From Amphiura filiformis (lineage: Eukaryota > Echinodermata > Ophiuroidea > Amphilepidida > Amphiuridae), in assembly GCF_039555335.1 (NCBI RefSeq), contig NC_092628.1, positions 36,044,965-36,108,964 of the forward strand: DNA of 64,000 bases. Reading direction: 5' to 3'. Of this stretch, positions 1 through 64,000 are shown one piece after another. Numbering within the stretch: the stretch's first letter is position 1; each line of letters starts with the position of its first letter. The notes beneath the pieces were generated by a model. It had not been told where the DNA came from. It made no database searches and saw only the letters and a list, made by a program, of their open reading frames with translations. A program made the translations under genes and the position numbers.

Positions 1-462
1 TTACCTACATATCTCATTTGAAGTGGTTCATCCTCCTGAGCATTTTGACACCTTTTTTTTTAATGGAAATCGGTTAAAAAATGAAAGAGTGCGGTCATAA
101 ATAATCATTAAGTAGGGAGGATGTAACCCCGCCTCTTTTTTCCACATTTACAATCATTCTGAGCAAGTATTGGTCTTTTAAATAAACTTATGATGTATTT
201 ATTTACTTGGTCTAGATGTCTGGGAGTCCATTTTGACATTTTTTACTTGATTCAAATTTTCAATGGGGTTTTAAATCAAATTTACGATATGAATCCTCCC
301 CATCCTCCCCTAATCCTCAACCACCCTTGGCACATTTCATGCCAAACGTCATAAGAAAATAATTAAAAATATTTTAAACAGGATAAAAACATGAGTAATT
401 TAGAATAAATTAGCCTCAATTTAAGACCTAATTGAATCTTCTAAGTGAAGGAATACTCAAGA
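1..462. other. AT-rich intergenic DNA
   Basis: No coding potential, RNA gene or clear repeat structure was seen here. The sequence is AT-rich and runs into a dispersed repeat at about 463. Confidence 0.5.
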
Positions 463-785
463 GACAGTGTTTTGAAATCCAAGCTGCACATCAAAATGTA
501 ACTAATTGGATTTCTTTCATTGGAATTGGTAATCTGATAATTGCTTCAGGCAAAATTGCCAGACTCAAATCTATTTTAAATGTATATTATTTGAGAGAGA
601 CGGGATGATGAGACGAGGAGATGATCGACTAGAAAGAGAAGAAAGCGAGAGGAGAAGAGGCAGGGGTCCTTTTTTTTAAATGTCACAGTAATATAGACCA
701 TAATGACACCAAATTTGCGTTCGGACCTGATGTAGGCCTATCCTGCCTAGTTAAATGACGGACATGAGTGAGATTGCCCACTTCA
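463..785 (+). repeat. Dispersed repeat R, copy 1 (left part)
   Basis: This stretch, starting with the word CAGTGTTTTGAAATCCAAGC, recurs at 2629-3155 and 7881-8260, and partly at 7579-7860 and 11206-11310. The unit ends with a purine-rich block and the phrase GATGTAGGCCTATCCTGCC. Copies are highly similar. It looks like a non-coding interspersed repeat, possibly a decayed DNA transposon, whose ends I could not fix. This copy is interrupted at 785/786 by the composite element that follows and resumes at 2604. Confidence 0.7.
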
Positions 786-1255
786 GATCTCACACCACCA
801 AATCAGAGTCCCATAGAGATATGTGCTAAATGTGCCTTAAGAAAACGTCATTTTTTTCTTCACAGGAGCGACTCAGTTTTAAGCGGCAGCTATGATGGTT
901 GAAATCAGCCCTTGCCTGATCCCTCTGGCTGGGAAAAAATATAGGTTGACCGTCATTATTTTTTACGACTGACCCTCGAAGTCTACGATGTCTAGGAATT
1001 GCCTATTTTACAGGCAAAACCATGCCAGTGTTTCTGTAAAGAAAAGGCTGCTTAAAATCATTAAAAGTTATTTGATCTTGCCCATCTGTGGTACACATGC
1101 AGGAAATAATATTACTAATCATGACCAATCCAAATTTGGCTAAAATTATGCAAATTTCTGTTCATTTTAATGCTTAAATTGAGAATGCATGGGTTTTTCT
1201 AAGAAGTGAAATTAAGGGCGCACAACGATATAATTCTATTTGGTGGTGTGAAATC
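786..1255 (+). repeat. Left terminal repeat of composite element (MITE-like)
   Basis: This 470 bp unit has terminal inverted repeats GATCTCACACCACCAAAT / ATTTGGTGGTGTGAAATC. It is nearly identical to 2142-2603, and a diverged relative is present at 6366-6560. Confidence 0.75.
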
Positions 1256-1576
1256 TGAATGATCCAACATGTTTCTGATTGTCCTTAATTTCAGACTATT
1301 TTAATCTAATTAACTTATTTTTAGCATAATTTGAGCAAGAAGCTGGTTTAAAAAAATTTCAAGCAGGATCATTGTGTCTCTGACATCTGCTATCTACTGA
1401 AGATAGCATTGTGATTACCATGTTAAAGTTCACCAAGACTTTGGCTTTCAGCAATTTACAGTCAAGAGGGACAAGAAGCCAGGCAGACACACAGAAACAA
1501 AGAAGAGCATGTCCACAATGCCTGAATTATAAGTGTTGAATTATATGGCATATTAGTGAAGTCTACCCCCCCAATG

Positions 1577-1913
1577 TAAGCTTACCTGATCCGTGGGCAC
1601 ATTTTATGAGCTCCAACCAGTGCCCTAGCCCACGTGCCACCATATACTGATGTCTTCTCCATCTGGCAATGAGTCACTGCATACCATCATGATTGTAAAC
1701 ATTACATGGGTTACCTGTAGTGGAATCATAAGCTTAGCCTACCCCCCCAACACGCACACACACAAACCGTAAGCTTACCTGATCCAGGCGCCTATTTCAT
1801 GAGTTCCGACCAGTACCCTAGCACCATACTGATGTCTTCTCTATCTGGCACTGAGTCATTGCATGCCATTGATGATGTAAGCTTACAAAATATTATGATT
1901 GTAAACATTGCAT
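1577..1913 (+). repeat. Diverged tandem duplication inside the composite element
   Basis: Two diverged copies, about 190 bp apart, begin with TAAGCTTACCTGATCC (1577 and about 1770) and end with ATTGTAAACATT-CATGG (about 1706 and 1913). Each carries the block CCATACTGATGTCTTCTC. They are separated by a CACACA run. No coding meaning was seen. Confidence 0.65.
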
Positions 1914-2141
1914 GGCCAAAGTCACTCTACGAAATGGAATCTTTCACTCAAACACACATTTCGGGTCATAACTCACCTTAGCACTGGTATATTTGTAGCA
2001 AATGTTGCAGTTCTCTTCAATTTTAGCATTTAATTAACATCAATTCAGTCAATGCACTTCTTCGGTGGATGCAAACGCAAATTTGGAACAGGGCTAACTT
2101 GCTCAATCAAAAGTTGAGACTCACACACACAGCTCCATTCA

Positions 2142-2603
2142 GATCTCACACCACCAAATCAGAGTCCCATAGAGATATGTGCTAAATGTGCCTTAAGAAA
2201 ACGTCATTTTTTCTTCACAGGAGCGACTCAGTTTTAAGCGACAGCTATGATGGTTGAAATCAGCCCTTGCCTGATCCCTCTGGCTGGGAAAAAATATAGG
2301 TTGACCGTCATTATTTTTTACGACTGACCCTCTACGATGTCTAGGAATTGCCTATTTTACAGGCAAAACCATGCCAGTGTTTCTGTAAAGAAAAGGCTGC
2401 TTAAAATCATTAAAAGTTATTTGATCTTGCCCATCTGTGGTACACATGCAGGAAATAATATTACTAATCATGACCAATCCAAATTTGGCTAAAATTATGC
2501 AAATTTCTGTTCATTTTAATGCTTAAATTGAGAATGCATGGTTTTTCTAAGAAGTGAAATTAAGGGCGCACAACGATATAATTCTATTTGGTGGTGTGAA
2601 ATC
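2142..2603 (+). repeat. Right terminal repeat of composite element (MITE-like)
   Basis: This is the second, 462 bp copy of the unit at 786-1255, with a few small indels. Its right edge abuts TTCA, and the interrupted repeat R resumes immediately (GGCGCCAGTGTTGC). Confidence 0.75.
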
Positions 2604-2607
2604 TTCA

Positions 2608-3156
2608 GGCGCCAGTGTTGCATATAATTGACAGTGTTTTGAAATCCAAGCTGCACATCAAAATGTAACTAATTGGATTTCTTTCATTGGAATTGGTAAT
2701 CTGATAATTGCTTCAGGCAAAATTGCCCGACTCAAATCTATTTTAAATGTATATTATTTGTCATTCATTGACCAGGTTAAACATGTTAAAGATTGCAGAG
2801 GAGTGGAGAGGAGATCAAGCGAAGAGAGGAGGGCGAGTAGAGCAGGGAGGAGTTTATTCCGTTTATTTTAATTTTTCCACGTTGATCACAGACCTATTGC
2901 TAAAACAGTGAGAGGGGGAGACGGGGGGGGGGGGAGAAGGGTAAAGGAAATACAACGTCCAATAAAATTCAGATACCACGTAATTCAAAAGATGACACAG
3001 GTGAGAGCTGGGGAGGGGGAGACAGACAGACTAGAAAGAGACGAAAGCGAGAGGAGAAGAGGCAGGGGTCCTATTTTTAAATGTCACATTAATATAGACC
3101 AGAATGACATCAAATTTGCGTTCAGACCTGATGTAGGCCTATCCTGCCTAGTTAAA
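2608..3156 (+). repeat. Dispersed repeat R, copies 1 (right part) and 2
   Basis: Repeat R resumes here after the composite insertion, continues through purine-rich (GGAGA-like) sequence, and ends at CTAGTTAAA just before an inverted-repeat element. The same order is found at 7860-8260. Confidence 0.65.
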
Positions 3157-4801
3157 TCATGGAAGAAAGAGATAAGAAGGAACCACAACGAACGCATTCA
3201 CTTTGTTCACTCCCTTTACCAACATAGAATTCACATTGTTATTCATGAGGATTTACTTTGATCAATACCCAGCAAACACAAAACGTTTTGGACATCATTC
3301 GCAAAAGGTTATAAAAGGTTGCCAGAAAACGTTTAAATGTCGGGTTATATAAAGGGTATATTAAGAGTATAAAACGTTTTCATAACCTTAAAAAACATTT
3401 TTGATAATCTACTGCTCGGCAAACAAAAATGTTTTACAGAAAACGTTTAAATGTCGGGTTATATAAAGGGTATAAAATCGTTTTAATAACATTCCAAAAA
3501 CATTCTTGAAAACTTGATACAAAACATTTTAAACAGAATGTTATTTTGGGGTTGAAAAATATTTTGCAAAAAATGTTTGCCCAAAATATTTTCAATAACG
3601 TTTTAAAAACGTTTTTATGACCTTTATATAACCCGACATTTAAATGTTATTAAAAGGTTTTGAAAAAAACATTTTAAGAACATTTCTGTGTTTGCTGGGT
3701 TCAAATATTTTAACATAATGTTATTTAAGTATTGACAAAATATTTGGAAAAAAAAAAAAAAAAAATAGTTTACAATAACATTTTTTGAAAACATTTAAAA
3801 ATATTGTTGTAGTGTGTTTTCATACAAAACGTTTTAAAACGTTATCATGGCCTTTATACAACCCGACATTTTAATGTTGTTAAAACGTTTTTACTTAAAC
3901 CAAAAGCCAAAATATAACTTATTTAAAACGTTTTTAAAACGTTTTTGTGTTTGCTGGGTACCCATTAGTTTGGTATTGTACTCTATCATTTGCATGTCTC
4001 CTGGAGCGTGTCTAGATGATGATTTGAACTAATGACCTTCCATGCAAGCACACTATATGATTTTCTTTGGTGACGTGATCATCGGTCATTTTCGGTAATT
4101 TCCGTGCGTGATCGAATCGATTCGGCGACACCGTAATTTTCCGAAAAAACACTCTTGTTGCATGCTGGGAAGGTTTGACCTGACAACAAGATGGCGCCCT
4201 TCATCTCTATCTTCCATTTTGCCCAATTTTCCCGAACTTTGATGACTTTTTTCTCAGAATTGGCAGTCTTTGGCACTGAAACGAGTTAGCTAGTTATGAT
4301 TATAGACATGTAAGCTATTAAATTCATCAGGTTTCATGTACCGGACTCAACCGGAACATTTTGAATTATTTAAGAACATTACATCTATTTTTCATGGAAA
4401 ATTTACGCAATGAAGTCACCAAAATCTGACCTTATTTGATCAAGATGAAACTCAGCAATAAACGGCCGATTTTGATGAACTTTTCGATGTTTTAAAGTAC
4501 ATTTTCTACACAACACGATCGAGAAAACAGTTTGACTGTAAACCGAAACAAAGCTTCTATGCATGCTCAAAGCATCAGGGAAATTCCAGAATCTTACTTC
4601 CGTAGTGCTTGTTGTTCGTGGATGGGTTTGTTATATTTTTTTTTTCAGTAATGATTTCGCCAAGCAGCGATCGCGGTAAATGGACTATACATGAACGGAA
4701 GTACCATTGATAGCTTTTCTTTTCATGCGTCAATAGATAAGCGGATTAAAACTTGGCCGATCGAAGTCGTTGTGGTTCCTTCTTATCTCTTTCTTCCATG
4801 A
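3157..4801. mobile_element. 1.6 kb element with 34 bp terminal inverted repeats
   Basis: The left end TCATGGAAGAAAGAG (3157 onward) is the perfect reverse complement of the right end CTCTTTCTTCCATGA (to 4801). The match continues through 3190 and 4768, about 34 bp. Repeat R is broken at its left edge. The element contains a nested TA-flanked MITE at 3268-3958. It has no transposase-like ORF and no target duplication I could confirm. It is probably a non-autonomous DNA transposon. Confidence 0.65.
3268..3958. mobile_element. Foldback MITE with CCCAGCAAACACAAAACGTT ends and TA TSD
   Basis: Termini CCCAGCAAACAC and GTGTTTGCTGGG are flanked by TA on both sides (3266-3267, 3959-3960). Inside, the phrase ATGTCGGGTTATATAAAGGG occurs twice forward (about 3337 and 3447) and twice inverted (about 3620 and 3850), so most of the element can fold back. 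A second internal end (GTTTGCTGGG near 3690) suggests one copy inserted in another. A shorter relative lies at 21028-21241. Confidence 0.75.
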
Positions 4802-4929
4802 ACAGAGATGATTTTCATTTTGGACTTTACTAAGTCCAGATTTATTTTAAACTTGAAATTAAATTCACTTTGTGTAACAAGTATGATTTTGAATGTCCAA
4901 TTTATTATCCATTCCAAAAGGAGCACCCC

Positions 4930-5095
4930 CTTCCAAGGCTATATGATTAGGATTTGGACTAAGGTTAGGAATTGATATAGGATTAGGGTTTGCCTGTTAA
5001 GGGTATGTTAGGGTTAAGGTTGGGATTAGGGTTAGGTTAGGGTTAGGATTAGGATTAGGGTTAGGATTAGGGTTAGGATTATAATTACGGTTGGT
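4930..5095 (+). repeat. Degenerate interstitial TTAGGG tract
   Basis: GGATTAGGGTTA-type hexamers are repeated about 15 times with substitutions. The composition is that of the animal telomere repeat, but the tract is short and degenerate, so it is an interstitial tract and not a chromosome end. A second one lies near 46890. Confidence 0.7.
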
Positions 5096-5810
5096 GTTAT
5101 GGCCCATGTTTAGGGTTATAGGGTACCGTATGTAGGAGGGGTCTGCAATTACCTTGGATAAAATACAGTTGTTTGTGTGGGTGTGTGTACATCTGTACAG
5201 GTACATGTATGGCTATGTGAATATAGGCCTGTGATTCATATGAAGAATGTGCATGGTCTTTTTATAGTACAAGGACAAATTGGCCAATGCCAGAGGCTAT
5301 ATGCATACCAATGTGTGTACATCTACAAATGAGAAATTTTTGGTGGTTTGCTTTTCATTGCAAATTGCAGTCATTTTAAATTATCGCAGTTTTTTTAATT
5401 GCAACTTCCTACACACAAAATGGCGTTTAATTTACTCGCAACATTACGCGTCTGGTAAAGCCGTGAAATTGCATGCCTATTTAGAGGATATATCTCATCA
5501 TTTGTATAATGTACATCATCACTATACTTGTCCATGTTATCAAAGATATGGCTATATGCAGCTGTGAATTTCAGCCCCCCCCTTATGGCCAGGGTACCAC
5601 GGGGATGGGTGGCTGGGACTTATACCAGGGCTAAATTTCAAAAATGTTAAAACTCCCGGCCAAGTCCCGGACCGACGGGAAACAACACATGGCCGGCCCT
5701 ACAGGGACAAATTTTGTGTCAATGCCCGTCTGTTATATAGACTGCCCGGCTATTTTTTCCGGGTACTCTGCACTGCAGCCAGGGGTTGGAGTGGGTCAGG
5801 AACTCAGGGT

Positions 5811-6235
5811 TTCAATTGACAAGTGCATTATCAACAGTCTTCATTTTCACGTGCATGAAATCTATAAGCTTAACTACTGAACATACGGGCCTATGCACCC
5901 CCCCACAATCATAATTACTCACATCACTAGTATCACAGGGTCAGGCTTTCAATTGACAAGTGCATTATCAACAGCCTTGCATTTTCACGTGCATGAAATC
6001 TATAAGCTTAAATACTGAATATACAGGCCTATGTACCCCCCCCCCCCTCAGCACACACACACAATCATAATTACTCACATCACTAGTATCACAGGGTCAG
6101 GGTTTCTATTGACAAGTGCATTATCAACAGCATTGCATTTTCACGTGCATGAAATCTATAAGCTTAACATACAGGTCTATACCCCCCCACAAACACACAA
6201 TCATAATTACTCACATCACTAGTATCACAGACATT
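5811..6235 (+). repeat. Three tandem copies of a 137-156 bp unit
   Basis: Units start near 5811, 5948 and 6104 with TTCAATTGACAAGTGCATTA (the third reads TTCTATTGAC). Each contains TTTTCACGTGCATGAAATC, TCTATAAGCTTAA, a C run, and ATTACTCACATCACTAGTAT. Unit length varies mainly through the C run. The fragment CATGAAATCTAT recurs just past the array. No product is predicted. Confidence 0.8.
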
Positions 6236-6365
6236 CAAATTCCATCATGAAATCTATTCGGCTTTCACAGTACACTGATTTTCAAGTTCAAACGCTAGCT
6301 CTTCAAAGGTGCTGAATTCGACCATCGTGCAAATCGCCAGATATCGTATGAGGAAATTTACATAA

Positions 6366-6560
6366 GGGCGCACATCACTGAAAATGATGCCAGTTTTTCT
6401 CTATAAAAATGCTAATTAAAATCATTTAAACAATTTTTGATATCTGCCATCTGTGATACACTTGTAGGATTTAATATTACTAATCATTACCAATCCAAAT
6501 TTATGCAAATTTCTGCTCATTTTAATGCTTACTTTTAGAATCTATGTTTTTTCTTAGAAT
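6366..6560 (+). repeat. Diverged copy of the 470 bp MITE unit
   Basis: It aligns with 1022-1200 and 2370-2540 through shared words such as ATATTACTAATCAT, CCAATCCAAATTT and TTTCTGCTCATTTTAATGCTTA. It is clearly more diverged than the two copies of the composite element, and so older. Confidence 0.6.
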
Positions 6561-6784
6561 AAAAATAAATTAAGATTTGTTCCAAGTCTACCATGTTACA
6601 ATACTGATAATTCAATAAAAAAAACTTTTTAGACTGCAACAAGTCTGTCCTAAAACATTGTATTTATTTGGATAATGAATTGGAAATTCAAAATCATATT
6701 TGCTACACAAAGTAAAATTATTTGAAGTTTGAAATATATAGTGGACAAAATAAAGTCCAATTTGAAAGAATTTAATGTTCATGG

Positions 6785-7260
6785 TTAAATGAGAGACATG
6801 AGTAAGATTGCCCACTTGAAGCACCAGTGTTGCATATAATTGACTTATCCAACCTTTATTGACAGACATAAGTGTGATTGACAGCACCTATTATTACCTC
6901 TTGAAATGAGAAGCATGATGCCGGCCCCAAACGTAACAATGAAGTCAAATTACACACCATCTCACTTAATTCCTTGCGTTTTCGCTTCTGAACAATAGAG
7001 CTCCCGAAACAGAAAAGATAAAACGACAGTATCCGTCGTTTTATCTTTTCTGTTTCTGTTTCCGGTTTCGGATCTCATTGTTATTTTGAAGTGATAGCAT
7101 GGTACGTGTGAACAATCCTTTTATTCTAGTCTTTTGTTGACTACAGAAAAGTTGAACGAAGATAACTTCTTTTTCGGTTTCGGGAGTTATGTTAATTTCT
7201 GACATGAAAAACGTGAGATGAGAGGGTTGATCCCGGGGGGTTGATGCTAATCTAGACAAA
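6785..7260 (+). repeat. Dispersed repeat block with perfect hairpin
   Basis: The block starting GACATGAGTAAGATTGCCC recurs at 11868-12085. The part TTCGGATCTCATTGTTATTT to GAGAGGGTTGAT recurs at 8300-8465. At 7005-7056 the arms CGAAACAGAAAAGATAAAAC and GTTTTATCTTTTCTGTTTC face each other over a short loop. The same CTCCCGAAACAGAAAAGAT word occurs near 11830 and 12060, so this looks like a terminus shared by several copies of one element. Confidence 0.6.
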
Positions 7261-8552
7261 AGTGTCTAAATTTTACGGTCGTAAATTCCCGATAAATGGT
7301 ACGGCTTCAATTGACTTGCGTTGGGTGTATAGGTACTCCAGCCTAGGCGGGAATAGCTCCTGAAAATAGCCCAGCGTAGAAATATACATTAATAGAATTA
7401 ATCAATAGTAATCAGTGTTGCCAAGAATTACGTATACTTGTTCGTGCAATCGCGCAAAAATCGGTCATATTATGATTATGTAGAGATTAAATGGGGAATT
7501 ATTTTCGTCCCAAATACACCTTAAAACTTGGTTATATGCAACACCAGAGAAGTGCGTTGCCCGGGGTGCGTTGAAGTGAAACTAATAGGATTTCTTTCAT
7601 TGGAATTGGTAATCTGATAATTGCTTCAGGCAAAATTGCCAGACTCAAATCTATTTTAAATGTATATTATTTGAGAGAGAGGGATGATGAGATGAGGAGA
7701 TGATCAACTAGAAAGAGAAGAAAGCGAGAGGAGAAGAGGCAGGGTCCTTTTTTAAATGTCACAATAATATAGACCATAATGACACCAACCAGTTCGGACC
7801 TGATGTAGGCATATCCTGCCTAGTTAAATGACGGACATGAGTAAGATTGCCCACTTCAGGCGCCAGTGTTGCATATAATTGACAGTGTTTTGAAATCCAA
7901 GCTGCACATCAAAATGTAACTAATTGGATTTCTTTCATTGGAATTGGTAATCTGATAATTGCTTCAGGCAAAATTGCCGGACTCAAATCTATTTTAAATG
8001 TATATTATTTGTCATTCATTGACCAGGTTAAACATGTTAAAGATTGCAGAGGAGTGGAGAGGAGATCAAGAGAAGAGAGGAGGGCGAGTAGAGCAGGGAG
8101 GAGTTTCGGGAGGAGTTTATTCCGTTTATTTTAATTTTTCCACGTTGATCATAGGCCTATTGCTAAAATGTCACAGTAATATAGACCATAATAACACCAA
8201 ATTTGCGTTCGGACCTGATGTAGGCCTATCCTGCCTAGTTAAATGACGGACATGAGTAAGGGTCCTTTCATCTTTTCTGTTTCGGTTTCCGGTTTCGGTT
8301 TCGGATCTCATTGTTATTTTGAAGTGTTAGCATGGTACGTGTGAACAATCCTTTTATTCTAGTCTTTTGTTGACTACAGAAAAGTTGAACGAAGATAACT
8401 TCTGTTTCGGTTTCGGGAGTTATGTTAATTTCTGACATGAAAAACGTGAGATGAGAGGGTTGATGCTAATCTAGACAAAAGAAGTGTCTAAATTTTACGG
8501 TGGTAAATTCGCGATAAAGTGTACGGCTTCAATTGACTTGCGTTGGGTGTAT
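7261..8552 (+). repeat. Repeat mosaic holding empty sites of two insertions
   Basis: Segments of repeat R and its neighbours are arranged head to tail here. The sequence around AGGT at 7331-7334 is the unoccupied form of the site filled by element E1. The sequence around TTCA at 7855-7858 is the unoccupied form of the site filled by the composite element at 786. No genes were seen. Confidence 0.65.
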
Positions 8553-8556
8553 AGGT

Positions 8557-10958
8557 GGTCGAATCCAACGAAAAGTGTACATGGCATGTTCAGGGCCATA
8601 ACTTAAAAGTATTAATCAATTGGCATTCGGTTTTGTATTGTGTTTATTCGCCTTGATCATACGCTTCGCGCCATATATAATAAGACCCCTTCTGTGAAAA
8701 ACTTAGACACAGAGACCCCAAAACATGCTATTTTTACCCATTTTTTCAAAATATTTCTTAAAGTATTTTTAAAAACATATAAATCAGTTATGAAAAGAAG
8801 TCATTGGATTGAATCTAAATTGATTTCCTGAAAGGTGTGTATTCAAAGATTGCCTGTTCAATTTTTCACATATTTGTACATAATTATGAATTTTTGTGAT
8901 AATTTTTGAGTGGTATTTTTTACATTACCTACGAATACAATTTTTCATAGCACTAGATATATCTTTAAAAAATGGAAATCACTAATAAATGCGCAATTGA
9001 TACAAGCTTTGATATGTCCAATACTGAAATGCATTGCATTCGGACATCTTTATTATTGTGTTTAGCTGCCAGAAATTCTAAATGGCACAAAGGTAGGTTT
9101 GGTAAAAAATATGCATTACCTCCGAATACATGTTAAAAGCTGTGCCATTTCCACAAAGTGAGAGAATAGTAAACAATAGTTAAGCAATAGGTGCAGGGTA
9201 ATACACTCTTTATTTCTACCAAGTTTCAATAGCCTGCGTTTAAATATTTCTGAGATGTCAACAATAAAAGCAAGTATTCGTAAGTAAATTTCGGTAACCG
9301 AATGTTACCTACGAATACAATTTGACATCATGACAGTATTGTGAAACACCGCCATTCATGCCAATGCCCATATTGGTACATAACAAAGGCCTGTATGTTT
9401 GCTATCAAATCATATGTCAATGAAAGTTTCGAATTCACATACATGCCCACCATGCAAAACTGAATACGGCTTAATTGGTGAAAAATATGTACTGAAATAG
9501 ACGACGGTCTGCTCATTTGAAAGAAAAATCAGAATCAAAGAAGATTAGAAGGGGATAAATACTTGGATTTGTCAACTGTCATGTGTGCTTTATTTTAAAT
9601 GTTTACCGACCTTCTGGTTTCTGAGTAATTTGTGTCCAAATTGATTTATTCGAAGGTAACTTTTGACGTTTTTGCTAAGGTTACCTACGAATACCATGGA
9701 AAAACGACTGTTCTCATTGTCTCATGATCTAGACAACACATTGATGGACCCTGGTATAAAGCTAATTGTAGTTGCCCTCACACGAAAGGCCACAAGACGT
9801 AACTGACTCCAAGATGGACTTCACAAGTCTACAATAACGGTTTTAAGCGATTTGTGTGCAATTAAGCAAATTAAAGTCACTTTAGTGCCTTTGTTTCTTA
9901 CTTCAATCCTCTTTCAACCGCTGTGAACCGACATTATTAATACATGATAGGGTCTAAAGTATCAATAAACGCACATAAAGAAAATAATACATTCAAAGTG
10001 CTTTATAAAATGAAGTTTTGATTGCGATATCCACCAAAAGTCTAATTCTTACCTACAAATACTGAAATGTTACTTACGAATACAGCATAATACATGACAT
10101 GTGCAATGAAGTGTCTCTACCAATGGAAATTAATTGTCAAAAACTTTAAGCGGTACCCCAGGACCCATATACGGATTCATTCAACAATTATTTATTATGT
10201 AAAATTGCTGATTAACTACTTGTATATCAAAATGAAGTGGTCAAAAGCATCAAAATGTTTTTGATCTAAGGTAATAGCATTTATTCATTTGGACGTACCA
10301 TCTGAAAGAGATCTAAAAACTACCATTGTATTAATACATTACCATAATAGCAAAATTTAAACCTCTAAACTCAATATAGATATTGTTAAATCGCTCATGT
10401 TACCTACGAATACCCGGGTTTCTTCACCTTTTCATTGTATAAAGCGTTAGGTGTATGCGTATAATTCCTAATATTCTTGAAAACATATATCCTACTCGTT
10501 CTAATACAATGTGTAAATTGATTCATACTAATTTGATAAATAAAATACAGAAACTGACCTAAACTTCATTTTCAAAAATAAACTAGCATAAATTGACTAA
10601 GATCATATTGATCGCGTTATAAAAATATACACATATTTTCTGGTTGAGCTAGCATTTTCCTCACACCCTGTGGTCTACTTTACACGAAAAAAGTGTTAAA
10701 AGGAATATTCCATTTGTTTTAGGTTGATTAGTATTGCGATAGTGAAAGCATCCTAGTGGTATTCGTAGGTAACATTTGGTTTTGATATCACATTTACTAT
10801 CACACGTCCTGGATTTATTTTTCAAGATTAGTAATGGCACTTTTGGTTCCTATAAGGCCAATATGTCATCAATCAATGGGCAAAAGGAAAAATTGTGGAG
10901 ACATTTTTATTTCGGACTTTTATTTTTGGCCCGTGGACACTTTTGGTTGGATTCGACC
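8557..10958. mobile_element. Element E1: 2.4 kb, TIR GGTCGAATCCAAC, TSD AGGT, about ten TTACCTACGAATAC motifs
   Basis: The left end GGTCGAATCCAACGAAAAGT and the reverse complement of the right end agree at about 25 of 28 positions. AGGT is duplicated at 8553-8556 and 10959-10962, and an empty site exists at 7331-7334. The body has no long ORF but carries the word TTACCTACGAATAC, or one- to two-base variants, at about 8925, 9116, 9274 (reverse), 9305, 9646 (reverse), 9681, 10049, 10070, 10400 and 10759 (reverse). I saw none outside E1 except related words in E3. The TIR matches E2 and E3. It is a non-autonomous DNA transposon; the superfamily is not assigned. Confidence 0.85.
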
Positions 10959-10962
10959 AGGT

Positions 10963-12085
10963 ACTCCAGCCTAAGCGGGAGTATCTCCTGAAAATAACCC
11001 AGCGTCGAAATATACATTAACATGATTAATATAAATTAATCAATAGTAATCAGTGTTGCCAAGAATTACGTATACTTGTTCGACGTGCAATCGCGCAAAA
11101 ATCGGTCATATTATGCTTATGTAGCGATTAAATGGGGAATTATTTTCGTCCCAAATACACCTTAAAACTTGGTAATATGCAACACCAGGGAAGTGCGTTG
11201 AAGTGAAACTAATAGGATTTCTTTCATTGGAATTGGTAATCTGATAATTGCTTCAGGCAAAATTGCCAGACTCAAATCTATTTTAAATGTATATTATTTG
11301 AGAGAGTGGGGAAGATGAGACGCGGAGATGATCTGGTGGAGGAGAGGAGAGGAGCGGAGAGGAGAGGAGAGGAGAGGAGAGGAGAGGAGAGGAGGGAGAG
11401 GAGGAGAGGAGAGGAGAGGAGATGATGATGATGATAGTGATGGTACTGATGTTGATGACAATGACGATGATGATGTTGAATAAATATGACATGGTATGAC
11501 AATCAATTGTTAATCTGACAATTGGGCCTATATTTCAAAGTTTTTACAGAAAATTCAACCTTTTCATTCGGATTGGCATTTTGTCACATTACATGTGAAT
11601 CAGTTTACCAACATCAAAGGCCTATCGGTATTAGAGGATATTAAAGCGAGCGAAAGGGGCGCTAGACCACTAAAAACACCGGTCATCCACACACTGTGGG
11701 TGTTCCATTCTTGTCTTATCCAGACAGGCATGCAGGTATCTACCTATTGAAATCAGCTGATTGGTACTTCAATGAATTCAAGGAGCAGATCAATTCACAT
11801 AAATCCCTTGCGTTTTCGTTTCTGAACAATAGAGCTCCCGAAACAGAAAAGATGAAACGAGGGTTAGATTGCCCACTTCAGGCGCCAGTGTTGCATATAA
11901 TTGACTTATTCAACCTTTATTGACAGACATAAGTGTGATTGACAGCACCTATTATTACCTCTTGAAATGAGAAGCATGATGCCCCAAACGTAACAATGAA
12001 GTCAACTTACACACCATCCCACTTAATCCCTTGCGTTTGTGTTTCTGAACAATAGAGCTCCCGAAACAGAAAAGATAAAACAGCA
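10963..12085 (+). repeat. Repeat mosaic continuing past E1
   Basis: 10963-11302 is the continuation of the sequence interrupted by E1 and matches 7335-7672. 11868-12085 matches 6790-7015, including the CTCCCGAAACAGAAAAGAT end. No genes were seen. Confidence 0.6.
11334..11440 (+). repeat. GGAGA purine minisatellite followed by GAT repeat
   Basis: This is a run of GGAGA units (11336-11421) followed by GATGATGATGATGAT. All reading frames across it are low-complexity and are not credible proteins. Confidence 0.85.
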
Positions 12086-12928
12086 GAAACAGCAGAAATT
12101 AAAATTGTGAGTGTGGTCGTGGTATCAATGTTACGTCTGCATAAAAAATTTTCTATATCTGCTGTAATTTGGGCACTGACTACCATTATAAAGGTGTTTC
12201 TAGTTGCACTGTGTGTATTGTAATTTAGTACCCATTATTAATTTGCATATTTATTTATTTAAGTGTTGGAAAAATGTAAAAAAGAGAAATGCAGACGTAA
12301 CATTGACAAGGTGTCAATGTCATGTCAACATGAGACATTTTTGATCATATTTTTGTTAAATTATAAGGCTTACATAATTTCAAACGTTCATAAACACTTG
12401 CACACCCTTAGATGAATGCTATATTAAACAATGGATTCAAATGTATTGATACTTTTAATGATCTAGTCCATTAACACACTGTGTCCCAACTTGATGGAAT
12501 TATGACACTCAACAAATGATGAGGTATCATGTAAGATGCCGTGTCCATAGCTGTGCAGAAGAAGAAGCCTAACAACATGAACAATATTCAGCAACATGCA
12601 ATTTCAATTTGAAAGTGAAGATTGGATCGAATATTCAGTCTTTTTTATTATGTGCATGTAACTATAAGTTAATTCATATATTGAATAAAGTATCATGCTT
12701 TTTACAGCAAGTGGATGGCAGGAGCCATTTTTTAATTGTACAGGGAATTGGTCATTTTGAAATCACTTTCATGCAGTGAAAAGGCAATTGTTATGCAAAT
12801 ACTGATTTCTGGGCAGACAAAAGTCAAGTACATCAGTGCCTAGACATAATTGTTAAGATTTCACATTTTTGGTAATATAATCATGGCATGCATGATTTTG
12901 GAAAAGAATTCACACTTTTTCCACACAA
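12086..12928. other. AT-rich sequence downstream of the DCTPP1-like gene
   Basis: No ORF or repeat structure was resolved. It may include the 3' UTR of the - strand gene ending at 13262; a reverse-strand AATAAA near 12648 is the nearest possible polyadenylation signal I noticed. Confidence 0.35.
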
Positions 12929-13203
12929 CCCAAACCTGTGGCTATAGCCAAAATACCAATTTCTCGATCATGAGAGGATGTACCTTCTGCGTCAGCATAC
13001 TTTTCATAGAATAGCACGATCGTGCGACCTGTATGACCGAACATTGACCTTGCCTAGCAACGACCGTGTGATTGGTCAATTCTCAAAAGCTGTGTTTGCG
13101 CCGTAAGCGCCGGTATTTGCGTAGTACGCTTGGCGCAAATAACTGTGCGTACCCAAGTTGGCTCTCATGATCGAGAATTGAATATTTTGGCTATAGCTGA
13201 CCT
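12929..13203. mobile_element. MITE with GGCTATAGCCAAAATA inverted ends
   Basis: The left arm runs from TGGCTATAGCCAAAATACC to CTCGATCATGAGAG (about 12931-12974). It is mirrored by CTCTCATGATCGAG to TATTTTGGCTATAGC (about 13164-13198). The element lies just downstream of the stop codon of the DCTPP1-like gene and so probably forms part of its 3' UTR or flank. Confidence 0.7.
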
Positions 13204-13261
13204 TGATGCACATTTGTTCAATGCTGGTACGTGCAGAAACATGTTATCTGTAGGGCAGGTT

Positions 13262-13452
13262 TTACTCATACTCAGTGTACTTCTTGCTAGATCCTTTGAC
13301 TTTATTCACAGGATATTTGACAGCATTATGAGACATTTTTGAAATAGCTTCTTTGGGTAAATCTATATAACACCTTTCTGCTAAATCCACAAGATACAGC
13401 AACACATCACTAAGTTCTTGGCCTAGATGTTTCTTATCTTCTTCACTCCAAT
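13262..13452 (-). CDS. DCTPP1: DCTPP1-like terminal exon: ELSDVLLYLV...KKYTEYE
   Basis: The acceptor TTATTTTACAG precedes ATTGGAGTGAAG, and the stop TAA is at 13264-13262. The 62 residues contain QELSDVLLYLVDLAERC, with the second pair of metal ligands, then DLPKEAISKM and a KYP motif, as in the family. Confidence 0.9.
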
Positions 13453-16400
13453 CTGTAAAATAACATTGCAAGTACAATCATAACATACTGTTGGTATAAT
13501 GTAATTAAACAATACAACAAAATAAAAACGAACAATAATGGAACTAGATGAATTACTAGATACATGTTTTATTATATTATGAAAATATTTGTAATCTATT
13601 TTGTGGTTCCTGTTTATTGTGAGTGATTATACCTGCACAGGTTTGCGCCGGTCTACTCAACCCTCTTGCCTGGGGTCCGTTTCACTAAACTTTTAACACT
13701 TCGTAACTCAAGTAACCATTTGTAAAGTTACAAATACCCAATACTTGACGTAACTTTACAGGGTCCCTGCGATAAATCCTATTACTTACTAAGAGTACCA
13801 TTCGTAAGTAAGTTTAGTGAAATAAAACTTACCTAAGTTAGGTGAAATAAAACTTACAACTCATAAGTTACGAATGATTTTGAGACTAACAAAGCTTCGT
13901 AAAGTTGATTGAAATGGACCCCTGGTCACATATGTTCCCTTTCCAAATTGTATTTCCCTTTTCAATTTGTATTTAAAATTATTTTATATGTCAAAGGGCA
14001 TATAGACAAATTGAACCAATGGCACCTGAGACTAGTAGGCCTACACATTTCTGAATTATATAATGAAGAAAATGGGTAAAAACAATCAATCACTGCAGTC
14101 AGAAAGAAAGAAATGAACAAGAAACAAAACAGAAATAAATAATGAAAGAAAAAAAGAAAATGGAATTTTACCACTGGGACTCGAACCCGCACTCAAGTTT
14201 TACAGCTCAAAATATTACATAGTCCAGTCAGAGTCTAGCACACTATCCGATTATGCCACAGAAGAGCTTGCGAAACATATTGATCTCAAAGTGACTATAT
14301 GCAATCGTGTCATTACATGCTGTTATGATAACCAAGCTCATCCCCCTGCGAAAAACCTTGTTTGCAATATTTGCTTCAATTTGGAGTGAAAATGAAATGG
14401 GATAGCAATTGACAGAAAGTTGAGAAATAATGTAGGTAGTTAGATGTCACAATTAACGTTCCACAATCAAGACATCTGAACAGCAACGAGCCTCATCTAT
14501 CACTGATTTTGTTAATTCTTTTGAAATAACAAAGCCATTTGAAGCCATTTAAAACTAGAAATTCAATTTTCGAGGCTTCTTTAGGCTCTCACACAAAAGA
14601 CCCTATTAAAAAAAAAAAGTCATATTCTCACCCAATGCCCGCCCCAAGAAAATAGAAAGCAATCACTTGGCATGGTTTTATATGGAGCACTCATTTGAAG
14701 AAAAAAAAAAACATGAACATGTTTTTGATCTTGTCAACATGGTGTGTAAAAAGGATGTAAACGAAGTATTGAAACAGATTCTTACAATATGCATAAACGT
14801 ACAAAAATAATGTAAAGCTATATCCAACGCACCAACCTTTCTCTGGGATATTTTATTGCTGAGAAAACTTGATTTTAGAAATCAAGTTTATACATTTTTT
14901 ATGTTTCTTGTGGTATCCTTAAGTTGACTATCAGTAAGTGATAAGTCAAATGCAAGTGGTATACCTTTTATTCTCATCTCACACACCTCTAAGGTGTGTT
15001 TGGCTTCTTGAAAGCACACAAGCCATTGATACATAGTTATATACCACTCACTTGATCAAAATGGGCATGCCCAGTGGCTGCGCTTCTGGGGGCAAGGGGG
15101 CATTTCCCCCAAATATTTTCTTGCCCCCCCCTCCCCTCCCACTTTTGAGGCAAAACCCCAAAAATCACGTCAATTTCTACTTTTTGCGGCAATTTTGCAC
15201 AAAATTTGAAAAATTTCTGTGGGGGTCACTCCCCCCTGCCCCCCGAAAGGAAACAAAAGACAGAAAACTATATAAAAGAAAGAAATGGTTACCTGGCAAT
15301 CCAATCTTCGTTTCACCTCGCCACTGACTGAAAACATAGACAAAATTAGAAAGACAGCATGAGAAAAAGACAGCAAGAGAAAAAAATTGTACTGTAACCT
15401 TTAAAAATTTTACCAACAAGTTGATTTAAAATCAATTGAGGAAATCATCAGAGAACTTATTATGCTGTATTCATGCCAAAACAAAACATTCAATGATATC
15501 ATTCAACGTCCGAATCTGGCAAATTTGTTCAAAATTTTTCTGGACAGGTCGGGTCGGTCTTATTCAGGGAATGCCAGGATCGGGGTGGAAAAAATCTTGC
15601 CCTGCAGGGCATTAGTTCCCATTTCTCTTGAAGTAGCTTTAAATTGTAAGCAAAGTTATATGATCAAATTAAATTACTCGGGTCGGGTAATGATATATTT
15701 GAATGCATGTAATTAATCCAAGAATTACAAATGCCATCATTTATCTACATTCCCTGAGATAGGGAGTGTAGCAGAGTACTGGAAAAGTGCGTAAGGGTAA
15801 TTTAACAAAAATAGGGAACAATGTGAATTATGATTTTGCATGTAGCGTGGAAATGGTCTTCAACATTAACACCCATGTCTATAAAGATTACTTTCCAAAC
15901 AACTACCCATTTGAGCGTCATATCCCCTGTATGCCACAAGTGGGTACACTCCGATGGAGTATTAGTTACATTTTTTGGTATTTTCCACATATTTTGATGT
16001 GTTTGAGGATCTACATGCAGGATCATATAGGCCTCATAAGGGTTTTTTTAAATGGCGAAAAATTGTATTGGCATTTATGAGGGTGCTACTGCTTAAGAAA
16101 CCCAATGGGACGGGCACTTATCTCATAACCCTTTATCAACATTAAGATAGAGAACTAAATAAAAATGCAAAAAAGTTGTATTGTGCAAAAAAGTTATATA
16201 ACTCATACAAAGTTTCTTGTCATTTGATTGGCCAATTACTATTGATTATTTCTGCTATTTTTAGCAGCCAGACTATTGCACTCGCGCAAAGTGCAATAGT
16301 CATTTTTCCATTGCACTGACACGGAGCAACCATAGCAATGCTGACAGACATATAAGCATATAGCGTGAGGTTTCCACATCGACTCGCCAATTATAGGTGC

Positions 16401-19400
16401 GGGTGTTGCTTCTAAAATAAATATACATTTAAATATTTTTTAATTTATTTTGTTTTCCTGGTGATTTATAAAATTAAGTGGAAGGAAGGGAACTTATATA
16501 TGAGTTATATAAAACAAATATTGAATGTTTCATTCGGTGCAATATGAACTGTTCCATTCAACTCAGCAAAGCCTTGTTGAATGGAACAGTCCATATGTGA
16601 CCCCTCGGCACAACTGAGCCCTGAAGTCGCCAATCATCATTTTTGAGATATTCAACCAAAATATTCTGCTTGAAATTAGCTTTAAAATGATGTATATCAT
16701 GTCTATAGTACTTGACATTTAAGTAGTGAAAAATCAATAAAACAGTCAATAAATCCTTTGTTTCCTATTGTTTATTGTTAAGTTCGATGGAGCATATCTC
16801 AATAGTGGCACTGGCGACATCCGGGCTCAGTTGTGCCGAGGGGTCACATATTTCACCTCATGGAAATATTCTTACCATTGAACTCATAAAGATTCAATAT
16901 TTGTATACCAATTCTGCTAGACCTTTGTTATTTTTCTATTTATTTGGTTTTGTAATAAATAGCAGCTAACTTAGCCACACTGGAAGTCACACAGCATGCA
17001 CAGGGCCCCATGCAGATTTCAGGTACATTGTACATGCCTCATTTAAGACATCACAATATGATATTTCAGAAAAGATTGCATATAAATCAATATTAAAAAT
17101 CAAAGAAATTGGGCAGATTTTGTGAAAACTTTGTGCCAGGTATTAAATGTAGGTTTGAATCCAAGCATCTGCCAAGATTTAGAAAGACTTGTGTTTTTAT
17201 TCAGATGTATTTCTCAAGCCGCGGTTTCTAGGTAAAATGACTAGTGGCACTTTTCTGAAAATGGGATGAACAAAGTTGATTGTCTTACCTGAGACGAATA
17301 TACCTATAATTCGTCTCAGGTCTTCGCAGTCCAGTAGTTTGAAAATTCAATGGTCACCAATAAATTTCTTTTTTGTATGTTTACTTGTTTATTTCTTTGT
17401 CTTTCAGGAAAATATTACTTTGAAAAATTGAGTCGCTTCATAAGGTAATTAGTAGAGCCATTTGAATATAGCCCATTTTGTACACAAAGTATAGGGGAAT
17501 TTATAACTATTGTGCTCAGGCTCCCTGTAGCAATGGTGCAAGCATACAATATCAATGCATATAAATGAATTATACTCACAATAGTTCAGCCACTTCCCCT
17601 ACTTCTCCCACCTACAAAAGAAAAGAAAAAAAAAATGTTGCTAATTAACTATGGTGGTTTTGACTGGGGCAACAGTTTTCCTAGTCAAATCAGAGTTTCT
17701 CCTAAAATCTTGCTGTGGTTGCATGGTCAAAAGGCCATATCTTTATTTGAAATGAATATTTTATAATAAAAAAGAATATTTTCCACATAACTGATTTGAA
17801 ACCACTGACCTCTATACATGGATAGCGGGCTTGCACGTAATAGGATAGTTGCCGATTGAAACCACTATGGCTTTTTGCCCTCACCAATATGGTAGAAGGT
17901 CAGAGAGAACAATACCACTTACCTGTTCGTGGTATTGATTCTTTTGTACTCCATGCATTTGCATGTCTTTTGGAGGATGATTTAAACTTCTTTTTTTTTA
18001 GGCCGCCTTCGGAAGCGAATTTTTTTTTTTTCAATTTCAATTTTAATGTACAACTTTATAAAGAGTTGTGTGGGAGATTGTTTTTTTACTCATCAGTGAG
18101 GTGAATTTTTTTTGCCCTCACCAATAAGGCGGCCAAGTGGTTTCACTTTTTCAGTCGCTGCCCACTATCTATGTATAGATGTCAGTGTTTAGAACCATCA
18201 AAAAAAAAAAAAAAAGAAAAGAGTTGTCTTGGAACTGAATACTGGAAGTCTCATCTTATGAAACCAACTGATTTGGAATAAATGGGAGTCTTATATGAAA
18301 CTGAATAAGAAATTGTTGGCCAACCAAAATGGGGAAAGGAACAAGCATCATGCTTATATACTAATCGTGTTTGGCCACCCGTCCCTATACCTTTGTACAG
18401 AGGTTTTGTACAGCGAGTATAGGCGACGGGTGGTAAAACACGATTAGTATATAGTGTCTTGGATATCAACGAATTTAATTAGCAACCGCCCGGAGGGTGA
18501 GAAAAGGGGATTTCTTTTGGGGTGATATTTATACCAGCAAAAGAGGGGCTCGGTAGTTTTTTGGGAAGAAGGTTAAGCAAGAAGGAACGAGTGATCTACG
18601 GGTGGAGAAAATTCTACACATTTTCGCAGATTTTTAATCACCCATGTTTTAGTTAGGCATTATAGACCTATAATGCTTGAAATAAATCATTTTAAATACT
18701 TACAATGTTTAAAACGTGTCTATTTTCGATAACAGAATAAACCTAAATATGACAGAATGTCACATACCTATTTTGAAAATATAAAAATCATTTAAATAAA
18801 ATTTTAAAATAAATTTCTGACTTTAATCCGTTTTAAATCTGATCAAAAATAATTTGTATTAATCTTGATACTATCCAAGACAATTATATGCAATGGAATA
18901 AATCTAAATATTACACAATGCAGCTTTAATCTAGTTTAAGTATCAAAATAGATATATTTTGACTTTAATCCGTTAAAAAATAAAACAATTTGGTTAGTAT
19001 GAAGCTTGATACTTTCCAAGACACTATATACTAATCGTGTTTCACCACCCGTCGCCTATACTCGCTGTGTAAAACCTCTGTACAAAGGTATAGGGACGGG
19101 TGGCCAAACACGATTAGTATAAAGTGTCTTGGATAGCATCATGCTTATATACTAATCGTGTTGGCCACCCGTCCCTATACCTTTGTACAGAGGTTTTATA
19201 CAGCGAGTATAGGCGACGGGTGGTAAAACACGATTAGTATTATAGAGACTAATGAATCATCTTGGTCGCTACTTGTCCTTTTTAAGAGGAATTTTATTTC
19301 TGACATTCATTCGAGGTCATTCAAGGTGATTTTATGTTATTACTTTTTTTCAGTAAGCTAGGGGGTCAAATTTATTGATGACGTCATCGGGTGGTGAAAC

Positions 19401-21340
19401 ACGATATTGCCAAAACCCGGAAGTGAACCAGAAGTCAGTGTTTCTAGTTCATAGTTCGTCATTTTAGCGTGTGTTTTTAGTTTACCTAATGATTTTAACA
19501 GGAATTATCGTTCTAAAATTGACCTTGAATAAACGCCCCCCCCCCTTGGGAAAATGTAACGCCCTGGGGGCATTTATTTGACTAAATACGGTATGCAAAA
19601 TTGTCTTGTTTGCTATGCTTGCTTAGGGAGTGTTCATAAATACTTTGGTGGGGGGGGCTGGAAAATATTTTTTTTCATGTCGAAATTTTTTTAACCCCCC
19701 CTCTTCGCGAACCCAAAACTTTTGGACCCCCTCTTAATGGACCTAAAACTTTTTGACCCCCCCCCCCTCTAGGTTCAAAACTATTTTGACCCCCCCCCAT
19801 CATAATGTACCATTCTACTAATTCAATTCTACTACCATTCAAATGACACTAATGATACTAAAATTTGTATTCAAGTGCAAATGAAATTGTACGCATGTCA
19901 TTGATATAAAATATGTGGAATTGTGGAAATGTTTTAAAGTAGCACGCTAAAATTTTTGCCATTTGGAAGCTAAACAAATGAAATTTGATGTAAAAGTGGA
20001 TTACATACGTGCGAAGTGCGCAAAAATTTGTACTTTGGGGGCTAAAATGGCCACATATGCATATGGGTTATCGACCCACATATGAGCTTAATTTGGTCAG
20101 AAACACACATACAGGCGTCAACATTGGAAGCGCGCAAAAACAAGACTATTTTAGCCCAAAATACAGGGGCGTAGCCAGTTTTCTTGGTCGGGGGTGAATA
20201 AAATTTCGGGGGCACAGACGGGATAAATAAATTGCAGTTGCAAATACATATACCGGTTTTGTTTTTTAGAGAGACTGCCATGTATTTGAGCTTCAAAAAA
20301 GGCTTTATTGGGACAAAACGCGTGCAAAAATTGTGTTTTTCGCCCACGATGGGATGAAAATGCCTTTATTGTGACAATGTGCGCACACATCGTGCAAACA
20401 TTTTGTATTTTACACTATTTTGGCCCATGATTGGGTTGAATTTATATGGAAAAGGGTCTCCTTGCTCCTTTTCTTTACCCTCCAGATTTTCTCTTTCATT
20501 TTTTGTCAGAGGGGCACTTTTCTCTTTCATTTTTTGTAAGGGGCCCTTCCGCCCCCTGTCTACACTACTGCCGAAATGGTGTGTTTTGCTATTAAATTGA
20601 TGGGCCAGTTCGTGTGATCGCGAAGCGCAAAATTTTGCAATTTTACCCTATTTTACCCTAAGATGGGAACATTAGCGCCCACAGCGCGAGAAAATTTTTT
20701 ACCCCCCCCCCCCCCTACGTGCCGAAAAACTTTTTAACCCCCCCTGTTCATACACCCAAAACTTTTTTAACCCCCTATTCAGAACTCCTAAAATCTTTTG
20801 ACCCCCCTACATATTTTCCAGCCCCCCCCCCACCAGAGTATTTCTGAACACTCCCTTACTTCAGCTATCTAGAATCTTGACTATAAGATCCAAAATTAAG
20901 CTTGTGTTAGTTGGGTGGGGGGGGAGGATTTGTTGGTATATCAAATGGAGACTAGTTTTGGAAAAGTAATCAATAAAAATGCACACTTGGAATATTTGTT
21001 TTTGTGACTTTCACAGTACTTGCTTATCCCAGCAAACACAAAACATTTTACAAAAAAAAAAAATAAAGGGTATAAAACATTTTAATAACATTAAACATTC
21101 TATGATAAAATGTATGTGAGGATTGACAAAATATTTTAAAAACGTTTTCATGACCTGTATAAAACCTAACATTTTGACCAAAACCCAAACGAGTTTATAA
21201 TGGGTTTATAATATTTTTAAAACATTTTAGCGTTTGCTGGGATGCACTGAGATACACTAACCATTGCTAATAAGACATTTCTTGGTGCATGAAATTGATC
21301 CCAATCTCTCTCTTCTATAAATTTCTTCTGCAGTTGTCTT
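13262..21340 (-). CDS. DCTPP1: dCTP pyrophosphatase 1-like (MazG-fold), partial, four exons
   Basis: Exons on the minus strand are 21340-21262, 17611-17580, 15327-15293 and 13452-13262, all with AG/GT borders and consistent phases. Together they give 111 residues, against about 170 in the human protein. DCTPP1 hydrolyses dCTP and modified dCTPs to the monophosphate plus pyrophosphate and so cleans the nucleotide pool. The visible family signature is the helix with EERDWDQFH, then GEVGEVAELFQWRGE, then QELSDVLLYLVDLAERC. The EVGE and ELSD glutamates and aspartate are the Mg2+ ligands of the family. The C-terminus KYTEYE mirrors the vertebrate KYTEL. The exon with the start codon, upstream of 21340, was not recognised. 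Confidence 0.9.
13669..13925. mobile_element. MITE with CCTGGGGTCCGTTTCA inverted ends
   Basis: The left end CCTGGGGTCCGTTTCACTAA is mirrored by the right end, whose reverse complement starts CCAGGGGTCCATTTCA. The interior has repeated AACTTAC/GTAAGTT words in both orientations. It lies in the last intron of the DCTPP1-like gene. Confidence 0.7.
14165..14265 (-). repeat. tRNA-derived sequence (pol III A and B box), probable SINE head
   Basis: On the minus strand an A-box-like TGGCATAATCGGATAGTG is followed about 60 nt later by a perfect B box, GGGTTCGAGTCCC. The arms do not form a normal cloverleaf and the spacing is too long for an intronless tRNA. It is more likely a SINE or tRNA pseudogene than a working tRNA. 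Confidence 0.5.
14520..14650 (-). repeat. Dispersed repeat, inverted relative to 37590-37700
   Basis: The block AAGCCTCGAAAATT to GGGCATTGGGTGA reads on the minus strand here and on the plus strand at 37590-37700, with high identity over about 110 bp. It contains the word GGGTCTTTTGTGTGAGAGCC. Confidence 0.65.
15293..15327 (-). CDS. DCTPP1: DCTPP1-like 35 nt micro-exon: (F)QWRGETKIGLP
   Basis: The acceptor TGTTTTCAG and donor CCAG|GTAACC bound 35 nt, giving FQWRGE, conserved across DCTPP1 proteins, and the start of the loop before the ELSD helix. Split codons at both ends join in frame. Confidence 0.85.
15328..16548. other. DCTPP1-like intron, no resolved features
   Basis: This is intronic sequence without credible coding or clear inverted-repeat structure. 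ORFs of 70-100 codons occur on both strands but have no recognisable protein features. Confidence 0.4.
16549..16589. repeat. Hairpin CTGTTCCATTCAAC
   Basis: The arms CTGTTCCATTCAAC and GTTGAATGGAACAG are perfect complements around a 13 nt loop. The hairpin abuts the MITE at 16593. Confidence 0.75.
16593..16851. mobile_element. MITE with ATATGTGACCCCTCGGC ends
   Basis: The left end ATATGTGACCCCTCGGCACA, continuing through ACTGAGCCC, is the inverse of the right end to 16851. The arms stay complementary, with gaps, for about 60 bp (TTTGAGATAT versus ATATCTCAA). It is intronic in the DCTPP1-like gene and has no ORF. Confidence 0.8.
17288..17324. repeat. Small hairpin CCTGAGACGAAT
   Basis: CCTGAGACGAAT is mirrored by ATTCGTCTCAGG over a loop of about ten bases, close to the 32 nt exon of the DCTPP1-like gene. 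It could be a MITE remnant. Confidence 0.6.
17580..17611 (-). CDS. DCTPP1: DCTPP1-like 32 nt micro-exon: VGEVGEVAEL
   Basis: The acceptor CTTTTGTAG and donor TT|GTGAGT bound 32 nt that encode VGEVGEVAEL plus the first two bases of Phe. This is the Mg2+-binding EVGE motif. Phase fits both neighbouring exons exactly. Confidence 0.85.
18359..18449 (+). mobile_element. 91 bp palindromic mini-element, copy A
   Basis: The ends TACTAATCGTGTTTGGCCAC and GTGGTAAAACACGATTAGTA are inverted repeats of about 33 bp around a 25 bp core, CTTTGTACAGAGGTTTTGTA. Copies B (19029-19119, opposite orientation) and C (19150-19239) are nearly identical. Flanking TA-rich bases suggest a TA or TATA target. Confidence 0.75.
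18815..19025 (+). repeat. Diverged tandem duplication between mini-elements
   Basis: The blocks GACTTTAATCCGTT to CTTGATACTATCCAAGACA and GACTTTAATCCGTT to CTTGATACTTTCCAAGACAC lie about 140 bp apart in direct order. The last words match the flanks of the 91 bp elements. Confidence 0.6.
19029..19119 (-). mobile_element. 91 bp palindromic mini-element, copy B
   Basis: This is an inverse-orientation copy of A. Its flanks CCAAGACACT and AGTGTCTTGG are themselves inverted, and the right flank of copy A matches them. B may therefore be the core of a longer palindrome, or A and B the two ends of a 0.7 kb element. Confidence 0.75.
19150..19239 (+). mobile_element. 90 bp palindromic mini-element, copy C
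   Basis: It has the same orientation as copy A, and the CATCATGCTTATA left flank is shared with A. A half-site, GGGTGGTGAAACACGAT, lies at 19390. Confidence 0.75.
19626..20855. mobile_element. Harbinger-like non-autonomous element, TIR GGGAGTGTTCA, TSD TTA
   Basis: The left end GGGAGTGTTCATAAATACTT is mirrored at the right end (TATTTCTGAACACTCCC), and the match extends into a G or C run and CTGGAAAATAT. TTA flanks both ends (19623-19625, 20856-20858), the 3 bp target type of PIF/Harbinger. Near each end the phrase ACCCAAAACTTTTTGACCCC is repeated three to four times in the same orientation. There is no transposase ORF. A smaller repeat with GGGGCGTAGCCAG and CTACACTACTGCC ends is nested at about 20163-20575. 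Confidence 0.75.
21028..21241. mobile_element. Short CCCAGCAAACAC MITE
   Basis: The termini CCCAGCAAACACAAAAC and GTTTGCTGGG match the MITE at 3268-3958, but this copy is only 214 bp. It sits in the DCTPP1-like gene, 20 bp from an exon edge, next to the splice donor. Confidence 0.75.
21262..21340 (-). CDS. DCTPP1: DCTPP1-like exon: RQLQKKF...EERDWDQFH...LLAM
   Basis: The acceptor reads TTTATTCCAG and the donor ATG|GTTAGT. The 79 nt begin with one base completing a split codon and encode 26 residues. They include EERDWDQFHAPRN, the most conserved N-terminal motif of DCTPP1. The exon starts 20 bp past a CCCAGCAAAC MITE that sits in the downstream intron. Confidence 0.88.
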
Positions 21341-21804
21341 CTGGAATAAACAAATATCAATTCATATACAATATATTAAGATATCTGAAACACATTTTTC
21401 TTGATAGAAACATTTTGGAGACAGATATTATTTTTTAAATGGCTATATAGCCTGCAAGCTATATGAGAATTCAATCCACCACTTAGTATACCCCGTATTT
21501 GCAGTATATAAAGTTGCTGTGCCAGAGTCCCAACAATCAATGATGATTTCCATACATTTCACAATTTTAGAAAGATTCAATACAATAGGTATATTACTAC
21601 TATTAACTAGACCTATGTATAAACATGCAAGAATGTCTAAGCTATTCAACACAACACTATTTTTCTCACTAGGATATTCAGTTGATAAGCAAAATGTATA
21701 TACATCTTAACATCTATAATGTGATTCTTTATGTCACCTATTTTATTATTTTAATCTTTTGCATTGTGTATATGATATATTATGATATACTGTATGTATT
21801 GGTA

Positions 21805-22174
21805 CATACATACCTGTACTACTGGGACTGTGGTACAATATGTACATGATGTACCTGTACTACTGTGACTGTGGTACAATATGTACATGATGTACCTGTA
21901 CTACTGTGACTGTGGTACAATATGTACATGATGTACCTGTACTACTATGACTGTGGTACAATATGTACATGATGTATCTGTACTACTGTGACTGTGGTAC
22001 ATATGTACAATATGTACATGATGTACCTGTACTATACTGTGACTGTGGTACATTTGTACATGATGTACCTGTACTACTGTGACTGTGGTACATATGTACA
22101 TGATGTGCCTGTACTACTGTGACTGTGGTACATATGTACTACATGATGTACCTGTACTACTTTGACTGTGGTAC
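21805..22174 (+). repeat. 40/41 bp minisatellite, left block
   Basis: The unit reads TGTACATGATGTACCTGTAC, then TACTGTGACTGTGGTACAAT, with an optional A. About nine copies stand here. The array resumes at 24755 after element E2. The peptide repeats it could encode are frame artefacts of the satellite. Confidence 0.92.
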
Positions 22175-22178
22175 ATAT

Positions 22179-24754
22179 GGGCAATTCCACGGTAACTCGT
22201 GCTACACTTTATGGCGTCCTTTTACATACTTTGTGCTCCAGCTTTTTAAAATCATTTGATTGGAATCTGTATTTTTTGTATTTTAATACCCAACATTCAA
22301 GGCTAGATCCTCATAGTATTGCTAAATGAATATATCAACTTTTGTATGTATGGGACAGCTGCGAACAAACGGTAACTCGTGCTACGAGCAGAGGACATGC
22401 TAAAAAATCACTCATTTTTATTTTGATTGTGTCCTAAAACAAAAAACATTAAAGCCTAATTGATTATATGATAAGTAACTACTATGCTAAGGTTTATCTT
22501 GGTATAACTTAAAAAGTTTTGTCCCTCATAGTTTTACATTGACTGGCAAAAAACATGGTAACTCGTACTACGGTAACTTCGTGCTACAGTTTGTCCGCCA
22601 TATACAAAATGGTTAATGTTCGTTTAAATGTCAAAGTTTCTTGATAAAAATTCCGCAATGACTGGTATATGATCAAATAACCCAACCTATGTACATATAA
22701 CCAAAGTATACTTTGATATATCCATGATAACCCAAAAATAACCCAATTTATGTACAAATAACACCAATACATTTGTACAGTGCATGTATCAGCATACAAT
22801 GTACCACACACATTACATCCCAGCATTACATATGTATGTACTTAATCCCTTGCTCCATCCTGTTTGGATATTTCATACATTGTAGGGCTTAAATTTCAAC
22901 AGTTAAATTGAACAGTCAACAATTGATAGATTGATAGGTTATTTCACCCTAAATTAGTTCACAAAACTTGTAATGTTCGTGGTTCTTTACAATGATCGGC
23001 TCTGTAAGTTTCTTTAAATTTAAAAATTGCTTTTCGAGGTACCGGTATAGAATGTTTGGTCATCTTTTGGTTGAGATCATTTCCTGTGATTTCCTGCTTG
23101 GTGCATTACTGAATACAGTTTGCACGATTTCAATCACTTCACCTGGAAAATGAGACCCATATACTCAACAACATGAACAAATTTTGTATCAATCATACAA
23201 ATCTCAGTATCAACTTGAAATATCACTGTGGCTGTTAGCTAGTCTCAGGATTTCCAGTATCTATATTTCTTGGGCTAGATTTTTTTTTTTGGGGGGGGGG
23301 AAACTAAAATTTTGGTTGCATCATTAGTAATGGGATATAATTTTACTAGAGCATTTTTTTTTAGAGACTGTACAAGTTTAAGTCTTCGAGCTTCAAAAAA
23401 GGGACTTTATTTTGGTAAAAATTTGGTATATTTACACTATTTTGGCGCATGATCAGGTGGAACTGGCTCCTTGAACCTTAAATTCTCTATCTTTGCCTTC
23501 CATATTTTTACTTCCATTTTTCTGTCAGAAGGGCATTTTTATCTTTAATTTTGGCCCCCACACATGTGTGTTTTCCTGGTTGTTTCTTTGTTTGGCTGCT
23601 CGGGCGGAAGCAAATTGATTAATCCACTGTGCAGCTTCAACGCAATAATCGATCAACTACATACTTGGTATACTATGCCAGATAGATAGGTATGGTGATA
23701 GGATATGATGGCTTGATGTGCTGTATAGTTTTGTGTTATGTTATTTGCATATTTATGAATATTAATGAGCTTATTTGCATATTTTGCCTACATTTTCATT
23801 AATCCACTCTGCAGCTTAAATGCATTAATAACAACTTCAAACTTGGTTTGGTGATTGGATATTGTGACCTGATGTTTGTCATGTTATTTGCATATTTATG
23901 AATATTAATGAACTTATTTGCATATTGCATATCATTTGTATTTACAAAACATTGTTATTTACACACTTTTGAGTGAGTGCCACCTTAATTACAAACCGCG
24001 TAATTCTAGTTTGCCAGGGGGAAGTCTGCCCCAACTGCCCCCCCCACTGGCTACACTACTGCTAGAAAGTTGTTACCATGGTTACATAAATGCATATTCA
24101 TGCAGTTGGGAGATACTTCTATTGCTGCCAAGTGGTATTTTACATTACCTTTGCTGGTACAGGGGGAAAGTGGGCTATGGTAACTCGTGCTACATCGGTA
24201 ACTCGTGCTACTGGTAACTCGTGCTACAGTTTTTAAGGGGTCATTATTATGTGGTGGATAGTGTTTTGTATTTCAATTTCTTATTTGTATTCAAGGTACT
24301 ACTAGTAGAAGGAAAATAATAAGTGGCATCAATTAAATTGCCAACATTTTGTAAATATATTAAAAAATGCATCTCTCGGTAACTCGTGCTACACCATATT
24401 TAGCGTTATGAAAACACAATGAAAGGAAAAAATTAGCGGGGGTTATTTAAAATGTGATGGATATTTCTTGAAGACCATATTTCATAGATATAAAATGTAT
24501 CAAATTAAAAAGAAAAGTGCCCCTGTTTAATAAAATAGGCCCACTTAGAAAATATCTAAGTTAAACAGGATTTTTCCACTAAAAATACACTCTCAGAAGA
24601 ATTTTTTTTTTTTTTAAACAAAATGTTAGAAAAATGCAGAAAAAAGTTTAGAACTTGAACATTACATCTGTTTGGAATAATATGAAAGTTAAAAGAAATA
24701 CATAGAGGCAATTTTATTTTTTTGAGTCATGTCCACTTTTGCTTGGAATTGCCC
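22179..24754. mobile_element. Element E2: 2.6 kb, TIR GGGCAATTCCA, TSD ATAT, eight GGTAACTCGTGCTAC motifs
   Basis: The ends GGGCAATTCCA and TGGAATTGCCC are flanked by ATAT (22175-22178, 24755-24758), and minisatellite units on either side carry the intact CATATGT site. The right end, read inward, is GGGCAATTCCAAGCAAAAGT followed by GGACATG. It is clearly related to the E1 end. The word GGTAACTCGTGCTAC, or a one-base variant, occurs at 22191, 22371, 22557, 22572, 24179, 24197, 24213 and 24378, always in the same orientation. The motif-free middle contains later nested repeats (about 23270-24063). No transposase was found. Confidence 0.85.
23601..23940 (+). repeat. Nested tandem duplication with TTATTTGCATATTTATGAAT
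   Basis: Two diverged copies of a unit of about 180 bp each contain ATTAATCCACT-TGCAGCTT and TTATTTGCATATTTATGAAT. The octamer ATTTGCAT occurs four times. The unit lies in the motif-free centre of E2, next to CTGGCTACACTACTGC, the end of a repeat also seen near 20565. Confidence 0.6.
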
Positions 24755-25545
24755 ATATGTACAATTGTACATGATGTACCTGTACTACTGTGACTGTGGT
24801 ACAATTGTACATGATGTACCTGTACTACTGTGACTGTGGTACAATATGTACATGATGTACCTGTACTACTGTGACTGTGGTACAATTGTACATGATGTAC
24901 CTGTACTACTGTGACTGTGGTACAATATGTACATGATGTACCTGTACTACTGTGACTGTGATACAATTGTACATGATGTACCTGTACTACTGTGACTGTG
25001 GTACAATATGTACATGATGTACCTGTACTACTGTGACTGTGGTACAATATGTACATGATGTACCTGTACTACTGTGACTGTGGTACAATTGTACATGATG
25101 TACCTGTACTACTGTGACTGTGGTACAATATGTACATGATGTACCTGTACTACTGTGACTGTGGTACAATTGTACATGATGTACCTGTACTACGGTGACT
25201 GTGGTACAATATGTACATGATGTACCTGTACTACTGTGACTGTGGTACATATGTACAATTGTACATGATGTACCTGTACTACTGTGACTGTGGTACAATA
25301 TGTACATGATGTACCTGTACTACTGTGACTGTGGTACATACAATTGTACATGATGTACCTGTACTACTGTGACTGTGGTACAATATGTACATGATGTACC
25401 TGTACTACGGTGACTGTGGTACAATATGTACATGATGTACCTGTACTACTGTGACTGTGGTACATATGTACAATATGTACATGATGTACCTGTACTACTG
25501 TGACTGTGGTACATATGTACAATTGTACATGATGTACCTGTACTA
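24755..25545 (+). repeat. 40/41 bp minisatellite, right block
   Basis: About nineteen copies of the unit described at 21805 are present, with some copies carrying an extra CATATGTACA. The two blocks were one array before E2 inserted. Confidence 0.92.
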
Positions 25546-25745
25546 GCAAGATGGTTAAAGTCTAATAAACTCACTTTAAACATTAAGATCATGCTATTTG
25601 GCTCTAGACAGAAATTAAGTAAATTTATTATTTAAGGACATATCTCTTGCCTATGGAAACGAGAGCATCATAAATAAATATAAATATTTAGGTGTAGTAT
25701 TTGATCCAAACTTATCTTGGAGTGAACATGTAAATTATATGTCAT
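25541..25745 (+). mobile_element. LINE reverse transcriptase remnant
   Basis: The + strand reads RWLKSNKLTLNIKIMLFGSR, then after a frame break KYLGVVFDPNLSWSEHVNY. This is the conserved block that follows the catalytic domain in non-LTR reverse transcriptases (NKLSLN...K...YLGV..D..LSW). Only this part survives, directly against the minisatellite. Confidence 0.75.
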
Positions 25746-25796
25746 GATGAAAATTGAGGACCCCTCATGCTGTTGAGCATAGCTTTTTTCACATGT

Positions 25797-25850
25797 TTTA
25801 ACAAAATTGTCTGAAAAGGCTTAAAAACCTTTCCAGACAATTTTGTTAAG
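25797..25850. repeat. Hairpin AACAAAATTGTCTG
   Basis: AACAAAATTGTCTGAAAAGG is mirrored by CCTTTCCAGACAATTTTGTT, with further partial copies following. Confidence 0.65.
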
Positions 25851-26153
25851 CCTTTCCAAACAATTTTGTTTCCTTTTCTCACCCAACCCAACCTAATCTT
25901 GAAAATCAGGAAAAAGTTTTAATGGGACTGAATCCTTGAAAGTACTTATTAAAAAGAGGTTTGTTTAATCAATAATAATTGACAGTTGAACTATGATAAT
26001 CCCTATTCAATCCTGTGTAAACCAGGAAACTAATTAGCCCATTACTCAGATTAGCAGTTTGGCAAAAATATCAAGGTTTCATTTACAAAATTATCCATAT
26101 CTTGAAAAGTATTGATGCTATTTATATAATTTTGGTATTATTTTGAAGCTTAT

Positions 26154-26333
26154 AAGAACACATATGTGACTCGTTCTGACGAAACCAGCAACAAGTCGCA
26201 TTTTTAACATTTCATGATCTGAATAAAAATGTAAGCACAGGACAATGTGTGCTTACATTTTTATTCAGATCATGAAATGTTAAAAATGCGACTTGTTGCT
26301 GGTTTCGTCAGAACGAGTCACATATGTGTTCTT
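26154..26333. mobile_element. 180 bp near-perfect palindrome (foldback MITE)
   Basis: The arms of about 80 bp start AAGAACACATATGTGACTCG and end CGAGTCACATATGTGTTCTT. They are essentially perfect complements around a loop of about ten bases (AGGACAATGT). The near-identity of the arms suggests recent origin or conversion. No ORF. Confidence 0.85.
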
Positions 26334-26524
26334 GTTTGACTTACATTTTCTCTAAAGAAGGAGAGGCGCTAAATTGAAAAACCTTTGATGCCTCACATTT
26401 CTCCATCGGTCCTTCACTCTTGTTCTGTCCATCTTCAATTTTTCTTTTTTTTGGCTTTTTCTGTAGATCTGCTGACCCCTGCCAGTATCAAATTAAATGA
26501 AAACAAAATAAACACAACACAAAT

Positions 26525-26840
26525 AGAAAGTCTTGCCCCCCCCCCCCTCGGCCTGCCAAAAATCGCTTGCCCCTCACTCAGCCTGCTAAAAAATCTCCCC
26601 CCCCCTTTGCACATGCCAAATTTTTGGGATCCCAATTTGCAAACCCTAAATAGTCTATATATATGATGCGAGTGCAGCGAGCTGGAAAATTCCCCTATTT
26701 AAGCGTTTCCGTACTGTTTTCCTTACTGCCTTTTTAGAGCGTTTTATTTAAAAGGCTCCCCATGAATGTGTGCTAAAAATTGCTTGCCCCCCCAATGTTA
26801 CCCTCCCACCAGGGCTCATAATTATTGCACAGCCCCTTAG
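26525..26840 (+). repeat. C-run repeat with TGCCAAAAATCGCTTGCCCC words
   Basis: CTTGCCCCC and GCCTGCCAAAAAT-type words recur here about six times. It resembles the C-run arrays at 19690-19800 and 20700-20830 in style, not in sequence. No ends were identified. Confidence 0.45.
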
Positions 26841-27223
26841 TGCCCTCGATGCTTTCTCATATGGTTGGCTTATTTGAATTACCGGTATTGTATTATTCAG
26901 TAACAATCCAGGAAATAGAGAACATATGGACCACAAATTAATTAATCAAACATGGAGATCTACAGCTCATATCATTTACTTTTGCATTCTTTTCGAACAT
27001 TTAAAAAAAATTAGACCAACTGTTACATCTTCAGCCTTAATAGTAACATTACTAGTTATAATTGTCAAAGAATGGGGATCGGGGAAAGATGCAACTTTCT
27101 ATTACAAAAATGATCATATGGGAACAGTCAACTTGAAAAGAGCTAACACCCTTAAAGAATTTTCGATCTTTGGAATTTATGTAGCGAAAACTAGCGAGAT
27201 TCCGGAACCACATTCACTTTCCT

Positions 27224-27260
27224 GTCATGTGACTCTGACGTCATATCTAAGTCACATGAC
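27224..27260. promoter_or_regulatory. Symmetric triple site: GTCATGTGAC - TGACGTCA - GTCACATGAC
   Basis: A perfect CRE palindrome (TGACGTCA, 27236-27243) is flanked by GTCATGTGAC and its exact reverse complement, GTCACATGAC. These are E-box-type sites for bHLH-ZIP factors. CRE and CACATGAC sites are typical of animal promoters. Which gene it would serve is unclear; the 5' exon of the DCTPP1-like gene is still missing from this side. Confidence 0.4.
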
Positions 27261-27469
27261 CAAAATCCCGCTCAAGTCAATCACTCTTAAAAAAGTCTCG
27301 TCGGATGACGGACGGAAATTTGAGTAAGTTAAATTTTTTATTAGTTGTGTGTTTAAATTTACCTTTTAAACCAGAGCTAACACCAGTTTGGTGGGGAAAG
27401 CATTTCTGTTATTAAATTTGACTCCACTTGTGGTCAAAGTTGATTATGCAAAATACCCAGATTACATAC

Positions 27470-27550
27470 CTTTGATGTAGTGCAGTACGTACAATTTGAG
27501 ACATAGTTCTCAACCAGACCAGTGTCAATTTCAGCAAAATCTAGCACAAG
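27470..27550 (-). CDS. Second recovered exon of HHCC-domain gene
   Basis: It encodes 27 residues, LVLDFAEIDTGLV then ENYVSNCTYCTTSK, fully open and bounded by good splice sites. The spacing from the His pair of exon 1 to this Cys pair suits an integrase zinc domain. The acceptor lies 17 bp from the truncated edge of the retroelement LTR. Confidence 0.65.
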
Positions 27551-30500
27551 CTGAAAGTTAAATCCAAATGATGGGTTTTTGCATGAGTACTGATATAAAA
27601 GCTTGAGGCTTTTGTTTGGACTTTACAGAATGCCATGGGAGATTGAGAAACTCCACATGTGTGTGATGGTCTTCGTGCTTCAAAAAAGAAGTACATTTTA
27701 ACCAGTTTATGTAGCCAATAATTGAGCTATTTTAATACAGCAACGAAGGAGATAGCGAGCAAACAAATGTGCTCTTCCTCATCAAAGGATTAAAGTTCTT
27801 CTGTCGAATTGCTGGAGTTTGCTGGGTTTGTGAAGGCCACGCATCTGTCAAAAACAGCGGAGCTGTGTTAAAGAAACCTGTTCCCTGGAAAAAGAGTGAT
27901 TGGTGAAAGAAACACCATTATTGGAGAAAGCAGCGCAAGGAGATATATTGTGGAGAAGACAAGTAATAGGAGCAAGCAGCATCATTTTCATGTGAGGATT
28001 TCATACGCAAGGATATTTATAAACGCAAGTGTACACTGGACTTCGCTGATTTTCGCAGGACAAGTGAATAAGGATATATTACATCAGTCGTCCAGAACAT
28101 TAACATTGCAAGAATTCTAGGATCACCAACAAGAAGACCGCTGGTTAAGTACTGATAGAATAAAACTGTGATTGTGTGATTTTATTGTATTGCAATATTG
28201 TTGTTATATGTACCAAGCATACTTTATTTTCAATTAAAGACTTAGATTTTGTTAGCGTAATCAAACAGTGTATTTGTGTTGTGCATTCGTGTGAGTTCGG
28301 GTAAAAGGTGATTTTGGCCTCGAGTCAAGTGCGACTCGTAACAAAAATTGGGGGCTCGTCCGGGAAATACACTGTGAAAAAGTTAACATTCATTTAATGA
28401 GTCTTGAAAGTGAAAGTACAGTACGGCAGAGTTCAAAGCAGAAGAGTTTCTTGAAACTATAAATTGGGAGAAGTTTGATGAGTTAAAGAAGCCTGATTTA
28501 TTGGCATTTGCCAAACATTATGACTTGAAAGTAAAACAAGCTACAAGAAAGCAAATAATCTTGATTGATGTTTTGGTCGGGGAGGACATTTTTGATGAAT
28601 CCTATTTGGAAGAGAAACTTGAAGTAGAAACTGAAATTGGTGGGGACTCAGCATTTAAGTTGAAAGAGTTGGAAATTCAATTAGAAATTAAGAAAATGGA
28701 AATGGACCAAAAGAAAATGGAAATAGAAATGGACCAAAAAGAAAAACTGGAAATGATCAAGTTAGAGAATGAAAATAAAGAAAAACAAGAAAGGCTAGAC
28801 ATTGAAAAACAAAAACTAGCAATGGAAGACAAAGCTCGCCAAGACAAGATGGCGCTTGAACACCAAAAGTTGGAACTTGAAGAAAAGAAAAACAAACAAA
28901 GCTGCAAATAGAAGCACATTTGAAAGAAAAAGAAATTGAGGAAAAGTACAAGTTTGAACAAGAGAAGTTGGCAAAGCTAGGTGACAAATACTCATCAAGT
29001 TTCTCCTCAAAGTCAGGGTTTGATGTTACAAAGTATGTAAAGCTTGTGCCTAAATTCAAAGAAAAAGAAGTTGACGAGTATTTTCAACATTTTGAAAAGG
29101 TAGCTACAAATTTGAAATGGCCTCCAGAGCATTGGACCCTACTGTTACAAAGTAGTTTTGTGGGGAAGGCCAGGGAAACTTACTCAGCTCTACCAATAGA
29201 GAAGTGTAATAATTATAAAGAAGAAGTCAAACAGGCAGTTCTCAAGGCCTATGAACTGGTGCCTGAAGCATACAGACAAAAGTTCAGAGATTCAAGAAAG
29301 CAAGCAGATCAAACCCATGTAGAATTTGCTAGAGTAAAAGAACAAATGTTTGACAGGTGGCTTGGGTCAAAAGAAGTCAAAGATGATTTTGGCCAACTTA
29401 AGCAATTGGTTCTTATAGAAGAGTTCAAGAAATGTGTCCATGTTGACATTAAAACCCATTTGGATGAAAGCGCTAGCAAAATTAAGACGCTAAACGAGGC
29501 GGCGACAATGGCGGACGACTATGGCTTAACTCACAAATTGAATGCGAGTAGATTTGGTCATAACAGAAGTTATTCAAACAGGTTCAGCCATAATCAACCT
29601 AGAACAAATTAGGGTGGTACACAAGAAGGGAGATCTCAGTCTAATTCACAGCATAGTGCTGGTGGTAGAGGGACCCCAGGGAGTTCAGGTAACAAATCAA
29701 AATTTGGGACTGAATTTAAATCCAAAGTAACTTGTACTCACTGTAGTAAGAGACCAGGGCATACAATGACCCAGTGTTATTTCTTAAAAGGCAGACAAGA
29801 CGCACACAAACAGCAGCCATCTACTAGTAATACTGTGGGATGTGCAGTGTCACTTGAGTCAAAGAAAAAAGTCAGTCAAATCAAGAAACAAGAATTCCCA
29901 TAAAAGGGAGGTGAGACAGACAAGGTGTGTGAAGAATTTGAACCATTTGAGGGAGTAGTATCACTTGGTGAGAATGGTAGTCCAAAGCCCATTAAGATTG
30001 TGCGAGATACGTGTTGTGCACAGTCTATGATTCTGGAAGGAACTTTGCCCTTTAATGAGGATAGTTCAGCTGGTGATGCTTTGATCCAGGGTATTGGGAT
30101 GGAAATACTTAATGTACCTCTCCACAAAGTTAACTTGACATCTGACTTGGTTTCTGGTCCTGTAACCATAGAAGTTAGACAGGAATTACCAGTCAAGGGA
30201 GTGTCCATGTTGCTAGGAAATGATTTGGCAGGGGGAAGGTTTTTCCTGACCCAATAGTCACAGATAAGCCCTGTTTGCAGGATGATAATAGTGAGGAAAG
30301 GGAGATATTTCCTGCATGTGCACTGTGCAGTGACACGGGCAATGAGTAAGAAGGCCTCATTAGAAACAATTGAGGACAACCAAATTGATGACTTAGGCTA
30401 CAATTTGGAAGACACATTTGTGTCACAGTTGAATGAGAAAGAAGATAAACTTCCTTCTCCTGGGGATAAAAATACCCCTAAAAATGACACAGCCTCTGAG

Positions 30501-33500
30501 CATGAACAAATTGGGGATACATTGAAAGACCCATTAAGTCATGACAAGCTGATTCTGGAGCAACAAAATGACCCAGAACTCAAAGAGATCAATCAAAGGG
30601 CATTGACCCTAGAAGAAGCAGAACAAAATTCTGTCTGTTTTTACAAACAAGATGGTGTGCTAATGAGAAAATGGTGCCCCCCTGATGTACCTGCCGATGA
30701 AGAGTGGAAGGTAGTCCACCAAATTGTGGTACCAAAAGTATACCACACTGAAGTAATTAACATAGCACATGACAGTCCAATGGCAGGGCATTTGGGTGTT
30801 AAGAAAACTCATGAAAGAATTCTGAGACATTTCTGGTGGCCCACACTCAGAAAAGATGTTTCTGAATATTGCAAAACATGTCACATATGCCAAATAGTAG
30901 GGAAGCCAAATCAGAAAATACCTCCTGCTCCATTAAGCCAATTCCAGCCTTTGATGAACCATTTAGTAGGGTTATTATTGATTGTGTAGGCCCCCTACCA
31001 AAGACTAAGTCAGGTAATCAATACCTTCTGACAATTATATGCGCGTCAACACGCTTTCCTGAAGCCATACCCTTGAGAAATATTAAAGCAGTGACTATAG
31101 TGAAAGCTTTAATAACCAAGTTCTTCACATTTGTGGGGCTCCCCAAGTCCATACAGTCAGACCAAGGATCAAACTTTACTTCTGAAGTATTTCAGCAGGT
31201 CATGTATCAATTAGGTATAGAACAGTATACCTCAAGTGCTTACCATCCAGAATCACAAGGTGCACTCGAAAGGTTCCACCAAACTTTGAAAAACATGATC
31301 AGGACATACTGTTTGGAATTTCAGAGGGACTGGGATGAGGGAGTACACTTGTTGTTGTTTGCTGCTAGGGAAGCTGTTCAGGAAACTTTGGGATTAGTGC
31401 GTTAGTGTTTGGACACACAGTGCGCAGGCCCTTAAAATTGTTGAAAGAAAAGTGGCTCAATGAGAAATCAGATATCAATTTGTTGGATTATGTCTCCAAT
31501 TTTAAACATAGGCTTAACAGAGTAACTGATATCGCCAAAGAAATCTTGAAACAGGGTCAGGCCAAAATAAAACAATGGAATGATAAACATGCCAAAGAGA
31601 GAGTGTTCAAACCAGGTGACAAAGTTCTAGTACTGTTTCCAATTCCAGGACACCCATTACAAGCCAGATATCATGGTCCATGTGAAGTAGAGTCAAAAGT
31701 GGGTGAAGTCAATGCTGTACGGTGCGACCATTTTAGGCGCATTGGCGACTAGATTTTTGCTGATGGCGACTAAATATTCAATCCCTGGCGCCAATGGCTA
31801 CCAACTGCTGAAGCTTTTAATCGCCAAAAACAAAACATGTATGTAATGTAGCATTCAAGAGTACGAATGTATGCTATGAATATGCATAATCATGTCTCAA
31901 TGGGGACTTCCTGGAAAACATATAGGCCTACACTGTACATGCTGCGTAGGAAGTATGTAGCGTTCAATGGGAATATGTAGATCAGAGTACAGCAGCTATG
32001 AACATTCAACACACGTGGCTGTTCAGTTTACGTTGGCACCTCAGATTTTTTACCTGGGAGCAAAATTTGGGCGCCTAAATTTATAAAGTTAGGAGCCACT
32101 CCCTCATTTCAAATATATAGTTTTGGTTTCTCTATTGTTCAGAAACCAAAAATCAAGGGATTAAAATGTGGAGATGAACTGGTATGCAATCATAACACTA
32201 TTGTGCTGGGAGGACACAAGAGGGTATATATAATCAAAAGTATAATGGCCTATAACCATACGTATATAATAGCCTATTGTGCTAACATTTTCATTATCGA
32301 TATCTATCAACGCTGGCGACTTTTGCCGTAGGTGGCACACTTCCATGACACCATAAAATTACACCCGAGTTCCGAGATTCGTTTGATAAGTTATGCATAG
32401 ACATCGTTGAGACATACAGGATGGATATATACGAGACCTAGGCCTACATGTAGAAATCATGTGCATATATTGAGGGGTGGGGGGGTGTTTTGTTTATTTG
32501 TCTGAAATATAAACGATGCATGATGATGTAGATGATTTGATTATGAATTAGATTATTCCCGGAAAGCACAACCCATACCTCTTACCTATGTTCCTCCGCC
32601 ACCTATATATAACCTCCTCCCTCCCCCTCCCCACACTCGATATCGACTCTTCCCTATTATTCCACTCCACTCTTGAGCCCCCTCTCCCCTCCTTCCTTCC
32701 CACTTCCAATGCTCTCTCCCTCTGTTTCTCTTTCTCCCTTACCCTTACCCCCTCCCCCTCACACACACACACATACCCTCTTTCCCTGGCGATCTCTTCT
32801 ATCTCTCTCTCTCTCTCTCTCTATTCTCCAATAAATAAATTGAATAAAAGTTAGTTTAAACCAGCTTTCTATGATATTGATCTTCCGTCATGCGACATGC
32901 ACATAAATAGAGTTGTGCATAATAGTGATTATATCAATGAAGTCATAATCTGTCAAGTGGCTATTGTAATGTCTGTGGAAATATTTCGATGGTCTATATA
33001 TTTTCACAGAGAAATCAGCTTAGGCTAATTCGTAGTCTCAAGTCAATGCTTTCAAACTAAATCAATGCTTTCAAATGTAGACTGCTTTGTTCGACTTCTC
33101 TGCTCGTGAATATTGCACTGCGAAATTTAAACATTTCTTTTGTATACTTAGAGTAGGTAACTTCAAATCAAATAATTTTACGATCCACACCACTTATAAG
33201 AAACTGAAACCAAAACCGAAACTGACTGACACAAATGTTCGGTTTTAAACAAAAGGTAGAAACAATGAGTTCGATATCTTATGATTCAAGAGGTTTGGCA
33301 GGACAATAGGAAACCACGTGACCAAAACCAAAACCAAAACTAAAACTATATATTTGAAATGAGGCAATGGCTCCTCAATCAGTTTTTGCACCGTACAGCA
33401 CTGGGTGAAGTAGATTATATTATCAAGACTCCTGGTAGACGCAAGAGCAGGCAGTTATGCCACATAAATATGCTCAAAGAGTATGTTGAAAGAAGTGACA

Positions 33501-36500
33501 GTGGCATTCCAAAACCTGTGTGTACAGTAAAACATGCTGATAATGTAGACAAACATGCCGATGTAGACAAAATCGCCAATGTAGACAAGAGTAAAGATGA
33601 CAATTCTGATGTCACATTTGACCAGGACAAAGAGCTGGAGCACAAAGAGTATAATGTAAAATTGAACAATTCTGATGTGCTCACTAATTTGGACTCAAAG
33701 TTAGGTCATCTTTCTCAAGATCAACAAAGTCAAATTGCAATTTGATTCACACATTTGACAATATATTTCCTGATACGCCAAGTAGAACAAATGCTGCATT
33801 TCATGATGTAGATGTTGGTGATACAAAACCAATCAAGCAGCATCCTTATAGAGTCAATCCATTGAAAATGGAACATCTCAAAAATGAGATCAACTATATG
33901 CTAAACAATGATATCATAGAACCAAGTAGTAGTGAATGGAGTTCACCGTGTATACTTGTTCCCAAGCCTGATGGTTCATACCGATTGGTCGCAGAACATG
34001 AGAGCTGCAAATGTTCATTCAAAGACAGACTCGTACCCAATTCCAAGAATTGATGATTGCATAGACAAAATTGGGAATGCAAAATTTGTTAGCAAATTTG
34101 ATCTTTTGAAAGGGTACTGGCAGGTTCCACTCACAGACCGTGCCAAAGAGATTTCTGCTTTTTGTACACCATTTGGTCTTTACCAGTACAAAGTTATGCC
34201 ATTCGGTTTGAAAAACGCACCAGCAACATTTCAGAGAATGGTGAACCAAATTGTGGCAGACATAGAGGGATGTGAAGCGTATGTAGATGATTTGATTGTT
34301 TACAGTCAAACTTGGGAACAACACATGGAACAACTCCATCAATTGTTTTAAGAAGCTGTCAGAAGTACAATTGACAGTCAATCTGGTAAAAAGTGAGTTT
34401 TGCCATGCCACAGTCACATACTTGGGATATGTTGTAGGTCAAGGTCAGGTGAAACCTATCAAAGCCAAAGTTGAAGCAATTGAACAATACCCCACACCTG
34501 TAAACAAGAAGGCACTCATGAGATTTCTAGGAATGGTTGGCTATTATAGAAAGTTTTGTCCAAACTTTTCAGATATAGCTAGTCCTTTGACTGATTTGTT
34601 GAAGAAAGATGCAAAATTCATTTGGTCAGAACAGTGTGAAAATGCTTTTCACAAAGTCAAATCAATACTCATGAGTTCACCAGTACTTACTGCACCTGAT
34701 TTTCAGAAGCAGTTCAAGTTGAATGTTGATGCCAGTGACATAGGCTGTGGAGGTGTTGTGATGCAAGAGGGTGAAGATCAAATTGACCACCTATATGTTA
34801 CTTTTCAAGGAAATTCAACAAGCACCAGAGAAATTACTCCACAATTGAGAAGGAGTGTCTAGCATTGCTATTAGCATTGCTACATTTTGATGTGTATTTG
34901 GGTACCACAGTATACCCATGTGCTTGTTTTCACAGATCACAATCCCCTCACCTTCATCAACAGGATGAACAAAAATCAACGACTGGTGAGGTGGAGTTTG
35001 ACCTTGCAAGAGTACAATCTGGACATCAAACATATTAAGGGAAAAGACAATGTGATGGCTGATGCTCTGTCCAGAATTGCATAAAAACTGATAAACAAAA
35101 AATTCCTTTAAAAGGGAAGTTGTGTGTGACAAGTAGTCACTGTGTATGATGAGTAAAAATACTCAAAGTTAATAAATGTTGAAGTTGATTTAAAAGATGA
35201 AAACATTAAAGAAAGTTTTCATTACATTCGAACTTTCTTCTTTTAAGGGGGAGGGTGTGATGTGCCCCGAGTAATTTAATTTAATTATTTAACTTTGTTT
35301 ACAAGCTGAAAGTATTTCATGAGATAGGAAACCCCCTTGTACGTGCAAGATAATGGTGTGGAAAGTCATTTTGGAATTCCCCCAAAATGATTGTAAACAA
35401 AGTCAGATCTATGTTTGGAACTTGGAAATCCCCAGTTCATTATTGCACCATCAGGAAAACCCCCCAGGAAGTGATGTAATGTGAAAGGTGAATGTGTATA
35501 ATTAATCTTGGGAAATCCCAAGATTGCAGCAATGTGGTGAAAATGTGATTGAAGTAATGGTTTATTAATAGATGATGGGTTTTTGCATGAGTACTGATAT
35601 AAAAGCTTGAGGCTTTTGTTTGGACTTTACAGAATGCCATGGGAGATTGAGAAACTCCACATGTGTGTGATGGTCTTCGTGCTAAAAAAAAGAAGTACAT
35701 TTTAACCAGTTTATGTAGCCAATAATTGAGCTATTTTAATACAGCAACGAAGGAGATAGCGAGCAAACAAATGTGCTCTTCCTCATCAAAGGATTAAAGT
35801 TCTTCTGTCGAATTGCTGGAGTTTGCTGGGTTTGTGAAGGCCACGCATCTGTCAAAAAACAGCGGAGCTGTGTTACAGAAACCTGTTCCCTGGAAAAGAG
35901 TGATTGGTGAAAGAAACACCATTATTGGAGAAAGCAGCGCAAGGAGATATATTGTGGAGAAGACAAGTAATAGGAGCAAACAGCATCATTTTAGTGTGAG
36001 GATTTCATACGCAGGATATTTATAAGCGCAAGTGTACACTGGACTTCGCTGATTTTTGCAGGACAAGTGAATAAGGATATATTATATCAGTCGTCCAGAA
36101 CATTAACATTGCAAGAATTCTAGGATCACCAACAAGAAGACCGCTGGTTAAGTACTGATAGAATAAAACTGTGATTGTGTGATTTTATTGTATTGCAATA
36201 TTGTTGTTATATGTACCAAGCATACTTTGTTTTCAATTAAAGACTTAGATTTTGTTAGCGTAATCAAACAGTGTATTTGTGTTGTGCATTCGTGTGAGTT
36301 CGGGTAAAAGGTGATTTTGGCCTTGAGTCAAGTGCGACTCGTAACACAACCATAGGCGTAGATTCCGGGGTGTAGGGGTGGGGGTATTTTGATAAGGTAG
36401 ATGGTCCGTTCCCCAATGTTGACGCCTGTATGCGGGTTTCTGACCAAAGTAATAGCCTCATATTTGGCCATTTTAGCCTAAAAAGTGCCAATTTTATTTA

Positions 36501-37111
36501 ATTTTTCCACCATATTTCACCAGTTTAGCTTCAATATCGCAAAATTTTCATGCACTTCATGCACATTTGTACCGCCTAATTCTGTTGCCAAGGTGCTGGG
36601 TTTACTACGTAATTGAGTAGGCCTAGGTCCATGCCTAAAACCAGCGGGCCGAAAGTCGGGCCCGTGAATGAAAATCCATAAAAATATGCGGTTGGAAAAT
36701 AAATAAATAACCCAAAAAAGGGTGAAAATGGTGCATCAAATGGCTTCATTTGTAAAAAAAAACAAAAACAAAAAAAAATGTAGATACTCACCATATCTTC
36801 TAGCTCTGATATACCACAATGAGAATTCTCATTGTGATACTTTTCTAAAATGACTTGGTATTCTGCCAACCTCAACACCCTGCGACCAAACTTGTAGAGG
36901 GCACCTTCTGTAACCTTATACTCTTTGGCTCTCTTCTGAAAACGACACCTAGCATGGTAGTTGATATTGGCAGGTTTGGCTTTGAAGAAATACTCTGCAT
37001 CTTGATACTGCTGTGCACAGTAGCTTTGGACTGATAGATGGTTCCAGTTGATACTCCCTGTACATGAGGCAATGTACAGCAAAGCTTCATATTTCTCATC
37101 TGTAACCATGA
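27470..37111 (-). CDS. Integrase HHCC zinc-domain protein, two exons recovered (partial)
   Basis: The minus-strand exon 37111-36792 opens with ATG two bases after an acceptor (TTTTATAG) and ends with ATG|GTGAGT. Exon 27550-27470 has acceptor TTAACTTTCAG and donor AAAG|GTATGT. Both join in phase 0. Exon 1 contains RRVLRLAEYQVILEKYHNEN followed by SHCG, the His pair of an integrase H2C2 domain. Exon 2 ends ENYVSNCTYCTTSK, the Cys pair. Introns and clean coding sequence, unlike the wrecked retroelement between them, suggest a domesticated integrase of the GIN1/KRBA2 kind. The catalytic core exons were not found. The single intron seen is 9.2 kb and houses the Gmr1-like element. It could also be a processed fragment of an old Ginger-type transposon. 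Confidence 0.65.
27568..28343 (+). repeat. 5' LTR, left third missing
   Basis: It matches the 3' LTR from 35572 to 36346 almost base for base. The first 316 bp of the LTR are absent. It ends in GACTCGTAACA, followed five bases later by the primer site. Confidence 0.88.
28349..28365 (+). other. Primer binding site, tRNA-Pro type
   Basis: TGGGGGCTCGTCCGGGA is complementary to the 3' end of tRNA-Pro, the same primer used by several vertebrate retroviruses. It sits five bases past the LTR end. Confidence 0.8.
28397..29903 (+). pseudogene. gag: gag remnant of the Gmr1-like element
   Basis: The first ATG is at 28397. A frameshift before 28432 leads into the segment with EEFLETINWEKFDELKKPDL. A long charged coiled coil (EIKKMEMDQKKMEIE-type) follows, and a second shift occurs near 28905. 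A capsid-like domain follows (KFKEKEVDEYFQHFEKVATN). An in-frame TAG at 29610 precedes a zinc knuckle CTHCSKRPGHTMTQC (about 29733-29777, C-x2-C-x5-H-x4-C). The frame ends with TAA at 29901. Confidence 0.8.
29904..30257 (+). pseudogene. pro: Aspartic protease region of the Gmr1-like element
   Basis: It is read in the same frame as gag after its stop. The motif IVRDTCCAQSMIL near 30000-30030 occupies the place of the usual DTG(A/S) active site, so the catalytic glycine reads Cys. LLGNDLAGGRF near the end fits the conserved ILG-(N/R)-D-L of retropepsins. Stop at 30255. Confidence 0.7.
30258..31709 (+). pseudogene. int: Integrase of the Gmr1-like element, part before the hAT insertion
   Basis: An HHCC zinc domain is visible (AHDSPMAGHLGVKKT ... 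CKTCHIC, about 30765-30890). After a frameshift near 30945 comes the DDE core: IIDCVGPL, SDQGSNFTS, then 35 residues between the second Asp and the Glu of GALERFHQTLK. A stop near 31405 and another shift precede the C-terminal domain (KPGDKVLVLFPIPGHPL), which is cut by the insertion at 31710. Placement upstream of the reverse transcriptase is the Gmr1 hallmark. Confidence 0.85.
31710..33403. mobile_element. hAT-like non-autonomous element, 1694 bp, TSD GGTGAAGT
   Basis: The ends CAATGCTGTACGGTGC and GCACCGTACAGCACTG are inverted repeats. The 8 bp GGTGAAGT is duplicated at 31702-31709 and 33404-33411, exactly at the break in the integrase. Eight-base duplications and CARTG termini are typical of hAT elements. 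The interior has sub-terminal GGCGAC words, a second inverted pair (CTCATTTCAAATATATAG near 32110 and its inverse near 33340), and CT-rich low complexity. No transposase ORF. Confidence 0.85.
32797..32824 (+). repeat. CT microsatellite in the hAT-like element
   Basis: This is a run of CT dinucleotides after a (CA)n stretch near 32760. Confidence 0.9.
33404..33745 (+). pseudogene. int: Integrase C-terminal end and linker, after the hAT insertion
   Basis: The frame resumes with GEVDYIIKTPGRRKSRQ and CHINMLKEY, the typical end of gypsy integrases. A linker with repeated VDK/ADVDKIANVDK units follows before the reverse transcriptase. The 8 bp duplication at its start matches the last bases before the insertion. 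Confidence 0.75.
33742..35132 (+). pseudogene. pol: Reverse transcriptase and RNase H of the Gmr1-like element
   Basis: Visible motifs are WSSPCILVPKPDGSYR, then after a frameshift KFDLLKGYWQVPL, YKVMPFGLKNAPATFQ and EAYVDDLIVYS (the catalytic YVDD near 34280). After another shift come YLGYVVGQGQV and FLGMVGYYRKF. RNase H follows with LNVDASDIGCGG, VFTDHNPLTF and NVMADALSR. At least three frame breaks occur, so no intact polyprotein is made. Confidence 0.88.
35245..35255 (+). other. Polypurine tract
   Basis: AAGGGGGAGGG lies directly before the 3' LTR (which starts TGTGATGTGCCCC), as expected of a plus-strand primer. Confidence 0.75.
35256..36346 (+). repeat. 3' LTR, complete, 1091 bp
   Basis: It starts TGTGATGTGCCCCGAG and ends GACTCGTAACA (TG...CA). 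It carries AATAAA at about 36161 before a TG-rich stretch. Few differences from the 5' remnant suggest a moderate age, despite the broken frames. A diverged relative lies at 54399-54868. Confidence 0.88.
36792..37111 (-). CDS. First recovered exon of HHCC-domain gene
   Basis: It encodes 106 residues beginning MVTDEKYEALLYIASCTGS and ending CGISELEDM. A region rich in K and R (FQKRAKEYKVTEGALYKFG) precedes the HNENSH pair, matching the usual lead-in of retroviral-type zinc domains. The start at 37109 is favoured because the acceptor lies two bases upstream, which would place an intron in the 5' UTR; further upstream coding exons cannot be excluded. Confidence 0.65.
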
Positions 37112-37364
37112 CTATAAAAGAGAACACAATACACATAAAAAAAATATATGACTAGGTCTAATCTATATGAAAACAAGTAGACCGCCTAACGTATCGTACG
37201 CTATTTTGTGCGGTTTGTATTGCAAGGAGATCACTGGCTTGTGCAACGTTATTTTGTGTGGTTTGCATAATTCATTGACCTACAATTTACTCATAGACTA
37301 ATTTGCAGTCGTTTATAATTTTCTCCAGCCAGGGTCAACAGGATTGTTACTGTTTTTTGTTGTT

Positions 37365-38030
37365 TTTTAAAGGAATTTTTATTCTATAATGATAACGACA
37401 CAATGCCATAACATAAAGGATACTAAATTGATTGCAAAAATGATACCCCCTTGCCCCCCCCCAATTTAACATTGCATGTATGGCCTATAACGTTGTGTGA
37501 GAGCATGGTTTTTGGCATTCAGGGAGACTAAAATGTACAGAATATGGGGTCATTGGTTGAGAGAGTAGATCCGTTTGGATCTAAATTATAAGGGGGGGCA
37601 TTGGGTGAAATGACTTTTAATGGGGTCTTTGTGTGAGAGCCTAAAGAAGCCTCGAAAATTAAATTTCTAGTTCTAAATGACTTCAAATGGCTTTGTCATT
37701 TCAAATTCTTTGGGTGATAGATCTAAAGGAAATATATGGGGTCTTTGGTTTACACAGCATGTACTGGTAATGGGGTCTTTTGGTGACAGCGATGGTGAAA
37801 AAGGGGGTCTTAACAGCCCTATACATACGCGTCACCTTCACAGTGGGAGTGCCCCCCCCCCCTTGGATTTCAGCATCTCACATCAAAGCTCCCATTGGGA
37901 GCCCCATTCCTTTTTTAAAGGAATGTTTATTGTATAATGATAACGACACAAATACTAAATTGATTGAAAAAATGATACCCCTTGCCCCCCCCCAATTTGA
38001 CATAGCATGTATAACATTCTATGTTCATCA
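37365..38030 (+). repeat. Diverged direct repeats with GGGGTCTTTGGT words between
   Basis: TATAATGATAACGACACAA and GATACCCC-TTGCCCCCCCC phrases occur at 37385-37470 and again at 37932-38000. Between them the word GGGGTCTTTGGT, or a variant, recurs at least five times (37550, 37623, 37738, 37772, 37803). 37590-37700 is the forward copy of the repeat seen inverted at 14520-14650. Confidence 0.6.
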
Positions 38031-38732
38031 ACTGTGACAATTTCGAATTGAAGGCAACCCAAATATCTAGATTTTTATCAATTTTAATGGCCATTTAATC
38101 TAATGATATTAGTTTTATGAGTGTAGATTAGTGGCTAGACATGGGATTGATGGCATCATATCCCACAATGCAAATTGATTTAAGTGCCCTTCTGAGTGTA
38201 GGTGGTGATTGCATTTGGCAAAATATCATTAAAACTCCCACTGCATGATGGGTGTATTATATATTACAATTTCCCCAACATATTTGCCTGGCCTAATTGA
38301 TTGTATTTTATAGCTCTCATTTTATTTACTCACAGTATATTAGTCAGACATAACAAAAGGTGCTAATAACAGAGTGTGTACTCAATTGAAAAATCAGGAA
38401 CGATTATATACAGTGTTTCTAAATCAATGGTATAGTTTTACAGTTTTTCTCTACTAAAAGAAACTTTAACCATTAAAACCAATTAACAAACATAACGTCA
38501 AAAGTAAAACATAATCCGATATAATTTTTCTGTTGAACAAACTTTAACAAAAACGTCACACAATGATACCAACTCTATTACATTTATTCCTGTTTATAAA
38601 TTATAGCGACTACAAACACAATTATTGAGAAATAATTTTTTACAATGAAGGAAGGACGGACTGACTGACTGAAGGACGGATCTTCAGACGGAAGCGTTCT
38701 TATAATCTTTACTCTATTTCATAGCATACGAT

Positions 38733-38933
38733 CAGGGTCAGAAATCCGGCGAGAATCCGAGAATCCATTCTCGCAAAGATTCTCGTCAACAAAATTGCAA
38801 GAATCTAAATGGATTCTCGTAAATATTTCAATTTATCATACAAGTTATATGGCGAGAATCCATGGATTCTTGCAAAATTCCGCTGGGAGAATCCAAAAGG
38901 ATTCTCGCACTTGGTTGCGGATTTCTGACCCTG
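38733..38933. mobile_element. 201 bp MITE packed with GAGAATCC motifs, TSD ACGAT
   Basis: The ends CAGGGTCAGAAATCCG and CGGATTTCTGACCCTG are inverted repeats. ACGAT flanks both sides (38728-38732, 38934-38938). The interior consists largely of GAGAATCC and GGATTCTCG words, about eight in both orientations. No ORF. Confidence 0.75.
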
Positions 38934-38972
38934 ACGATAATAATTATGCTACGTCTGTCTATCAGTGACTGT

Positions 38973-39285
38973 ATGGGGCACGGTGGCACAGCGGTACAGG
39001 CTCTACCTCGCAATCGGAGGGTTGCGAGTTCGAGCCCCGGAGGTGCCATCGTGTTGTGCACTTAGGCAAGGCGCTTTACCTCACTTGCCTCCCTCTACCC
39101 AGGGGCAAAATGGGAAGCTGTTAGGAATAATGTCCATTGAGCGCCGTCCAAAGGTATGAGCATGCCTTGGGCATTGTATGGCAGCTGACATATTCTAATG
39201 ACAGCGGAATAAATGTAAAGCGCTTTGATACATGTGAAAGGCGCTATATAAATGTCAACATTTATTTATTTATTATTATGTCTGC
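38973..39285 (+). mobile_element. tRNA-derived SINE with ATTT tail
   Basis: The head GGGGCACGGTGGCACAGCGG carries a pol III A box, and GAGTTCGAGCC about 50 nt later is the B box. The acceptor-like GGCAC/GTGCC pair is kept. The tail CTTTGATACATGTGAAAGGC, then GCTATATAAATG and (ATTT)n, resembles the 3' ends of SINEs mobilised by L2/CR1-type LINEs. Confidence 0.8.
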
Positions 39286-39289
39286 GCGC

Positions 39290-40260
39290 TCTTATTTTCG
39301 TAATGATGTAGCCTCTCAAACTGGAAGTTGGTGGGTAATGGTATATAGGTGTGAGTGACTTTTAAGTCAAAACAAAAGCAAGAGCAAGTTTGCATTTGTT
39401 TATACTGGAGGATTAAATGGATCTGGCTTGTGATTGGTTGCCCAGATCTTGTTATGGTTTAAATCCTCCGGGCATGTGCCATTACCATTAACTACATTGT
39501 ACACAACTATCTGTGGAATTTGCTGCGCGCTTTTGTGTTGACGCAAAAGTCAGACTCTCTCTAGGTGCTCGACGTACGTCTAGCACGTCTTGTACTCTCC
39601 ATGCTTTGTTCTTCCGGTTTAATTGGATTTATAAACCAGTATGATTGACAGTGTGTGTTAGGGACAAAGTCCCCGATCTAAGTCCTGCTCAAAATTCCAA
39701 AGTACATAGTCGAATTTTTACTCGGGCTTTTTCTATCAAAAAACTGGTAGATTCCAAAATCAGAATTGTTCAGTATTGAAATGATGGTGAGCCATTATAA
39801 TTATGCAAGATGTTGCATTCAATAACATCTAGGCAGGCTTACATATACTTTACTTTTACTGTCACTAATTATACTCTTTATGACCATTTACTATTGAATT
39901 GTAATAAACATGAGTCTAATTTTAAGTTCAACAGAATGCATTCATCAATTTTTGCAAAAATTTTGCAAAATGAATACCTAATTGAAGCAATTTGGTGGAC
40001 CATATTTTAGTTTGAAAAAGCCGAAAATTTGAGAATGACGGCGCGGCCCGTCCATGAAGCCTTTCGAGTTTCGTGAACAAGTTTTCCCTATTGTTGTCGT
40101 CTAGTGACTTTGGTGACACCATATCGGCAGTCCCGCAGTAATTTTCACATGCTTTTGGTAGGAGATGCCTAAAATAATTGCAGGCCTATATTATAGGGCC
40201 TACTTCCGATCTACCTGACTGTGCATTTTTTTTCCCTTTTTTGCATTTCTGAACTCAATT
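39290..40260. other. Intergenic sequence, no resolved features
   Basis: I see no credible exon or repeat structure. A short minus-strand frame starting MVSPKSLDDNNRENLF (about 40122) has coding-like composition, but no donor site or homology that I recognise. Confidence 0.35.
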
Positions 40261-40261
40261 T

Positions 40262-40321
40262 GCGCGATTTGGTGCATACTTTTTCCTTTCTTTCTTTCTT
40301 TCTCTCTCTCTTTCTATCTTT

Positions 40322-40372
<51 letters not shown>
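40262..40372 (+). repeat. CTTT/CT microsatellite
   Basis: TTTC repeats pass into about 24 CT dinucleotides. Confidence 0.92.
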
Positions 40373-40376
<4 letters not shown>

Positions 40377-41744
40377 GCGATTCATATACCCCGGGGTGCT
40401 GCAGCCTTAGTTCCAGTAACTGTAACTCGTCATACCTAGGTCCGTAGATGTCATTATGATAAAGACTGAAGTCTTGCTGGCAGGACTACTGCAGCCTAGC
40501 CTAGCCACCAAAGCACCCCATGACCCCCCTGGATCCGCGCTTGGGCTCAAGAGATGTTCCAAGAGGAATAAAGACATTAAACCTGCAACCTCAGCCTCCT
40601 TTTACAGTCTACCCTAGGTCGAGCCTTCCAGTGCCTGCACTACCAATATAATGGACACTAGTCTTAAAAACAAATTGCCACCATCTAATTATTTACCGTA
40701 CTCTAGATCTGAACTGCAACCCTCTGATGTGATGTAGGCTAGTCCTCAGTGCTTAATCGGAGTACAGCAAAGTCGGGTGTTTGAGGCTGAGCTTTGATTT
40801 TGATTTTTAAGCAACAATTCACCGGCGGCGCGGCCCCGAGAATCTTGAGCAAGAAGTCTATAGATCCTAAGTCAATCCGGCAATCCAACTTGAACTTGTT
40901 ATTCGTCGTGGACATAGCTTTCGCGATCAAACTGATCTCTGGAAATCACAAAATAATTTACACATGTACAATGTCATGAATGTTTATTTTCGCCGCTCCA
41001 AAGCCAAAGGTCATGTGAGCTGAACTTATACTCGATCGCTGAGCAACGAGCGATTGGTTTTTGGTTGTGCGCTGTTTGTTGCAATTTGGAAGTAGAGGAA
41101 AAGTTCGCTCTTCATTGGTCAATTTTTTTTATTATTTTACGCTCTGCGACGGAGTATAAATTCAGCGGTATAGTCACAGAAAATAGCCTAAGTTTAATTT
41201 TCACAGTGAATGATACGACCCTGCGACCCATGGTACGACGGCTTTGTAGTTGATGTGAATGCGTATGCAACACTAATTTTAAAGCTAACTTTAATTTTTC
41301 GCTAGATAATTTTCCGATTCCGAAGTATCAAGCAAGTATGGCTTCGCTACGAATGTTATACAATTGTCAAAAAATAGGTAATTTTACCCAAAAGCAGCAC
41401 CGCTGTAATAAATAATCAATAATCAAAACTCTATATATGACACGTTGAAGTTGACAGACGATAAAATGCCCAAAATAGTTGGTGAAACGGCATTTAAAGT
41501 GAGCTGGAAGTTGATCGTTCAATGTGATGGTTGTTGAATTCGGCAACATTGCAGTATACAGTAATGTGAATTGACAAAATAAAATGTCACTCATTGTCAT
41601 ACGTGCATATTAGTACGAGGAACCCATACCGTACTTAGCTCTGCTAGTACAGAGCTAAGCTTCTTCTCGGATACTGCTTAACGTCCCAAGTGGAATAAGG
41701 CAAGCAGGAATTTGCGCATGCGTGTGATTTTCTTAGTCTCTTAT

Positions 41745-42235
41745 GTTGCTTTCCTTTGCTTTGAAGAAGCTGTGTAGTGCTTCCTTGAATTGATCAGTGC
41801 TGGTGATTTCAGTTATGTTGTGTGGGAGGTCATTCCAGTCTCTCACAGTTCTCGGCACATATGAGTACTTGTAAATGTCGGTGCGTGTTTGGTGCTGGGT
41901 GAATGATCGTGAATTAGATCGCCGAGTAAGCCGTTGAGCGGTAACAAATACGAGTGAACTGGCAGTGCCAGGTGGCCCCTAATGATTTGTGCAAGATGGA
42001 TAAGCGTTGAATCTTCCTGCGTGTCGACAGCATCTCCCAATCAAGTTCCTTCATCATGTCCGACACACTAGATTTCCAATCGTAATTATTGGAAACCATA
42101 CGCGCTGCACGTCTTTGTATCTTGCCAACCTTCTTTATCTGTTCAGCGGTGTGCGGGTCCCAGACCCCAGAACAATATTCTAGGGTGGGTCTCACGAGTG
42201 CCTTATAGGCAGCTACCTTGGTGTCTTTGGTGCAT
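41745..42235 (-). mobile_element. LINE remnant, C-terminal part of reverse transcriptase ORF
   Basis: The minus strand reads MRPTLEYCSGVWDPHTAEQI, KIQRRAARMVSNNYDWKSS and LDWEMLSTRRKIQRL, the conserved C-terminal block of Jockey/CR1/RTE-type non-LTR elements. After a frame break come GHLALPVHSYLLPL and then TVRDWNDLPHNITE. Everything upstream of the thumb region is missing, as in a usual 5' truncated copy. Confidence 0.8.
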
Positions 42236-42688
42236 GAACTTGGTGTCTTTGGTGCATGTTTATCATAATATTATTATTACGCAGCTTCTTGTACTTCTTG
42301 CCTAAACAACTATGCTTGAAATTGTAATTAATACTTTTTTATTTATCCAGAATAAATAAAAATTCATTAGCACATGATCCAAATCGGCGCACCAAAAAAA
42401 TTATTGAGATGGCACTTCAGTGCAAACTTAAGTAGGGCAGCACCAATACGAAAATGTCATACCGATAAATGACGTGTCTGTTTTGCCCGGTTTTTTAAGT
42501 TTGCGTTGCGAACTACATGCATATGCCCTATAGGGGCACTGAACAGTAGTACAAGAAGTCATACCTAGAATATTTTCTCAATTTTATTTAATTTTATCCT
42601 TTCTTGGTACGACTGATTTTACCCTAAGCTAAAATTTGCGAAAAATTCCTGATCATGCCACGCACGATGCGCCACATTTTAGACTGCG

Positions 42689-42761
42689 GAACTCAGTCTT
42701 CAATGATAGTCAGTCATTTATCTATTGGTCGTTATATGACTATCATTTGAAGACTGAGTTC
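42689..42761. repeat. Hairpin GAACTCAGTCTTCAATGATAG
   Basis: GAACTCAGTCTTCAATGATA is mirrored by TATCATTTGAAGACTGAGTT with about 25 nt between. The word GAAGACTGAGTTCCGCAGTC occurs again at about 44624, so this is a MITE-like end. Confidence 0.7.
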
Positions 42762-42860
42762 TTACGATACATAGCTCGGGATTATTGGGGCAGAGGTAGG
42801 CATGATCACAAAATTTTCAAGTACCGGTAGGTTTTTTCACATGGAAATTATTTTGTTTAA

Positions 42861-43198
42861 AGGGGCATTTCGTGATCCACAGCCTCATCCCCCCACTTTT
42901 CCCAAAAAAAGTTGAGATTTTTACACCACTGGATACCACTGGCTACATAATGTTTATGTACCAAATATTTCTTGCAGATAATTCGTTTAGCAAAAATATA
43001 CGCTAAATTTGAATTTCGTTCTGGTGCACCAGAACGAAATTACAACACATTGTCTATGGAGCAGTGTAATACACATAATCATGCATAACTTCATAAGCAT
43101 AAAATCGGAATCAACTGAAATTTTGGAAATAAGCTTTTTTTTCGTGGTTATCTACTGAAAAATGTCATAAAAGAGGATGCTAGTCACGAAATCCTCCT
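42861..43198. mobile_element. Kolobok-like MITE, TSD TTAA
   Basis: The ends AGGGGCATTTCGTGATCC and its inverse ATCCTCCT (with CACGAAAT conserved) are flanked by TTAA at 42857-42860 and 43199-43202. TTAA targets and AGG starts fit Kolobok; piggyBac is an alternative. The interior has a palindrome around GGTGCACC (GTTCTGGTGCACCAGAAC). Confidence 0.7.
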
Positions 43199-43202
43199 TT
43201 AA

Positions 43203-44720
43203 GGTGATCATTTAACTCAAAAAATGAGGGGTCAACCATGACTTGTCTAGTAGCTCAAATATCAACAAAGTTATGGGCAAATGTCTGTTTTTAAAATTTT
43301 TCATTTTTCTGCGGCCATCAATCATTGACAATTCCTTACAATGACTTACTGTACAAAAGAGCCAGTAATGCATCATTTTTCACCACGATGATCCGTTTTA
43401 CACAAAGGCGATTTTATTTTATGAAATCTAACTATCACTGCATGATTGATGACTTCTGTATCAAGGATAAAGGACCAGCACTTTTTAGACTACGTCTCCA
43501 AGTTTCTGGTGTCCAAATTTCATAATTTTGTATTTTCCTATGGGGATTACACAGTTAAGCCATTTACTGTGGTCGCAACTTTTTGAGTTGAACGTCGCCC
43601 TCTATAATAAGCAATGTGGACATACCTAGCAGAGGTTATCTTTTGAATTCTTTCATGACGTATATGACCAAGCATAGTCACGCCTGTCAAGGACACTCAA
43701 CGTGAATTGAAAGACCACGTCACTTGCCACAAAAGAATGTCAAAGGTCATAAAACACCAATTTGGTGTCTTTCCGCTCCTCGGAATATGATGCTTAAGGT
43801 CTATGGCTGGCGCCGCATTTTGTAGGGTAGGCTCATATCCAATTGCCGATTACATAGACGAGAACAACTGGTTACCAGCGACACTGTGCAGTACAGGTCG
43901 GCTATTCAATTGTGTGGTGCATGGGTTACATTTAAAATATGATATGGGAAAATGCCTATACGGTCATGACGGTGACGTCAGTGATCCACCCAAAAACCAA
44001 ATCATTGTATAGATCCCTGTACGGGATCCCTATAGATCCCTGGCCTTAAAAGAACGAGCTATTGCCAAGTTTGTGCAATTGATGGGGTTATTTGAACTGT
44101 TTGGTGATGGAGTATTAACACTCTTTAAATTTAACATATCTTTTTTTACACTGTATAGTCGGGTATCTACCAGGTTTTAATATGCATCCCCCCCCCCCCA
44201 GGACTCTACCAAACAAACTTTTTTAGCTTCCTTTTATGGTCCTATAACACATTCAAGATGTTAACAAAAAATATTTCCCGTCACTCCGGCCATATAGATA
44301 CAGTTGACTCATCGAAATAACTTTTATCCAAATTTCAACATTAACAAAATAAATAACCTCTGGTGCAAAAAATTGCACCGCTGTCCGACTGAAAAACGAT
44401 AGCAAAGCACTCTAGCATCGAATGCGTAACTATCGTGTGTAAATTCGAAGCTAAGTTCTCGAGTATATCTCAGCTGTTACATGATCCTACAATGACGTCA
44501 TACACACATTTTGGTGGAAATACGCACAATTATTTGGCCTCAATTTTGTGTTTTCTAAGGTACATATATATCACAGTGTCAGTGTTTATTTTTGGCTTTA
44601 GATTTATAAGGGTAGACTTCAAATTGAAGACTGAGTTCCGCAGTCTATCTACTCTGGCTTTACCAATTCCGATCCAATACGCATGATTATTTATACTATA
44701 CGGTAATTTAGTATAATAAT
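43203..44720. other. Intergenic sequence, no resolved features
   Basis: I see no gene. A palindromic GGGATCCC-TATAGATCCC patch lies near 44030, and a half-copy of the 42689 hairpin near 44624. Confidence 0.35.
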
Positions 44721-44723
44721 ATG

Positions 44724-45707
44724 AAGGGGTACTACACCCTAGCCAATTTTGTGCCTATTTTTGCATTTTCTCAAAAATTATAGCGCATTGAGGGACAAGT
44801 TAGATATGTATATTATAGGGACAAGGACTACAACTACTGCACTGGAAATTCTATTTCAGCGCAGACAACAGTTGTGGAGTTACAGTCAAAAATGAGGGAA
44901 AACCAATATTTGATCAATAAATCAATAACTACTTGCTTTGAGTTGCTGAATTTTCAGTGCAGTAGTTGTAGTCCTTGCCCCCAGAGAAGATTTATAAGCA
45001 GTCCCATGATACAACTGAAACATTCCGGGTACTTGAGAACCAGTCTAGTAATCGCAGAGTTTCACACAATTGCTCACTGTTGATTCCCGTTCCAAAGAAG
45101 CGATTTTCAAACACTCAAAACATGTCCAAAACTTGGGTCGATAAGCGTTTTGAGATGATCCCTGAAAAGAACATCGGTACCCTATTCAAATGAGCTCTTT
45201 TTTGTTACTATCGACCCACATTTGAATGAGGAATAAAAGTCTGAAAGTATACAAGAAATCGGTATACTAAAAGTAAAAATTTCAATTTAATGGACACAGC
45301 TGCCAACAACTGTACACGATGCGACCGATTTCGTATGTCGCATATTTCAAAGTACAACACGAACACACATTCGCACAACCATGGATACAATAATGAAAAT
45401 ACTAACCAATCATGAGTGCGTTGGCAAGGTTGGATTCACTTCCGCGTTACGCACACGCGGGCGTTCATCACACAGTGTACGCAGAGAATCATCAACGTTT
45501 TGACAGCTGTATTCATTCAATTGAAATTTCTAGTAGAATGGGTCTCAAGTACCCGAATATTTCAGTTGTATCATGGGACTGCTTATAAATCTTCTCTGCC
45601 TTGCCACTATAATATACATATCTTACCTGTCACCAATGCGCTATAATTGTTGAGAAAAATGCAAAAATAGGCACAAAAATGGCCAGGGGTGTAGTACCCC
45701 TTTAAAG
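44724..45707. mobile_element. Foldback element with three nested inverted pairs
   Basis: The outer arms of about 95 bp begin GAAGGGGTACTACACCC and end GGGTGTAGTACCCCTT. Inside, GGACTACAACTACTGCACTG (44825) pairs with its inverse at 44955. AGAGAAGATTTATAAGCAGT (44983) pairs with ACTGCTTATAAATCTTCTCT at 45579. The nested layout suggests one or more foldback MITEs inserted into an older one. No transposase. Confidence 0.75.
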
Positions 45708-45709
45708 TA

Positions 45710-46860
45710 ATTTGTTGACTTTGTGCGGCTTATATATATAAGGCAGAAAAAATAATACTTGTAAATCGTAATACCGTGTATTGATATAGAATGGCGTGCA
45801 CGCTGTTGGACGCAGTACTAGCGTACACTAGTTGTGTGTTGCATAATGTGTGACTAGCGCGCAGCGCATGCTAATGTGGATTTACGCGAGCGTGAGTTGG
45901 GACTTTATTGATGCGCGCAGTTACAAAAGCCGATTAATATCCACCTTAGTTATAAAGCCGAACAATAGTCATGGTGTGTGCACTTGCGAGTTGGACAGAT
46001 TATCTGAAATAAATCAGGATGTTGATTTATGATAATGCACATCAACTCCCGGCGTAGGTATGGGATGTTGGCCTGTAATTTTTGGTTTAAAACATCGGAT
46101 ACAGGCCTGGATGGCCTAGATTTATGATTTTAATATTGTGGCAATCATGTCACTTGTCATTGCAGACTCTGGATGGATTCTTAAAGGCTTCAAAAGTATG
46201 CCTTATAATATATTATAGCCTACATTCCATTGCAAATACGTCAGTTACTTACATGTACCTTGTGTACCGACAAATATTTTCAGAATAATATTTCAGTGAA
46301 AATGTGCGAGAAATTTGTCAATTACTCCAAACTTGAAGTTAATTTTGAAATCAGCCAAATGAACCGAAATAAACCGGGCATTACGTTATTGATAGGCCTA
46401 TTATAATTACCTATTGCATGTAACAAATGGGCAGTTCTGTAATTATGTCAACCAAATGGTCAAAATTTGAAACTCAGTAATTTGACATTGCAAACTATTC
46501 TTTTTCTGAATACCCACAAATAGATGATCAATTTGCTGCCAATTTCAAGAAAATCAAAACAGGTGCAAATGTGAAAATTGACCTGTTGTGGATGTTCACT
46601 CCCAAAACTGCCATCTAATAACCACCTTGAAAGTCTTCTGGTTTCAAACCAATATAGTTTGCATATTTTGAAAGTTGATAACTGACTTTCTTGAAATATG
46701 AGAATGCTTTCTTTTTTCTTCACAATTCAAGTGTGGTTTATAGTATAATACCTATTGTAGGAAGTTTGGTGTCATTTTGTAGATAATTATGTTCTTTTTC
46801 AAATTCTGTCAGAATCCTGTCGACAAAGTGAATTATGTCATATGTCGACAGAACTTCTGG
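45710..46860. other. Intergenic sequence, no resolved features
   Basis: I see no gene or clear repeat. The missing first exon of NDUFS8 may lie in this or the following interval. Confidence 0.3.
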
Positions 46861-46862
46861 TT

Positions 46863-46988
46863 ATTCCTTCATGTAATTTTACAAGAAGTTAGGGTTAGTT
46901 CAGGGTTAGGATTAGGGTTAGAGTTAGGATTAGCTTACACAAAATAATTACATGAAGGATCGACCGAACTTCTGGCATGTCGACATAA
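46863..46988 (+). repeat. Interstitial TTAGGG tract inside an inverted repeat
   Basis: GTTAGGGTTAGTTCAGGGTTA-type repeats (46888-46935) lie between CCTTCATGTAATTTT and AATTACATGAAGGAT. The words GTCGACAGAACTTCTGG and GACCGAACTTCTGG flank them. Confidence 0.7.
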
Positions 46989-46999
46989 ACAGCGTTGGC

Positions 47000-48070
47000 C
47001 GCTAAAAATGTGATGCAAGAACCAAACCAATATCCCAGCTCCCACCCGGCTAAAGTCCCCGCCCAATTTCCTGGGGCTTTGGCATACATCAATACTTATA
47101 CCAGTGCCCGGACAACTCCCGGCCCCACCAGGACAAGTTTTGAGTCAAATCCCGGGTTACATGATGTCAAGCCTTGAGTCCCAGGTCATCCCTGGATACC
47201 TAGGGGCTGGGGTTGCAATTGATGCACAATTGCGCATTTAAGACATATTCACATCAAGGCATTTTGGACACCCTAAAGACACCCCTCTGGCAAATGAATG
47301 CCTTGATTCATAGGCCTATACATATTTTTTGGATTTTGGTGCCCAGACTATTAACAATACTTTTTAATCAGTGTTTTCTATGAGGCTATGTGTTTTGAGT
47401 TGGGCCAGTAAATACATGTACCGGTACGTATTTGTTCCATTAACCGCCTAAGGGTGCTTAACAACGTGAAAAGTGGCAGAAACTAGTCATTCATTGAATC
47501 ATTGTCATCAGTGTGCCTTGTTTCAGACCTTCAATCAGATTGGCATGGGCAGTTAATAATATCACACTTCACTAGTTGTAAACTGGGTTGTAAGTCACTG
47601 GGTAGGCGCTTATAAGGGCATAGGTGGTTAATGGAAATGCAAATACGGTAGGTGCAAATGTTACAATACCAATGGACAGCATGTGCGATGATATGCGATA
47701 TTTTCGGGTTCAATTTTAATTGTTTTTCTGTTAAAAAGTAGTTAAATTATGGTGTCAAATTAAATCTGTGTATTTATGATTGATTTTAACATTTAACTAC
47801 ACTTAATCTGAATAGCTGGACCTGGTATAAAAAATGTTCTGGAAAATTAAAATAAGCATCATTATCATTTTGAATCCCCTATTTGACCCTTGGGGGTGTA
47901 AAATAAAAAACCCAATTGGGCCCTTAAATTTAGCAAACATCATTCACAGTTGTTCAGTTTCCAGAGAACAAGTTTTTATTTTATATTTCACCTACTTCAC
48001 GGCAAGTTAGTACAACATCTTATAGGTATGGTGAAATGGCATTAAACCCTTTGATTTTTCTTGTTTACTT
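47000..48070. other. Sequence upstream of NDUFS8 exon 2, no resolved exon
   Basis: A C/G-rich patch (CCCGGACAACTCCCGGCCCC, 47105) resembles one near 5660 and may be a repeat. I could not identify an ATG exon with a donor in the required phase. Confidence 0.3.
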
Positions 48071-48076
48071 TTGCAG

Positions 48077-57404
<9,328 letters not shown>

Positions 57405-57494
57405 TGTGTGAAAAAAGAACTATATTAATAAGTGAAAGCTTAGTTTATATATGTGTGGAATTAAGAAATTGCAGCATGGTAATTACAGTTGTAA

Positions 57495-57500
57495 AATAAA
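57495..57500 (+). terminator. AATAAA polyadenylation signal of NDUFS8
   Basis: AATAAA lies 90 bp after the stop codon, and a T/G-rich stretch follows (TGTTCTGTC). Confidence 0.7.
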
Positions 57501-57504
57501 CTGA

Positions 57505-60500
57505 GCGTTTATAGTCAAGATGTTCTGTCATGGACAAGTTGACACTGGTGAAGATGTCGTGTTAATATGCTCCATGTGTTTAAACTTAAGTACCAGTAAC
57601 ATTAATACAAGTTGTTTTACCGGATGCATCAGATGTAAGTTTTCATTGCCAGACCTATGGTGAGAAATAAGCTCATGGGTTGGGGTCTTTGTGCTATTAA
57701 TTTGAGCTTGTTTGTTCCTCAAATCTGGATGCTTATGAGCCTTATTGGTTAAATGTTGGCATATTATTGTTGGGATTTGTAGTGCTCTACCTGTCAAAAT
57801 CAGAATACATGTATCTTGATTTAAAAAGCAGTTAGTAGTTAGATCAGAAAACGGCTCTATACAATTTTTTTGTTTTCTTGCTTTCTGGGAGGTTTCATTG
57901 AGTTTGCTTCATACAAAAGTTGTGACAGTTAAAAATGTATCAATAGTCATGGAGTGGATATCTCATCTCCCTGTAAAGTTATTCTTGACATTTTGTTTGT
58001 GAGGTGTATATTTATGGAGATCTATATTCATTCATATTATGGTGATATACTTTGTTTGGCTGATAACTGGTGAAAATTATGCAGTTTTGTTACTGCAGGG
58101 ATCAATAAAATCCCAATTTACACTCGCATAAATTCACACAATATGCCAAGAACATCTAGTAGTTGCAGCACCCCAACTTCATGCACAGCATTCTAATGAT
58201 TCTATATCAATCCACAATGTTATGAGTCTGCCAATTATAAGCCAAACAAAATATAGTACCACTCCAGTATGAGAGGATCTGTAAAGTCATTCACATCTTT
58301 AACTTGGTGAACATAGAGTAAACAAAATTTGAATTTAATGTTGGAGGTTCTCTATGTCAGAAATAAAGTTTGGTTTGTTAAATTATATGAAATAGGTTTC
58401 TAAAGACCTCATAAAAAGTAATGTAGCCGCCATTATAAATATGTCTATAGCTTCAGAACTATTAATCGTATTCACAATATTCCAACATAGAACTACAGGT
58501 GGTTTATGTATTCATATTTTGATACAGCAGTATTTTTAAGGACAAACCCCTGAAATTAAAAGTTACACTTACAGCGATCAATGGTGGCATGTAAATCCTG
58601 CCATTATCTTCACGCTGGATTCAAATAGATACAATGTACTACAACTTTTTAAATTCTGGGTTTTTTCTTTAAAATATACTGCACGAAATTGAGCGAATAG
58701 GGTATCAAAATGCGCGTACATAAACCACATGCCTTTCTACAGGGTGTCCCAAAAAAAAGAGGCCCCACATTGCGCCCTCTTTTTCTCCTATTTCTGAAAC
58801 GTTGATCAAATATATTTTGGTATGTAGAGAAACCCTAAATCGTTAGCTTTAATAAACCAAAACAATTCTTTCAATCGGCTCACAATTTTTGAAGATATAC
58901 CCTCTTTAAGAAATGTACCCGTTTTTCACTCTGTCCACGGATGAGGTTTGGCTACATCAAAGATTTAAACGAAACACACGGTTAATAACGATACAATCGA
59001 GCCTAAAGACTTCCTCAAAGTATAATATCAGTCTATGCTCTCTCATTTTTAGCCATCACATTATTTTATTTTATAACTAATTAATTAAACTAGCATAAAA
59101 TGGCATGAGAGTAACAAACATATATTAGCCTATACTCAAGATACTATTCTGAATGCTTTCTTTGAATATTGTGACTGTAGTTTTATAAAAACATGCAAAA
59201 ATGAATGTGTGTTTTTGTGCCTTTTTCTCACAAATTGTCAAGTATTAAAATTTCACTTTAATTGCTAGTTCCAGCTGAAGGATGTGTTTCATTTGGAAAA
59301 ATAGGTTAATATTTTTTTAATTCCCCCCAAAATTAGTGCTTTGTATTTTTCGAATTGGGAGTACAGAAACACAAATACTGAACCATGAACCATGGAGCAA
59401 AACCATTTAACCGAAGATTTCCAAACTGGGTAGGGTAAGAAACTCCAGCAAGTCAGGCCCTAGCTGAATTCCAACAAAAAATAATTCCAAGTCGGGCAGC
59501 CAAAATCAACATGGGTGGTACAAATCCAGAAAGAAATAGGCACACAAACTCTGACACAGACCCAAGACAGAAAAGCCTGGAGAGCAATAGTAGCGTGCGC
59601 AATGCAACATAGCCAGAAAGCATAGACGATGATGTAGTACCTGTATGTGTTTGTGTCATTTGGGATTTAAGTCATATTGCTGGAGAAATACCATGATCAG
59701 AAATGAGGTTAAAAATGAATAATGGTTTTCGGAGACCTTTGTGAGAAGTAGAATGGGCAATAGTTTGATGCATGCAATAGATTCTATATAACATTAACCA
59801 GAGTAATGACTTTTGTTACTGCCATGCATTCTGATGTCGTTGATTGAATATGAGCACCATAAAAAGGATTATCATGAATCAATTGTTCCATGATTCCTGA
59901 ATAGAGTAATACTTACCATGTATACTTGTCTATACAGTGAATAATCATAGCATGTAGGCTTCCATGACAAGACCTTGTATTCCTAGGTCCAAATTCTCAT
60001 ACAGTATCATAAGTATCTTAGACAAGCTGTATCACCTTCCTACAATGTATATTACGTGGGTGCTTTGCCATTGTAAAAAGAACTTTGACCACAACCACCT
60101 AAAGATGTGATTGGTTCTATTAAATCCATGTAAATCTATGGCACCTAGGAGCTGTCTAAATTATGTTTAAAATATTTGCATCTGTTAAGTGGTCTTGGTC
60201 ATGGGCATATAGTATGGTTCCATACAATGCATGGTCGTATCAGATATATTATACAATATCGTATGTGAATTTGGCCTCGGGTATTTGCTTCCCCAATCTA
60301 ATGCATTACCAATTTCTCTGAAGTGTTGAGTATAATTCTTATGCTGTACAGCAATAAAAAATAAATTGAAAAAAAAACCACACAAATGGACTTCTTGACA
60401 TAATTTGATTAAAGTGACAGTACCAGAGACAGCAGTGTAGGTGTGCGTACGTGTTTGCCGGCAAACGAGGACACACACAATGACACAAGATCTTTCACCC

Positions 60501-60798
60501 TAAACTGCGGACTTACCTCCAACCGATGGACAGTCCTCAGTCTCAAACTGCTGCAAAAGACCTCAAATGCATGCTAAATGCATTATAGTGATATTTGCTC
60601 AAAACTGTTGACCATATGTGTAAAAACTGCAGTCAGCAGCACTTATAAATATTTTTTCCCTGCAATGAATCACGTCTTAATAGTCCGTTGGTGAGCAACA
60701 GGCGATTGGTATTTCACCGAACGCAAGAAAAGGAATCTGATTGGCTAGAAATCGATGGCTAGATCGCTCAGTGATGAAGTGCAAACTCAAATGTAGAT
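57505..60798. other. Intergenic region downstream of NDUFS8
   Basis: No exon was recognised. ACAGGGTGTCCCAAAAAAAA at 58740 looks like one terminus of a DNA transposon, but no inverted partner was found. Short frames on the minus strand (for example near 57600 and 59560) lack any protein signature. Confidence 0.4.
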
Positions 60799-62897
60799 GG
60801 TCAATTCCAGCCAAAGCGGGACAAAATTCTCTCTGGGGGCCATTTTGAAAATGTTTTCCTTTTCAATTCTAGACTTATCAAATGAGACGATCATATCTAG
60901 TGAATCATCAGGTGGAAGTGCCATCGGATTGAAAAATAACTTTTCTTGCTAGACCAAATAAAGTGTTAAATGCGCATATGCATGTTACCCACAATTCAAG
61001 CCTTTTTCACCTGTTGTACGCCATAAAATTTCACTTTCTTTAATATCTTTCAATATTTTATGTGTGACTCATATACACTAGAAATCGGTGAAGACTTTGA
61101 GCGTAAAATAGAATTTATTACATATATTTACAGAGCACTTTTTTGGTTATTACAAATTTTAAGAAAGAACCAGGTGTACAGTTAAGATTGTGTCAATTCT
61201 TGAACTCTTTCCAAAGTGGCTGTCATTTAACATTACTGTATTATTTGAAGATTAGAATAAATGCTTCATATAAATATAAAGTTAGATTTTGTATAGCGTC
61301 GCAGGGTGAGGAGCTCGGACGGAGTCGTGGGTAACAGCGTCTGGAAAATAGCAATCCTATTAATTTTTTTTAAATAAAAATAAAAAATACTCTTCCGTAT
61401 GTCAATAATTCAGGCTGCAATGGCACTAAAATGAATTTTAATCAAAATACAAACTACATGGAATATTTAGAATGGACCATTATGGCATTTTGGGTATAAA
61501 AATGTTGAGAATAATGAAGTTGCCAAATTCAAATAGACAGAGCAAACAGTTTTATATTATTATTTTAGTAAAATCATTCCATATTTTCATGCAGCAATAT
61601 TCTATTAACTCATGTTTGAGAGTTCCTATGAACTAAAACACTATCAATACATTGTTAACTATAATTTAAGTAGGGATTCGTGGGTAACCAAAATGTTCGT
61701 GGGTAACACATATTTGACGGTATGTATTGGTAAGCGGCAAAATAGAAAATATTACAGAAGGTTGGAAACCATCATGCGGTTATTCCTCCATTGTGTTTCA
61801 ATGATTCCCGTTTCTCTAACCAATTGCATTTACCCAGAAAATGGTAATTTAGGATAATCAATCAAAACTTCATGATACAGCTTCAGTATACCTTCAAGAG
61901 GACGCTATTAAACAGGACTGTTTTGGAACCTATTTCGCATGTTTTCAAAATGTTAAGATGCATAAGAAACATATAATTTACGAGTAAATCCTTGGATTAG
62001 TGGTAACGCCAATTCGTGGGTAAAGCTATAAGTACTATAGTACCGTTTGGGGTTTGCGTTTCTTAGGTGCATAAACTTTAAGTACTGTAAAAATTATAGC
62101 ATACGCATGGCTTGAATATGTGCTGATTTAAACTTAAAATAAACAATCTCCTTGTTTTTCAAGGTTAGCATCTATTCGGGATTCGTGGGTAACAAAAGTT
62201 TAAACCGTCTTAGATTCTTTTTTAAAGCGGTGAACGTTTTTTTACGACCTACAAGTTTAACCGCTTGTCAAACTAAATTCAGTGTCCAAAGTCATTAAAT
62301 GTTAATTTAAGTTATGGCAATTATATTTGCTGGACTCGTGGGTAACAGTTGATACGTGGGTAACGTCAAATTTGATTTTATGGAATTTTATGGGTAAAAC
62401 GTATTTGCATAAAATAATCACTTGGACCTCAGAATTATAGAACAAAACTTCGTTTCATGATATAGTCATTTATGGCATATTCACTTAACATTTTTCAGAA
62501 CGATCATTTTATTTTTGATACGTGGGTAGCAAAATTATTAGCCAAATTGACTTAATGGCCTCTAGAGTCCACAAACTTGGGTGGAATTCAATCGTTTTAC
62601 ATATGATGAGAGATCATGCAAACGTCTTTCTAACGGTAATAATTTCATTTTGATTGAAGGACATTCAATGACATATATAGTGCTTTATCTTTGAATTCGT
62701 GGGTAACGCCAATTCATTTAAGCCATCATAACTTGTCCCGTGGTATGACTTGCTAGTAAAGGCCTATATGCACAAAGAGAGCACATTGGACGTGACATGA
62801 TATGCTCCATCAATAACGTGATTTCGTTTATTAATGACATTTTAAAGTGGAAAGTTAAAAAAGAGAGAATTTTGTCCCGCTTTCGCTGGAATTGACC
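60799..62897. mobile_element. Element E3: 2.1 kb, TIR GGTCAATTCCAGC, TSD AGAT, about eleven TTCGTGGGTAAC motifs
   Basis: The ends GGTCAATTCCAGCCAAAGCG and its inverse agree at about 35 of 36 positions. AGAT is duplicated at 60795-60798 and 62898-62901. The word GATTCGTGGGTAAC, or a close variant, occurs at about 60984 (reverse), 61321, 61675, 61695, 61995, 62011, 62180, 62333, 62351, 62517 and 62693. There is no long ORF; the longest frames are short and carry no domain. The high TIR identity suggests recent activity driven by a transposase encoded elsewhere. Confidence 0.85.
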
Positions 62898-62901
62898 AGA
62901 T

Positions 62902-64000
62902 ATATATTCAATTCCATTAAAATCAATATTCTATCATTGACGCAGATAAAGAAAGTTGCATAGTGTCTCACTATGGTGCATTGTAATATAGACTTGTGAT
63001 TTAATATTCTATACAGCACATAGCGCGGAATGGGCTATGCTTGTTCCTTTCATATGATTATAATTCTCAAACCGTTGAATATATCACATTATTATCGTAA
63101 GATTTAAAAACATTTCGGTGAAAATGCAGTTAAATATATCTGTTGAAAGAACACGATAATCGTATCTTAGTTAATTGAAATTCCAGTGAGTTAATTGAAA
63201 ACAAAACCTGGGGTTTTACCTGACAACAAATCAAATTTTTTTGTAATGGCAACATCATATGGGGTACTGAGCATGCGCAGATTGTAAAAACGTGTATGAA
63301 TGGAAACGCTGCGGTATCTCATATCGTGTAAATGATATGCTTAGCCTGAGTCGCTTGGCCTATCTCGATAAAATCGCCATGCGTAGCTGTTGAAGAACGA
63401 GTGGATTTGCCGTACTATCACAGCAATTTTTGACACGAAGATATTGGGATATTAATGACGCTGTGAGTAGTTGATGGATAAAATTCCGTTTCGTATCATA
63501 CACACAAAAAATCCACCATTTTAGTCTTTGGTCTGGCGATGAAAACACGATACACGTCCGCGGTTAGGTAGCAATACACACTGTTCTCGGTTGGCGGAAA
63601 ATACGCACAGGGGTGTGTGCATGTACTGTGTCCATGGTTGTGTGAATGCAATCCGAGCAGTCAAGTTGGCTCAATCGATAAGGTGTTGGACTCTGGTGTA
63701 TTACCATCTGCTATTATTCATTAACCCTAATGCCAAGGATTATTAAATCAGGATGTGACACTTCGTAATTTGCATGTGTCCAATTCATATGTTAATAGCA
63801 TATTGTTATTAAAATGATGGTCTGACCTGGCCAGAGGGCGTTAATATAATAGACGTTTGATCAAGGGACAGAGTAGTTTCCGTTTGTATCGGCTACCGAA
63901 CGAAACATAATTATTATGCACATTCCGACCAGACTAGCTTTGTCAGGCAGAGACGGTAGGCCATGACGCGTGCCGAACGTACATTTTAACAAAAACAATA
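62902..64000. other. Intergenic sequence with a tRNA-like A box
   Basis: At 63664-63700 TTGGCTCAATCGATAAGGTG resembles the 5' half of a tRNA or SINE head, but no B box follows. Nothing else was resolved. Confidence 0.4.

Follow-up and report, generated by a model that had tools for sequence, protein, structure and literature searches.

In a 64-kb window of the Amphiura filiformis genome (NC_092628.1, positions 36,044,965-36,108,964 of the forward strand), the whole stretch of DNA that was analysed, we identified three complete gene-less DNA transposons, E1, E2 and E3, each present in one copy, and a fragment of a fourth, E4. The complete elements are filled with copies of a 13-16 bp word, and the explanation that we prefer, at a probability of roughly 0.4, is that the words form site arrays for an element-encoded DNA-binding protein, with a job at the level of chromatin as the likeliest, in one family of elements mobilised in trans.

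Element ends and coding content

E1 (8557-10958, minus strand, drawn so that most of its words read forward) has a 25/28 bp inverted repeat, the left copy (8557-8584, plus strand) matching the right copy (10931-10958, minus strand) at 89%, and is flanked by the duplication AGGT at 8553-8556 and 10959-10962. E3 (60799-62897, plus strand) has a 35/36 bp inverted repeat (60799-60834 on the plus strand, 97% to 62862-62897 on the minus strand) and the duplication AGAT at 60795-60798 and 62898-62901. E2 (22179-24754, plus strand), inserted in an array of a 41-bp minisatellite, has GGGCAATTCCA ends and the duplication ATAT at 22175-22178 and 24755-24758. Its right end, GGGCAATTCCAAGCAAAAGTGGACATGA, lies at 24727-24754 on the minus strand, and its inverted repeat is limited to the outer 11 bp (left end 22179-22189, plus strand) because a word starts after one further base in the left end. 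The fragment E4 (50048-50773, plus strand) has the right end GGGCAATTCCACACAAAAATGACACA on the minus strand and an uncertain left limit, placed by eye. The pattern GGNC[AG]A[AT]TCCA matched seven times in the 64 kb, at both ends of E1-E3 and at the right end of E4. Terminal inverted repeats and a target duplication are thus present in all three complete elements, with end positions and duplications as given in the initial annotation, and E1-E4 are best read as non-autonomous cut-and-paste (TIR) DNA transposons of a single family.

That annotation had also seen no transposase, in agreement with the 45 open reading frames of at least 45 aa within E1-E3, the longest being 101 aa; among the longest 20 of the 45, none gave a Pfam match above the curated cut-off. 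No convincing homology was found between the bodies of E1 and E3. The middle of E2 (22588-24178) is free of E2-word copies within three mismatches and probably represents nested repeat(s); its segment 23417-23552 is 70% identical to 20396-20533.

Word copies and their background

The word search located ten copies in E1 (up to two mismatches): 8924-8938 and 9115-9129 on the minus strand, the inverted pairs 9274-9288 (plus) with 9304-9318 (minus) and 9646-9660 (plus) with 9680-9694 (minus), the direct pair 10048-10062 and 10069-10083 (both minus), 10399-10413 (minus) and 10759-10773 (plus). Under the same criterion E3 has ten, of which the weakest, AATTGTGGGTAAC, lies on the minus strand at 60984-60996 and the others on the plus strand at 61323-61335, 61676-61688 paired with 61695-61707, 62012-62024, 62181-62193, 62334-62346 paired with 62352-62364, 62518-62530 and 62695-62707. 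The eight copies of E2, all on the plus strand, comprise seven with up to one mismatch, namely 22191-22205 (within the left end), 22371-22385, 22557-22571, 24179-24193, 24197-24211, 24213-24227 and 24378-24392, and one with an extra T at 22572-22587. The words are mostly oriented one way (8/8 in E2, 9/10 in E3, 7/10 in E1). An earlier count of 8-11 own-word copies per element holds for the three complete elements; E4 has only two, TGTCACTCGCATTAC at 50066-50080 and TGTCACTTCCATTAC at 50081-50095 (both plus strand).

We give next to no weight to the reading that the words are chance or simple background. With one mismatch allowed, the top 12-mer occurred 10, 7 and 8 times in E1, E2 and E3, against 2-3, 2-4 and 2-3 times in dinucleotide shuffles (60 per element), and none of the 180 shuffles had more than four copies; the shuffled-background check suggested in the initial annotation, run within the window, thus came out in favour of the words. 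Among 43 half-overlapping segments of 2300 bp outside E1-E3 (E4 included), the top count was 2-4 in 36, five in four, six in two and seven in one. The last, which equals the count of E2 and speaks for chance, is a AACGTTTT-type word lying mostly inside another element. At up to two mismatches none of the three words has a copy outside E1-E3 in the 64-kb window, and the statement that they were not seen outside the family stands on this scale. At three mismatches the outside copies were 0 (E1), 1 (E2) and 9 (E3), the corresponding expectations for the shuffled window as a whole being 1.0, 0.75 and 15.0. In a leave-one-out scoring, the words reached at least 15.8 bits in E1 and at least 13.4 in E3, the next best sites within these elements scored 5.6 and 6.4 bits, respectively, and neither element had a site of intermediate strength. 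Also on the side of chance, the E3 word model detected outside E1-E3 a 14.4-bit site at 50254 within E4, as well as further sites of 12.1 and 11.4 bits. Within the 64-kb window, chance or simple background is already refuted.

Spacing of the words

The word clusters are periodic, at 170 bp in E3 (R=0.97, P=0.0002) and at 184 bp in E1 (R=0.93, P=0.005), in a test that was conceived post hoc, after the positions had been seen, and corrected for the period scan; with the E2 halves added, P=0.0008. Under a null with 140-bp exclusion, P was 0.0013 for E3 and 0.017 for E1, and jointly 0/4000. Measured from the six ends, and with the E2 end-word (centre 19) set aside, the first internal cluster lies at 190-199 bp (four ends) or 369-374 bp (two ends), which is once or twice ~189 bp (P=0.0002), and the E2 word positions are compatible with an end-anchored grid of the E1/E3 type. 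The period is not common to E1 and E3 (E1 R=0.17 at 170 bp; the common-period P of 0.0088 is weak), and conservation of word positions between elements, with a lowest P of 0.012 in 36 tests, is not claimed. Judged by eye, GC or AA/TT phasing around the words showed nothing clear. Regular end-anchored spacing of roughly nucleosome length is a feature absent from the initial annotation.

The periodicity itself would suit an origin of each element from tandem units of 170-185 bp that have since decayed, with the words as their best-kept part; we regard such an origin as very unlikely. Compared with base shuffles of the AT-rich DNA, the best word-masked unit pair outscored the majority (P=0.03 for E3 and 0.075 for E1), identity extends a few bases beyond the word in some E1 copies (19/19 bp at 8925 and 9305) and E2 has a repeated 42-bp module. 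However, mean word-masked unit similarity did not exceed that of shuffles (P=0.13 and 0.145; 0.13 and 0.23 in a first run), and the lack of intermediate-strength sites in E1 and E3 likewise argues against decay. Moreover, five of 12 grid slots in E1 and at least three in E3 are empty, and nothing word-like was found in the five E1 slots and in two of the three E3 slots tested, whereas 10 bp from the third lies the 6.4-bit site, the best non-word site of E3.

Alternatively, the spacing could reflect looping geometry and not chromatin, if the words were transposition sites at which the transposase, or an accessory protein of TNPA type, brings the ends together or compacts the element. This alternative is possible, if somewhat doubtful. 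The E2 left end contains a word, and the distance of 15-34 bp within direct and inverted word pairs would suit a dimer; in the available text of PMC2613891, CACTA subterminal motifs vary among families of one species while terminal repeats are conserved, and TNPA recognises the motifs. The words, however, span the whole body, with the first at least 190 bp inside at five of six ends and no piling up, whereas in Tgmt*, a CACTA element, the motifs are described there as confined to 159 and 732 bp from the ends.

Word differences between relatives

The words change in concert between relatives. Those of E1 and E3 represent two versions of a single word, TCGT[A/G]GGTAAC: at word position 9, all ten E1 copies have A and all ten E3 copies have G. 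The E2 word has GGTAAC and TCGT too, in other order. The E2 pair at 22557-22571 and 22572-22587 is homologous to the E4 pair, as AGTTTGTC[CT]GCC lies downstream in both and the second word reads CTTC in both, and both words carry identical four differences between the elements. The words had been described as element-specific, which fits these fixed differences, but they are not independent, and the kinship of the E1 and E3 words had gone unnoticed in the initial annotation. The proposal of lock-and-key sites gains support because the words have fixed differences and change in concert, the E2/E4 pair included; the key is our supposition, and no binding protein or autonomous copy was seen within the window.

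Since GGTAAC and TCGT are common to the word consensus of E1-E3, one protein family could read all of them. Possible resemblances are those of GGTAAC to an RFX half-site and of TTCGTNGG to a stretch of the CENP-B box. The common motifs would also suit a host DNA-binding protein, a family repressor or a recruited activator, which the element would escape or follow by changing its words. We consider a host partner quite unlikely: a repressor site is expected to be lost, yet 8-10 copies are kept well clear of other sites, and at two mismatches the rest of the window contains none of the words.

Searches for relatives

The E-family end pattern had no match in IMG/VR. The E2 word occurred there in 20 stretches, one with two copies, and paired E1/E3 words in 45, where 44 of 45 matches span 24, 36 or 48 bases, corresponding to a repeat of 12, 24 or 36; these were set aside as probably unrelated, since coding repeats of FVGN in frame would give such spans. 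Among the literature matches listed for the end strings, titles were mostly on unrelated genes and pathogens. A silkworm Tourist-like MITE has GGGTCAATTCC ends but, in the available text of PMC2997013, a TWA duplication, and was rejected as a relative. No animal element of the word-studded kind appeared in titles and abstract openings among the matches listed, which cover few subscription journals.

Proposed role of the words

According to our preferred reading, that of sites for a protein of the elements' own, E1-E4 would be mobilised in trans via their related ends, leaving the 4-bp target duplications, and an autonomous relative beyond the window would encode a sequence-specific protein that binds the words. 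One site or site cluster would be occupied per ~170-185 bp step, roughly the size of a nucleosome, and the effect could therefore cover the whole element. Each lineage would have its own version of the protein, with the words rewritten together to match. The likeliest job may be to keep the chromatin of the element open, or anti-silenced, for transposase action, similarly to VANC in Arabidopsis VANDALs. Ends, duplications, words and their absence from the rest of the window, regular spacing and concerted differences are observed, in three complete elements of a single copy each; a binding protein, its contact with the words, a connection to nucleosomes and a role against silencing are inferred. 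Word counts far above shuffles, absence outside, periodicity, the distance of the first cluster from the ends, clear-standing words, the fixed difference, the concerted E2/E4 differences and the orientation bias are on the side of this explanation. Against it stand the empty grid slots, the separate periods of E1 and E3, the lack of conserved word positions between elements, the lack of a clear GC or AA/TT pattern and the mostly non-tandem arrangement of the words.

Sequence-specific anti-silencing by transposons is documented in plants. A full animal counterpart of VANC, in which an own protein would bind end-phased words at nucleosome steps and hold the element open, with protein and words re-coded in each lineage, is unlikely in our estimate. 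If true, it would be a convergent animal anti-silencing system with a simple address code, bearing on how selfish DNA opens chromatin over kilobases, and its matched pairs of word and protein would form a natural series in which to study the evolution of DNA-binding specificity. From the end-anchored spacing at nucleosome scale follows a concrete prediction, testable with existing chromatin assays.

Comparison with known transposon systems

The P element, Ac/Ds and similar transposons have internal or subterminal repeated sites clustered near the ends and duplications of ~8 bp; E1-E3 also carry internal repeated sites, but through the whole body and with 4-bp duplications. By the rules given in the available texts, E1-E3 with their GGTC/GGGC termini lack the CAC...GTG termini of CACTA/Chapaev (PMC4079192) and the TGTNR termini of Ginger (PMC2836005), and AGGT, ATAT and AGAT differ from the TTAA duplication required for Kolobok/piggyBac (PMC9587614). 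Short inverted repeats and 4-bp A..T duplications are reminiscent of Sola2, compared here by its description in part of PMC3627910; all three duplications are A..T, and only ATAT follows the Sola2 rule AWWT.

As in CACTA elements (En/Spm, Tgmt*), repeated short motifs differ among families while terminal repeats are conserved; unlike there, the words fill the body, the termini are GG...CC and not CACTA, and the duplication measures 4 bp, compared with 3 in Tgmt* (PMC2613891, available text). The words had been called unusual, which applies to their filling of the body; changing element-specific arrays are already documented in VANDALs, and CACTA elements have them close to their ends (available texts of PMC5735166 and PMC2613891). 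No VANA/VANC gene was found among the 45 open reading frames of E1-E3, 20 of them scanned with Pfam. E1-E3 differ from VANDALs in their inverted-repeat ends, 4-bp duplications and animal host, and in that VANC motifs (YAGTATTAY for VANC21, AGTTGTCC/AGTTGTAC for VANC6) lie in tandem repeats (PMC5735166, available text), whereas the words are for the most part scattered at regular intervals in unlike flanks, adjoin one another only as pairs or triplets and lie in units whose mean similarity is not above that of shuffles. In common with VANDALs, as described there, a short motif peculiar to the family recurs many times over their non-coding DNA, its copies changing together between relatives and lying mostly in one orientation like the VANC21 motifs. 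As putative protein sites, the words resemble the TNPA sites of CACTA and most of all the VANC sites of Arabidopsis VANDALs, but in an animal and at nucleosome-like spacing.

Results

Related ends, target duplications and element-specific words

Three complete non-autonomous DNA transposons, E1 (8557..10958), E2 (22179..24754) and E3 (60799..62897), and a fragment of the same family, E4 (50048..50773), have related ends: GGTCGAATCCAAC[CG]AAAAGTGT in E1, GGGCAATTCCAAGCAAAAGTGGACATGA at the right end of E2, GGTCAATTCCAGC[CG]AAAGCGGGACA in E3 and GGGCAATTCCACACAAAAATGACACA in E4. The 4 bp target duplications reported in the initial annotation were found flanking the complete elements (AGGT at E1, ATAT at E2, AGAT at E3). 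All three, in three cases only, have the form A..T, which would also fit an alternative in which just 2 bp within an ANNT target are duplicated and the elements end in T...A. E2 splits a 41-bp minisatellite (TACCTGTACTACTGTGACTGTGGTACAATATGTACATGATG) at 21811-25521, whose TACATATGTAC-like stretches may be the source of its ATAT target.

Along the body of each element runs its own short motif, hereafter the word: GTATTCGTAGGTAAC in E1 (10 copies), GGTAACTCGTGCTAC in E2 (8 copies, one with an extra T) and ATTCGTGGGTAAC in E3 (10 copies), in line with the 8-11 copies per complete element claimed previously. The annotation had proposed counting the words inside and outside the elements against a shuffled background. 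With one mismatch allowed, the top 12-mer had 10, 7 and 8 copies in E1, E2 and E3, and 2-3, 2-4 and 2-3 in shuffled elements (60 each); within the window, no copy of the three words at up to two mismatches lies outside E1-E3. Seven copies were reached in one of 43 control windows, by a AACGTTTT-type word located mostly within a second word-rich kind of element, an inverted-repeat element (TACCCAGCAAACACAAAACGTTTT...) at 3266-3960 seeded with AAAACGTT/AACGTTTT (10 and 8 overlapping hits). With the scored copy left out of the model, no word fell below 15.8 bits (E1) or 13.4 bits (E3), against 5.6 and 6.4 bits, respectively, for the best non-word site within the element. The extra-T copy of E2 scored 10.5 bits under a word model without gap, the next E2 sites at most 7.3. 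Outside E1-E3, the E3 model gave one 14.4-bit site, AAAGGTGGGTAAC in E4 (50254-50266), its best match there, and a few of 9-12 bits, so the remaining 57 kb does contain isolated weak sites.

Spacing and apparent retention of the words

After neighbours up to 40 bp apart were merged into clusters, distances between clusters were 339, 362, 326, 169, 162, 175 and 177 bp in E3 and 191, 174, 374, 395, 340 and 360 bp in E1, that is one or two steps of ~170 bp (E3) or ~184 bp (E1); the steps in E2 were 180, 193 and 182. The periodicity was sought after the positions had been seen, so that the following P values are post hoc and not those of a planned test: 0.0002 (E3) and 0.005 (E1) in a period scan of 120-260, 0.0013 and 0.017 with a 140-bp minimum distance (joint value in 0 of 4000), 0.0008 for the pooled E1, E3 and E2 sets and a weaker 0.0088 for one period common to E1 and E3; at period 170, E1 gave no signal. 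The first internal cluster lies 374, 192, 199, 369, 190 and 197 bp from the six ends, one or two times ~189 (P=0.0002, likewise post hoc; E2's word inside its left end omitted). From one element to another, exact word positions were not significantly conserved (36 tests). Compared with typical nucleosome repeat lengths, the word step suggests, by its length, a possible link to nucleosomes.

Regular spacing could also arise if the elements were decayed tandem arrays (satellite) and the words their remnant, in which case more sites of intermediate strength would be expected. Of the expected word positions on the end-anchored grid that are empty, all five in E1 and two of three in E3 held nothing word-like, although a 6.4-bit site close to the third E3 slot fits decay. 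Mean likeness of word-masked one-period units was not above shuffled (P=0.13 and 0.145), while the best unit pair exceeded it (P=0.03 in E3, 0.075 in E1), as an array would predict. We consider such an origin improbable; judged from sequence, the words look as if they were kept while the flanking DNA turned over.

Concerted change of the words

Even under permissive scoring, the bodies of E1-E3 had no convincing homology (best 43 bp, E1 vs E2, E=0.007); E2 and E4, by contrast, match over 51 bp (E=0.0003), a stretch that spans a word pair. Word position 9 is A in 10 of 10 E1 words and G in 10 of 10 E3 words. E2 22557-22587 and E4 50066-50095 look like one word pair by descent, because in both the second word has CTTC where the first has CTCG, followed by AGTTTGTC[CT]GCC. 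Between E2 and E4, the two words share four differences, at positions 1, 4, 10 and 12 of the 15-mer. At position 11, too, both E4 words carry A, but so does the first word of E2; the second word of E4 lacks one base relative to that of E2, unless the difference is read as two substitutions. Since the same four differences recur in each word, both pair members were altered in largely the same way, the outcome expected if words are matched to a changing protein or copied from one another.

Setting and other repeats

The genes in the window are those of animal DNA: two exons at ~55.7 kb and 57.27 kb resemble what we take, by recognition of the sequence, to be NDUFS8, the first matching 4Fe-4S domains alone from Pfam. 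Among the best 120 of 1803 matches to a retroelement protein, the top was 81%, and the best from a named organism was that of a sea cucumber (65% identity), followed by bivalves at 55% and 51%. A Gypsy-like LTR element at 27568-36312 has two LTR pieces ~99% alike; its integrase domains (30.3-31.4 kb) precede the reverse transcriptase (33.9-34.9 kb), opposite to the usual order and reminiscent of Gmr1-type elements. Long hairpins lie at 26154-26333 (86-bp arms, 100% complementary, 8 nt apart) and 56108-56586 (143-bp arms, 98% complementary, 193 nt apart), while at 48570-49488 481 bp of a LINE-like reverse transcriptase ORF are duplicated in tandem, and inverted and direct repeats containing TATACTAATCGTG and ACGGGTGGTGAA words are clustered at 18357-19398. 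An imperfect palindrome in E4 (50314-50549; 74% to its own reverse complement over 250 aligned columns) is perhaps a nested fold-back element.

Discussion

The ends, the duplications, the words and their confinement to the elements within the window were observed, as were regular spacing and concerted change, with three complete elements in one window as a small sample. An element-encoded protein could read the words and its specificity drift together with them; by binding once per nucleosome-sized step, it might act along the entire element.

The ends or duplications of E1-E4 led us to reject CACTA/Chapaev, Ginger, Kolobok and piggyBac, as these groups are described, and VANDAL identity was rejected by anatomy, the motifs not being in tandem repeats; PMC10294476 supplied no rule on termini for this comparison. 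Membership in Sola2 is possible, since that group makes 4-bp duplications of A..T form, AWWT (PMC3627910), which AGGT, ATAT and AGAT share in their outer bases and ATAT alone in full. Family-specific motif arrays in transposons are already known; new here is an animal case with words dispersed over the whole body at an end-anchored, approximately nucleosome-sized step, none of which was found among the titles and abstract beginnings of the literature matches listed. In Arabidopsis, VANC21 causes loss of methylation and binds YAGTATTAY, which lies densely and in a single orientation throughout the non-coding DNA of VANDAL21; VANC6 has other motifs, and the repeats evolve together (PMC5735166). 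Later work puts forward an arms race against silencing by small RNAs and notes that Spm TnpA and MuDR MURA likewise accompany lower methylation (PMC10398659). CACTA elements are described with divergent family-specific motifs close to their ends (PMC2613891). In its anatomy, the family of E1-E4 resembles these systems.
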